From Heterotrichella gracilis (Eukaryota > Sar > Xanthophyceae > Tribonematales > Xanthonemataceae): a stretch of 64,000 nt of DNA. A program made the translations under genes and the position numbers. The stretch is taken from assembly GCA_032358255.1 (NCBI GenBank), contig JAULBX010009547.1, positions 1 to 64,000 on the forward strand, written 5' to 3'. Positions 1-64,000 of the stretch are shown here, piece by piece (positions within the stretch are counted from its first letter, which is position 1; each line of letters opens with the position of its first letter). The notes under the pieces were generated by a model that had not been told where the DNA came from, did not search any database, and was given only the letters and a program-made list of their open reading frames with translations.

Positions 1-147
1 ACCCCGCCCGCATCGCCCCCCCCCCCCCTGTCCCCCCCCCCCACACCCATTACCCACCCACCCCCACCACCCCCCCGTCATCTGCAGCGGCCCCGCCTGG
101 CGCTCCGCCCCCCCCTTGCACGCCTCCAGCTGCGAGCGCCTGCCTAC

Positions 148-3100
148 CTCCACTGCCCGGTAGTGGTGGATGGTGTCTGCCAACTGGCGGCACCCCGCGC
201 GCTCCTCGTCCTTGCGGCTCTGGACCACGCCTAGGGCATTGCCGATGTACGCCTCCAGGCCCTGCATCACCTGGGGAAGCGGGGGGGAAAAGCCTTAGGT
301 TAGGGTTTGCGCTGCTGGGCTAAAGGATAGGGCATTGTCAATGTAGGACTCCAGGCCCTGCATCACCTGGAGGAATGAGGACTACCCTAGTTTAGGGTCT
401 CGGGCAAGCGTTAAGGCCCTAGGGATTGCGCATAGGGCTCTCTTCGCACCAGAGTCGATACCCTATCCCAGTGTGCATGCAACACCGGCACAGTTGGAAA
501 ACCCTGGGGTAGGGTTTTGCATATGTGCATGCTCCAACCTGCATTCCCCCCCTTCCCCAGCCTCACCTCGTGTCCCATCTGGAAAAAGTGCAGGTGGGCA
601 TCCACTACCCTCCCTAGGGCGAACACATGGTGCAGGCCTAGCGCCCAAACCCTACTAGGTGCCTCACCTCGTGCCCCCTCTGGAAGAATCGCAGGTGCGC
701 ATCCACCCCGCTCACCATGGCCTCAAGGAACTCGTAGCGCTTGCGCAGCTCAATCTGCAAGGTGGGGAAGCGGGAAGGTGAGGAGGGGAGGGGAGGGAAC
801 CAGCGTGGCGCCAAGTGGCAGCTGCTTGCTCGGCACCCCCCGCTGTCTACCCTAGACCACCTCCACATGACCTCGTTACACCTCCGCCTGTTGGGCATAT
901 TTTTCATGCAGATGGTATAAAAACTACCAGGACTTGACTGCTTGAGCGCACGCGCAAGGCTGACAGCATCGCCGGAATGCATGTAACTAAATGCCACACA
1001 CCCCCCACACACCCACCCACCTGCGTGAGCTTCTGCGCGGCCTCAAACCTCGCCTCCTCCGCTGCCTGCTGCGCCTGCGCCACCTCCCCTTGTAGCCGCG
1101 CGGGGTCGTCCTGGCGGGGGAGCAACTTGCCATACACGCTCAGGTTGCTGCGGGGATGGTTGTGGGGGTGTTGAGGATGTGTTTGTGAGTGCAGGGCGGC
1201 GGCGGTGGCAGTGGTGAGTGTGAGGAGCTGGTTGTTGTGAATGTGATGGAGAGCGGCTTGTCATGCAGAGGACAGGCTGCTCTTTTACATGTGTGCGAGT
1301 GCTTGAGAGGCGCGGCGCCTCATTTGATGGCCCGCTCCGCTTGTCCATCTTGTGCCTCAGATGCATGACACCCTCATGCAGGGTTTCGTTGCTCTTTCCT
1401 TTGTGCTTGGACCACGCCGTCCCATGCGCATGAAACCCCAACCAAGGGCTTTGCTCCCCTTACCTGTGCCCCAGGTGCTTGAGCCGCGCCGCCTGGTATG
1501 CCGTGTTGCGCTTGTCCATCGTGCACCTCATATGCATGAAACCCTAATCGCGGCATTTATTGCTCCTCCCCAAGTGCGTGAAACCCTAACCAAGGGTTTT
1601 CACGCCCCTTACCTGTGCCCCAGGTGCTTGAGCCGCGCCGCCTCATATGCCGCGTTTCGCTTGTCCATCTTGCGCCGCTCCTCCCCCGCCTCATTCAGCA
1701 GCCCGCCCCACTGGGACTGCAGCCGCTCGCACAGGATCAGCTCAACCTGCGTGGATGAGGAGGGGGGGCAATACTTGGCTTGCATGCGGTGCAACGTGCA
1801 TTCGGACATGCAAACCCTAGACCCTCAACCCTGCAGAACCTTGAGGGCAAAAATGATCAACAGGTAATTTGAAACAGTGCTAGGATGGAACTGCTTGGGA
1901 CAGCTTAGCAGAGTCACTGGGTGGCGTGCATTAGTGTACCTAAACCCTTTCCAAGGGTTTTGGCCCGTACCTGCATGCGCAGCAGGTCGTAGAAGGATGA
2001 CAGCTCCCGGAAGGTGGACACAAAGCGAGAGGCCACGGGGCCACCTGGGGATAGGGAGGTGGGCGCGATGAACATCGGTAGTACCATATGGCATTCTGGA
2101 GAGTCTTTCTCTACCAGATGCAGCTTGGCAGCAAATGGCGTGGCCATTTTGGGTGTCTAATTGAGCACTTTGGTGGGTTTGGTGTCTGGTGTCCATGAGA
2201 AATATGGTTATAATCTCAAGAGATGGGTTGTGAATGCTGTGCGTAAGGGATGCTAGTGCGTGAGAGATGGGCGCCGTGTGTTGGCCCACAATGTTGCTCA
2301 GTACCTATCGCCGCTGACTCCTCCAGCGGCCCTGCGCAGAAGCCCTGCAGGGTGTCTGCAAAGGCCGTGGTTGCGTCCGCCATCTGCTGTATGGCCTCGC
2401 TGTACTTGCGCGAGCCCTTCACCAGGCTGGCGCACTTGTCTTTCAGGGGGCCCAGGCTCCCATCCAGCTCCGCAACCTATAGGAGCGTTGTACAAGGTAG
2501 GGGTGAAATAAACCCTATAGGAGTGTTTTGTGAAAGGTAGGGGTGAGCAGGGTTTGTGGTTTGGAGTGAGTTACACCGTTCGTTCCAGTGGCGCAGAGTG
2601 GTGCTGCGTGGGGCCAGTGTACCATGTGGTGTGGTGGTTGACTGAGGACTGCAGCGTGTTTGGTTTTAAACCCATCTCTTTTGCAACATATTTTGGTGGG
2701 TTATGTGGGGGTAGATAACAGCAGTCTGTAGCAGCACCAGCACCAAGGTCAGAAATGGACAGAGGCATGCATTTTACTTTCCCACCCACAAACAAGTTGG
2801 ATGGGTGTGTTTGTGCCGGTGGGCGTGTGGTTGTGCATGTGCACGGTGGTAGTCTGTTTGCCTACGTGACAGTACAGGGCCAGGAAACAGAGCAGCCTTG
2901 GGAGTGTATGGTGCACACAGGTGGGTACACCACCAAATGGCGCCAAATCCGGGGGAAGCACAGATGCAAGATGTGGGCTGCAGTAACACGATCGTGCTGT
3001 TGTTCTACCTCCGCATAAATAAATCAATTTCTTAATAACGGTGTTAACGCGGGTGGCACACAACCGGGGCCAACAACGTGCATGCATATATATGCGCGAG

Positions 3101-3198
3101 CTTTCCACATAGCTGCTGCTTAGCGCTTGACTGTTCATCGGTGTACGTACCTTGTGCCGAAACATTGGGCTGTCTTCGACACTATCAAATATCGCCAT
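148..3198 (-). CDS. BAR-domain ArfGAP, ACAP/AGD type (partial, N-terminal half)
   Basis: Exons, in order of translation: 3151-3198, 2305-2476, 1971-2044, 1613-1746, 1021-1147, 668-754, 148-270. All join in phase to 255 codons, and the gene continues past the left edge. The start ATG is at 3198 and gives MAIFDSVEDSPMFRHK, close to the conserved opening of plant AGD proteins. Further family motifs follow: KGSRKYSEAIQQMADA, SRFVSTFRELSSFYDLL, ERRKMDKRNAAYEAARL, KRYEFLEAMVSGVDAHLRFF. Together these form the helical BAR domain that senses curved membrane. In this family PH, ArfGAP zinc-finger and ankyrin domains follow, which would lie off the window; that part is inference. The known role is GTP hydrolysis on Arf at endosome/TGN membranes. 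Introns are C-rich and carry exon echoes. The 1-147 stretch is C-rich intron after a GTAGGC donor, although the frame also stays open through it. Divergent from the TLK gene. Confidence 0.8.
329..372. repeat. Echo of an ArfGAP exon acceptor edge
   Basis: This intronic stretch repeats 237-278, the acceptor side of exon 148-270. It has the same order of words (GGCATTG...ATGTA...CTCCAGGCCCTGCATCACCTGG) with only a few changes. A TTAGGGTTTG telomere-like patch lies between the two copies. Confidence 0.8.
561..612. repeat. Echo of an ArfGAP exon donor edge
   Basis: Degenerate copy of 664-715, the 3' end of exon 668-754 with its splice donor. Both copies read CCTCACCTCGTG, then a CTGGAA...GCAGGTG.GCATCCAC block. 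The copy lies in the downstream intron and has an AACCCTACTAGG-type patch beside it. Confidence 0.75.
1305..1531. repeat. Two echoes of an ArfGAP exon donor edge
   Basis: The donor edge of exon 1613-1746 (TTACCTGTGCCCCAGGTGCTTGAGCC on the + strand) is repeated almost exactly at 1459-1525. It appears again in more decayed form at 1305-1352. Short AAACCCTAACCAAGGG-like patches separate the copies. Confidence 0.8.
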
Positions 3199-4201
3199 TT
3201 TCGATTGCATCCTGCTTGCTTCACTATGACCCACCCCACCCCAAGCGTTCGGCTTCTCAACAAGCTCCCAGACTGTCAATCGGACTGGAACGGAGGCCCT
3301 AACAGGGCTGGCACAAAGTCTGCGAGCAACTACAGCGCTGAGGGTTGTTGAATAAACTTCTCAGACCAAACAGGGAGTGGAAACAACGCGAGTAGGTGGG
3401 CTCTGGGTATTGGGTTTGGGTACCCACGGCCCTGGCGATTGGCCTGTCTTGCCCCCGGTCAAGCCGGATACATGAGGAACATACTGTCTTGAACAGTGGC
3501 ATGCAAGAGCAACGAAAGCACGGACAATGCGTGGCGCGCTCACTCCGAGGTTGCTTTTCTGTGGCGCTGACGACCTGTTCGCGCAAGTAAAACAGTTGCC
3601 CAGGAGTCCCGGGCCGTGACGCATGCATGTCGCATACACCCCCGGGATGGACATCAGGACAGCATTGAAATATGCGAAAAAAGGGGGACAGTGACAGATG
3701 TGCCCCCAGAACCGTGGTTTCACCCCTCTTGTACTTGAAAATCCTATCGTATTCGCTTGTAACGATACCGGGCCCAACACAAACCTTCAATCCTTGCTCT
3801 GTTATGTCAACGTGCGAGATTTACCGCTTCCTTCTAGTCGTTTTGCTGGGCATCTTTTGAACTCCCACTCTGTTGCTCGCTCATGCACTTTTGGTACAGG
3901 ACCCCACACCTGCAGTTCAGATCCCCCAGCTCTCAGAAGTGCTGAAAGTTTGCAAGGCCCCACACGCTGCATCTTTGTGAAAGCTGCCTGCAGTTTAGAT
4001 TCCGACTGTGGTCCATTTCAAACCGTACTGCCGTATTTGAAATGTGTTATACACCTGCTACCCTTTGCAAGTAGACACTTTCCTTCTTTACGCAGCCAAG
4101 CAGCCTCGTCAGTGCTGTATTTTCCTTCGTATCCCATCCTATTTCCACAGCGCGCGTGATGCAAACCGCCCACCACGCCGCGTGACCCAGCTCACCTCGC
4201 C
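3199..4201. other. Divergent intergenic region, ArfGAP / TLK
   Basis: This is about 1 kb between two start codons facing away from each other, so it should hold both promoters. I see no convincing TATA box, tRNA or ORF with codon-like character. Confidence 0.5.
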
Positions 4202-7200
4202 ATGGCGTCGTGCTTTCAAACAGCGGAGGCTATGGGCTGCTACCCAGACCCCAACGCAGGCCTCAGTTCCTCAGCCCTGGAGTTCGCAAACGAGGACAGG
4301 CTCCGGTTGCTTGAACGGCGGCTCACTGGTGGAGGCGGCACCCTCCTGCAAGCATTGCCACTCCACATGCCCACGCCATCCCCCCTCATGGACCAGAACA
4401 CCAACTCCTCCATCATCGAAAACAGCGTCAGCCGGTCCTCAGAAGTCACCTCCCCAGGCGTAACAAACCTTACCGGGGACGATGTCAGCCGGGACCAGTT
4501 CGGGGTGGTGGCCCATTTGGAAAACAACCCCCGCAAACGGGCACATGGCAGGCTCCCTCTGGAGGAGCTCAAACCAGGCACAGCCAACGGCAGGACCAAA
4601 AAGAGGCAGAGCTTATCAGCCTCCCCTTCAGCGCAAATCATAGGAGGCTTCTCGGGGACTTCCCCGCTGCCAGAGGGCAGGGAGGTGCAGGGGCCACGCA
4701 AGGGCGGTGGCAACAAAACCCCCCAGTCTGTCAAGTTCATGCAGCGCAACACCATCAACCAGTACTTCCCCAAGATGGGACGGGGCGGTGGCCAGCCCAT
4801 CAGCTGGGCTTCGGTTGGTACCCAGACCGAAGGTGGCGATGCGGAGCAGCAGCAGCTTGCGTTTCTGGAGGTGGAGGTGGCCGAGCTGAGGTAACCCCCT
4901 TGACATGCATCAATATGGCATGTGACCTAGCGCCTAACTGCACTGAACTGGCCACTGCCCATTGAAGCATTGAAAAACCAGGAGTCTAAAGGAAATGCAT
5001 CACTCTGTCACGCCTCCTGCTCTACCAAAGCTCCAGGAGCAGATGGCGACAGCCGAGCAGTCTGCCCATTCAAACATTGAACCCTGACCCTAAACCCTAC
5101 CCACCGCCACAGGCAGAGCAAGCAGCAGCTCCAGGAGCAGCTGGCAGCAACCGAGCAGTCTACCCATTTCAAACTTGAACTCTAAACCCTAAACCTAAAC
5201 CCTAAACCCTAAACCCACCGCCACAGGCAGAGCAAGCAGCAGCTTGTGGAGCAGCTGGCAGCAGCCCAGCAGTCTGCCACCTGCGCCAGCGCCGCAGTGT
5301 CCCGCCTTGAGTCGGAGGCTGCATCAGCCAGGGAGGCAGCGGCTGGCAAGGAGACAGCGGTGTGCAGCGCACTCACAACCGTGCTCAGGTGCGCATGTCC
5401 ACAAACCCTAAACCCTAAGGCTCAAGCCCAAACCCTAAAGGAGAAAGCGGTGTGCAGCGCCCTCACAACCCGTTCGCAAGTATGGAGTCCCCTTGCTTAC
5501 TGTGTGGGAAGCACTAGGCATCAACCTTTCTGCGCAACACTTGCAAGGTATCAGTTCTCACTAATAGAACAAGAGCTGCCCAGGGACCGAAAACTGCTCC
5601 TTCCAGGATTTGCCCTATAAATGTTTTTGCAAACCTCGCAGCTTTTCATCATTATTTGCTCATTCTGGTGCAGGTCTGGAGCTGCAGCTGAGCGTCAGAA
5701 CTGCGCCATGCGGCTCCAGCAGGCGGGCATTCGGCTGGGCACGCTGGCGGTGCAGGTGAGGGGGGCGGCATGTGAAAAATGCGTAAGATTCTTACTTTGA
5801 AATGCCAAGAAAATATGAGTAAGATTTCTTCACTGTTTCAAAGAAAAAAGAAGAAATCAGGCAGGCCTCGTGAAATTGGTTGTCCTTTTGGGGGCCTGCC
5901 AGCAATAGGTGCAAGCCCTGCCAGCATGTGCATATCCAAACGAGAAAGTGCATGTGTGCCTGCAGCCACTCCGAGGCTGGCTCTTTCCCACTCTGCCCCT
6001 TGCTCAACCAACGCACTCATACTTAGATGAAAAGCTATTCATTTATTCTTTGTTTATTTATTCGTGTATCTACATATATATTTATTTGTGCCTGCAGCGT
6101 GCGGGTGCGCTGGGTGTGCAGGAGGTGTGGGAGGATGGGCAGGCGTTCCACGACCTGAATGCAAGGGGGGCGGCGCTCCAGGAGAGGAAGGAGGCAATAG
6201 AGGCGGCAAGGAAGGTGGGGAATAAGAAAAGAATGCACACTTTGGACACGGCTGATTGTGTATTACATTATGTTACATGCATTCCCGCCAAGAAGCAAGG
6301 TCAGCTTGTAATGTGGGCCTCACATACCCCATACCCTACTCCCGACACCATAAACCCTACCCACATCAAGCCCGCATTCTGCACCCCACACAGTGAATGG
6401 TGCAATGGAATACCCACCATTCAATGGGAGTAAAAAGCAAATTAGAAACAGTATGTCCTCTTGATTCAGGTCCTGCGGCGCAAGCTGCCCCCCCCTGGCC
6501 ACCCGCTATCGCAGCCCCCTTCCGCCAGTGGCGGCGATGCGGGGCGAGGCGGCGCAGCATCCACCTCGCCCTCTGGCCACGACTACATCACACAGGATGA
6601 GTTTGTGGCACGGGATGAGATGTTCAAGGTGGGGACTGGGGGGGAGAGGGGAGGTATTTAATTAATTATTTATTTTTTATATGTTAATTTTTAAAGATAA
6701 ACGGGATGAGTTCGTGGCACGGGACGAGATGTTCAAGGTGTGGAGAGGGAGGGTGGGTGGGCGGGGGGGGCAAGCGCGCATGGGAGTGGAATGGTGGTGG
6801 TTAGAGATGTACACGCCTGTCCTTAAAGATGCACTTTGAGGAATTTACGTAGAGGGCAGTGGTCTCACAGGGCAGTCATTGGCATTTTCCACAAGTTGCA
6901 CCGTGAAACCCTAAACCCTGCCCCCCTCGCATAGGTCCGCCTGGCTGCCCTTAAGCGTGATGAGGAGCTGGTGAGCAGGGAGCGGGAGCGGCTGGAGGCA
7001 GACAAGGGGCAGCACATAAAGTGAGTGGAAGGGGATGGGAAGGGTGATGAACCCTAAACCTTCAACCCTAACAGTTCCTGTAGGGAGGGAGGGAGCGGTT
7101 GGAGGCTGACAAGGGGCAGCACATGAAGTGAGTGGAATGGGGAGGGATAGGGTAAACGGGGAGGGAGAGGGTAAAGAACCCTAACCAAAATTATAGTGCT

Positions 7201-9863
7201 GCGGTAACGTGCGTAAAACCCTAAACCATTGACCTTAACACTTCCAGCAGGAAGGGAGGGAACGGCGCATTGCTGTTCCAGACCAATGCCTACCTGTCTC
7301 CTTATCCCCAACCCCTGTCCCAGGGAGCTGCAGCACGTCAGCGGGGAGGCCAGCTCGAATATAACTACTTTTGTACTTCACTATTTATTTTCTGTCCCCT
7401 GATCCCCACCCCTTGTCCCAGGGAGCTGAAGCGGGTGCGTGAGGAGGAGGGCAGCCGCTTCTGCCACTACCCCGTCATGCACAAGCGATTCCTGCTGCTC
7501 AACCTGCTGGGCAAGGGGGGGTTCAGCGAGGTGTTCAAGGTAGGGGGAATTTGTAGGGGCTAGGGTGCTCATGCAGGGGGGGATAGGTAAAAAGTCTGTG
7601 TAGGGTTTAGGGTGTTGAAGCGCTTCCTGCTGCTCAACCTGCTGGGCAAGGGGGGGTTCAGTGAGGTGTTCAAGGTGGGTAGGTGGTTCATGTTCAAACT
7701 CAAAACCCAGAGATAATTTGCAGGAGTCGAGGATTCCAGATAAAGAAGGGTAGGCACAGACTTGTAAACGAAAAAAACTCACCTGTTGTAGACCCGTGAG
7801 ACTGCCTTTCAAGATCACCAGCTCAACACCATGTATTAGGGTTTAGGGTTCAGGGTTCGACATGCAGAGTTTTACTAATTTACCACCATGTTGTTTTTTA
7901 CTGATTTACCCCTTTGACCCCCAGGCATTCGACCTGAAAGAAACCCGCGAGGTGGCCGTCAAGATCCACCAGCTGAACAGCACCTGGAGCGAGGCCAAGA
8001 AGCAGTCCTACGTGAAGCACGCCATCCGGGAATATCAAATCCACAAGGAGCTTGCGCATCCCCGCATTGTGACCCTCGCCGACATCTTTGAGATCGACAA
8101 CAACACCTTTGCCACGGTGCTGGAGCTGTGCAGGGGGAGCGACCTGGACTCCTACCTCAAGGAGCACCAGGTGAGGAGGGTTAGATGTAGGGTTTTAAGT
8201 CCTTTTAATGGTGAAGGTTCTTTTAAGGGGTAATGGAAACCCTAAGATTAACAACAAGCGGACATGGTCCCACGTGTGTGCATGGCGAGGGGGGAGGAGG
8301 GACCACGCAATGTTCAGCCCATCTGCCTGATATATAATACATCGTATATAAATACAAGTTATTGCACCCAATTTTCAAAAACCACAATCGTTTTCAATCC
8401 CAAAACATTTATAACCCCTCCCCTCGTCTTCCCCCAGGTCTTGCCCGAGAAGGAGGCCAAAGCCATCATCGCCCAGGTGCTCTCCGGCCTGGCCTACCTC
8501 AACAGCCCGCCCCGAAGGGTCATCCACTTTGACCTCAAGCCGGCAAACATCCTGTTTGATGAGCAAGGCGATGTGAAGATCACCGATTTCGGGCTCAGCA
8601 AGATTGTGGAGGAGGGCCAGACGCAGGGGATGGAGCTGACTTCGCAGGGCGCGGGGACCTACTGGTACCTGCCGCCAGAGTGCTTTGAGCGGGGCGCGCA
8701 CCCACCCATGATTTCCAACAAGGTATGCGCTGTGACACGTCCAACCCTAAACCCTAAACCCTAAGAGCAGCCGTGTGCGCTGCCCACACACTATTGCACA
8801 CCCCCTGCACTGCGCTGCCTTGCCCATGCCTCAAACCCCTGCTATGGCTTTGGGGACCCCTCTGTCCCCATTCGCATGCCTCTTGTGGCCGGTGTTCTCC
8901 TGTCCTTCTCTTCTTTTATAAGCGGCCTCTTCCTCTCATATCCCCGCCTGCGGGTGGTCGTTTTGTCTGCTGGAGTCATCATCTACCAGAGGATCAAACA
9001 CCCCCACCATAAGATGGGAAATTCCTGACTCCTCCACCCGTTCATCTACCAGATGATGGATCACCGCCATTAGAACATGGAAAAGACTTCTTACTCCACC
9101 ACCCATTCCTTACAGGTTGATGTTTGGTCAGTGGGTGTCATCTTCTATCAGATGCTGTTTGGGCGCAGGCCCTTTGGCGAGGGCTTCAGCCAGGAGCGCA
9201 TACTCAGGGACCAGGTCATGCTCAACGCTAAGCAGGTGAGGGGGGAAAACATAACAGAAAGGATTTAAATGGAAACACAAGGAAGGAAAATGAAAATGGG
9301 ACTTGCTGCCAGGAGCGGATCTTGAAGGACCAGGTCATGCTCACCTCTAAGTAGGTAAAGGAAATAGTACTAGTAATACATTACGTTAAAACGGGATATT
9401 GTATTGTATGAAAAATAAGGAAAATGCAAATATCTTCCCAGCCAAGCCCTCTGTCTCTCCCAAGGCCAAGGAGCTCGTCCGCCACAGGTTCTTCCCCTAG
9501 CGGGGTTCTTCCCCCCCACTCCCCCTTGCCTGCCAACCCCCCTCAACCGCCCTGCCTCTCCAGAGCAACCCTTTCTAAAGGGTTGACAGGTTATATTCTA
9601 CAGGACAAAAGGATTAGATCTACTAGATCTACAAGATTGAAAATACTTTCTCACCCACTCCCCCACCTCCTCCCTTGCAGGTCACCTTCCCCGCCAAGCC
9701 CTCTGTCTCCCCCGAGGCCAAGGAATTCATCAGCCGGTGCCTGGCATACAGTCAAGGGGAGCGATGGGACGTGCTGGCAGCGGCATCCAACCCCTACCTC
9801 AGCTTCAAGCGCAACAGCAAGGGAGGGGGGGCCAAGGCGGAGACGGTGGAGCAAAAACCCTGA
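4202..9863 (+). CDS. TLK: Tousled-like serine/threonine kinase
   Basis: Exons: 4202-4890, 5227-5388, 5674-5755, 6098-6214, 6470-6628, 6935-7020, 7422-7539, 7925-8170, 8438-8722, 9116-9235, 9681-9863. The phases agree throughout, giving 748 residues, the usual TLK length. The N-terminal 230 residues are low-complexity and basic, with a TINQYFPKM motif resembling the TLK ISDYF element. Coiled coil follows, including [13 protein letters not shown], a Tousled signature. The kinase domain has GKGGFSEV near 463, the ATP lysine in AVKIH near 484, [10 protein letters not shown] near 583 (HFD instead of HRD; TLKs typically have HYD), DFGLSK near 603 and [11 protein letters not shown]. Known TLKs act in nuclear chromatin assembly through the histone chaperone Asf1; that role is inferred here. 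Introns contain many copies of exon edges. Confidence 0.93.
5026..5170. repeat. Two echoes of TLK exon 2 acceptor edge
   Basis: The beginning of exon 2 (5227 onward: GCAGAGCAAGCAGCAGCT) with its CCGCCACAG acceptor is repeated at 5107-5170. It is repeated in shorter form at 5026-5076. Each copy is followed by ACCCTAAACCCTA-type sequence. All three keep an AG acceptor or its remnant, so the outer copies may be alternative splice acceptors. Confidence 0.85.
5181..5216. repeat. Telomere-like CCCTAAA tract
   Basis: About five imperfect CCCTAAA units sit between an exon echo and the real exon 2 of the kinase gene. This is an internal tract with coding DNA on both sides, so it is not a chromosome end. 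Confidence 0.85.
5441..5480. repeat. Echo of TLK exon 2 donor edge
   Basis: GAGAAAGCGGTGTGCAGCGC followed by CCTCACAACC repeats the end of exon 2 (5350-5388). CCCTAAACCCTAAGG lies between the two copies. Confidence 0.8.
6706..6745. repeat. Echo of TLK exon 5 donor edge with AT-rich filler
   Basis: GGGATGAGTTCGTGGCACGG...ATGTTCAAGGTG repeats 6594-6632, the end of exon 5 with its donor. The DNA between the copies (6652-6700) is strongly AT-rich, unlike the surroundings. Confidence 0.85.
7083..7140. repeat. Echo of TLK exon 6 donor edge
   Basis: This copies 6978-7030 (GAGCGGTTGGAGGCTGACAA..., then GCAGCACATGAAGTGAGTGG). It includes the GTGAGT donor and differs at only a few positions. CCCTAAACC sequence lies between the copies. 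Confidence 0.85.
7300..7345. repeat. Echo of TLK exon 7 acceptor edge
   Basis: CTTATCCCCAACCCCTGTCC + CAGGGAGCTG repeats the polypyrimidine tract and acceptor of exon 7 at 7400-7430, but the following coding sequence has drifted. Confidence 0.7.
7615..7680. repeat. Echo of TLK exon 7 donor edge (ATP-loop region)
   Basis: This is a nearly exact copy of 7485-7545. It contains the stretch coding for [16 protein letters not shown] and a working-looking GTGGGT donor. TTTAGGG sequence lies between the two copies. The copy could in principle serve as an alternative donor edge. Confidence 0.88.
9311..9495. repeat. Echoes of TLK exon 10 donor and exon 11 acceptor edges
   Basis: 9311-9358 copies the end of exon 10 (CCAGGAGCG.AT.CT.A.GGACCAGGTCATGCTCA), but its CAG codon is now TAG. 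9436-9495 copies the start of exon 11 (9685-9745: CCAAGCCCTCTGTCTC.CCCAAGGCCAAGGA). Both copies lie in the single intron between these exons, so that intron grew from both sides. Shorter resemblances to exon 10 occur at 8970-9060. Confidence 0.8.
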
Positions 9864-10239
9864 GGCGGGGGTGTGGTGAGGAGATCAAAGCCCATTCCTA
9901 GGTTCTAGGGGGCGGCACACACCCTCAAGAAGGTTTGAGTTGTGCCATCGCATACCTACCTCAGCAGGGGAGGGGTGAAGGCGGAGCGGGTGGATCCCAT
10001 GCATATGCATATGACCAACACACACTGTCACATGCCACCTGCCATCGCCCGGGAGGTAAGGGAGGGTTTTGGAGGGTTTGGCCAGTGACCTCCTTAATTC
10101 CACAAGCAGTAGCAAGGGGTGCAGGGTAACATTAGGCCGGGGGGAGTGGGAGCCGCAACCTTGAGGAGGGTTTTGGCACTGTGCTCAGTCAGTTTGGAAT
10201 CGTATTCCAGCGCAGAGATCAGGAGAGGATGGGAAACTT

Positions 10240-11650
10240 GGAAGCAGAAACCCCAAGGAGGGTTTGGTCAGTGGCCTCAGTTTCAATTGCCTGAGAACAG
10301 CAGTGGGTTGGGGATAATGCAAGAGGAGGGGACAGCCACCCTGTGCATATATGTGTGTGGGGACGCCTTTTGAAGGCACTGCGCAGAGGGGATTCAATTG
10401 CCAAGCATGAATATTACATTATCAGTCGCACCCTTGGATGCGAAGTAGCGAAGTGCAAACAAGGACTATTCTCATAATCAAGGTTTCTGGTGTATGTACG
10501 CACTCTTTGAAAAGCAAATTGACGGGTGCTTGAAGCACAATATACCAGCAGTTGTATCGTGCCCTGGTCCGAGTCAATGCCCCCCAACTCCGCCTCAGAG
10601 TCGGTGTGTTTCCTTACTTTCATACTAATTTTGATATCGGTAGTACTAGTAATATCTCTGGCAAATCATTCTCAATATGGAGCAGAAAAGACTGCCCTAC
10701 AGTCCATATTGACAGTGCCAGGCCTGTAAGTTACAGTGTCTGTTGATACAACTGAACAGCATCATTCTCCACTGGGCAGCAGCCTTAACCAGCAAAGGTC
10801 TGAGTGAGACCAGGAAGCAATTTTACTTGAATCAGATACAGGGTGGGGGATACACTGGTGATGTCATGTGGGAGTACACCGGTGATGCACGGTGCCCCTT
10901 CAATGACCCTTACAGTTGAGCAAAAGTGAACACAACGTAATAGAAACCCCAAGGGAGGGTTTGGTTAGTGCCACTGCCACGGGCCCCGCCTCAGAGGGTG
11001 TTCTGAGTCAGCAACAAGCGTCCCAGAACAGCAGCGGGTTGACTATAGTATTACAATGATACATGTCATGTAGAAGTAGGGGGACAGACACCCTGTGCAC
11101 ATGCACCATGTGACAGACTGTGAAGCCTTTGAGTGGTGCAAGTGTGCCGCAAGGCTTGGTGAACACTGCATGCGCAGAGGGTATTCAACTGCCGCACACG
11201 ATTCTGCATCAGAGACACGCAAAATGCATTTTTGCCGCGGGCCGCAGCGTGGTGCCATCTTGAAGGGGTGAATTGCCACAGAATGCAGCAGGCGCTTAGC
11301 GTACAATGCTAACGTTCCAGGCGTAACGCACCGATGCAAATTGCTGCGGTGTGCACAAATTTAGGGCGGCCCTAACTGGTGCAAAGCATTGGCCCCCCTA
11401 AATTTGTGCACACCGCCCTACTAGGTGCAATTGCTTCTTCTTTCTGTGACGGTTTGAACCGGTAATGTACTCTGAATTGTGAATTATACGTCCTGAACCC
11501 ATAGCAGTATCCCTGGAAATATTACGGCGAAATAACAAGACTGCCCTAAGCTTAGGCTAGAGTGACTCTAGGACTGTCCACAGCGGCACAGGCACTGTGA
11601 TTTACTGTCGAAACAGTTGAGCAGCAACGCTTCCCATTGGGCAAATCATG
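10240..11650. repeat. Imperfect tandem duplication of about 0.6-0.7 kb
   Basis: Unit 1 (about 10240-10800) and unit 2 (about 10940-11650) share ordered blocks. These are GAAACCCCAAGG.AGGGTTTGGT, GAACAGCAG.GGGTTG, the run GACAG.CACCCTGTGCA, GCGCAGAGGG.ATTCAA, AAGACTGCCCTA and a final CCA.TGGGCA. The units are well diverged, with indels between blocks. No ORF spans either unit, so this is an old duplication of non-coding or mobile DNA. Confidence 0.6.
11345..11416. repeat. 21-bp perfect inverted repeat (hairpin)
   Basis: GCGGTGTGCACAAATTTAGGG at 11345-11365 is the exact reverse complement of 11396-11416, with a 30-base loop. The arms end in a TTTAGGG-like motif. Next to each arm is a GCCCTA(A)CT.GGTGCAA block in direct orientation. 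The hairpin lies inside unit 2 of the surrounding duplication. Confidence 0.8.
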
Positions 11651-11782
11651 CAAAAATATTTTGCTGTACTGCAATAGGAAAGCAGATGTGTCATCTGGCT
11701 GTACTAGAACATGCTGTCAAACTAGTTGGCAGTCGTTGCTCCCGCTTGCAGACAGTGCACCATACTATGCCTTACCAAGTGG

Positions 11783-11805
11783 CGTGCTTTTACGGTAAAA
11801 GCACG
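11783..11805. repeat. 11-bp perfect palindrome
   Basis: CGTGCTTTTAC, one spacer base, then GTAAAAGCACG. No flanking target duplication is evident. Confidence 0.7.
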
Positions 11806-12957
11806 TCATTTTCAAACTCTCACCAACAGGTGATGGACAAATAGCTCTGACAGGTAACTTACATGCCATTAAATGGAGAAAAAAAAACTGATGAATAGAT
11901 GCTTGACAAATAGATGACTGATAAATGGACGCCTAAGGACCAACAAGTTGACCAACCCTTCAAGGAGGTTTCTACTATTACCGAATATTACATTGCCAAC
12001 CGTTTGAATTATTACGTTGCCAAGGCAGGGGAAGTCACCCCACAAAGATTGATATTCACAAACTGTAACAACACAACACTTCTGCCTCACGTACCAGCGG
12101 TCCATGCATGCAGATTAAATGGACTTCCTGTACATTGCGAAGTTTTGCCAAGTTAACCTAAGTTGAAAAGCAACCCGAGCCTCAGCTATTAACACTATTT
12201 GTAACTACCGGTACATGTGCAAAGGACACATGTGAAAAGCATCGTGCTCTGCCAGGCTATGTTACGGGGAAGTGCGGTGGAGGAACTAAGCCTGCATGAT
12301 TTGCAACTCAAATGAGCAAGGACTTGAATTTGAATATGAAAAAGGACGTGCACACAGGGTTCAGTTAGAAATGGCCAGCCCCCAGAATGGCCGTTAATAA
12401 ACTTTTTGCAGCAAGTTCTTGACTCATATTACCTGGGCATAATGACAGATGGACACTCCTGTGGTGGGGATAAACCTTGCCTGTGGACCAGTGTGGAGTA
12501 TTGGTGGACGGAACAATTAGGGGGTACTAAAAAAGCGATGACGAATACAACGACGGACTGTCCGAGTCATGGTGAAAAATTGGTTTATGGGACAATACGT
12601 TGTCCCGGCAACCGCTCCTGGACCAGGCAATCGAGGAAAACATACAATAGTTATGTATTATTCTCGGGGAAACGCTTGCATAGAAGCTAGCAGCTGCGAC
12701 GAGGTCACAATGGTTGATCATCCAATTTGACTGTCAAATAAATCTTGTAAATCTTGTAATCATCCAACCCACCAATGTATACTCTGTAAACAACGGGACA
12801 CAGATGCACACAATTGCACACCCTTACCATGCAAGCAGAGATTGTGACCTATGTATACGTATGGCACCATTATAATAAATTTCCATCTCTGATGCAAGCA
12901 AGACCCTGTTACAAACATATTACGGCCCCCTAGTAGTCGACTCCCATGCCTGCAGCC

Positions 12958-13090
12958 ATGTGGGCAAATACTATTGCACCCCCTTCTGTAGCGTAGTCTT
13001 GCGCATGCCAGCCACTGCACGCCTTCCCACGAGGGCAATTACTGTTGCACCCCCTTCTGTAGTATATTCTTGCGCATGCAGTCACTGCAT
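12958..13090. repeat. Two-unit tandem repeat of about 67 bp
   Basis: GGGCAA.TACT.TTGCACCCCC, TTCTGTAG and CTTGCGCATGC.....CACTGCA.GCCTTCCC occur twice in succession. There is no coding potential. Confidence 0.75.
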
Positions 13091-13233
13091 GCCTTCCCCC
13101 GCCGGCCCCCGCCCTCCTCCCCTTCCATCCTCAATGCCAACCCCCCCTGCAGTGGCGCACAACGCCTGTCATCCGAGCCTAGGCCACTGCCATAGCCTGT
13201 CGATGTGGCGAGTCACATGGCCAGGTCCCGGGC

Positions 13234-16200
13234 TCATTCCCTCCCCAGGGACGACGCGCCTGTCCCAGGTTTCGTTTCTGGGGATGCATCATGTCTGGAT
13301 TCGATGTCTGGGGACTCAACTGTCACGGATTCAATCTTGGCCAGGGGCGCAGCTGTCCCGGATTCCATTCCCTGGGAGGCGGGTGGCGCCACCCGGGGGA
13401 GGAAAGGGAGGAGGAAACTGGGAGGCGCCTGGACCCCCCCTTGTGCCCTGTTAAGGGTATCGTCCGACCCCAAGCGCGCGTACTCCCACAGGGCTGCGGC
13501 GGTGGGGAGCCTCCTTCGGTGCTGGGCGGTGTGGGAGGCGGAGGAGGGGAGGGGTGTGGTGACGGGTGGGGGGTGGCGGGGGGGTGCTGCTGCTGCTTGT
13601 GGCGGTGGTGGGAGGGTGGGGGGTAGTGGTGGCAATGGATTGGTTGGGAGCCTCTGCATCAAGCAGCACGCAACATGAGCTCAGGAGGGGTAAACGTACT
13701 ACGGATTTGCCTTGAAATTTCATAGATTTACAATACACACATCCATACTATCTTGCTTTGGCTACTAACGAGGTGCATGCATGAGCTACATGAGCTACAT
13801 GAGCTGAGGATGGGCATGGAAACTGCCCCCTAAACCCTAAACCCTAAACCCTGCATGCGGCCAGCAACTGTCCAACCCATCTGTCGATGGGTTTGTGCAT
13901 CCACACATGACCACAAGCTGTGCATTCATGTACACCCCCATGCAGACATACATATGCACATCCCATACATACACCCATGGGTACCCAGGGCTGTACGTAC
14001 CCAAACCATGCATCTATACACACATCCACACATGCATGCGCCCACCCCACCCCACCTGAGACATTACCCTGCCAGCGGCACCAGGGGTGTAATGGGATGG
14101 AAGTGAAGGGGAAGCAAACCCACCCCCCTGATGGCCCGACATTCCATACTGTGGAACAGGGGGCGGCCCCATCGTGGTACCCACAAGGGGCCCAATGCGG
14201 ACCACGCGGGGATTGTGTGTGGGGGGTGGGGGCCCATGTGGGGGGTGGGGATGCGGCAGAGGTGCGCGGGGCGGCAGGGGGGCCGCTTGCGTAGGGAGGA
14301 GGGGGGATGCAGGGGGGGGAGGTCGTGGCCCTCGTGAATTGGAAGGGGAGGGATCAGACCTGCACAGCGCACCAAAATAAATAAATAAATAAAGAAATCA
14401 GACCTGCACAGCGCACCAAACTTTACCTTATTGCTCTGTATCACCTTGCTTACAGCTACTATGACCCTGTCTACTGCACTGTACACCAAACAGAGCTCTT
14501 CCTTCAACCTATGGTATGTCACTCAAGGCATGACTGTCACTCTGGGTATTATGCTTGACATGCAACACTCTGCGTCCGTGATGTTAGCCACATGTCCCCG
14601 CACGTTGGCGTTCCATTTCACGTGGCTAACTGACGCACGCGCCCCATCGTAACCCTAAACCCTGCCGCACATGCACCCCATGTTACGCACACCAGAACCT
14701 TGCACCCGCAATCTGCAATCACCATGCATCATCATCGTGGTTGCATTAATCAGCATGCACCCCACCCCACCCCACGCACATCTGCTGCTCCCCCGCATCC
14801 ATGCTCACAGGAGCCAGCAGCAGTGGGGGCACCCTAAACCCTAAACCCTAAACCCTAAATCAAAGCATGCACCCCACCCCACCCCACGCACATCTGCTGC
14901 TCCCCCGCATCCATGCTCCCAGCAGCCAGCAGCAGTGGGGGCACCCTAAACCCTAAATCCTAAACCCTAAACCAAAGCATGCACCCCACCCCGTGTCACT
15001 CACATGCGCTGCCCCCCCACATCCTAAACCCAAACCAACCACCACATGCACCTCGTTCCACCACCCCCACCCACCCCACCCCACGCACATCTGCTGCTCC
15101 CCCACATCCATGCTCACAGCCGCCAGCAGCAGTGGAGGCACACCCGCAGCACTGGCCACAGCTACCACGCACTGCGCATGCGCAAGGGCCGCCTCTGGTG
15201 TGCGCACGGCGCCACGCTGGGTGGTTAGATGCGCACACATGCTGGCCAGCGCACCCGCCGCCTGGAAAACGGGAACACAGAGGTGAAAACGGGCGGACAC
15301 ATGAACTAATCAGTTAGTTAGTTGGTTACACGGATTCCAGCAATACAGCCATGTTAGCAGTCAGTTTTGCACATACGGCGCCACGCTGGGTGGTGAGGTG
15401 GGCGCACATGCTGGCCAGCGCTTAAAAAGCGCTTAAAAAAGCCAGCGCACCCGGACAATCAAAATAGATAAACGAATAAGTGAACAAACGTGCGGAGGCG
15501 TGAATAAAGGGGGGAAAGGAGGCAAATGTTTTGACAAATAAGCAAACAGTAAGGGCCAGTGCTCGCCGCGGCATGCAGCCTGCAGACTTCGCACGCAAGG
15601 CAACGGGGTTATTTACGCAGAATAAGATACGTAGGATTTTCTTCCCATGTATGCCCCTTGCTCGAGGGCTGAGCACACGCCATGACTTCAACAAATTAGC
15701 AAAATTCACCATGGCAAACCACTTCTGCTGCATCTGGTTTTTGAGGTAGTTGGCCACTGTGGTGTGGAACAGCAGGAGAGATGCAGTTAATGGGGAAAGG
15801 GGTCAGCTCAAGCACACAACAGGGGGCAGAACCAAGAGGGAATAGAAAAGACGTTAGGGTTCTGGGTTTATGGGTTTGGGTCTAGCGCGGGAACACAACA
15901 GAGCGCAGGGGGAGTACAGAAGGCTGGAGGGATTTTCCCACCTGGTAGTTGCCAAGGGGAGTGTTGCCGTGGAGGTAGGAGGGGAGGGAGGAGGCAGTGA
16001 GCAGGGGGCGGACCCAGGGGGGGCTGGCACGAAACGAAAAGGGGACGGAAGAGCTTCGCCCGCACAGCTGGTTGAAGGCATCGGTGGCAGACACAGCAAA
16101 GCCTGCGGGAGAGGGTGGGTATGGGGGGTGGGCGGGGAGGTTCATGGCTCAAATTTGTCCATTGGGCAAAATTCCCACAGCGGTGACGGTAGTAGGGCTA

Positions 16201-19200
16201 AGGATATCGCTGCATGGGCGATCCTGATAAGGGTTTACATGTAGGGTGGCACTGCCACCACACGTGCACACAGCTGATTGAAGGCATTGGGATGACACAG
16301 CAGTGGCAGTGGCAGAGGGTACGGAGGGTGGGTGTGGGTGAGAATTGGGGAGGGAGGGGGGTGCCATGGCCTGAAGTGCCCAGGGGGCAAGGAGTTGCAA
16401 GCAGAATGTGTAGGGGCGCACACTGCATGTGGCAGGGGTGGGGGTGAATTAGATGGAGGTTGGTGGCGTGAGGCTGTCATAGGGCAAAGTTCTCACAGTT
16501 GGTTTAGAGCACCACCAAGCGGGGTTTTGGGTGTCACCACATTTTAAAGGGTTCACGTTTGGGCACCACCACAATTGCCTTCAGAGTGCCACCACATGTG
16601 CACACCTGTCAAGGGTTTGGGTCTGGGTTTAGGGTCTGGGTTAGGATGTCAGCGCGGGTAGCCCCGATTGTGCACCTGGTGGCCCTGACTATTCCCAGCT
16701 CCACTGTTTAGGGTGTAGGGTTTGCATATGGCTTTGCCTTAGGGTGTCAGCACCTGGTGGCTCCCACCTCCACTGTTTGGGGTTTAGGATTTGCGTGAGG
16801 GTTTGTTGTAGGGTTACAGCATGTGTGCGCACCTGGTGGGCCCCACTGCTCCCAGCTCCACTCCCCCCCCGCCTCACCCACTACTCCCCCTGTGGCCCCA
16901 GGCACCCTTGTGCTGCCACCTGGCAGTGCCCCAGCCACATGGGCGGGCAGCATGGAACCTCCGCTCACGGCTGTGATACCCCCCCCTTGGTGCTGGGAGC
17001 GGGGAGGGAGTCCGCTGGAGGTGGGGGTAGGCCTCGCGAGGGTGTTGGTGGGTGGACACATGTTGGGGCTTGCCAACAAGGCATGCAGGATGGGCGGGGA
17101 TGTGGTGGTGGTGGTGGTGGTGGTGGTGGTGGTTGCGGTGGCGGCGGCGGCGGCGGTGGCGTGTATGTGGGGGGTGGGGGGAAAGGTGGGCAGGGGGAGG
17201 GGGGATGGATCCATGGGCTGCACGAAAGGGGTGGAGGTGGGGGTGGCTGCCACGTCGGGTGAAAATCCCAGCTTAAGGTTCACGCTTGAGCCTCCAGAGA
17301 ACTGTACGGTCCTCTGGCTCACAACCGTTGACTTCACTCTCTTCCTCCCCCATTGCAAATTACCCTCAACAGGGTCTCCAAAGGCAGGTGGCGGTGGTTG
17401 GGGAGCAGCAGTGTGTGTGTGTGTGGTGGGTGGGTGGGTGGGTGCTTGGGCCTGGGTGGAGGTGGGTGGGGGGGTGGCGCTCCAAGCCCTCTTGCGGTGG
17501 TGCTGCTCTGTTCCCCCTTCCTTGGGGCGATGGCGGTGGCGGCGGTGGGGGCGGGGCAGGTGGTCTGCGCATATGGATTGGTCGGCGGGCTGGTCATGCC
17601 CTGACCCTGTGGGGGAAAGAGCCCATGTTTGATACACGAGGTATGAAAAGAGCCCGTGTTAAAACATCGGGTGTGGAAAGAGCCGATGTACGAATCATGC
17701 CCAATATTTTGCTCTGTTATCTTATGTCTCTAGCCAGGGTAATAATATAATAATAGGACTATTATTATCTTATTACCCTTGCTCAAGGTTGCGAGACTGA
17801 TTCATTCACTCTACTAGTTTGGCATTGCAAACTTATCGCCCCAGATATGTGCCCTTCAGGGGCACGCAAGGCAATAATAAAAAGGTTAAGCTGATGATGC
17901 TTGGGAATGCCTTTGCTGAGTGACTTGCACTGCAAGGGTGAACATGCCATCCTAAACCCAGACCCTAGAGAAGAGTTTAGGGTTTCCTTGCCTACCTGTC
18001 CCAGCCCTGGAGTTGCTGAAGGAGTCCCCAGTGCTCGAGTCATTGGAGACACTGACCTGGGCAACCCTTGAGTCAGACCCTAGGGTTTGCTTAGGGTCTC
18101 GTACGCTGTCCGACCCTCGAGGTGCGTGGGGGCGGAGGGCAGGGGGTGAAGCGCCGCCTGAAGATAATTGGTCTTTATTCAGGATCTTTTTAAATAACCT
18201 ACAATATATATGTATTATATATATATCCTTGTCTACATTGTAGCTACTGCGTCAGTGTTGGTGGTGGGGGGCCAGTAAGTGGGGGGTACAATAGGTACAA
18301 CTTGTGAGGAGTACGGGATGGATGGTGCGGTGGTGGGTGTGGAGTGGCAGTAGGAGGATGGGGCTGTGGTGGGTGTGGGGTGGAGGCGGCGGCACCAGGG
18401 TGTGGAACACATCCCACTCACTACATGTATACATGTTCCCATCCAGTTGGGCTTGCAGAATTCGCCAGGCTCACATACAGATGCACTCCCACTCTCAACC
18501 CATCCCACTCGCGCCCCCATTTGCATTGCGCAGGCACTACCCCCACCCCGTCACCGTAACCCACCTGCGCCCCCCTCCACATGCGCCTGGTACCTTGCCC
18601 GCACTTCATTACTAGCCAAGGACCACCCAGGGTGCCCCGCCTTGTGCCACTGAAGGTCAGCCTGCAATTTCAATACTTGGGTCATTGACTACACAACCTC
18701 AGCTTCTAATCAACTTCACTTTCCAGGTAACGTCACATTCCAGGCAATCGATTGTTTTCTCTGTTTCCCTCCCCAGGAGTGGGATGTGTGCCCTCTCAAG
18801 GTGAAATGCATGTGAATCCTGAAGGCAAAGTATGGTTCCTACATTGAACCCTTGTCACGAAATTCACTTCTTCATTTGATGGCATCCGATGATCCTTGCC
18901 AACATGTGATTACACAAGGGACCTTTGAGTGCAAAGCCACAGCAAGGGTTTGAAATGAGGAGGGAGGAGCCTGGAAACTCTTGAGAGGGGTTTGAAGTGT
19001 GTTTGTGAACTTCCAATTTCACATTCTGTCAACAAGTTTGTTATAGTTGCCGATGTACTGGCTTGTGCAGGATTAAAGACGGTCGCTGGTGAGTTGCTAT
19101 CCAGCAAGGCCGGGCCCCAGGGAGCATAAGGTAACGTTTACCTGCTCGTGGTTTAACCTGCTGGGGTAGGGTTTTCTTTTCTTAATTTAAGAGCCGTAAA

Positions 19201-22200
19201 CCAGGCGCGGCAACAGAAGTCCGAGAAGATTTTTGCCTTCCTCATGCTAGTGCAAGTACCTGGGTCAACCTGGCTTTGGCCACTTGGGTTAACCCGGAAA
19301 AGATGTGCAAGGGAATGTAAGGGAATATTTCAGCTCCTGAGACTGGCTCTTTACCACTCCGTCACTTCCTCAATCATCGCCCTCGTAAAGCGAGGAGCTT
19401 ATATTTCTAATTAAATGTTTGCTTGATTGAAAAGTATGCAAACTGATAATTCTTGTCCTATTGGAATGCGAATGCCACTGGTAAGGATGGCAAATAATAG
19501 TTAAATGCATCTAAGGCAGCAGCTCCGGCAGCAGCCTGAGGGGCAGGGTATAGGGCTTTTGCCTGTAGGGTTTAGAGTTGTTTTCTCACCTGGGGCAGCA
19601 GCTCCTGCACCAGCTGCTGCTGCTTTGGGGATGTGCTTGGTCCCAGCCACGTCACGCGAGTGACCTGTGGGGATCCCTGATGCTGGAGGAGGACACCTGC
19701 AAAATTTAGAAGCGTATAACGTTGCGGAATTTGCAGAATCACAAAGAGGTTCCCCAACCCCATTGCAATACCAATGTGGGGCGGATCCCTGCTGGGAGTC
19801 TGCCTAGATTTACTTATAATACGTTTCTTGGTACTTTACAGGTTCAGGAAAGGTGCAATGCCCTCTCTAGGGTGATATCCTGGTGGAGTAAAGTGGCGCA
19901 GAGTTTGCAAATGTGGTTTCCCAGATGGTTGAACAGCTGGGATGCATTAGATTCCATGATGACATTGAATTTGTCGTGGTTCTGTGTGTTCGTGTTAAAA
20001 AGGTGCAAACTTCAGCTTGAGAGCCACCCATGTTGTCCATTGAAACAACATGTCTGCATGTAGTACAAATACACACATCTGGGAGGGACACAAGTTGATC
20101 CAATTGTTCCGATTAATTGTTACAAGGACAATAACAAATTGGTACCAATGATACTAGATAGCAGTAGGGTGTGCTTTTTTTGGGTAAAACATACCAACTG
20201 TTTCCAAGTCCAAGCCCAGGTCTGTTTAGACCTGCTCAAATTTTTATGGTTTTCAAAAATTAAGATGTGTTTTTGGGATGCATGCTTTACACGTACCCAC
20301 GGGGTGTTCCAAGTCCAGGCTGTTGTGTGGCCACCTAAACAGCAGGCTCATGGCGTGGCCCTTGCTGCTGTCCTTGCCCTGCGGTGCACACAGAGTGAAA
20401 ACAGATGGAAAATAGCCATGCAGCCTGATTTGAGCGGACTTGGATGCGTTTGTGAAGAAACAGGGAAAGCATATATCCCAGGCCAAAAGCTACAAAGAAA
20501 CAAGCAGAGGCGGAAATACGGTTTTTTTTTGTTTTTTGTGTTGAAGTGTCCAGCAGGAGGCGCACGCGCCCAGCCAGGCAAGAGCAGGGTCAAGAAAGGC
20601 ACAAACAGTAACCCTAAACCCTAGAACAGCACAAACGGGACGCCAAAGAACTGGGCAGCCCCTTACCTGCTGCAAGAAAGCCCTCCACACATACAGGCGT
20701 GGGGGCACAGCTGGGCACCAGCCTGCGGGGGATGTGGTGAGGGGTTGTTTAGGGGTATGTTCCGATTAGTTCCGGGGATCTTCAATGGGAGGGAAACTCA
20801 CATATACCTCCATGCGCAACCGAGCACGGACAAGCACACTGACAGGCATGTAGTTGTATGAAGCAATGTAATATGCATGCACAGTGTAGTTATCTGAAGG
20901 CTGTGTTTCATATATTTTTACGAGCCTGGCTAGCCGGCATGCGCAGGTATTCGAGTCGCCTGGAGTGATTGGCTGCGCATTTTGGTATATTCAGTACCAG
21001 GCCGGGATTTCATTGCCATGAACTGCCACTGCTTGCTTGCTGAGAGTGTCCTGGCCACCATTTATTAACAAAAACATCTTTCCGTTCGAGGTTTAGACGT
21101 CCACACCTTTTAGGGGTTTCGTCCCCTCCTTGCCATCACCCTCTAGGTTTTCTGGCCCATCAACCATGAGTGGAGCGTCCAGATGCGCATGCTGGCTGTT
21201 AGGGGCCACATCCACCTGCGGACACAGAGGGTGAGTGAACCCTGCATAGGGGTACATGATCAGCCAAGTGGGAAATGGTACAGCCAGGGATGAGTGTGAG
21301 CGGGGCGGAGTGCTGCCAGGTGGCGCTAGCATGCAACCACTGCTAGCCACACAAGGCTCAGACTGACGTCTCAGACGGACAGCAGACGCTAATCATTGGC
21401 CACTGTTTTCACCTCTGCAAGCTTTGAGACGCAAAGGCAATTGGCAGGTCACGGGCATGGCAGCGATTTAGAGGTGCACGCATCTGGCTGGTTATGGTCA
21501 GGCCATGAAAACTTTGAATGACTGCTGGCCAATGGCGGCCACCCCGTACCACAAATGAATATATAATTAAATAAATAAATGAATAAACAAAGAAATAAAT
21601 AAATGACAGAATAAATACCCCGTACCACAAAGGGCTCTGAAGTGCAAGGCTCGATGGCATCTCCTCCAATTGCACCCCCTTCACCAGCCCCATCGTCCCC
21701 CCACATGCGCGCCACCAGGCGCAGCTGCGGGCGCCTTGCGGGGTGGTCATCCAGTGAGATATATGTGATGCGCAAGCCATGCAAGCACGCCTGGCCACCC
21801 TGCAAAGGACACAGCGGCCACATGTGGAGGTGGGGTGTGGCGGTGCAGCAAGTTGTGCGCACGCATGGGCCATGTTTGCTATAAGGTGTGCCATGCTTGA
21901 GCATGGGGGGCCACATGTTGCAAGGGCGCACAGCTTGGGGTACTCGTGTGGGATGCATTTCTTTTTATTTTTAAATTATTAACATTTTTAATTATTAAAA
22001 TTTTAATTTGCGCAGGACATATAGGCACGCCTGGCCGTTCTGCACAGGGCAGACATGGCACATTTTGCCTCGAAATTGGGGCGATTTTTTGTGCATTTGG
22101 CGGTGCGGTGCGCCACGTGCGTGGGCTACCCCCAAGCATACATGTGTGGCTGGGGTTACTGGGGTGCCCCATGCATGCACTACCACGCTTTATAAGGGCT

Positions 22201-24130
22201 GTGGCATGATTGTTTATGAAATTGGAATAATTTACATAATTAGAAGATTTCGAGCTGCAGACTTAGTGTTACTTGTACTAACAATTACGTCATGGCGCAT
22301 GCACACGCATTACCCACTGGTTCAATATGCACCATGTGCCTCGCATGCATTGCAGCTGTTAGTGGCGGAAACCAGATGCGCTTTTGGCTTGGGGCTGGTG
22401 TGGCATGTGCAAGGGTGTAGGGTCAACGAGATGCTCTTCCAGCAGGAGGTCGGTGCCCATGTGGCATGCCTGGCAAGAGACTGGTGTACAGGTGCAATTT
22501 TAGCAATTTAGGGTTTAGGGTAGATGGGATCCGCTGCTAGCGGGTTTAGGGTAGATGGGATCCGCTTCTATCGGGAGACTGACACTCAAGTGGCACATGG
22601 CGCACCGCAACAGCAACACCGCATGTTGTTCTCGCACAGCATGGGCATGCGTCATCTCACGTGGTGTCCCACGGGGCATGTATGGCGTGCACTTTTGCCC
22701 TCCATACCATGGGAGCTGCCATGTATGTTCACATCACGTGTGGTACCCGCAAGGCGCACCGCAGCAGCAGCATGTGCCCGCCGGATTGCGTGCCCACGGC
22801 TTGTGCAACTTAGGGTTTAAAGCAAAATGCGTGGTTGCTGTGTTGGAGCAAGTGCGTGGGTAAAATGCGCTCCTAGCAGGAGACTGGTATGCAAGTAGGT
22901 ATGTGCAAGGCGAACCGCAGCAGCAACATGTGCCCACCGCATCAATGGCCATGTGGGGTATGAACCATACCATGTGCCATGTGAGCCCTCCTTGCCCTCC
23001 TTGCATGCATGCGCCGCCATGGCCCCAAGTGGCGTTCTCCCTAAACCCTACACACCTCTTGCATGCATGTGTGTACTGCCATGGCCACAAGTGGCGAGAT
23101 CCCTAAAACCTAAACCCTCCTTGCGTCCTTGCACCGCCATAAGTAGCCACCCTCACCCAAAACCCCCATCCCCATACTGCACTATAATTGTTACCCACCT
23201 GTATGTGTACCACCACTGCACACCAACGCTTTGGGGCCAAAATACCCCATTCCCATACTGCAATATAATGTTTACCCACCTCTATTTGTACCACCACTGC
23301 ACACCGGCGCTCTTGTGGCCCATCATCGTCCAATGCAACCGAGCCCCCCTGCACATACACAGCACGCTCAGCCGCAAAGCACTATTTAGGGTTTAAGGTT
23401 TCAACCCTAAACCCTCCTTCCCACACACTCCACCTGCGCCAGCGATGCCTATTGTCTTGCCAACAGGGCAAGGGTAACAAGATAACAAATCAGTCCTAGT
23501 TTCTGTCTTGGTACCCTTGATGAGGGTGATCAGGTGACTGGGTGGGCTGCCAGCCTAAACCCCAAACCCTAAACCCCATGCCGCGAGGTAGGCATACCAC
23601 ACATATATATGTAGTGGCCACCCCTATCAAGTGGCTAAGCAATAATGCAAACTAAGGAGTCTATAAGTCTGTGTGCTGCAACTACGCAACAGTAGTGAGG
23701 GCTTAGCGAGCTCAAGCACGAGGTTAACTAGCCACTGGAGCCGGAGGGGCTGTGCAGAGCTGTGAATGGAGAGGTTACACTTGGAAAGTGGTGCAACGGG
23801 ACAACAGTACCCCAACAAGGGCACTTACCCACAGCTCAATACTGGTTATGACAGCCACAGAGCACACACGCAGGCAGTACAGACTGCACACCACAAGTGT
23901 AAGTCTTGGGAAGCCACGCGCCTCCCTCACTGGCAGTGTGTCACCAGCGGGTTCCACAGTGTGTACACAAGAGGTATGTAGGTCATCTGGTTAGGGTTTA
24001 GGGTCTCAAAGTGGGCATGCACAAGTATATAGCTCACCGTGTGTTGGCAGATTTGATACCCAGGTCCGTCCTTCAGCTGCAGGTGTAGTGCACCATCCTG
24101 CGTCTGGTCGTCCACAGGTTCCACATACAG
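13234..24130 (-). CDS. Unidentified multi-exon gene
   Basis: I do not recognise the product. Exons with good splice sites and open frames, in order of translation, include: 24038-24130 (31 codons, LYVEPVDDQTQDGALHLQLK...), 23280-23348 (GGSVALDDDGPQERR...), about 21620-21794 (GLRITYISLDDHPARRPQLR...), about 21160-21220, 20667-20722, 20335-20378, 19590-19664 (VTRVTWLGPSTSPKQQQLVQ...), 18565-18661 (ADLQWHKAGHPGWSLASNEV...), 15710-15756 (ANYLKNQMQQKWFAM), 15118-15261 (Ala-rich, 48 codons), and a Pro-rich terminal exon of about 13234-13662. A Thr/Ala/Pro-rich stretch at 16830-17290 may be a coding linker. Not every junction could be phased, so this could be two genes. The 5' end is not found, and introns are full of exon echoes. 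Edge coordinates are approximate where marked. Confidence 0.45.
13827..13852. repeat. Telomere-like CCCTAAA tract
   Basis: Three to four CCCTAAA units in an intron of the unidentified minus-strand gene, after ATGAGCTACATGAGCTACATGAGC triplication-like sequence at 13780-13805. Confidence 0.8.
14352..14421. repeat. 24-bp direct repeat around an (AAAT)n insert
   Basis: ATCAGACCTGCACAGCGCACCAAA occurs on both sides of an AATAAATAAATAAATAAAGA spacer. The two copies are identical. The arrangement looks like a long target-type duplication made around AT-rich filler. Confidence 0.85.
14757..14973. repeat. Two echo-plus-telomere-motif units beside an exon
   Basis: The donor edge of exon 15118-15261 with its downstream intron (CACGCACATCTGCTGCTCCC...CATCCATGCTCACAG..GCCAGCAGCAGTGG) is repeated at 14757-14831 and 14864-14943. 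Each copy is directly followed by three to four CCCTAAA units (14832-14859, 14944-14972). This is the clearest case in the window of an exon edge and a telomere-like run duplicated together. Confidence 0.9.
15375..15455. repeat. Echo of exon acceptor edge with internal GCGCTTAAAA duplication
   Basis: TACGGCGCCACGCTGGGTGG...GCGCACATGCTGGCCAGCGC copies 15208-15255 of the neighbouring exon. The copy is interrupted by GCGCTTAAAAAGCGCTTAAAAAAGCC before CAGCGCACCC resumes. Confidence 0.8.
17100..17161. repeat. GGT/GGC trinucleotide microsatellite
   Basis: An uninterrupted GTG run passes into GGC repeats. Read on the minus strand it codes a Thr then Ala run in the low-complexity linker of the unidentified gene. 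It is probably length-variable. Confidence 0.85.
17732..17783. repeat. 25-bp near-perfect foldback element, copy 1
   Basis: Arms at 17732-17756 and 17759-17783 pair over 25 bp with two mismatches and a 2-base loop. The outer arm reads AGC(C/A)AGGGTAATAA.ATAATAATAG. A related element lies at 23468-23519, so this is a dispersed family rather than a chance palindrome. Confidence 0.75.
21525..21640. repeat. Exon-edge echo around AT-rich filler
   Basis: GGCCACCCCGTACCACAAA (21536-21554) recurs as ACCCCGTACCACAAA at 21616-21632, the likely 3' edge of the exon at about 21620-21794. About 60 bases of (AAAT)n-like sequence separate them. A copy of the opposite exon edge is at 22020-22060 (GGCACGCCTGGCC.T.CTGCA), also beside an AT-rich block (21958-22010). 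Confidence 0.75.
22560..22950. repeat. Three copies of a CGCACCGCAGCAGCAACATGTG block
   Basis: Blocks at about 22600-22625, 22755-22785 and 22905-22935 share GCGCACCGCA.CAGCA.CA...GTG..C. GGAGACTGRYA.TCAAGT blocks sit nearby at 22575 and 22880. Given the pattern elsewhere, one copy is probably a real exon edge of the unidentified gene (reading LLLRCALR on the minus strand) and the others are echoes. I cannot tell which. Confidence 0.55.
23468..23519. repeat. Foldback element, copy 2
   Basis: Arms CAAGGGTAACAAGA (23469-23482) and TCTTGGTACCCTTG (23506-23519) pair at 13 of 14 positions around a loop containing AGTCCTAG. The element at 17732-17783 has matching outer arms and an AGTCCTAT centre on its complement. 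Both lie in introns of the same gene. Confidence 0.65.
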
Positions 24131-24814
24131 CTGCACCCACCACAACCCAAGTATTGGCTGGTTACTGGCTGTGATAAAGGGCAAGATGTTGCCTCAAGGT
24201 AAGTGCAAACCCAGTTCCCTTTCGCCTAGCCTGCCTACCAACAGTGTTCGACATCCCCTAGGGCCAGGCCTGTTTTATTGTGCGCGTGTCCAAGGGAACA
24301 TCTTGAACACTTGATGAAGCTTAGCGGCCAGTATGTGCAGCACTACATATTCCGCCATATGCGGAGGCACTTTCCAGTTTTGAGACAAGGCAAGGACAAG
24401 GCATCCCATGGGTTATGGTACGATCGTGTACCTCACAGCCTTGCATCGTTGATCGAGTACTACGGTGTCGCTCGATCAAGCGAGACACATGCACCCTTTC
24501 AACCTTTTTGAGCTATTTGTTTGGCCTTTGTTCCGTGCTTACGAGCTGTTGGCCTGGCCATAACGACGTAATACGTGGTTTGCCTTCGGCTGCTGCTGCA
24601 GCTTCGCAAAGTTGTGATTAGGGCAACTTGCTTTCCGCCCTAATCCCTGGCTGGAGCCACTTGCAACGCATCACCTAGACTCCTCAGTTCCTCACATTGG
24701 GGTTCGTCGACATCGGAGGTTCTGCCACTCGGAACTGTGCGTAGCGCGCAATGAGCATGGGCCGTCATTGCGCACAAGGACCGACGCGGGCTTCATGCAG
24801 GTCTGCGTACATAC

Positions 24815-26510
24815 CTCGACGAGTGTTCCCTCTAGATCTGCGACCGGTAAGCTGGTGCTGCTTTCGATAGCACATACAAGGATGCTCCCGCCACAACCGG
24901 CCACCAGCGCCGCACCAGGGCTGTAGCTTGGCTGAAAACTGCTGCTGCATCGCTGTGGCCGACACAACGCACATTGCGGGTCCACGCATCCACCTTGCCT
25001 GCAGGACCACACACCTCAGGTCAGGATCTGGGCAATAGAGGCCACCAGCCAAGCACTGGATAGCTCATATGGTGTGTGGACAACCCAGCGAGCCGCCCTG
25101 GACGCTGGCGTGCATGTAGCTGCCATCGCGCGTGCACACAACCAAAGGGTTCAACCCAACGCAGCTCGCTCACCTGCAGTGGTGCCGGAACTGAAATTGC
25201 AGTCGTGGTCCATCCACAGTTGCGGGCTCAACCACTGATCGCGATGGGGGTTCCTTGTCAGATCTAGGCTCAGGAGTTGCTGAGGCCACCACATGATGTA
25301 CAAGTGCGTGTGACATAGTGGTCTAGGCGCCTTCTTCTCTTTGCCCGCAATGCTCGAGCAGCTGACCCAGTCCTTGGAACCAGGCAGGGTTCGCGGCGAG
25401 CCCCTAGAGATACGCTGCTTCAAGCCTACACCGAGTGCGAACGTTCAGGTTGGAACGATGGAAGTGACGAACAGCCAGCGGTGCACCAAGGGAAATACAA
25501 ACAGATCAAACCTGCATGCTTGTATCCACCCACTGTCGACGCTCGCCACATGCAGTGTACGTACGAGGCTATGGTAGGCGTTGCCTGGCGTTTGCTTCGA
25601 AGCACGCTCAAGCCTGCAGCCACAAGTCTTTCCCCATGGCCGTGCCAGCTCGTAGACACCAAGAGCTCGTATACCGGCGCGGCACAATAACACGTCCCCC
25701 AATGAGCCTCTGAGAAGACCGTGCACCTGCCCATAAGTGGGGCATATTAAAGTGGGGTAGTTGCTGCCATCGCAGTTGCTTGAGCAGACGTGGTTTACAT
25801 AACCACGGCCTCTTCCAAAAAGAAATAGCCCAGTTGCTTTTTGCTTACGTGGCGCGCTCTGGCGGCGAGAAGTCTGGTACTAGCTTTCGCTTTCGGTGTT
25901 TTACGGTCTCCGAAAATTCGTCGACAATTTCGCCGTCGTGTACCGGTCGGGTCCAAAAACCACCGTAAAATTTCGGTGGCCCCACTTTCGCCGGCCTTTC
26001 GGTGGTAAAATGGCATTCTAACCGAAAAACGCCCCCTTTTACCCTTAATACCTAAAATATGGCCGATTTTGGGGGGCATTTATCAGGGGGGTGACAATAA
26101 TGAGTGAGAAATCACCCCCGTTAAACTAAAATATTTCAGTTATCTGAATTTACATTGATCCCCGCTTGATTAAAACGCTAAGATATCCCCCTGATCAATG
26201 GGGGACCGAAATGACTGAAATTCGTTCAGATTGGGTGAAATTTCGGTCGGCTCACAGTGCTATCTGGTACACCCTGCAGGTACCGTACAACCATAAAGAT
26301 GACACATGAGTGCATGGACACGGCAATATCGTCGCGGCTTGGGCTGTCCAACTTGATAGAACCACCTTTTGTTTGCTCCAGAGGTCGTTGGTCGTTGGCG
26401 GTCGACAGCACCCATTTGCAGCTGCCTGTCGGCCAAGTGTGAAGGCATGCAACGTAAACAACGCCAGTGCCCCCCTGAGTGACTCTATAAGCTGCTGCAG
26501 CGGCGTTTCG
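24815..26510 (-). CDS. Possible PQQ-like beta-propeller protein (fragments)
   Basis: Open segments on the minus strand show a repeated propeller-like pattern: a Trp followed by a GG-hydrophobic turn. 26273-26510 reads CKWVLSTAND...GGSIKLDSP. About 25510-25570 reads CMWRASTVGGYKHA. 24815-24998 reads GGCVDPQC...GAALVAGCGGSILVCAIES with a GTATGT donor and a CTGCAG acceptor. PQQ/quinoprotein-like repeats, such as the C-terminal propeller of AASDH-type proteins, have W...GG.V.SP turns, and that is the only basis for the name. No complete gene model could be built, and the ends are unknown. Nothing recognisable is seen at 26511-27452 or 24131-24814. Confidence 0.28.
25881..26262. mobile_element. 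hAT-like non-autonomous element with 8-bp target duplication
   Basis: TCTGGTAC occurs at 25873-25880 and again at 26263-26270, flanking 382 bases of clearly different composition. The insert is AT-richer and full of TTTCGGT/ACCGAAA words. Its ends are TAGC...GCTA, and the terminal repeat beyond these 4 bases is weak. An 8-bp target duplication, TAG-type ends and TTTCGGT-rich subterminal DNA fit the hAT superfamily. There is no transposase ORF. It sits just inside the putative GT donor at 26272 of the propeller-like gene. Confidence 0.5.
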
Positions 26511-27452
26511 AACCAGCATGACGTGCAGTTTGTGGGAGGTACAGCGCTCACACGGGATCACCAGAACCAGTGCCTCACCAGTGTCCAGATGCAGTCAATG
26601 AATTTGGATATTAATATCAGCTCAGCCACCGGCTGCGGCACACATATCGCCCACTTGGTCATCAGTTGCCATCGAAATCTCTAGCAGGCTGTCATGACTA
26701 CTATACCGTTGTATGTCCACCCGAGACGGGTCACAGAGCGTCTGTTCCGTGCGGTGCCAGCAAACTAGCAGTTGCAACTGATCCAAAAAGGTTCCCTGTT
26801 GTGCGGGGGCACGTGTGAACTCGTCCGATCACATCCAGTGGTCGCATGTGAGCATGGGGTGGCGTTTCTTATAAGGGCTGTGCTGTCGCACAACAGTCAC
26901 CTGGCAGGCATTTCTAGCCTGTGGGTGTGTGTTGCATCTGTACCAATCACTGGTAGTCACCATGGTACAGTGCTGGCTTTTCGTGCGGCAAAAGGGGGGA
27001 ATGTGCAAGTGCAAAACCTTCGCGAAGCTTCGGTCGAGCAGGCCTCGGCGGAACCGATGGCGTGGATGATTACCAAGGAAGCTACTCGTGAGCGTGCACC
27101 ATTCTGCGTGCTGCAGCCTGCAGGGCTGCTCTTTGCTTTCATTGTAGAGTGCACTCGACTCGAGTGTCTACTCTCACCTGCCCAATAGTATTCCCACTTC
27201 ACTGTTTGTGCGCGCGCCTTATTGTCCCCACACCTCCATGTTGACACCACAAACACTTGACCGTTTCAACTCACGCCTATCCAAGCGCCCGCAAAGAAAG
27301 ACCGCTGATCTATCCAATAATACAAGCACTGTATGCATGCATATGCCAGTGTGCATAGCCTCTAGCGCACAGCAACGCGGGTTCCACCTTCCAGCTCACC
27401 CACGATACACCTTTCACTCCAGTAAACAGCTTTGACCCAGCACGACATCGCT

Positions 27453-29309
27453 ATGCTGCTGGAAGGCTCGTGTCACTGCGGCGCGGTGCGTTTCCAAGTG
27501 GAGAGTGCCACCCCATACCCTTACATGCACTGCTACTGCTCCATTTGTCGCAAGACGGGAGGTGCCAGCGGCAGCGTCATCAACATAATGGGCAAAACCA
27601 CCACCCTCAAGGTCGAAGGCATAGAAAACGTTGCCATCTACCAGGTGAGGTCCCACCCCACAGGTCACACTTGGTGCACCCACAAGCTGTGTGCCTTCAG
27701 CGTGCTGATGCAAACCATCTCCCTTCCCTTTCCTTTGTCTGCGCTCCTTCACAGGATGAAACCAGGTTGTCACTGGTTTGACATTGTCCTGCCGTGTTGG
27801 TTGAGTATTGTTCCACTGCACCCATCCCATTTACCAGTTACCACTGCACCGTTGTAAACAGGCCACCATAGACCAGGGGAGGAAGGAAAAAGGGTCCAAC
27901 CTGCGCCACTTTTGCCGCACGTGCGGGTGCCACCTGTGGGCGTGGTGAGTCACACGCACGCCACCTGACGCGCGATGCCTCAAAGGGTTGGCTCGTACCC
28001 TAGCCAAGGGTTGGCGTACAGTGTGTGGCGTGCATGACCAAGCTTGAGCTGGGGATGGCTAGGGCAACATTAAGCGCACAAATTTGGTGTCCTGGTGGCT
28101 GGAATCAGCAATGTGATCACCATAGCCTATGGCATAGGCCAGCCACTTGTACAAACTATCCTGTGGGGTTGAGGGTTTAGGGTTTAAGCTTGTGCGCGCA
28201 CCTGCTGCCAAGGCTTTGCCAAGGCCCCACCCCCCCTGCATCTGGATGCCCTGGGCGAATCCTGCAACTGCCGGCAGTTGCATGTATGCATGCAGAACAG
28301 GGCTAGGTTCAAAAGTAGCTGTGGTTGCCCAGGCGTGGTTCGGATGGGGAGTGGATGCGGGGTGGGTGCCAAGGTGTCGGGCCTGAACAAAATTTGCAAA
28401 TTTGTAGCTCAATGGGTGAAGCTCAAAAACCCACAAATTTTCCATTTTGGGCCCGAGCAAAATCTGTACCCTTTGAGCTACAGCACCACATTACCCTAAA
28501 ACCCTAACCATAAACCCTCTTAACACCCCCCTGTTGCTGAGCCATCGCTTGTTTCCGTACCTGCAGGAGCCCCCTGTGGGCGGATTGTGTGTACCCTGTT
28601 GCCGGCGCTATCGACACTCCCCTGCCCACCCCCCCTGAGCGCCACCACATCATGCTGGGCTCAAAGCCAGACTGGGTGCAGGTAAAATAAAAATAAAAAA
28701 GGTATTTGAAAGCTTTTTAGTGCGCGCCATGCCACGTGGCTGGCAAAACCCAGTGTTTAACCCGTACTCCGGCCTTTGGAATTTTGTTTCCCAATCCTAA
28801 CAACCCCTGTGACTATCACAGTTGCAAATCTAGTAGGGGGCTAAAATTTCTGCCGCATAAGGCTATGGCATAGAGTGCAGGTTGCTTAAAGCTTGAAAGC
28901 TCACATGCAAGCCCTTGTTAGTAACATAGTTAGTCCTTGTCAGTGACATAGTTAGCCGTTGTTAGCAACATAGTTATACCTTGTTAGTGGTAATACCTTG
29001 GCTCCTAATGTTGCTATGCCGCTGTGCGATCTGAACGTCTGCAGTGTTGGTGTATCAGCCATTGATGATATCTACCATTGGAAGTGTACTAGGCTGGTCG
29101 CAACAATTACCGATGGAAAGAAAATCCACATTCTTTGTTTCGTTTGTCAGTAAATGATTGAACGTCCCTGCGCTTTCAACCTCTGGTGACTCTGCGTCCT
29201 GGCTGGCATGCAGGTTCCTGCAGAAGGCCCTGCTGGCCACCACTTCCCTGAATACCCTAGCGAGGGCATCCAGCAGTGGCACGAAGCACGTGGGCTGATC
29301 AAGGAGTGA
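27453..29309 (+). CDS. GFA / CENP-V family zinc protein
   Basis: Exons 27453-27644, 27862-27944, 28567-28681 and 29214-29309 join in phase to 161 residues, the usual size. Zinc ligands are visible as GSCHCGAVRF near residue 5, HCYCSICRKTGG near 31 and HFCRTCGCHLW near 81. Family motifs also include AIDTPLPTPPERHHIML and a C-terminal EYPSEGIQQWHEARGL. The family includes glutathione-dependent formaldehyde-activating enzyme and many proteins of unknown substrate, so the reaction cannot be named. The ATG at 27453 follows an in-frame TTG at 27432 and is the only AUG before the CHCG motif. A TGTAA at about 29417 could be an algal-type polyadenylation signal. Confidence 0.88.
28908..28999. repeat. 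Tandem repeat, 3-4 units of about 27 bp
   Basis: Units of the form CCTTGTTAGTAACATAGTTAG, imperfect, lie in intron 3 of the GFA-family gene. No function is evident. Confidence 0.75.
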
Positions 29310-30696
29310 GCATGCAGGCAAATCAGCCTGATGGCTACGCAGCAGTGGTCTACCAGATTTAGCAGTAGGGAAGAAAAGTAAAGGGCAAAAGGGAGCGCAC
29401 AAATTGGGAGTTAAAATTTGTAAGGAAGTGTGGAAGGGGTTGACTGTCTAGTCAGATTCCATAGCAGATGACATAGGAAAAACGTAACAAATTAAAGCCA
29501 TATGAACCTGCATTGCCCAAATCAGCCACTGTGGCTGTATACCATGCATTTTCTCAGGCCAGCCTGCCAACTTGGATGCGCATGACTCAAGTTTAGGGTG
29601 TAGGGTTCACCGTTGAGGCTCAGTGTTTTTGCATTCCGTACGTGGCAGTGTCCCTAGGCTAGGGACGGTTCTGCATGATGTTCCAACCAGGCAATTTGGC
29701 TCGCCGCGGCATATTACGAGCATGACAATTGCATTGGTTCCATAGAATCACTCGCACTTAGGGCATAGCTTCAGGCGCTGTGACTCAGTCTCAGACAGTG
29801 CATTACGCTGGCCAGTGTTGCCCAAGCGGTGTGGAGCGCTGTAGGCCCTAGGGACCCGGCCACGTCGGCTGTGGCTGTGGCGGTTATGGTGCATGATTTT
29901 GCTCTTTTTTGTTTAGCAGAACCACGCACGTAATCATTATGTTGCTGTGACTTCTGAATCAGCTGAGCTCAGCTGATCAATTTGGTGTTGACAAATTTTG
30001 AAGACATATGTAGGTGATCTAACTGATGCGGTGCTTTACAAAGGTATTACTCGAGGGCATGTGGTGCTCTGGGAGCCAGTCAGCAGAGGCTTTAGGGTAA
30101 TTGGCGTGGCTGCAGCTCTCCAGCATTGCTGATTTAATCGATGAAGCAGCACTACTCTAAAAAAGAGTTGGCAATATTGATCAACGTTTGTGGGCACTTG
30201 CTGGAAGAAATAACTTTACAACCCTCACTTTGGGACAGAACATTTCCGCTCAAGCCAAACAAGCATTCATGCCACAGTAACACCGTTGCCAACGGATAGC
30301 TGCTATATAGCATATATGCAAGGCATGTTGCATTTGATCCTGATCAACTGAAGTTGATGTGCACTGCATACAGCACATGTCACACAGTACTTCAGCAGGG
30401 CCATCACTAAAAAAATCTGAGGCAAATGAAAATGAATGAAAGAAAGGAAAGGGATTGTTTGCAGTGCGCCACGAGCTCTGCCATGTCCTGACCATGGTAC
30501 CACCTAATGGTGATACCTAATTGCATGATGCAAACAAGGTTTCCTCTGTGATGACTTGAATCACAAAGAATTGCTACAGATTTCTCAAGATTACGGCCTC
30601 ACGAGTTGCTGCTGCACAAACCCAGAGCAGGTTCCATTCCCCGGCTGCTTGTCTCAACTCAACTCTAGGGTAGGTTCCATTGCCAGCGCCCCACGC
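29310..30696. other. Convergent intergenic region
   Basis: 1.4 kb between the GFA-family stop and the apyrase stop. There is no ORF of note, no recognised RNA gene and only isolated TTTAGGG words. Confidence 0.5.
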
Positions 30697-33600
30697 TCAA
30701 ACCCTAGGGTAGGTTCCATTGGCCAGCACCTTATGCTCCGCACGCACCCCACCCCCCCCGCCGGCACCCTTGTGCACCCCCCCGTGCCCATTGAGCACCC
30801 CATTGTTGCCAAACCCTCCCCCCGAGCTACTCCGCTGCCTGCTCATGCCGCTCTCCTTGGCGGGCGAGGCCTGGGCGGTGCGCAGCAGCACTCGAGCGCC
30901 ATCCCCGCCACGTGGCGCACCGCCGTAGGGCGCCAGGGGGGGCGGCGGGGAGCCCGGGACGCTGAAGGACTTGGTTCGGGGGAAAGATCCCGGGGACTCC
31001 CGCCGCCGCCGCAGCCAGGTAAAAAATCCCATGATTGCCCCAAGGACCACCACCATCCCCAATACCGCTGCGGCGGATCCCAGGGATGGGGTACTGATGC
31101 CCGCGATCCCCAGGAAGCCGTTGCGCGTGATTTCCGCCGCGCCCGCCACCCCGTGCACCCGAGAACCCTCGGCTAGGGCCAAGCCTAGGGTCCACGCCTC
31201 CTTGCCAGTGCCCACCGTCACCTGCAGGTGGGGCCGCGGCTTAGGGTATATGTTTAGGGTTTAGGGTAATATTGAAAAGACCAATCAGCCAACGAGGATG
31301 GCCACCACACGGGTAGGCTTGCAGTTTTGATTGTGCGCGAGGCGAATCACAACTTCCAGATTGTGGTTGTACGCATGCATGCATGCATTGTGCCAGACGG
31401 AGATGCGATCGGGACTTGGGCTTCCAACGTCGACCGATTTTCATGAAACTGGCCCAATTTGAAGACAGCAGGGGGCAATGACCCTACAGCCTTAAACCCT
31501 AGCCAGGTCACCTGCTGGTTGGCCATGGCCAGTCCCTCCTGCAGCAGCAGCACCACGTAGGGTGTTCGGAAGCAGTACTCCTCAACGTGACGCTCACGAC
31601 CATGCTCCTGCAGGGCACAGGGGTGTGTATTTAGGGTTTAGGGTTCAGGGATTAGGGTTTAGGAGTAGGGTGCTCGGAAGCAGTACTCCTCAACGTGACG
31701 CTCACGACCATGGTCCTGCAGGGCACAGGGACTTGTATTTAGGGTGTAGGGTTAAGAAATCAGGGATTAGGATGAGGGATTAGGGTGTTCGGAAGCAGTA
31801 CTCCTCAAAGTGACGCTCCCGACCATGCTCCTGTAGGGCACATGGGTTTATTTATGGGGCTTACGGAGTAGGGTTTAAGATCAAAAATAAGGGTGTTCGT
31901 ACGCAGGTGCTCCTCAAGGTGACGTTCCCGCCCAAGCTCCTGTAGGGCGCAGACCAGCGGGTTCTGTCGGGGTCCTTTGGTTGGGTTTAAAGTTTAGGGA
32001 TTAGGGTTTAGGGTCCAGTATCTCAAGTCGGGTGTAGATGAACAGAGCGGTGTTTAGGGTAATGCTGCGGCTGCTGCATCTTGTTGTAAAAAGAGCAAGA
32101 GCAACACACACCCTGTAAGCAACGAATCAGGAAAGCCATCCGCGCAAAACCCACGAAACCCCCACAGCCTTCAGGAGAACAGCTTGACACTGCCTTTTGA
32201 CCCCCACCTTTTCCACCTTAGTCCAGGTTGTGTTGCAGTATTCTCTCCCCCTGGCCAGCAGCTGATCCAGGCTGGTGCCACCTGGCAGGCTGAAGAAGTG
32301 GTACATCACAAAAAACCCTACACAAGGGTCGAGCAAAGGGATGGGGCTGTCAGCATGGAATGTGCAAATTGGGACCCTGTGCAGTGGTAAGCAGGGCCCT
32401 GTTGGCAATGCCGTGCAACATGCTTCAAGGTCCACAAATAACCCTTGGCAAGGGTTGTGAGCCAGGGACTTAGACGCCATTACAATGCTGTCATGCAGTC
32501 AGTCATGTGACACTACCATGCTTGTGCGAAAGAGTGTGGGAATGGCTCGAGGTTCAGATCATGAAGCAGGCTTTTGCAACACCTCGAGGGTTCAGGCCAC
32601 GCGCAGCTTGTGGTCCTTGAGGGTGTCAGGGGTTTGGGAGCGCTTGCATTAGGGTATTTGCCTACCAGTGAGGGCATGGAAATGCGCGGCGGTGCGGGGC
32701 TGATGCACCCCCAGCGCACAGGGTTTGGGCTTGCACGCTGACGTGGCATTGACCACCTGCCTTGCCAACCGCGTGCAGGCGCCCCAGTCGCCGCTGCCAA
32801 CCAGGTGCACCTGCATGGACATACAATATAGGTTTTAGGTTTTAGATTTCAGGGTTTAGGGTTAGGCGCCCCAGCCGTCATTGCCAACAATGTGCACCTG
32901 CATGGACATACAAAATAGGTTTAAGGTTTTAGGGTTTAGGGTTTAGGGCGCCCCAGCCTTGGCTGCCAACAAAGTGCACCTGGATTGACATGGGTGTTTG
33001 GAACCCTTAAAAAGGGTTTAGCCTGACAAGAGGTAAGTAATGGGCTAATATGTCACAGCATTGATGGGGTCGGTGGACCCTAACCCCTAAAGCGACAGAC
33101 CCTAGCCGCCAAAGTGGGCGCAGGTCCTACAGAGCGACACCCCCAGCAGTTGTGCAGGTACTAGGCAGTTTCCCTCCTAGTGCCCCAAAGTTCAAACCCT
33201 AAAGTTCAAACCCTAAACCACTGAGACCCTTACCTGTGGTAGGTAGGTGTTGCTGCCCGGGACGGGGCGACGGGTGTAGGTTCGGTTGTAGCCCACGTGG
33301 ATGCAGGGGTGCATAACAGTCGGGAGGGAATCGGACTGCAGCCGGCGCCGGGACGCCTCCAATCCCCGCTGCCCTTGCGAATTTCCTTCGCCAGGGGAAG
33401 CATGATGCAGTAGAGCATCAGGGAGGGAAAGCTGCCTGCGCCTTGCCACCCCCATGTGCCTCCTCTTCAGCTTCGGAACATCCAGCTCCCCCCCTCGCGC
33501 TTTGATGAAGACCCCCCCCTTGCGCCCCCCCCACCCGCTGCCGCTCGCCGAGGGCTGCGCTAGGGTTTTGGCGGCCTGCGCCCCGACCTGGAAGAAACCC

Positions 33601-36600
33601 TCCTTGCCCGCAAACTGGTCAGCCAGCAGGGCTTCGACTGAGCGCTCAAAGGCGTCGTTGAGGCCATAGTGGGGGTGCACATGGGCGTAGAGGTGGTAGG
33701 GGGTGCCTAATACCGTCACGTTCACTGCGCGGGAGGAGGGGGGGAGGGGTCAGCGCGGCTGGAAACCCTAAGGAAGGACCCTGAGGAAGGCGCCACTGGA
33801 AATCCTTAGGAGTGTGCTATTGAAACCCCTAAGGAGGTGGGTGGAGCAATCAAGAAACAGATTTGGACCCCCAAGGACCTACCCTCATCCTCAAGGGGGA
33901 CAGGCCAGGGGGTCTCAAATGTGACCTCCAATGACGACCCCCCCAGATCAAGCGCCCCCACAGTGGTGGTCCCACCCCTCCCCCTCCCCCCACCCCCACC
34001 CCCACCCCCCGCCATCTGCTGCATAGTGATGGGGTGCGCGGTGCTGCCGGAGGGGTGGTGCTTTCCCCCAGTGGCTGTGGCTGTGGTGGTGTGGTTGGTG
34101 GTGGCGCGCAGGTGGTGTGAGAGGTAGTTGAGAGCGATCCAGCCATACACTCCTTCTTCCACCCCGGTCATGACGCGCGCCCACTGGGCCTCGAATCTGG
34201 GGTGGCGGGGGATTGGGCGAAGTGACAGGGTGGGGGAAGTGGTGCGATTAAAACGGAAGTAGGATGCTGGCAATAGCCAGTACGCAATTAAAATGTTGTT
34301 TCCTTCCCACTGTTTTTATTTTATGGACCTATGTGGTGCGAACGAGCCGCGGGGCCCATTCGAAAACCAAATTGGCCATTGTACATTTCTAGTGCATGCC
34401 ATGGCCGGCATACTTGTAACAATAATGGCTATGTACATACTACACACTACACTAAAGTACACTGGACATACATTGCAACCCACCTGAACGGGGACGCCGC
34501 CAGCAACCCCCGCACCCCCTCCATCAGCCGCTCCTGCTGCTCTGGGGCAAGCTTGCGCACCCCCGCTGTGGCGCGCAGGAACAGGGGGGTGCGGTTCTGC
34601 TTGGAGGGGGGGATCACCATCGAAGCCCACTCGAGGAGCGGTCCCAGGGACACCCGGGACAGGCCTGTGGGGATGGACAAGTTGGTTATTCTGGGATCTG
34701 GGGATTTGTCTGTCATGCAGCGATGTGTCAATGGGGATGGGTCAGTGCCAGGGTGGGAAGAGGAAGAGGGGGAAGTGTGGGGCACGCATGCACGAGACAG
34801 TGTCATACAGGGTCATTGCAACCAACACCCAAAGCCCTAGCAAAGTCCTAGCAAGGGCTTTCCCCCTCACCCTGTGGGTCGTCCACAAACTTGTCCAGGC
34901 CTGGTTCTGTCTCCAGCCTCTGGTAGGCGCGGCGGTCCCCGGGACCAGCCTTAGGCACTGCAACATGAAAATTCCATTCTGGCAGCGGGGACATCCTTAT
35001 GCTGACACTCTACCAAATTTTCCGTAAAAACTGATCTTTGCCCAAACCTTTTGAAGCCATGGGCACTTTGGCGGCGAGCCTGTCAATCACTGGTAAACGC
35101 CTGCTTTTTCATGATTTTACGCAGTTTTTTGTGTCCTCTACGCTTTGGGCTCTTTTGCCTTGTTTTGTGAGTACTGCTCACGAGTGCAAGGGCGCTGTGA
35201 GAGGACCGACAGGTACACTCCAGTTGCCTGTTTAGGGTTTAGGGTTTAGGGTTGACAGGTCGATGACTGATGCAAGGCTAGCATGCAGACCAAGGCCCTA
35301 AGCCCACACCCTGAGATTGCAGCATGGCACGCACCCTTGCTTGCCTGCCCCTGTTTGGAATTGAGCACCTAAGGGTTTAGGGTTTTCACGCACCCCGTGC
35401 CTTGCCTGCCCCTGGGCTGATTGCTTTGAGCGTGGGGAGGGAACCTCTCCCCCTGCTGGCCGCCCATGTGTAGGCGTAGCTGCACATGCCACCACAGGCA
35501 GGTGAGTCACATGGGAGGGTTATACTTTAGGGTTTAGATGCACATGCAGCATCGGCAGGTGAATCATACAGAAGGCGGATGCGATACATGGTGGCCAATG
35601 GGTTCCATGGGAGGTGCACATGCAGTGCAGGTGGCTGGGGCACAATGGTGAATGCGTTGGTCAAGATCGCAATCCATGCTGATCGGCCAAGCTCCAAACC
35701 CTGCAGAAAGTTATAGGTAGCCTCAGGGGTTTCTGCAGGGTTTTGGGCAGGATTTTGTAGGGTTTCCCACTCACATGCGCGTCCCCGAGCTGCCGCTGTC
35801 TATGACCAGCACATACTCAACTGCCTGGCGGGTGGCTAGGCCAATCAGTGCCAGCAGCGCCGCCACCTGGCAGCGCATGGGGACAGGGTGTCAGGGGAAA
35901 TGCTGGGGATGCAGAAAAGGGGGATACAGGAGAAGACAAGGGTGGGCACTCTGAGATAGGCGGGGGTGATTACATGAACCAGGGTTCCTGTATACATATG
36001 AACACCCCTAATGTAGGTGACTCTGGGTAAGACACGGCAACAGGAGGTAGCAGCATGCACAATTAGGGTAACGGATACGATGTCAAAAGACAGGGGAGGG
36101 TGCTCTTAGGCAAACACAGGCATGTGTGCAGGTTGAGCATGCCAGGCACCAGCCCCAATGCGTGTCAATGGGCTGACTTGACAGCCATTCTCGCAGGGTG
36201 TGTGTTTCACACCAAGGGGGACAGGGGCAAGGGGAGAGACGTACGATAAGTATGACCAGGAGGGACAGGGTGCGGTTGCGGCTAATGGCGGCGAGCAACC
36301 TGGCGCCTCCATTGCTGGCCTGCAGAGGGTATTTGAGCAAGCTTCATCATGGTGTGACGGGGCGAGCGCAAGTGTAGGGTAAGGATTAGGCCCCAAATAG
36401 GGCACCTGCCCACATTTGGCGGGATTAAATTGGGGAGGGTGGAATGCGATGGAGAAGCATGGCAAAGCGTTTGTAGGGTGGTGCCAAGTACACTCACCCA
36501 CCAACCACAGTGCAGGCCTACAACCCTAGGTAAGGGTTCCCCAGGCTTGGCTGCAACCCCACCTGTGCTAGGTAGCTCTTCCCATATCGCTGCCCCCCTG

Positions 36601-36631
36601 TGGCTCGGTCTCGAGACAGCCACACACCCAT
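30697..36631 (-). CDS. Membrane apyrase / NTPDase (GDA1/CD39 family)
   Basis: Exons, in order of translation: 36563-36631, 36245-36319, 35775-35866, 35394-35479, 34871-34957, 34484-34664, 33883-34196, 33234-33724, 32666-32810, 32217-32317, 31512-31607, 30697-31221. All phases agree: 753 residues. A short cytosolic N-terminus is followed by a membrane segment near 40-59 (LSLLVILI + VAALLALIGLA, built across a splice). Then come ACR1 VIDSGSSGTRIYAY near 69, ACR2 LFLRATAGVRKL, ACR3 GVEEGVYGWIALNYL near 206 and ACR4 VGALDLGGSSLEV near 278. A second membrane segment lies near 629-649, with a basic, Gly/Ser-rich cytosolic tail. The family hydrolyses nucleoside tri- and diphosphates in the secretory lumen or outside the cell. 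A poly-Gly and His/Thr-rich insert separates ACR3 and ACR4. Convergent with the GFA-family gene. Confidence 0.9.
31669..31950. repeat. Three successive echoes of an apyrase exon acceptor edge
   Basis: 31557-31620, the acceptor edge of exon 31512-31607, is repeated at 31669-31732, 31784-31845 and 31890-31950. Each copy has the block GTGTTCGGAAGCAGTACTCC or a relative, then CAA.GTGACG, CGACCATG.TCCTG and an AGGGCACAGG acceptor context. TTTAGGG-type runs separate all copies. Divergence rises with distance from the real exon. Confidence 0.9.
32864..32992. repeat. Two echoes of an apyrase exon acceptor edge
   Basis: GCGCCCCAGCC(G/T)T......GCCAACA..GTGCACCTG, with its CTGCATGGACAT acceptor context, occurs at 32864-32908 and 32946-32992. 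It copies 32778-32822 of exon 32666-32810. TTTAGGGTTTAGGG-type sequence separates the copies. Confidence 0.88.
35231..35252. repeat. Telomere-like TTTAGGG tract
   Basis: Three exact TTTAGGG units in an apyrase intron. About 90 bp further on, 35322-35350 (GCACGCACCCTTGCTTGCCTGCCCCTG) echoes the donor edge of exon 35394-35479. Confidence 0.85.
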
Positions 36632-37892
36632 TGCCGGGGGGCTATGCTGCAGCGCTACCGCCCCAGTCAATCACGCCATGTTCCGCTCGCTGCAGCGCCC
36701 TGCCTGTTGTCGACTTTCAACGCTGCTGGCTTGGTGCGTGCCGCCGGGTTGAGGAAAGGCCAAGGTCGCAACCCTTCACCTGGAGTCACTTCCACCGACT
36801 GGGGTCTAGTCACATTGAGACAGCCAGTCCACACACGCTGGAACTCCTTAAGGAAGCGGTTCTGTTTGGCGAGGGTTGCTGAACCCTGGATAGGGTCTTG
36901 CACTGGTGGTGTAGGCACTGGCGCTGTCCAGTGCGGGGCAGAGCTGGCAGTGGGGCTGGCACAGGTGCTGTACCAGTGACGGTGGCGGTGGTGCTGCTGG
37001 TCTGCTGCACGTACTGTTTCCCCAGGTGTGGTGGGGTGGGGTGGCAGGTGCTGCACTAGAGGTGCGTGGCTGTGTAGCTGAACGCTCTTCTGCACATTAT
37101 ACGAGGCAATGCCAGGCTGCGGCTATAGGCTAGTCAACTGCAAAGGCAGGCGCGGGCCTAGGTGTGTCAAGGTGGGTGCGCATATGCATGCATACGTACA
37201 TGTGCGTTGGGTGGCTGGAAGCAGCGCTTGCTTAGCTGTGGACTACCCGTGCCCCGGTGCTGAAGCTATGTGCTTCTGAAAGTGGAGTGGCGACAGCTGT
37301 TCGTCCAGGAGCAACGGCACGGCACTCGTGACTGCTAATGGTTTCGTGTGTCGTCGACCAAGGTACCGGTGCTATGTGAGAGGTCCAGCCTCTACATATA
37401 CAGCAGCCCAGAATGAAGTTGATATCACAGATATCTTGACCGTCACTGTTTATAGGGCTACCAAAATGAATGACTAGTAGGTTGCTACCTGTATCTGGTA
37501 CGGTGCTTCCCCCCCTTGTCCTGACCACGGGGGGATTGGCCATGCCGTGAAAAGAGCGAACTGAGATTGCTTAACACGCGCAGTTGCAACTTATGCAAGC
37601 TGTTATTAACACTATCTTTCCTTATCTACCAGTGGCGCTTGCTGCATGAACGTGTGACTGCCCCCTCCTCTCCGCATACCACTTGCAACTACTGTTCCGG
37701 CGGCCACCCATTTGGGCCCACTTTTACACCTTTCTTTCCTTGCAACTAAGCCGTTGTCAGCTTCCAGCTCTTTCACAGGCGTTTGAACAAACACCAAGTA
37801 GCCACTCTGCAAGCTACTCTTGCTCTTGCTGCTGGCGAGTTCAGTTCTGTGGGGCTCCAGTTGGGTTGCTCTTTTCGACACCAGTCGCCACT
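36632..37892. other. Divergent intergenic region, apyrase / LLPH-like
   Basis: 1.26 kb between opposed start codons. A minus-strand ORF at 36667-37095 is open for 142 codons but low-complexity and out of phase with the apyrase start, so I do not call it. No clear TATA box. Confidence 0.45.
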
Positions 37893-39416
37893 ATGGCGAA
37901 AAGTCTCCGGTCTAATAAAAAGAAGCAGTTCCGGACGATAAAGAGGTGCGGTCACGGTGCGAGCTGCAACCTTGCGCTTGAGCATAGCGTGTGGCCCTTG
38001 TGGACCCAGCATTTTGGCGTGCATGGTGTTGCATGCATGCATATGCCAAACCACACAGGTGCATACTAACCAGCATTCAGCCGTGTGGTGTTCGCAAACT
38101 GCATAGCTGAAACCAGTAGTTTGTTCTACCACCGCTGAAACCCTGCAACGCAATACTTCTCGCACTTCTTTGGTTTGGCATGCGTGCAACCGGACAGGGA
38201 GGCTCCAGTTGCGTTTTGCAAACAGGGTTCACAGGTGCCACCGGCGAAGTGCCTTGTGCGTGCCTTGAAGGACGCACAGCATACCAGATCAAGGGAGTAT
38301 TCGCCTGGCGTGCTGAGGACCAATTGGGCGTACACTCCCAATCCCCACCCCAAACCCTAATCCCAAACCCTACCCACGTCAAATGGGAAGGCACGCGCCT
38401 GAGCCCTAAACGCAGGCGGGCTCCTGAACCCTAAACCCCAACCCCTGTTCCCCTCCCCCAGGAACAAGGTTTCCCAGTCCGAGTGGGTGCAGGAGGCGGA
38501 GCGAAAGCGGCTGGCAACCATGGCGGCAATACTGGAGCAGGGCAAGGCCGCAAGGGTAAGGCGTAGGGTTGACGATGCTATACAGGATAGCCTTGGACCA
38601 TGGTATACGCCTGTTTTAGGGTACGCCTGAATGGGCGACAGTCCAGGTGGTCCCTCTAACGACAAGTGGATCCACTTCAGTTTACTTGTTGCTAGGTATC
38701 ACCACCTTATCAGCCCAGCTGGGTAGGAGTGCAGGGTTCGGCACCATGCAGGGCAGACTTACACGGTAGCCCAGCTGGGTAGCAGTGCAGGTGGCCATGG
38801 AACCCTAAGCTAGGGTTTGGCACCGTGCAGACCAGGCATATATGCTGTAGCGCTTGGCACAGAGCACCCCTTTCCCTGGTAACAAGTAGACTGAAGTTGC
38901 ACGCATATGACCCTGACGTGCCCCCCCTTTCCGCCAGGAGGCGCGCGCAGCCATGGAGCAAGGGGAGCAAGATGTAGTGGTTGAGGCAGGGGAGGAAGAG
39001 GCAGGGGGGAGCGATAGGGAGGAGGTGGTCGCAGGGGCGGTGGAGGCAATGGAGACTGAGACAAGCACCAGGTGAGGCCCTAAACTCTAAACCCTAAATC
39101 CAACATCTCAACCCTGACATGGGATCCTGTGCAGCCGGGCACTGGTGCTGGATGCTACCAATAGTGGGTACCCGCAGGCCCCCCGTGTGAATGATATTTC
39201 TCCGTGAGAATCTCATTTCCCCCCCTGTTCCCCTGATCACAACCTCCTGACAGTCTCATTCCCCCCTTGTCCCCCTGCAGGGCCAGCCGCAAGCTGTCAG
39301 TGGGCAAGGGGAAGGTGGCCAAGGGGGGTAAGAAGGGGCAAAGGGAGCGCAGGCACAGCGTGTTGTGGGCGGGTGACCTGTTCCACAACAAGCCAAAGAA
39401 GAACAAGAAGAGGTAG
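37893..39416 (+). CDS. Small basic nucleolar protein, LLPH / DUF2423-like
   Basis: Exons 37893-37945, 38462-38555, 38938-39071 and 39281-39416 join in phase to 138 residues. The start MAKSLRSNKKKQFRTIKR matches the invariant N-terminus of this family (LLP homolog in animals, Ybl028c in yeast). The C-terminus is Lys/Arg-rich (KKNKKR end), and a WAGDLFHNKPKK motif precedes it. The middle is acidic (EAGEEEAGG...). Known relatives associate with the large ribosomal subunit precursor in the nucleolus; the role here is inferred. A degenerate GAGCAAGAAGAGG copy of the last exon edge follows the stop at 39431. Confidence 0.8.
38708..38840. repeat. Duplicated intronic block in the LLPH-like gene
   Basis: CAGCCCAGCTGGGTAGGAGT, then GCAGGGTTCGGCACC.TGCAG, is repeated about 60 bp later (GTAGCCCAGCTGGGTAGCAG...TTTGGCACCGTGCAGACC). 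Confidence 0.7.
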
Positions 39417-40445
39417 ACCCTAAACCCTAAAGAGGAGCAAGAAGAGGGGAGCGCGTGAGGCGCCAGTGCGGAACATGAGGGTGCAGGGTTTAGGGTTTAC
39501 CTTCACCCTAAAGGAGCTGGTGAAGGAATGCACGGCAAGCTGGGGATGGAGCTGGGGATGGGGATGAAGCGCGTGTGCAGCTGGGAGAATTCGAGCAGTA
39601 GAGCATTGAAGGTCATTATGGGGGGCTGAGCATCAGGGGGGCTGGGCGCAGCGCACATTTAGAGAGCAGACCCGGCAGGCCTCCGGGAGGGGACCAAGGG
39701 GGAGACGCGTGCCACGTTGCGAGGCTAGGGAGGGCGGTGGGCTGGTTGCTGCAGCAGGGTTACAGCTGCAATCCCCCTGCCTCAAGCATTGCTTCCAAAT
39801 TGGCTGGGGGTGGACTCACACCAGGGCACCACAGGGCAGGGTGTGACCACTAGCTAGGGTATGGGTGGCCGCTAGCTAGGGTATGGCCTCGTGACTGCAC
39901 GTTGCGTGCTCTTCAATTTCTCATCGGAATCTGAGGAGGTTGATATCCCTGACAGTACATGTACAATTGCTTTCCCAGCTGACAACTATCAATCCATTGT
40001 CCATTGGGCACCTCTGTGGCTGCCGCATCATAGTTACTGTGACTGTGATCACTTACAATAGGTTTGGCCATCACCCGGGCCCGGAATTTCAAACCACTAT
40101 GAGGCTCCCAGGGGCCATCCTTAGCCACTTGTAAGACAGACAGAAAGAAAGGGGACGCACAGAGGCGTAGTTAAGGGGCCACTGGCTCGCACCAGGGCAC
40201 CTATCTGCACTACCGCTGGTATCTGGGCGTAGGCGTGGGGTGTGTATGTACTACTGTACCAGTTGCTGGCTGGTTGTACCACATGGCTACCCCCCCCCCA
40301 TTCCCCATGCCACTCTAGCAACACTGCTGGTTGCTATGGCCCAAAAATGCCTTCGATTGGATGCGCTCCTTGACAAACCCCTCCCTGACTCCACACTGAA
40401 AGTACCCAATGTCATCAGCTGACCCCGTCTGGCCCCACCAGTACC
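39417..40445. other. Convergent intergenic region
   Basis: 1 kb between the LLPH-like stop and the P5CDH 3' repeat array. No coding signal, RNA gene or clear regulatory motif is seen. Confidence 0.45.
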
Positions 40446-40785
40446 CTATGCTAGGGGTTCCCAACTCAGGAAACGGGGCTGCACCGGCCCAGTCCAGAAT
40501 CACTCCCCAGCGCCCATTCCAAACCCCGTCCATACCCTCCGCCAGGTTTCACGACGTGGGTAACATGGTCCCTCCCATACCCTAAGCTAGGGTCTCACGA
40601 CGTTATAAATGTAGTCCCATGCGGCACCGGCCCCCAGTCCTGGATCACCCCAAGCGCCCAATTCCAAACCTTGCCCATACCCTAAGTTGGAGTTTCACAA
40701 CGTGGTGAATGTGGGCCCCTGCGCCACCGCCCCCCCAGTCCAGAACCACTCCCCGGCGCCCCATCCCACACCCTACGCTAGGGTT
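40446..40785. repeat. Array of about 100-bp copies of the P5CDH terminal exon edge
   Basis: The stop-codon end of the last P5CDH exon (40784-40860) recurs downstream at 40684-40780 and 40582-40680, with further decayed pieces at 40545-40581 and 40446-40540. Shared words include TTTCACGACGTGGTGAATGT, GGTCCC.TGCGGCACCGG, CCCCAGTCC and AGCGCCCATTCCA. Here the copied unit spans a stop codon and 3' flank rather than a splice site, so splicing is not needed to make the copies. Confidence 0.85.
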
Positions 40786-43700
40786 TCACGACGTGGTGAA
40801 TGTGGTCCCCTGCGGCACTGGGCCCCAGTCCTGAATGACCTCCCTGTGGCAGGACCATACCAAGCGGATGGCCTCGGGGGTGCCTATGCCTGCTGCTCGG
40901 GGGTCCCCGGCTGGGCCAAACCAGTGGTTCTGGGGGGCGCCTGCGGGGTGGGTGGGTGGGAGGGTGAGTGCACCGGAGTGGTTTCGTGAGGGAGGGGGAG
41001 GAAGAGGATGGGGAAGGAGAGGGGTACAATGCAATGGGGTGGCACTGCACAAACCAATGATTCTGGAGGACTGCCTGGGTAGGAGAAGGGATAGGGCAAC
41101 AGAGTGGCCATCTGAGCCAGGGGTTTAGGGTTTAGGGTTGCCAGCTGAGATAAGGATCACCCGCGAGGTTGATTCGGGTGATACGCCAACGCTGCCAACG
41201 TGCCCCGCAACATTTCCCTAAATGATCGGCCTCCATCTGAATATTTCGCACCGTCCCACCCCCCCTTCCTCACCTGTCGTCCTCCCCCTGATTCCCACGT
41301 AGGTTGTCCCGTTCACCGTCTCCCCCAGCACGCGGTTTACCCACTGCACGTCATTGGACACAATGGCTGCTGTGAGGTGCGCCTCCATGCGCTCACAGGC
41401 CTCCAGCACCAGGGGCAGCTGGGCGTCGGAGTACCGAGTGATGACCTGCAAAACGGGGGGGTACAGCACTGTGAAATGCGGTGATTTTACCACCGTACCC
41501 GGTACACCTAATTGGGGTCAAGCAGTTAGATGGCGCGTGAGGTGCGCTGCCAGGCCTCAAGCACCAGGGGCAGCTGGGAGCCAGAGGACTGGGTGATGAC
41601 CTGCAAAGGTGTAGGGTGACGTTGAAAGGAAGTGGGGGTGAGAAATTGCATTTGGGAAATGGGGGTGGGGCAGTAATGCTGTTGGAAAATAGGGTGTAAG
41701 TAAAGGGGATGAAATTGGTCAGCCTCCATGCGCTCACAGGCCTCTATCACAAGGGGCAGCTGGGAGTCAGAGTACCGGGTGAATGTTATTTTTTTTTATC
41801 AAATTTCTTTATGAAATGCTCACGATTTTCGCTCATTTTTATGGTCCCCACCTGTACGGGGCCAAACACCTCGGTGGTGACCAGCGGGAAATTCTCGGGC
41901 TTGAGGATTTCCTCGATGGGCACAAATACCGCGGTGGGCTCAATTGCGCCGTACACCTCGGGGATCTTGTGGCCCTTGAGTGGGGATCCGCCAAAGCTGA
42001 GCCGAGCACCTGGAAAAACAATATACGTCTTTGTTGAAGCAAAAACAGCAACAGTTGCCGCCAAAACGGTAGCTTTCAGCGTCACACAAACTGCGCCCTG
42101 CGAGGGCGGGTCATGGTTCATGTATTCACACATGGCGATGCGCAACATATGCACATCCACATTGCATAGAGATGGCCATGGCCCGGGGAACCAGACGCCG
42201 AACTAGTGGGGATATTGCACGGCCTTTGCCTGGGATTTGCAGCAGCTTCTGCACCTGCCACAAATGCGTGCACGTCCCCCGGGGACAAGACGCCGCCCGA
42301 GCGGGGATTTTGCGCGGCCTCACCTGGGATTTGGAGCAGCTTCTGCACGTGCGCGATCATTTTGTCGGTGGTCCACGTCAGCACCGGGCCAATGGTGACG
42401 TCATCCAGGGTGCGCAGCGAGGCGCGCTGCTTCAGGCTGGCTTCCAGGCCTGGTGAAAACGATGGGGATTAGGGTTTAGGTGGCGGTTTCTTGCTAAAGT
42501 TTTCAACATGACATCAGACAGGGTGCGTGAGGTAGGCGTGCTGCTCTAGGCTGGAATTTAGGCCTGGGGACAGCAGGGTTTGGGGTCCGGTTAGGGAATT
42601 CCAGGCCTGGCAACAACAGCGGAGTTTAGGGTATTGGTGGGGTTTGGGGCTAGCTGTGGACACCGGCATCTGCAGGGAGGTGTGCCCTATGGCTGGACCC
42701 ACCCTGGTGAGTAATGTATAAAGACCATGGTTTCATCGATAGCGCTCAAGCCCAACAGCAGGGGTGGCTGCAACTTCCTGCCCTATCAAGCAGCCGCATC
42801 CAAATCCCCTCCCTTCTCACCCAATCTTTCCCCACAACACCACACTGACACCCACCTGCCTTGGCCCAGTTGTCGTGCATGAAGAGTATGGACTGCGCGC
42901 TGCACTTTTGGCCGCTGCATGCGTAGGCGTCCTGGTCACAGGTGTAGGCAACAAAGGCAAGCTCAGACACGTCGGGGCCCAAGATCTTCCAGTCGAATCC
43001 CGCGTCTTCAAGGAACACCTGCGCACAAAAGGGGGGGGGAGGGGCTTTGGTGGTGTCGTGGAACAGGGCATGCAGCGAGAAGCGTAAACCTTGTTTTTAT
43101 CACTTATTTTGGCCCATTTTCCTGTATTTCCAGTTCACCAGGCGGGAGGCACTAAGTAGGGAAGTGCGCCAGCAAAACATGCCTGTGCCCCTCGAAAACC
43201 CCCACAAGATCACACACGATGCTGTGGTTTAGAGTTTGCAATACCCTCCTCCTGCAAGGACTCTTAGGGTGCCCTGCCATAGGGGCTGCACCCACCTTGC
43301 CATGGAAATCCGCTGCCAGCTACTCCGCCACCCGCTTGGTGGTGTAGGGTTTAGGGTTTAGGGTTTGACGAACCCTCCTGCAGCAAGTACTCAACACCCC
43401 ACCATTGGGCTGCACCCACCTTGCCATGGAAATCCGCTGCCAGCTTCTCCGCCACCCCCTTGCTCCCGGTGAACTGAATGCTCCTGGGCTGGGCATCCAA
43501 CAGCACCTGGTTGACCATGGGTCCCCTCCCGTTCAGGAAATCAACATCCCCCCTTGGCATGCCGCACGCGTGGAGCATGCGCAGGAAAGCCTCCGCCACC
43601 ACGGCGACCCTAGGGGGAAGGAGCGAACCGATTTATGGGTTAGGGCTAGGGTTTTGGGGGTATGCGCTCATGGGGTGTGTACCTGGGATAGGAGTGGATG

Positions 43701-46294
43701 TTGTGGGGAGGTGAAGATAGATGAAGCACTGGTATGGGGTAGACGTGCAGTGCGGTATTGTACCAATGCTACTACCGTGCTGTGTTCCAATGCTCTACCC
43801 ATTCCTACAACCTAGTCAAGGGTGTAGGGTTCATGGTTGGTGTGCAGCAGGGGCTTGTTGCCCATGTAGAGCATATGTGTTTGTTGCCCAAGTAGAGCAT
43901 ACAAGCTTGTGGTCTGAGCCTGCAATCCTGCCATGCTCAGCCAAACCCTGCAACCCTAGCCTAGGGTCCTCACTTGAGGTCTGTGTGCAGCAGCGGCTTG
44001 TTGCCCAAACAGAGCAAACATGAGTATGGTCTACGACTACAACCCCGAAACCCTAGCCTAGGGTCTCTCACTTGAGGTCTGTGTGCAGCAGCGGCGTGTT
44101 GCCCACGTGGAGCAAACACGCGTATGGTCTACGACTACAACCCTGAAACCCTAGCCTAGGGTTTCTCACTTGAGGTCTGTGTGCAGCAGCGGCTTGTTGC
44201 CCATGTAGAGCGCCCCCATGAGCTGTAGGGCGGGGATCTCAAGGGGGAAGTTGAAGGGGGAGATGACCGCCACGGGGCCGTAGGGCCAACGCATGCCATG
44301 GCTCTGTTGGCCCATGTGGTCCCCCGTCACGCTGAAGCCGCGCGCTGTGAAGCGCACCTGCGGGGTAGGGTATTCGATTAGGGTTCAGCCAGGTCATGTT
44401 GGTCGCCGGTCATGCTAAAATCACCCGCTGCACATTGTCAGGGCCTTTATTGAATTTGGTCGGGAATTACTTAGAGTTTTGTCAGATGTACTGAAGGCAA
44501 CCGCATGCCATGGCTCTGTTGGCCCATGTTGTCTCCACTCAGGTTGAAACCGCGACCTTTCAACCGCACCTGTGGGGCTGGGTTTTTTGTTAGGGTTTAT
44601 TCACAACACGGAATAGGATTTAGTCAGGGTCTGTTCAAAGTTTGTCCAGGTGTTCTGCCTAGGCTCCAAACCTAAAGCTAAACCCTAAACCTTAAACCCT
44701 CACCTGGTCCCCCCCAAAGTTTTCGAAGAACCTAGCTGTGACCCTGACCTCCGCCTGCGCCTGGGGGTAGCTCTTGGGGGACACCCGCTGGATGAGGCGC
44801 GCAAAGTAGTCGGCAACCTGCGGGGAGGGAACAAGGGGGTCAAGGGGGGTCGAGAGTTTACGCTTCCACACTGTCAGGAATTGAAGGGAATGTTTGGCCA
44901 CGCACAAAGGGTACTTACCCCACTCACTATTATACCACTTCATTTCATGAAGCCACAGCTCATCGTATAACCTATAGTACAAAAATGGTGCATATGACAG
45001 AAAAGAGCTTGCCTGCATCATTCCAATTTGCACTACCAGCAAGAAATATTGCCACAGCTTTTGTGCCCAGGAGAAGATTGGAAGGTCCAATGACCACCTG
45101 TTTCTGTTTAGGGTTCAGGGTTTAGGGCGGGTGTGGTGCACCCACCTCTGGCTTCCTGAGCTCAGCGCCTGCCCTGGCTGACACATCGCCATACAGGTTG
45201 TACCTGGGAAGGAGGGGAGGCAGTGTAGTCGCTAGCATGTCAGACACAAGGTAGCTGACACCCAAAACCCCACCAACACACTGACCGCTCTGCATGCATC
45301 CTTGCCTTCATATTCTCGTTACCAAATAGAATATCCATCAGGTATCACGCGATAAGGTAGTTTGTTCATATTGGTATGCAAACTCGGCCTACACCATGCT
45401 CTACAGGCAAGCATGGCACGCTCTTCCAGCTCTCTTTCCAATTACCCAGAATGCGCCACTGTGATTGTCTTTGGGATTTTGTAAGGGCTTTGCAGCCTCC
45501 AATTTGGCACTGCAGAATGGCTGCCAGGCAAACCCTACAGACCCAAACCCGACCCTACCCAAACCCTAGACCCTAAACCCTATGCTGCCCCTTACCTCTC
45601 TGGGTGCTTGTAGGGGTTGTGCAGCCCTGACTTTGGTACCGCTCGCAGGCTATCCACCCAAACCATACCCTACCCAAACCCTAACCCTATGCTGCCCCTT
45701 ACCTCTCTGGGTGCTTGTAGGGGTTGTGCAGCCCCGACTTTGGTACCGCGCGCAGGCTATCCACAAAGGGTCGCGCCTCCTCAATCTGCGTGTCAGGTAT
45801 GTGCATGAAGGGATCCCCGTTGTAGGGGTCGGGGATGGTGATGTGGGCAGCTGTCCCGCACCATTCGCCATTCACTGTTGGGTGCCAGGGGGAGAAGAAA
45901 AGTCAGGACAGGGAACTTGGTGGTGGCGGCTGCAGGGTGGTTGGGGGGCGGTGGGCATGGGCCTGGCAAGGGAGCAAAGAGTGCCGTGGTATGTCACACC
46001 CACTATTGATGCAAACTACCCTCTTGACAATACCACACATACAACAAAACGACGAACATCGATATTATATCAACGTTGTGATGCCATAGAACTGACCACA
46101 AAGCGAATTGTGCCTCAGTCTCGTGGTGGGCCAACCTATGCATTGCAAGCCTTACCCAGGTTCTGCACCGTCACAGGGTTGCTGCCGGATATGTCTGAAG
46201 GCTTAAACGTCGCCCACGACGCCACAAGACGGCGGGAAAACGCCACCGCCGCAGCCGAAGCTGAAGCCGTCGCGGATGGAGTGGCTGCAAGCAT
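40786..46294 (-). CDS. P5CDH: Delta-1-pyrroline-5-carboxylate dehydrogenase, mitochondrial (ALDH12 type)
   Basis: Exons, in order of translation: 46156-46294, 45703-45874, 45146-45203, 44704-44817, 44170-44357, 43420-43609, 42856-43018, 42324-42449, 41852-42009, 41274-41445, 40786-40940. All phases agree: 544 residues, against about 556 in plants. The start MLAATPSATASAS...FSRRLVAS looks like a mitochondrial transit peptide. Plant ALDH12 motifs run throughout: HNPYKHPERYNLYGDVSARA, RWPYGPVAVISPFNFPLEIP, DAYACSGQKCSAQSILF with catalytic Cys near 326, NGTTYVGIRGRTTG and APQNHWFGPAGDPRAAGIGT. The enzyme oxidises P5C/glutamate semialdehyde to glutamate with NAD+, the second step of proline catabolism in the mitochondrial matrix. 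Most introns carry exon echoes. Confidence 0.95.
41525..41782. repeat. Two echoes of a P5CDH exon acceptor edge
   Basis: 41530-41605 and 41721-41780 copy 41375-41455, the acceptor side of exon 41274-41445 (CAGGCCTC.A.CACCAGGGGCAGCTGGG, then GGTGATGACCTGCAAA). The far copy keeps GCCTCCATGCGCTCACAGGCC but has lost the acceptor. Confidence 0.88.
42183..42262. repeat. Echo of a P5CDH exon donor edge
   Basis: CCGGGGAACCAGACGCCG, GCGGGGATTTTGCGCGGCC-like sequence and TGGGATTTGCAGCAGCTTCTGCAC match 42280-42345 as a roughly 100-bp tandem copy covering the donor of exon 42324-42449. Confidence 0.85.
42513..42572. repeat. Echo of a P5CDH exon acceptor edge
   Basis: CAGGGTGCGTGAGGTAGGCG...CTGCTCTAGGCTGGAATTTAGGCCTGG copies 42405-42452, the acceptor side of exon 42324-42449. 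ATTAGGGTTTAGG lies between the copies. Confidence 0.8.
43285..43367. repeat. Echo of a P5CDH exon donor edge plus TTTAGGG run
   Basis: GGGCTGCACCCACCTTGCCA, TGGAAATCCGCTGCCAGCT.CTCCGCCACCC repeats 43406-43458. The echo ends directly in three TTTAGGG units (43344-43367), which then join the flank of the real exon. Confidence 0.9.
43835..44160. repeat. Ladder of roughly 98-bp P5CDH exon-donor copies
   Basis: CTCACTTGAGGTCTGTGTGC + AGCAGCGGCTTGTTGCCCA, the donor edge of exon 44170-44357, recurs at 43968-44020 and 44063-44115. Shortened pieces lie at 43838-43880 and 43878-43912. The spacer GTATGGTCTACGACTACAAC ... AACCCTAGCCTAGGGT is also shared between units, so whole exon-edge-plus-intron units were tandemly copied. 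Confidence 0.92.
44497..44580. repeat. Echo of a P5CDH exon acceptor edge
   Basis: CGCATGCCATGGCTCTGTTGGCCCATGT.GTC.CC copies 44290-44330. A GAAACCGCG...CGCACCTG.GGGG.T tail copies the acceptor at 44340-44370. Confidence 0.85.
45588..45655. repeat. Echo of a P5CDH exon donor edge
   Basis: CTTACCTCTCTGGGTGCTTG, then TAGGGGTTGTGCAGCCC.GACTTTGGTACCGC.CGCAGGCTATCCAC, is an almost exact copy of 45699-45763. CCAAACCCTAACCCTA lies between them. This is the least diverged echo in the gene. Confidence 0.92.
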
Positions 46295-49191
46295 TGGACC
46301 TACAGCTCCCACGGACGGAACTTACCCAGAAGGTTTTCTGGTTTTACCGCTTTGTAACGAATTGGATAGTAGGTAGGTGAAAGATTTAGTCTGCGTGTGT
46401 TCTAAAGAAAGCTGCTCACGTCCCCTGTGTGCGCCTGGAGGTGATCTATGCTGTTGACATCATCTCATGAGTGTCGCGAATGCATGCATGCAGCCCTATA
46501 TCACCTGTTTTTGTGTCAAGGCGTGGTCCATGCTGTCAATATACATAAGTTTGCATTCCAATTCCAAGGGATATACCTGCTGTTTCCAGCTAGTTCGCAA
46601 GTATATGCACCGAAGCCCGACAGCCTGGGACCCCCGACACGACACGTATTCATGCATTGTTACTCGCCCTGGGGGACCCAGAGCTATATAAGCATACACG
46701 CATGATGCACCACGGCGCTTCTGAAAGGTCTGGGCTTTGAACTTTGGGCTGTTTTTTGCGAAGACCTGGGTCACATCTGACCAGGTGCACAGGTGAGGAA
46801 CGCCCAATGCACTGGCCATTCACATGCCATTCCATGCCACCACCAACCACCCACCGTTGGTGTACTTTGGCACCTCTTTGAATGCACAATACTATCTTTC
46901 TGTAGCTTTGTGACCTGTTAATAAGCAGATATTCGTCTGGCATAGTACAAAATGCCCCTTATAGAAGGAGTGGCAAGCAGCAGGTCAGTTCTCTCCTGAG
47001 ACTAGTTGCAGCATGGTAGCCTGTGCAGTCCTGAAGCTCGTAGCCCTTCACCTGTTGATTGTATCAGCCACATGATCGATACTCGCCATAATTTTGCTGT
47101 TCAGGAAGCGTGGTATTAGCTGTGCGGGCCACACATGTCCACACGTGCCTAAGCCCCGAGACACAACCACAACACCACAGGGTAGCACGGTTCCTGACCA
47201 GGGATGACACACAGGTCTCCTCCATTGGCAATATTTCCTTTCTGTAAGTATCAAGGATTCAAATTCTTGACAGGCTGCTTGTGCCACTGAGACCCCGCCC
47301 AGGCTGGGTTGGAGTGGGGGGCTGCCATCCTGTTGGGTTCCTCACAGAGGGTCATTGCCGCATCTGGTGTAACACATGATGGTGGGTTGTAGGTAGGAAG
47401 GCGTTTTAGTAGTGTGTATGTATACCTTTGGCACGGCTGCACAGCCGAGAATCAACTGCCACACAACTGTCATGGGTGGGGTGGGTGGCAGAGTGGGTGG
47501 CAACCAAATTTTGTAGTGCTGCATGGCCAGGCCACCACTGCCACCAGAGGGCACTGTCCAAACTCCACTAAAGAAACTCTGCACGTCCTTTCCCCACATC
47601 CCCTGGCATGCATACAGTGACCTTACAGGCCTGCGCCTGCACATAAGCGCTCGGCACACAACCCAAGCATTTGGCGCTGGCGCAAGTTATTCCTGGCAAG
47701 TTAAGTGTGCACGCAGTGGTGCACAAGAGGCTCCCTAGCAGCACGTGTGTCAGCCGCGCGATGCATGGGTGAGGGTTCCAGGAGCGATGGGGTCATGCGG
47801 GGCGCACTAGGGAGCACTAGGACTTGATGAACCCTCAGCCAGGAAGCAGCCCACGAGCTGACACTGGGGGGCAGTATTAAACACTGAGGGGCAGTGTCAG
47901 TGTTTAATACTGGAACAGCAGCTTACTGAGTGCGGATGCCGGCACTGAGGTGAGGGGAGGCCAGCCAGTGGTGGGAACTGCTCACCCGGGGTCATAGGAA
48001 TACCCTAGAGTAAGCAGCTCACTATTACGCAGGCGGCATAGAGCCCATAACCCAAGTTGCGTACTTGGGTACCGCTACCATGGCTGCAGACAAAGCGGGC
48101 ACTTGTAACGTGCTGGCACCACATTTGTGGTGTGTCGGTTGGTATCCAGCGAGGTACAACATACCTAAAAGCCAAGTAAACTGGGGGTAAGGCCTTAGGC
48201 AACTGTTCATTGCAGGGTGGTATCCAGCTGTTAAGCGCTCGCAACCGCAAAAACTCCTGAGAGAAGGTGGTTTCGATCAAAAAGTGTGGTCTCCAAGTTG
48301 GAGAGGAGGGCTACCAGTAACGCTTGCCAACTGCCCAGTGCATGCAGCAGACAACTCAGCAGGGGCTCCGAGGAGCGACAGAGGACGGCTTTTGCCCACA
48401 CAGTACAGTGTGCGAGGTGTATCACCGTGCAACGGGGGTTCTTGAAGCTATACATACATAACACTTGGCTTGCTTGCCCCTCTTCCTTGGCTGCAGGTCA
48501 GCGTCGCCACGCTCCCAGGTTCTTTTGTACAGAGGTACGGTACCTGCGCTCGTGCCAAGTCACCCCACTGGTAATTATTGGTCATTTTCGGGGCAGGGTC
48601 CGGCGATGCATCCGGGACGTGCGGAGTTGTCATCCGGCCACTGGTTTGAGCTCACCGGTTGCCCCTATTTCATGAGTCATCGATGGAAAATTTGTATCCG
48701 GTGCACGTGTTTCCAGCCCAGGCAGAACCGTTCGGCCGGCGGCCAGGGGGGTGTTATTGGACTGGATTTTAGCCACAGGGCGTCCAATGTAAAGTTGGGC
48801 TTGATCAGAAATGATTATAAAATAATTGCTTCTCATTTGTTACCATTGTGGTTAATTACAGGCCATGCATTTGGCACCGATTACGTATGGTGTTCATCAA
48901 GCGTGACTCATCAATGACCAATGACCCAGGGGAAGAAATGACGATTAGAATACGTTGCTGGACCCGAATGTCGGGGGTACCCGCATTCGGCTGCATTTAA
49001 GTCCCAGTGGACCCAGGTCGACACACGGGATTTTTTTTGGGGTAAACAGCGGTGGACCATAAACAGCTGCGAACGCCCTGATGTCCAATACCTGCAACTC
49101 TGCCCACTATGCAAAGCCTCTTGGAGTCGACAGTTCCTCGTGTTTCTTCAGATGTGCCACCTTGTGAGCTGCACACACCCCTCCACGGATA
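46295..49191. other. Divergent intergenic region, P5CDH / PP2C
   Basis: 2.9 kb between opposed start codons. ORFs are short and unstructured. A TATATAAGC motif at 46684-46692 lies about 390 bp before the P5CDH ATG, but is only weakly placed. One strong hairpin is listed separately. Confidence 0.45.
47859..47912. repeat. 16-bp perfect hairpin with a competing stem
   Basis: CAGTATTAAACACTGA (47872-47887) pairs exactly with TCAGTGTTTAATACTG (47897-47912) around a 9-base loop. TGACACTG just before the left arm can instead pair with CAGTGTCA at 47892-47899, which overlaps the right arm, so two exclusive folds exist. Confidence 0.75.
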
Positions 49192-52100
49192 ATGGCCCAG
49201 AGATGGCTCCAAGCTTCAGCCCTGCAGCACGAAGATAACGCTTCCAACACGAAACTGACACGCTTGTCCTCTAGGTGAGCCACGCAGCGTGCGGTGTACG
49301 TCCCTTGGACGTTCCAGCGCTTGATGTGCAGATGATGCTGTTGAGAATCAGGCGGTAAAGCTCCCCTCGACGGGCTGCTGTGTCTTCCTAACAGCTTCCA
49401 ACCGCCATGCCATCTTTGGCACGTCTTTCGCACTAACCGCCACCCACTGTTTGTTTTTTCCAGGGCGAAAGGAGTAAAACGCGGCCGCAACCTTGCAGAC
49501 TCGGACTTGGGGGCCATAAAGGAATCGGGAAGGGCCACCAGCAGCCTGGGTCCCCTCGAAACGCTCGAGGGCACTTCCACCTCACTGCGGCGCTGCACCA
49601 GCTGCCCTGTTCACGACCTTTCAGCGGACACAGTCGGGGCTTCAGCCAAGGGTGATCCTCGGTTGGCCCCCCAGCTGATGGAACGGACACGTTCCGTTGG
49701 TGGTGAGTCGCCTTTTGCCAGTTTTGTTTTCGCAGGGTTGTGGGATAGCGAGGTGTGCCCGCGTTGCTTACCTCCTCGTGCCCTTCTTTTTGCAGAAACC
49801 CAACCGAGTTTGCAGCACAGGACCTCAGCAAAACAGCAGGTTGGCCTCCAATCAGTAGCAGCAGGCTCGTCGTCAGCGAATGAAACCAGCTCACACGTCG
49901 CCAAACCCTCCTCTGCTTCTGCGAGTGGGCGAAGCCACCTGCAGGAGGACACTGGCGTGTCACATGGCACCTCCTCGGAGGCGCCAGGGCGCGACGTGCA
50001 GTCCAAGCACCGGTCCGCATCAGACTCTAGTGCCAAGGTGGATAGCAGCGTAGAGCATCATCACGGCAAGGTGGCTAGGTCAAGCAGCGACAACCACCGC
50101 AACCGCGGGGACTTCCACGGCAACGCTTCAAACATGTGCCCACCACACGGGGCGAAAGCAATATGCGGCAGGCGAGCAAGGATGGAGGACGCCTTTTCGG
50201 CGATTCCGTTCCTCTGCGAGGTCCCTCTGCCAGATTGCCTCGCCAACGAGGAGCTGGTGCCCCCACGGCTTGCTCCCAACCTGCAGAAGCAAGGCTCAGG
50301 CAGCTCCCGCCAGGACTCTGGCAGCTCAGGAGGGCAGTGGACCACTCACACAGACAAGAAGGGCAGCACTCACCGCTCAGAGCCATCATACATGGAGACA
50401 CTCCACTTCTTTGGGGTGTATGATGGGCATGGGGGTGCAGAAGCGGCCCTGCACTGTGCCAAGACCCTGCATCAGCGCGTGGCAGAGGCGCTGGCCTCTG
50501 CTTGCCCCTCCCCCTCCGCCCACTGTGCACCAGCGCCAGCCCCATCAGACTCGTATGCTTCCACCGCAGCGCACAGAGAGTCGGAGGTCTCCACAGCTAC
50601 CACTGGCGCTGAGCGTGGCCAGCCCACAGCAACCTCCCCCGGGTTGCGCGACGAGGACCAGCGGAGCCACATCAGCGAGGACAGCAGTGGCAGCGAGACA
50701 GCGTACATGGACTGCGAAAGCCTGCTGACGGAGGACCAGGTGGCGATCGGCAAGCTTGAGCTGTTGGTGTGCAACTATGACTCCTTGGAGTCGGCCTTCA
50801 CCAGTGCTTTCACAAAGGCGGACGAGGAGTTTGGCAAGGCAGACAATGCTGCTTTGGTGGGCACCACAGCCGTGGTTGCTCTGGTGGGCAGCAGGCAGCT
50901 CTTTGTGGCTAACTGCGGTAAGTGGGGCTGTTGGCAGTTTTGTTTATTGCTGCTGTTGGTTACAAGGTGAACAGGTGGTCACGACTTTGTTGGTATTTCT
51001 ACAGGTGATTCCCGTGCTGTGCTGTGCCGTGGAGGCCAGGGCATGCCCTTGACAGATGACCACAAAGCTGCAAGGGAAGATGAAACGGTAAGGGGTGCAC
51101 ACTTTCTTGTATGTGAAATGCCTGTTGAAGAGGGGCGGTTGGGAATTGACCAGGGAGAAGCCTGGACTCCTGGGCTGGGAGACCAGGGAAAAGTCCAGTG
51201 CTTGTGAAACTGCAACAGGCTTTCATATTTATTCTGTTGCTGTCTGTTGTTGCTGACCTCCTCCTCTGTGTTTTGCAGGCACGAGTGGAAGCAGCTGGTG
51301 GGCAAATCCTGTATTGGAACGGGGTGCGCGTGATGGGGGTGCTGGCCGTCTCCAGGGCCATTGGTGACCACTGTCTCAGGCCATATGTCATTGCTGACCC
51401 AGAGGTACGTGTGCTAAAGTTAACCCGCACTGCACAGTCATTGCTTCCTATGGTTCTTCCAAGGCCTTTATGTGGATAATACCTCCACTCGTGTTTGATA
51501 AAGCTATGCTTCCTTCTCTTTAACGCTTTCTTTTATCCAGCGTTGTGTGGTGCTAGCCAGCTGCACCCTTTTTTTTGTTGTACCTGGAGTGTCTTCTGTT
51601 GGCGTTCCTGTCTTTCATTGGTGGACAATTTAGTTGATACAAGCAAGCTGACAAAGTCTGTGTTCCCTACAGGTGACCATCATTTCAAGGAGGCATGATG
51701 ATGAGCTGCTCCTGCTGGCCAGCGATGGTCTGTGGGACGTGCTTTCCAACCAGGAGGCCTGCACCCTGGCCAAGCGGTGCCTGCGCAGGGCACGGCAGCG
51801 AGGCGCATCACGTGAGAACGCTGCAAAAATTGCTGCAACGGTGCTGACTCGGGCTGCGGTCGACAGGGGCAGTAGGGACAACGTGACAGTGGTGGTGGTG
51901 GACTTGTCTGTTGGTGCTGCTGGTCCAGAGGAGGGCTCGGGAGAAGGTCTAGCTCAGGTACTGCTTTAAAAGATACTGATTCACATCATCTGATTCTTTA
52001 TCTTGCACTACTATGCATAGCTGCGGTTTGTCATCAGATTGGGGCTTTATCAGCTGGGCAGACTTGATGTTTGTGAAAGTGCATACGCGTGTTGCATCAA

Positions 52101-52434
52101 CGGGTGCTTGGCCTGGGAGTTCTTTGCTGACTGTATCTGTTGGCAGTGTCGTCTTTCTGCTCCTTGTGTTTGTAGAACGAAGGAAGCTGACTCTTGTTTA
52201 AAGTGTATGGCACATCTGCACTCTTGCACCTGCACCTGGTGACTGTGTGGATGCGGTTGGTTTACTGTGCCCTCTCTATCTTTGCAGGATGACAGTGAGA
52301 CTGAGGAAGACTTCTTGAAGCCTCAGAAAGCGTCGCGTACGAGGTCAACTCCAGTGGCTCGCCTGAACTCCACAAAAGCTAGGCCTGACAGGGATCTGCG
52401 TGGTGACCTTCAAAACTACATACCCAGGAACTGA
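49192..52434 (+). CDS. PP2C protein phosphatase, ABI1/clade-A-like
   Basis: Exons 49192-49274, 49464-49702, 49796-50917, 51005-51087, 51279-51404, 51673-51957 and 52288-52434 join in phase to 694 residues. The 93-bp intron at 49703-49795 is in frame, so retention would add 31 residues. The first exon is inferred from an ATG followed by a GTGAGC donor that phases with the CCAG acceptor at 49463. The N-terminal 220 residues are Ser-rich. Catalytic motifs: RRARMEDAF near 232, FFGVYDGHGG near 317, LFVANCGDSRAVLC near 482, GVLAVSRAIGD, LLASDGLWDVLS near 567 and DNVTVVVVDL. Metal-binding Asp residues are present. A Ser/Glu-rich insert of about 100 residues follows DGHGG. A Trp occurs at the ABI1 W300 position. 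Introns are short and free of echoes. Confidence 0.92.
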
Positions 52435-53989
52435 CTTGCCTAGACGCAGTGCAGCGTCAGCCAGCTCTTGACTATGAGCTATCTATAGCTTTTGACATAT
52501 ATCACCGTTCACCTTGATATGGAGGCGACTTGGTTTGGTGCGAGTAGGAGTTTACGAGGCACTGGTAGCCATCAAGCGGCTCGTGACAGCTGGTCCTCCC
52601 ACTTCAGGCCTGGTGGTTTACCTACAGCCGGTTCATTAGGGGGGGCGCTCTCATGCCGTGTACTACAGGCTGCAGGGCTCTTTTCCCTCACTGCGGCATC
52701 TATCGGTTTGAAGGGGCAGGTTGTCCCTTGTCAAGTGAACTTAATTCTTTACTTTTTCCCCAGGAAGCATCAAGGGTGTGTCTGTACCAGTACCAGGCTT
52801 GCGTTGGACTGCCCCGACCTTGTGCACACTCAGCTGTGTTTTCACACCCTGGCTCACCTCTCTGTTTGTGTTGCTCTGGAGTGGGATTTTTCTTGTCTTG
52901 GAACATGCGCAGCCAGGTCCTGCTGCTGCCCAGCCGCAGATCTGTTTGTGGCTGGTGCAGTTAGTTGCAGGAACGTTGAGCGTAATGATCGATCCTGGAT
53001 GGTTTGCTGCGTAGTCACACTGCAGTAACTCGCCTTTTAGAGGTTGGGGTGCACAGTTTTCTGGGAAGGGCTTTTCTGAGTTGAGTACAAGGAACTAGGC
53101 AGAAGGAGATTTTGCAGGGTTCTTATCTGCACGAGCGCACATTTACTGCTGTTTCACGCACTCTTGAGAGTGGTTTGATGAGTGACGCAGACCTGCCTCG
53201 TTTTGCCTGTACCGCTGCCTCTGACAGACTCACACCTATGGCCAACTTTGTCAGTTGCATATCCAGGCTTTTGCGCAGGCCCTTTGAAGTTATGTATTGA
53301 GCAAGGTAGTGCAACGTCACGTAGGGGTTCCCTGCTGTTGCTTCAAGCTCCTCGGTAGCATCAGGCGTGCTGTGGGGGATTGCTTATGAGAGAATTTTTT
53401 TGTGTGTGTACAGTTGAGCTTAGCTGCCAGTGGGGGTTATGTGGTGGTGGTGCTGTGCATCCACACCAGAACCTTATTGTAAATCCAGGACTCCGGCAGA
53501 GGACTCGTTCTACAGGCGGCACGTTGCTGTGACTCTATATGCCAACAACTGTGCCAACATAAATGTCAATAGGCTCAAGGCACAGGTCGCCACGGCAGTC
53601 CTGTGTCAGAGTGGTTCACCACCATTTTGGGGTATGGCATACCATTTGGGCGTTTCCTATATGTCTGTGAACTGAGGCACCTGAGGAGCTTAGCAGTTAT
53701 TGATGCAGGTGCCTCAGTTCATTGACATAAAGCGGTGACAATGGCAGAGTATCCTAGTGTGACAAGCCTGGTTCTCTAAAGCTGCCTACAATTATCTGAC
53801 GGCTGCATGTCCTGAGCATACCCTAGTGGGCTTCCAACTAAATAGGTTACAAGGCATAGCTATACGTAGCATTCATTGGCATGGCTAGATGGGCAGGCAG
53901 CTTTAACAAGCCGCGCCAAGCACAAGGTTCACAGCTTGTTGGAAGTTTGTGGGGAGTTAGGCCTGTGCCATAGCCACTTCGTGACTGTC
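52435..53989. other. Intergenic region between tandem genes
   Basis: 1.55 kb containing the PP2C 3' flank and the promoter of the next gene. It is T-rich near the PP2C end. The frame upstream of 53990 stays open to about 53876, so an extra 5' coding exon of the next gene may reach in. A strong hairpin lies at 53660-53727. Confidence 0.45.
53660..53727. repeat. Long hairpin, 16 bp + 6 bp stem
   Basis: TGAACTGAGGCACCTG (53668-53683) is the exact reverse complement of 53706-53721. After a 2-base mismatch, TATGTC pairs with GACATA outside it. The loop is 22 bases. Stem length and loop size are compatible with a small-RNA precursor or a small foldback element; the sequence alone does not decide. 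Confidence 0.7.
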
Positions 53990-56900
53990 ATGCCCATGGA
54001 GGAAAACCAGCTAACCTCATGCGAAGCCTCCTCGAGAGGGGCAGGGGAGTTGGAGCAGCTCGTGACTGTCATAGGGCGACTGGTGCATAAAAGGAAGCTG
54101 AGCAAGAACCTGGTGAGGACCCAGCTTTGGACCCACCGGTGCATGCAAAACAATGCACATGCATGCCATTGCTCAAAGCATGCAGGTTTTGCCTGGTATT
54201 GTTGCATTATGTAGGCTTAATCCAGTGCAACTGATATAGAAGCTTTAAAACCTTTAGTAGCGGAAGCACTCACGGGTAGACTGCAAGGCGGTACCCCTTA
54301 CGCCCGCATGCACTGCCAGGTTGAGTGTACTGTAAGTGCTGGTTCGTTTGGGTGGGCTGAAAGTTGACAGATGCGCAACCTTATTCAGGTGTTCATGGAT
54401 GTGGCGTTAATAGACCTCCCACAGGAACTGGAGGGGAGCGGAGTAGAGGTGGTGCTAAAGGGGGTGAGTTCCACACCCACGCACTGCACTTGCCATGTGT
54501 GTCTTCAATACCCACACAGACTGCACCTGTGAAGTAGTTAGCAGTTGGGGTGTGGCAAGAAGTGGGCTGTGCAGTGTGTGATGCAAGAACGTGGGTGAAC
54601 TGGGTGAGGGGCTTTGGACCCAAAACCCTAAACCCTTGGCTTGCGGTGAGCACAGTTGCTTGAATCACACGTGGAGGGTTTCTCTGATACCTGGTGCCAT
54701 TTCCTTTGCAGTACAACGATCCTTTCACCACGAATGAAGTGCGGGACCTGCGAGACAAGCTCAAGTAAGGGCTTGCTGAAACCCTAAAACCTAAACCCTA
54801 AACCTGGCTGACCACCAACCGGTGGCCACCACGCCTTGACGGGGTGTCTGAGGTGAAACCCTGCCCAGGAAAACCATTGGGCCTGCACACCACCAGCACT
54901 GTACCCATAGCACTTTGACCTCCATATCACTTGGAACCCCCACAGCCACTCGACCCCTTTACCTGTGCACGTGCATCGCACCGCCCTCACCCACTCTCAA
55001 CACATCTGGAACAATGGCTTCCAACCTCCAGCATATGCCATTTCCTCAACTTCACTTCTGCTACACCGGTTTCTGCACCGCTCTGCATCAATTTGGGGGA
55101 TAGTCAAGCTGTGCGCGGGAGCCCGTCCAGCACTCTCGCTAACGTGACACCGGTGTTCTGCACCGCTCCCCCCGCAGGTTGGGGGATATGATAGTTGTGC
55201 TGGGGATGGTGTGCCCCACCAGCAGCAGCCTGGTGGCTCGCCAGGTGTCGGTCCAGCAGCCGTGGTGCGAGGGCGGGGGTTCCATCCACTTCAAGGCGCT
55301 GCGCCTCACCCATAGATGTAAGTGACTACCCCTGTTTAGGGTGTAGGGTTAATAGTTTTGGGGGTTTAGGGTTTAGGGTTAGGTTACACAGCAGACTCCC
55401 TGTGTGCACCCAAATGCCTAAATCCCTCTGCATCTAGTCATCGGCGATGCCCATGCATCTGCCTAGCCAGCAGCATGGCCGGGTGCGCGGGGGCAGCACT
55501 GCACCACTTCAGTGCGCTGCGCCTCACACATATCAATAGGTGCAAGCGCCGAGGCTACGCCGCAAAATAGGGCTGCTCTGTTGTGTGTCATCGCCACCGC
55601 GGCGTCCTGCAACACCCCCAAACATGCGTTGCCCCCCTGCTCTTCATCATGATCCTGTAATTGAATTCCGTCCATCACTATCCTGGCCTTTCCTGGTACT
55701 GTGCTGACTGTGCCCCTCCCCTTGCGCCTTGTAGTGGTGCCAGGCACATTGGAGATCGTGCCACCCCCTCCACCTAAGAAACCAGCTGCCACAGCGCCCG
55801 CCCATCCCCAACCTGCTCCGCACCAGCCCCCGGGACAGCCTGCCAGGGATATAAATACCCAGCCCAGGGGCAAGCCCGCTGGGGATGCACCTGGCAGTGC
55901 TTCCTCGCCACCAGCCAACGGCAGTGTGCGGGCATTACCTCCCCTTCAAGGACCTACTACCATTCTCCCCTGCCTCCTGGCGGTGGATGGCAGCTACCGC
56001 GCAGCAAACACTCTAGCAAAGGGTTTCGACACGGCAGGGACAGGCCTCAACGCCGCCGGTGTGCGGGGCCAGGGCATTGCTCAGGAGTATGATCAGGAGT
56101 ATGATCAGAAACATGATCAGGAGTTTGATCACGATGCGCACCTTGCGTTGCGTGCCAGCTCAGCAGGTGGTGCACACCTGGCACAGTCCGCCAATTCAGA
56201 CGAGGCATTGGAGGGACCCGGTGGGTTGCAAGATTGGCCAGGGGGTGACAGTGGTATGGGGTGCAGCAGGGCCCCGACGGAGGAATACCCCAGTCAAGGG
56301 CAGGCGCTGGAAAACCCTAGCGAGGGGCAAAGCATTGGCACCTCCCGCTCTGCTGGTGTGTGTAAGTTCTGGATCAACACCGGCACTTGCTTCAAGGGGG
56401 ACGAGTGCCCCTATGCACACGTGGCGCTGCAGGTGGGAGGATACACCCTCACCCGCCTCTCAAATGCTTTGTGTTCCACCAATGCCCGCCATGCATACCC
56501 ATTGGTTTAATTTGATGTGAAGGGGGAATGGGAACTCAGGTCTTGAAATTGTGATCAGGAATGGAACAAGGCTTGCCCTGAACAGGTACAACTTCAAGAC
56601 CCACCTAGGCCTGCCTTGGTGGTGCAAGCTGGGCTCGGCTGACTGCTTGTTGACTGTACTGCTGCAGTAACTATGTCACCATGTAATTGATCACCGTCCA
56701 TTATAATGAGCAGAAACGTAAAGTTGCAAAGAATGTAGGTACGCTGAAGCGAGTAAACTGACATCATATCCACGTGTGGTTCCAGTCTGAAGTGAAGGGC
56801 GAGTGGGTGGCCTGGCGCAAGGGCACGCGCCGATCCGCGGCCGCGGCGCGCGGCGATCCGCATGCACATGACGCCACCCGCAAGCTTGAGCGGGCGGCGG

Positions 56901-58274
56901 TGTTCTGTTCCTGGCTGGTGGATACATTTGGGCGGGAGGCGCTGTGCAGCGGGAGCGGGGTGCTTGATGTGGCGGGCGGGAGGGGGGACTGCAGCTTTGA
57001 GCTACACTCGCTGCGCGGGATACCCTGCACAGTGGTCGACCCTAGGTAAGGGTATGTGGGATTGCCCAACATGTTGGTGGACCTAGGTCAGGGTATTGGG
57101 AGGATCCTGGATCGTGATGGACCCCATGTAGTAATAATGCGGGATATCGTGGCCTGTTTGTGAACCCTAGGTGAGGGTTTTTGGGGGGAAAGGGCCTGGC
57201 TTTTGATGAGGGTATTGGAGGACATCTGCATGACTGCATCCTCCCCATCCACCCACCCTAAACCTCAAAACCCTACCTCCAGGCCCCCCAAGTTGACCAA
57301 GCACCAGTCCAGGCGCCTGCTGCAGCTGGCAGGCGAGGGGCGACAGGTGGCGCCCTGCGGGAGCATACAGGAGAGGTTTGACATGGCGCTGTGGACCAGC
57401 AGCAAGTACGCAGAGCAGATACAGGTGGGGAGCGAGGTGCATGCATGCGGCACCACATGCACATGTTGCACCACAGTGGGCCCATCAGCCTGCACACGCC
57501 ACACACTTTTGGGGGCCATGTGGGTCGGCTACCCATGCAATGCCAAAAACCCCCCTGCACCGCACGCGCCCACCCCACCTACACCCACACCCATCTCGCA
57601 GCGCCCCTCAAATTGAATGGGGATTGGACTTTTTAACCCCGACAAAGGCTACACTGGCTTCTCTCCACTTGCGCTCACCCTCACCGCCCTGCAGGGATGT
57701 TCCGTGGTGATTGGCATGCACCCCGACCAGGCCACTGACGCCATCGTGCAGTTTGCGGTGCAGTGCGGCAAGCCCTTTGCACTGGTGCCATGCTGCGTGT
57801 TTGCGCGCCTGTTCCCAGAAAGGTGCGCGGATCACATGGAATTAAGAGGGGATGGGAGGGGAGGTTGTTGGTCGGGAGGGTCGGAGTGCCTGCAGCTTTC
57901 TGCACGCGCAATGCATTGGGAGGCTGGGCACATGTGCATGTGCAAGGCTGTAGCAGAGCTGATGCCGCGGTGCGGAGTCCCCCACCCAATTACTCAGTTT
58001 CTGGTGTTCCATCAATTGATGGATTCTTGCAGCCCCCTGTGCATGCTGCTGACACTCCACCCTTCCCGCCCTCCCCAGGTGCCTCGAGTCCCCTCCTGGG
58101 AGTGCCGCCCCCCCTCGCCCCGTGGCCACCCATGCAGAGCTGGTGCAGTACCTGGTGCAGTACAGCCAGGGGAGCACCACTCACCTCAAGTTCGAGGGGA
58201 TGAACCAGGTGGTATACAGCGTGGGCGCGCCCAAGGGGGGCGGGGGGAGCCATGGGGATATCTCTCGAGAGTAA
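53990..58274 (+). CDS. OB-fold / CCCH zinc finger / SAM-dependent methyltransferase-like fusion
   Basis: Exons 53990-54112, 54389-54463, 54712-54764, 55178-55317, 55735-56432, 56786-57045, 57283-57424, 57695-57822 and 58079-58274 join in phase to 604 residues. The N-terminus (VIGRLVHKRKLSKNLVFMDV, later LKLGDMIVVLGMV) looks like a nucleic-acid OB fold. A Pro- and Gln/Asp-rich linker with DQEYDQEYDQ-type repeats follows. Next is one CCCH finger, CKFWINTGTCFKGDECPYAH (C-x8-C-x5-C-x3-H). The C-terminal domain has VLDVAGGRGDCSFEL near 433 and PCTVVDPR as a Rossmann-type SAM site, then GMHPDQATDAIVQFA and PFALVPCCVF. A nucleic-acid, probably tRNA, methyltransferase is a reasonable inference, but the substrate is unknown. 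The first ATG may not be the true start, as the frame is open upstream. Confidence 0.8.
55060..55125. repeat. Echo of an exon acceptor edge in the methyltransferase gene
   Basis: ACACCGGTTTCTGCACCGCTC, TTTGGGGGATAGTCAAGCTGTGC resembles 55148-55200 (CACCGGTGTTCTGCACCGCT...GTTGGGGGATATGATAGTTGTGC), the acceptor edge of exon 55178-55317. The copy itself contains a stop in frame. Confidence 0.75.
55490..55550. repeat. Echo of an exon donor edge in the methyltransferase gene
   Basis: GGGGGCAGCACTGCACCACTTCAGTGCGCTGCGCCTCACACAT copies the end of exon 55178-55317 (GGGGGTTCCATCCACTTCAAGGCGCTGCGCCTCACCCAT). TTTAGGG units lie between them at 55333-55380. Confidence 0.75.
57072..57178. repeat. Three short echoes of an exon donor edge
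   Basis: GGTGGACCTAGGTCAGGGTAT, GATGGACCCCATGTAG and GTGAACCCTAGGTGAGGGTTT each resemble GTGGTCGACCCTAGGTAAGG at 57032-57052, the end of exon 56786-57045 with its donor. Confidence 0.65.
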
Positions 58275-59819
58275 AAAGGGGCGCGTCGCAATACAAAATT
58301 TGATTGCCAACTATCACTGGGCCCAGGCTTGTTGCGAATTGTTTCCATTTTTGCCAAAATGAATGACATGCATGCGAGGTTTCCAGGAGTTTTTAGGGGT
58401 TTCCAAGGTTTTCAGCCGGATTGCTTCACATATGGGGTCGGTGGTCTCGCGTGAGCCAGTGGTCCTTTGACTCCACCTTTGCGCGACGCCGTCCCCTTGC
58501 TCTCAATCCTTGGTATGATGGGTTTTCAAACTGGGACGCTGGCGATGTTGTCAGGAGCATTCACTGAATATTTGCACCACTATGCACTGCACCAACTTTC
58601 AAAACCTAGAGGCAGGGATTTGCAGGAGTTGGGCAAATTGCATGCCATATGCCCAGATACCTGGACAGGTGGCGCACTCTAGAGCTGGGATTGGCAGGGC
58701 TGTGCAGCCGGCAAATGGGGGCATCTGCAAGTCACTGCCACTTTCAGGCGTTACGATACCATAAAGAACAGCCTGGCATAATTGTTAGTAGATCTACCGT
58801 CTAGACGAGCCCACGTCCATTGGAAAATCACTGCCTACTCCAGCAAATGTCTGGCAACAAGGTTGCCCAGAGTGGGGGTGCTTGCGGATGGGAAGTAATG
58901 TTTCCATTACGGTATGCAATATCAACGTGCCCTCCAACACTGCCTATAGCTGGAGCTATATAAATAAGGTCACAGTAGCCAATGTACGCAGTTTTGTGCA
59001 CCATATGTATCATATTCAAAAGCAAAATGACGCATTTGCTGGCACCAACTTGAATACATAAACAATGCCTATCGACTCAGAGCAAGCCTGCCTGCTGCCA
59101 AAGTGGGAAAGAATCAAGCGAGTGCTTTTGTTGCATCGCGCGTAAAATTGGGGCCCCCGAACGCACCATTGGCACAACAATGCAGCGTGTCCACCAGTGT
59201 GATCAATTGGTCATGTGTCACATGCACAGCTCCCCATACATATTGCTCCCATGCTGTGCTGGTCACATATTTGGTTCTCCTCCCATTGCTGCTGGCACCA
59301 TACGCCTGCTGCCATTGCGCCTGCCACACATGGCTAGCGCTGCGGCGAGAGCCCAGCTGCGTTACCGCCACCATGGCAAAAGCTCGCGCAGGGCTGGGCG
59401 CCCGGGTGTCACCGCTGCTCCCATGGATGCGGCCCGGGCACCAAGTCACACCTGTGGCCAACGCACAGGGTTTAGGGTTTGGAGGGCGTGGATATTAGGG
59501 TTTGCCTTGCCTGGCAATCCCTAGCCAGGCGTGTAACCATTGCCTGTCTTCACCATATAGTTCCAGGTCACGCAAGCGCCTAGCTAGAGAACAAACCCCG
59601 ACCTCGCCTACTTAACAACAGCAAGAATGCCCCGCTTGTGCGGGAAATGCCCACCATGTACACAGGATTCCTTCTAATAAAATAATTTTTTTCCTGTTTT
59701 AGATAAAGCTGTTGCATGATAGCAGGCACCCCCCTGGCGAGGCGGTTGTGCCCACCATGTACACAGGATTACATACAATTTTCTAAAACGTATTTCCTCC
59801 TTTTAAAAGGTTGCCTTAC
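58275..59819. other. Convergent intergenic region
   Basis: 1.5 kb between the methyltransferase stop and the last P4H exon I can place. The missing final P4H exon should lie here. A candidate acceptor at about 59583 (CTAGCTAG, minus strand) would allow a short open tail but lacks the expected cysteine close by. No other gene is seen. Confidence 0.4.
59640..59765. repeat. Echoes of the P4H ShKT exon donor edge
   Basis: GTTGCATGATAGCAGGCACCCCCCTGGCGAGGCGGTTGTG + CCCACCATGTACACAGGATT at 59711-59770 copies 59822-59880. A shorter piece (GCCCACCATGTACACAGGATTCC) is at 59648-59671. AT-rich filler separates each copy. Confidence 0.88.
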
Positions 59820-62630
59820 CTGTTGCACGACAGCAGGCAGGCCCCCGGTGAGGCGGTTGTGCCCACCATGTACACTGGGTTGTTCTGGCACTCGCCCGAC
59901 TCCGCCCAGTGGGGGCACCCCTCGTTGCTGTCTGAGCAGCCCACAGGGGCCGGTGGGGGCGGTGGCACAAAGATGATGTGCTGGATGGTCACGCCGGGAC
60001 CGTCCATGGCGTAGGGGCCCACATGCACCCTGCGATCGGGAGTTGGAGGAGGGTTGGGACATGGTATGCTGCGATCGCAGCCATTAAGCAGCCAGGATTT
60101 CCCATATGAATGAAATCTCCATCACCGCCACCACCCACACAGCATGGCATATGACGGGCGTATGCAAGGGACGTGAGGCATGCAGCCTGTGATTCGCACC
60201 GAATCTAACGCCCTGGGCTGCTGCATGTGCCTGTACTCACAGCAAGTGCACTAAACCAATATGGCAAGTGGTAAGCACACCTACTGGTAACCCATGAACC
60301 CCCGGTAAGTGATGTGCATGTTACATTACCCCACCCCTCACCATTTTGTTGCCGACCACTTTTCCCCCTTGATGACTGGGCACCCCCCATGCAGCGCCCC
60401 TTGGTCCAGCCTCCCATCAGTTTTCAGACTCCAAAAAGCGATTGCATCCCCCTTGCGTGGCCGCACCGCCAGGCCCTGCATGGCGCAGGCGCTGTACCCC
60501 GCCTCTGGCGTCTGGCCAGCTGGCACGGGCGTGTTGGGGAACACCTGCGATGCAGCACATGGCATTGTTTGGATACAGGTACTCCGCCAAGGGCGCCTGG
60601 CCGGGTTTGCAGTGCTCACGAGGTGCAAGATGTGCCACTCTAAAGCAGCGGCAGTGTTTGCTCTTTCATTGCCGCCAGAGGAATGCCATCGGATGGTGGC
60701 ATGGAAACCTTGCCAGAAACATGGATTTGCCCATCTGAGCCCTCAGCTCCTCACCCCCCCTTTTCCATATCCAACAGGTGCCAGGCTACAGAGCATCGGG
60801 GACATGGGCTTCAAACACTATGTAGAGCTCTAAACTGGAAAATGCCATGGAGTTACGGTAGGCACGGCGGGCTTACACACCCACAACATCCCTCCCCCGC
60901 CCTCCTTCTCTTTACTGATCCCATAGCTGCGTGGGTTCTCTTCACTATTATTTCATTTTATTACATAATTTTAATTTATTCTCATTATCCTCACCGTTTC
61001 GGCCCCCTCCTCCACGTCCGACAGGTACATGAGTATAGTCAGCAGGCGGTTGCCGCCATTATTACTTTAATATTGTTATTATTATCGTCATCCTCACCGT
61101 TTCACCCCCCTCCTCCACGTCCGACAGGTACATGAGTATAGTCAGCAGGCGGTTGCCGCCGTTCTCGTTGGCCTCCTTGTGGAAAAAGTAGTCAAAGTGG
61201 GCGTCGTACTTCTGGCCGTGCTCGTAGTGCAGCACCTGCGGTGGGCACCATCAATTGTGAGAGTGAGGAAACCCTAAACCCTAGCCAATAGCCGTGGCTC
61301 GTGTCCAACTTATTGTGCTCATGTTCACAATGAGCACAATTGAGTTGCTGATTGAGTTGCTTATCCGATGTGACCTAAACTGCTTTGGAGTGCACCTCCA
61401 GTTAAGCGCGTGCAATTGCGAAGCCCAAATAGGGTTTACACGTCCATTGCAGCATGAGCCCAACGACATACTGGCTGTGCAGGAAGTGAGGTTCACCTGC
61501 ATGCCTTCACCATTGATTGCCGGTACCATCGTCCATTCTGCTATCCGGTCCTCCACATCTGCAGCCAAACCACCACCAAAAAAATTAGCCTTGCTTAATA
61601 GGTAACAAAATTACTTAAGAAGGCCCGGTAGCAGTTTGAATTAACCTTAAGCAACTCCTGACCTTGCATGGCATGAAACGTGCATGGCGTGTCAGGTTCG
61701 TATCATGGCCAGTGACGTGCACGTCAGAAAGACAGGGTTCAAGGAAAGCGTGCCATGCGGTTCAGGTGGTGAGCTGCCGCAGCAAAACAGCAGCTTGCAG
61801 CATGGGATATATACCTGCCACGATGGGCGTCTCTGAGGTGGAGAAGTACGCTCCACTGCTTGTGCGGATTTCGCTCGCCACGCCGCCCCCCGTCTGGTCA
61901 TCCACCACCTCGCTGCGCTCCATGCGGGGCTTGGCTAGGGCAATCATGTGGTCGCACTCCTCTGCGGCATGCACACATGGTGGTGAACAACTGATGTAAG
62001 ATGTAAGATGACCTACACACCCACACCCAAATCCCCGTCCCCACCCCATCCACTCCATCTCAACCATCCTTGCACCACATATGGTCCCCTTGCTATTGCC
62101 ATAAGGGTTTCTGTTTAGGGTCAAGCCAGTTACTCGGAAGCCCCATGCAGCCGAAGTGTAGGCTTGTGCACACCGTGCCTTACCAGGGGTCATGAAGTTG
62201 TGGTACAGGAAGACCCTTGGGCTCCAGGATAGCACGTCCATCTGGCCGTGGTGGGCTTTGGAGGCAGCGGCAGGGTCATACCCGGGCCTGCGGCCCCCCT
62301 TTTTTATCGAGTGTGACTCCCCAAGCCAACCTGTTGCAAGCCATGGGGTGAGCAAACCAGCATAGAATAGACAAAATACTTGTTCAAGTGTGTGCTGGGC
62401 AGTGGGAAAGTTGTATCCAAAGCAGCCTGTTGCGAGTGGCAAGGCAAGGCAAGGCATGGGTCAGCGCTGTCCCCACCCAAAGGCCCCTCACCTATCAAAT
62501 CAGGATCTGCAGCTCCAAGGGCTGCAAAGGCTTCAGCCAATACTACACACACCACTAGCAAGGCCGCTGCCAAAGTGGGCTGCCTGTCCCCATGCAGGTG
62601 GCGATGGTGCCCTGGCCCAGAACCCTTCAT
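59820..62630 (-). CDS. P4H: Prolyl 4-hydroxylase with C-terminal ShKT domain (last exon not found)
   Basis: Exons, in order of translation: 62492-62630, 62184-62330, 61815-61961, 61497-61558, 61098-61235, 60342-60544, 59820-60029. Phases agree over 348 residues, leaving two bases for a further exon. The N-terminus has a signal anchor ([20 protein letters not shown]). P4H motifs follow: [45 protein letters not shown] with Fe ligands H178/D180, LHGGCPV with H263, and GEKWSATKW with the 2-oxoglutarate Lys near 273. A ShKT-type Cys module ([18 protein letters not shown] ... SC) has five of six cysteines; the sixth should be in the missing exon. The enzyme hydroxylates peptidyl proline, for example in cell-wall glycoproteins, in the ER/Golgi using Fe(II), O2 and 2-oxoglutarate. 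Confidence 0.92.
60985..61055. repeat. Echo of a P4H exon donor edge with AT-rich filler
   Basis: CTCACCGTTTC.GCCCCCTCCTCCACGTCC and GACAGGTACATGAGTATAGTCAGCAGGCGGTTGCCGCC copy 61092-61158, the donor edge of exon 61098-61235. About 45 bases of TTATTATT-type sequence lie between copies, and more AT-rich sequence lies beyond (60945-60985). Confidence 0.92.
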
Positions 62631-63602
62631 GATGGGTTCACCAGGGTCACAAGCTTGATAATTGTGCCATAACAACAACCAAGTGATTGAAGCTAAGCTT
62701 GACACTACAAGCTCTGCCCACCAACAGCTGTCTTGGTGGTGGCAATTCAATGCAATGGGGTGGCACAATTGTGGGTTGCGCTGGGACGCTGTGGAAGGCA
62801 GTCGAAGTTTCGATAGGCTTCCTGGCCGTGTAGCTGAGGAACGTTCTCCGAAGGTTCGGTGCCACGTTGAGGGATGACAGCTAAATGCACTGACGTTGAG
62901 AAGCTTTTCCAGCTGTGCAGCTTCCTGCTTCCAAGGCTGAATCGAAGGTTGTAAGGGGGTTAGTAGAGCCAGCAAATGTTGGGGGTGAATAAATTTCACG
63001 ACCGCGATCGACCGACCGCTGATCACGCTGGTACAGTTGGCAACGACCATCACGAGATGTCTGGTACCGGTAATATAGGACGTTGTGACAAGGCGGTTTG
63101 CCCACGTAATGCCACGTAATGCACAATATAAAAGGGGGCCCTGCGCTGCCTGCATGGACATTTGGAGGGGCCACCGGTCTACGGGTGGAAATGGGCCGCG
63201 AGTGGAAACCCTAAACCACATTATGGCAAACCCTAATCCGAACGGATATTTGAAAAAATGTTTGAAAAGGCAGGTTTTTAAACGGGTCTAAGCAACGACA
63301 GCTGAGTATTCCTTCCCACCGCACTTCTAAACGCTTGCAGGTCAAACCACCAGCAGTGTGCCTTCCTTGCTACAAAGGCATAGCCCCTCGCTTGGCCCTT
63401 GTGTATAGCACGGCACAGTACAGAATCGTGCCAAACTGGCTCGGCTCAAGTTTGAACCTCCAGCGTGTGTCTACACCCCTGCGCGAACTCGTCGCTTGCC
63501 CTCTTTACATCGTCAGTACACTGCCAGCAAACCCTAAGAAACGGCGGACCCGTTGTGCGTGCTTGGCCTCAGTTGCAACTAGTGTGACCGAAAGTCAGCG
63601 CA
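62631..63602. other. Divergent intergenic region, P4H / unidentified gene
   Basis: Nearly 1 kb between opposed start codons. It contains a doubled ACGT motif and a good TATA box, listed separately. Otherwise nothing is recognised. Confidence 0.5.
63102..63134 (+). promoter_or_regulatory. TATA box preceded by doubled CCACGTAATG
   Basis: CCACGTAATG occurs twice back to back (63102-63111, 63112-63121), then TATAAAAG at 63127-63134. ACGT-core motifs are common bZIP binding sites in plants. The box is 470 bp before the ATG at 63603, so use by that gene would need a long leader or a 5' intron. Confidence 0.35.
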
Positions 63603-63937
63603 ATGGCTACGGTCGCTGCCCCCCAGCAGGGGCAACCAAGCGACCAGGCAGTGGTTGAGGAAGGAGGGGAGTCTGGGACAATCATGCAGATGTTTGTCGA
63701 TGGGAACCAGGATATCAAGACTACCAGGTGCGGCTCTTCAACACATACCCAGAGGGTCCATGCACAAGTTGACACATTGGGTTCAAGGCTGGCTCCTTGC
63801 AACAACTGTGGCAAAGCAAACAGTGTGTGTTTTCCTGAGCTCCTGGTACGTGTTCCAACTGCAGGACTGACAACCTGTTCAAGTCACTGGAAACAAGGCA
63901 GCTGACAGATGAGGAGCAGGAGATTATCAACCAGCGG
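63603..63937 (+). CDS. Unidentified gene, first two exons (partial)
   Basis: Exon 63603-63727 begins MATVAAPQQGQPSDQAVVEE and ends DIKTTR across the splice. Exon 63865-63937 (TDNLFKSLETRQLTDEEQEI...) has a CTGCAG acceptor and a GTGAGG donor. Phases agree (2 then 1 base) and the gene leaves the window. The second exon is charged and helical in character. I do not recognise the family. It is divergent from P4H. Confidence 0.6.
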
Positions 63938-64000
63938 GTGAGGGGCTACCTTGTTTGCACTGGAACCTTGTGTTGCAATGGAACTATCTTGGTGGCAGGG

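What the first reader, a model, noticed from the sequence alone, without database searches (positions are those of the whole stretch)
148..62630. Systematic 'exon echoes': introns carry decayed copies of the adjoining exon edge with its splice site
More than twenty times in this window an intron contains one to four partial copies of the neighbouring exon end, including the acceptor or donor. Examples are 1459-1525 vs 1609-1675, 7615-7680 vs 7485-7545, 31669-31950 vs 31557-31620, 45588-45655 vs 45699-45763 and 60985-61055 vs 61092-61158. Seven separate genes show it. Copies closest to the real exon are usually the least changed. The copies often alternate with telomere-like or AT-rich filler. 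This suggests repeated local duplication at exon-intron borders as a route to intron growth, perhaps through break repair with filler DNA. I know of no described system with exactly this form.
Basis: partly seen in the sequence, partly recalled or inferred. Interest (0 to 1): 0.88.

Follow-up and report, generated by a model that had tools for sequence, protein, structure and literature searches.

The report
Decayed exon-edge copies inside introns
In this alga-like genome many introns carry worn-out copies of the end of the neighbouring exon, often with telomere-like DNA between copy and exon, which looks like scars of repaired DNA breaks that splicing hides from the protein.

Summary
With my own gene models for 324 kb (window plus parts of contigs C2 and C24), 62 of 327 tested introns carry an exon-edge copy: window 21/63, C2 38/197, C24 3/67. 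Exon-edge probes hit their own intron 43/652 times; shuffled, foreign and antisense introns 0/652 each. The copies decay like neutral DNA. A model of random local duplication plus decay expects 45-56% of detected events to touch exons; I see 71/87. In the youngest events homology tends to stop just past the splice site. Part of the excess is GC content and slower exon decay.

TTTAGGG caps contig ends. Intronic runs of it are flanked by direct repeats in 24/94 cases, against 9% at random positions in the same introns; spacers are telomere-like in 6/11 of the youngest events.

Best reading: staggered breaks repaired with duplication of the broken edge, sometimes with telomeric filler; copies survive where splicing removes them. 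Each part has precedents; the density and combination are new to me. 'Nearest copy least changed' failed. No RNA or empty-site evidence.

The parts
560..706 (-). BAR-domain gene: echo 560-605 of exon edge 661-706, including the donor
   Evidence: 87% identity; BAR_3 Pfam match of the gene model
1285..1676 (-). BAR-domain gene: two echoes (1285-1356 and 1421-1527) of exon end 1613-1676 with its donor
   Evidence: 77% and 87% identity
5029..5278 (+). Kinase gene: tandem echo of an acceptor and exon start; unit about 98 nt with telomere-like run 5182-5216
   Evidence: 80% identity; run flanked by direct repeat
5348..5470 (+). Kinase gene: exon-end copy 5438-5470 behind a telomere-like spacer
   Evidence: 94% identity; spacer telomere score 38 vs 16 for the reversed motif
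6592..6753 (+). Kinase gene: exon-end copy 6701-6753 with donor, AT-rich 56-nt spacer
   Evidence: 87% identity
7483..7679 (+). Kinase gene: exon end 7483-7539 and its echo 7618-7679; homology stops about 5 nt into the intron; spacer with TAGGGTTTAGGG
   Evidence: 95% identity
9189..9735 (+). Kinase gene intron 9236-9680 with both a donor-side echo (9308-9356) and an acceptor-side echo (9434-9483), 77 nt apart
   Evidence: 84% and 86% identity
14752..15141 (-). Array: exon end 15070-15141 and echoes 14873-14944 and 14761-14832 with telomere-like runs between
   Evidence: 94% identity each
15206..15421 (-). Copy 15375-15421 of exon 15206-15252 (starts 9 nt inside the exon)
   Evidence: 91% identity; all four differences at third codon positions
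31557..31952 (-). Apyrase-like (GDA1/CD39) gene: acceptor plus exon start and its tandem echoes, period about 108 nt, with telomere-like runs
   Evidence: 3.6 copies; Pfam PF01150 E 9.8e-58
32777..32991 (-). Apyrase-like gene: acceptor edge and its tandem echoes, period about 87 nt
   Evidence: 2.6 copies; 82-83% identity
41381..41782 (-). Aldehyde dehydrogenase gene: edge copies 41381-41452, 41543-41607, 41722-41782
   Evidence: 85-90% identity
43226..43462 (-). Aldehyde dehydrogenase gene: echo 43226-43338 of 43355-43462
   Evidence: 81% identity
43840..44211 (-). Aldehyde dehydrogenase gene: exon end 44139-44211 with tandem echoes of about 98 nt and telomere-like segments (outside the tested introns, the gene model ends here)
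   Evidence: 91-97% identity
44284..44597 (-). Aldehyde dehydrogenase gene: echo 44496-44597 of acceptor edge 44284-44385
   Evidence: 79% identity
45541..45764 (-). Aldehyde dehydrogenase gene: tandem duplication of donor edge, unit about 107-115 nt
   Evidence: 90% identity
59648..59881 (-). 2OG-Fe(II) oxygenase gene: echo of edge 59749-59881 (outside the tested introns)
   Evidence: 74% identity
60958..61163 (-). 2OG-Fe(II) oxygenase gene: plain tandem duplication across the donor, unit 101 nt
   Evidence: 89% identity; Pfam PF13640

Best explanation
The echoes are scars of repaired local DNA breaks. SHOWN: direct copies of exon ends, reaching mostly 20-100 nt into the exon (66/71), lie in the neighbouring intron, spaced mostly 80-220 nt from the source (66/71), with no coding constraint. 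Some are plain tandem duplications across the splice site; in others the copy is separated from the exon by a non-homologous spacer, which in a minority overall, and in 6 of 11 of the youngest events, is telomeric repeat. Telomeric runs in introns sit next to the ends of direct repeats more often than random points do. INFERRED: a staggered break near an exon edge is filled in and joined, duplicating the overhang; at some breaks telomerase, or a telomeric donor, adds TTTAGGG repeats before joining. INFERRED: selection removes almost all such events inside exons, but at an edge the outer copy keeps a complete splice site, so the extra DNA is spliced out and then decays. Recurrence lengthens introns.
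For: Reach and spacing. Direct orientation only: 43 sense hits, 0 antisense, of 652 probes. Neutral decay: differences at codon positions 1/2/3 = 134/125/217 over about 1165 sites each, third share 0.456 (about 0.5 expected if only the exon is constrained); 49 of 54 indels shift frame. Purging: exon-internal repeats in 4 of 306 exons >=120 nt, in 3 of the 4 all spacings are multiples of 3. Real telomere motif: (CCCTAAA)7 within 140 nt of the start of 6 contigs in that orientation, and ending 0-5 nt from the end of 5 others in the reverse one; (CCCTAAA)3 matches 834 times, scrambled (CCCATAA)3 9 times, all at one place. Motif 4-8 per 10 kb per orientation in introns, 2 intergenic, 0.1-0.2 in exons. 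Telomere runs >=14 nt flanked by direct repeats 24/94 vs 90/953 positions in the same introns (p 3e-5) and 68/1740 in run-free introns; in 8 loci fetched for the motif 8/18 runs vs 29/441, which is 7/15 after dropping runs counted twice or already in the C2 sample, all from 3 loci. A copy end lies within 6 nt in 18/24 vs 35% of flagged control points. Spacers telomere-like 11/57 vs reversed motif 1/57, by identity 6/11, 1/7, 3/18, 1/21 from youngest to oldest. Telomerase RNA-binding domain present.
Against: No empty orthologous site was available, so insertion is inferred. A coarser test found no excess of motif within 10 nt of echo-copy ends (19 vs 16.2 expected) and no clear orientation rule in spacers. 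Most spacers (46/57 at score >=26) are not telomere-like. Telomere runs inside tandem units would also score as flanked. Exon-edge excess and the small intronic part exceed a neutral local-duplication model even with GC weighting, so something further favours exon ends. C24 is nearly free of echoes, unexplained.
Confidence: 0.55

Rival explanations
1. Ordinary tandem duplication by slippage or unequal exchange makes units of about 100 nt everywhere; telomere-like sequence is only a passenger inside units, and selection alone places survivors at exon edges.
For: Several loci are full head-to-tail arrays (units 87, 98, 101, 108, 112 nt). Intron windows also show local repeats (58/1565) and the rate rises with GC; GC-adjusted odds ratio for exon edges is only 2.0 (1.2-3.5), near what slower exon decay gives.
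Against: In young events the spacer and intron flank are mostly not homologous: 3 of 20 events with identity >=88% share the intron flank at +7..+40 (this test missed at least the plain tandem case 60958-61163, so 4 or more is fairer). Edge fraction 71/87 against 45-56% in simulations, and intronic part <=13 nt in 16/20 against 32-39%. Telomere runs flanked by repeats more than points in the same introns.
Confidence: 0.25
2. Breaks or copying are tied to splicing or transcription: exon ends are the preferred source because processed exon RNA, or chromatin or R-loops at splice junctions, guides the event.
For: Excess of exon sources and homology ending just past the splice junction in the youngest events. 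In one intron (C2 20265-20580) donor-side and acceptor-side copies lie 5 nt apart.
Against: In the other 8 of 9 introns with both kinds of echo the copies are 75 nt or more apart, so they are not joined as in a spliced message; in the close case both copies stop short of the splice junctions. Several young copies carry 12-47 nt of intron, so genomic DNA was copied. Young sample is 20 events.
Confidence: 0.12
3. Introner-like or other mobile element inserting at splice sites with a target duplication.
For: Insertions lie at AG/GT boundaries and carry duplicated flanks.
Against: 81 matches between different introns, of which 60 were listed; the listed ones are 21-75 nt long, none covers a whole intron. 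I did not classify them one by one; many lie in telomere-like stretches. Duplicated segments vary from 20 to over 100 nt, unlike fixed target-site duplications (recalled).
Confidence: 0.04
4. The copies are functional alternative exons or alternative splice sites.
For: GT kept in 25/31 and AG in 19/26 echoes whose homology reaches the junction.
Against: That retention is about what neutral decay near 11% predicts (inference); codon-position pattern and frameshifts show no constraint; spacing is not in frame (donor side 6/38, acceptor side 13/33 multiples of 3).
Confidence: 0.03
5. Assembly artefact or chance.
For: None found.
Against: Copies differ by substitutions spread over many ages; 0/652 in three controls; same feature in other contigs.
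Confidence: 0.01

Closest known systems
Repair-mediated duplications by capture of proximal DNA (Pace et al. 2009, PMC2671141; abstract and sections 7 and 10 read)
   Same: Short copies close to the source, filler at many junctions, no constraint seen on the two duplicated exons tested there; a few human donors were partial exon/intron.
   Different: Human: 4 partial exon/intron donors among 824. Here 71 exon-edge events in 327 introns, direct only, and telomeric spacers.
Short interstitial telomeric insertions at double-strand breaks (PMC7215372; passages read)
   Same: True telomere repeat inside chromosomes, absent from exons; some with duplication of the target, ascribed there to staggered breaks.
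   Different: Pure duplication at 3 of 66 horse loci, plus 2 with deletion, addition and duplication; here 24/94 intronic runs lie between direct repeats, often made of exon ends.
Small tandem duplications by fill-in of 3' overhangs by CST-Pol alpha-primase (PMC8355091; abstract and introduction read)
   Same: Would give X-X duplications, by a complex that also fills in telomeres.
   Different: Not tested here; many of our copies have spacers.
[quoted passage not shown] PMC4974935, abstract)
   Same: Duplication across or at exon borders that splicing tolerates; the potato case crosses an intron-exon boundary.
   Different: Here the events lengthen an existing intron; only 2 introns show an exon1-exon2 pairing as in the AGGT model.

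Membership tests
Repair-mediated (proximal) duplication | Donor and copy within 5 kb, copy outside coding sequence | tested here: met
   Smallest spacing per edge 65-252 nt, 0 antisense; note the search looked only within each intron plus 150 nt of exon
Repair-mediated (proximal) duplication | Microhomology, deletion or filler against an empty ancestral site | not testable with these tools
   No relative's genome held; no second copy of the kinase locus in the own genome
Interstitial telomeric insertion | Repeat identical to the organism's telomere | tested here: met
   (CCCTAAA)7 at the start of 6 contigs, reverse orientation at the very end of 5 others
Interstitial telomeric insertion | One-step insertion with bases in register at the break | not tested
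   Needs ITS-less alleles
Interstitial telomeric insertion | Target duplication at part of the loci | tested here: met
   24/94 runs flanked by direct repeats vs 9.4% in the same introns; tandem units containing a run count too
Intron gain by tandem duplication (AGGT model) | Copies pair the upstream exon end with the downstream exon start across the new intron | tested here: not met
   2 introns in class exon1-exon2 vs 71 edge-to-intron events
Introner elements | Many introns of one sequence family | tested here: not met
   No full-length match among 399 introns in the 60 of 81 hits listed
Tandem or mutually exclusive exons | Both copies under coding constraint | tested here: not met
   Third-position share 0.456, 49/54 indels frameshifting

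The most novel reading that the evidence does not exclude
In this alga, breaks concentrated at splice junctions are repaired with telomerase-made filler and duplication of the adjoining exon end, so that telomeric break repair is a continuing main source of intron lengthening.
Probability: 0.22. Interest if true: 0.85.

Novelty: new variant of a known kind. Interest (0 to 1): 0.6.

Why it matters
How introns lengthen and arise is argued mostly from rare cases. Here about one tested intron in five carries dated, partly decayed traces of the events, with an internal clock (codon positions) and in part a visible filler. That would let break-repair models of intron growth be tested in one genome, and ties telomeric repeats to gene structure.

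Tried and rejected
Sharp-junction idea: the homology end is closer to the splice site than simulated, but the young sample is only 20 events and some copies carry 12-47 nt of intron, so I do not claim an RNA-guided event. Telomerase orientation rule (G-type left, C-type right in spacers): 203 vs 162 bases, not convincing. Hairpin idea (TTTAGGG near donors, CCCTAAA near acceptors): CCCTAAA is equal in both intron halves (44 and 44) and TTTAGGG only somewhat commoner in the 5' half (37 and 24), so dropped. Displaced flank homology: 5 of 27 echo flanks match the spacer, 0 of 27 the other way, so later insertion explains only a few. Tandem paralogues: two of the pairs seen (C2 near 76-79 kb, C24 near 21.5-23.4 kb) were aligned and gave no usable echo comparison; a third (C2 7-10 kb) was not aligned. 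Chlorarachniophyte origin: Amorphochlora (214 Mb, GC 27%, TAACCC telomere) does not fit (PMC12730881, passages). Organism not identified; 'alga' rests on telomere motif, splice sites and gene content, recalled. Acceptor-side spacings fall in two groups (76-114 and 157-252 nt, none between): post hoc, unexplained. Spacing under 80 nt is rare at edges (3/71) but common in intron-only repeats (9/16; p 4e-6); a minimal-intron-size reason is only a guess. Literature: nine search listings seen; no paper on telomere-spaced exon-edge copies among the listed rows, in that open-access library only.
Full report
Material. The window is contig C97:1-64000 of a 68.5 Mb, 903-contig genome. I could read a further 200 kb of C2 and 60 kb of C24 and eight 3-kb loci found with (CCCTAAA)3. 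No annotation or RNA is available. I wrote a self-trained gene finder: 72 genes, 471 exons, 399 introns in 324 kb, donor CAG|GTRAG, acceptor GCAG|G. Seven of the 12 window models were scanned against Pfam and each matched at least one family: BAR domain, protein kinase, GDA1/CD39, aldehyde dehydrogenase (two models, probably pieces of one gene), 2OG-Fe(II) oxygenase, and one zinc finger below its curated cut-off. A genome search with the kinase family placed exons at 7928-8170 and 8435-8689, as in the model. Further tests used the 327 introns with both flanking exons scored >=12 and length 60-1500.

The observation. All five quoted pairs are present. Exon-edge probes of 40-60 nt hit their own intron at score >=40 in 25/326 (upstream exon) and 18/326 (downstream exon) cases; shuffled, foreign and antisense targets gave 0/326 each. 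Probes 100-160 nt inside exons gave 1 of 357. With a lower threshold there are 38 donor-side and 33 acceptor-side events (best per intron and side) in 62 introns, 16 introns with intron-only repeats, 2 with exon1-exon2 pairs and 3 others. By contig: window 21/63, C2 38/197, C24 3/67. The window is the place where the feature was first noticed, so C2 is the fairer estimate.

Age and constraint. Differences between exon and echo fall 134/125/217 on codon positions 1/2/3 over 1165/1166/1165 sites, and 49 of 54 indels shift the frame. That is the pattern of a free copy against an exon that changes mainly at third positions. Ages are spread: 15 events at >=90% identity, 15 at 84-90, 24 at 78-84, 17 below. 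GT is kept in 25/31 and AG in 19/26 echoes whose homology reaches the junction, about what neutral decay gives (inference). Echo introns are longer, median 414 vs 284. In the four introns with several separable copies, the nearer copy was more similar in 2 and less similar in 3 comparisons.

Is it special to exon edges? Exon-internal repeats occur in 4 of 306 exons >=120 nt; in 3 of these all spacings are multiples of three, so selection appears to purge the rest. I simulated random local duplication, splicing viability and decay, with copy lengths and spacers taken from the observed young events: expected share of edge events 0.45 for all and 0.36 at >=88% identity, 0.49-0.56 and 0.42-0.46 with GC weighting (an earlier run gave 0.46 and 0.38); observed 71/87 and 20/25. 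The copy reaches no more than 13 nt into the intron in 16/20 young events against 32-39% expected, and the flank test finds a shared intron flank in only 3 of those 20, missing at least one plain tandem case. Against this, a window-based regression gives an odds ratio of 2.0 (1.2-3.5) for exon edges after GC and length, and slower decay of exon copies alone could give about 2; that count scores each intron-only event twice, so a residual excess near two-fold is my estimate, not a measurement. Mixed conclusion: part survivorship, part GC, and probably some real preference.

Telomeric filler. (CCCTAAA)7 occurs within 140 nt of the start of contigs C70, C140, C609, C712, C717 and C770 in that orientation, and in reverse orientation ending 0-5 nt from the end of C173, C460, C607, C660 and C872, so this is the telomere repeat. 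(CCCTAAA)3 matches 834 times genome-wide, a scrambled motif 9 times at one place. In my sample the motif is concentrated in introns, 4-8 per 10 kb per orientation against 0.9-1.7 for the reversed motif; 22 of 39 echo introns hold one against 58 of 288 others (higher echo threshold; echo introns are longer). Runs >=14 nt in introns are flanked by direct repeats, motif masked, in 24/94 cases against 90/953 random positions in the same introns and 68/1740 in run-free introns. The eight extra loci gave 8/18 against 29/441; L001 lies inside the C2 sample and L005 and L006 overlap, which leaves 7/15 new runs, all seven from L002, L003 and L007. A copy end lies within 6 nt of the run in 18/24 against 35% of flagged control points. 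Spacers: 11/57 telomere-like, reversed motif 1/57, 3.3% in non-echo introns, 5.8% in the rest of the same introns; by identity of the copies 6/11 at >=92%, 1/7, 3/18 and 1/21 (a post hoc split), as expected if filler decays. Negative results: an earlier test of echo-copy ends found 19 within 10 nt of a motif against 16.2 expected, and no orientation rule. A telomerase RNA-binding domain is encoded.

Interpretation. Staggered breaks near exon edges, filled in and joined, give direct duplications; adding telomeric repeats before joining gives X-telomere-X. Both steps are known elsewhere: overhang fill-in by CST-Pol alpha-primase (PMC8355091), telomeric insertion with target duplication at 3 of 66 horse loci (PMC7215372), and proximal repair duplications in primates (PMC2671141). 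Splicing hides the product at edges. That these steps happen here is inference; the anatomy is shown. Plain slippage remains the main rival. A spliced-message template is unlikely: in 8 of 9 introns with both kinds of echo the two copies are 75 nt or more apart; in the ninth they are 5 nt apart but both stop short of the splice junctions.

Limits. One genome, 324 kb of 68.5 Mb, contigs chosen by size rather than at random, gene models without RNA, few young events, no empty sites, and several tests devised after seeing the data.

Noticed in passing
L029-L034 (C24:1-60000): Almost no echoes (3/67 introns) and few repeats compared with the window (21/63) and C2 (38/197); regional difference unexplained.
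   Followed up: partly
acceptor-side echoes in window, C2 and C24: Smallest spacings fall in two groups, 76-114 nt (12) and 157-252 nt (21), with none between.
   Followed up: no
window 15253-15375 and C2 near 86958-87020, 91958-92014, 188100-188146 (L017, L018, L027): A short dispersed repeat of about 50-75 nt shared by introns of different genes.
   Followed up: no
C2:164284-170666 (L025-L026): Gene model whose protein looks like two LysR-type regulator units in tandem, like plastid RbcR regulators (recognised from memory, not searched).
   Followed up: no
C2:187503-196317 (L027-L028): Gene model starting with a diaminopimelate-decarboxylase-like part and continuing into a coiled-coil part; possibly two genes merged by the gene finder (recognised from memory).
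   Followed up: no
window 6934-7045: Probable kinase-gene exon missed by my gene finder, itself echoed at 7086-7153.
   Followed up: partly
C2:20266-20580 (L011): The one intron in which a donor-side and an acceptor-side copy lie only 5 nt apart; could be chance or a joined copy.
   Followed up: no
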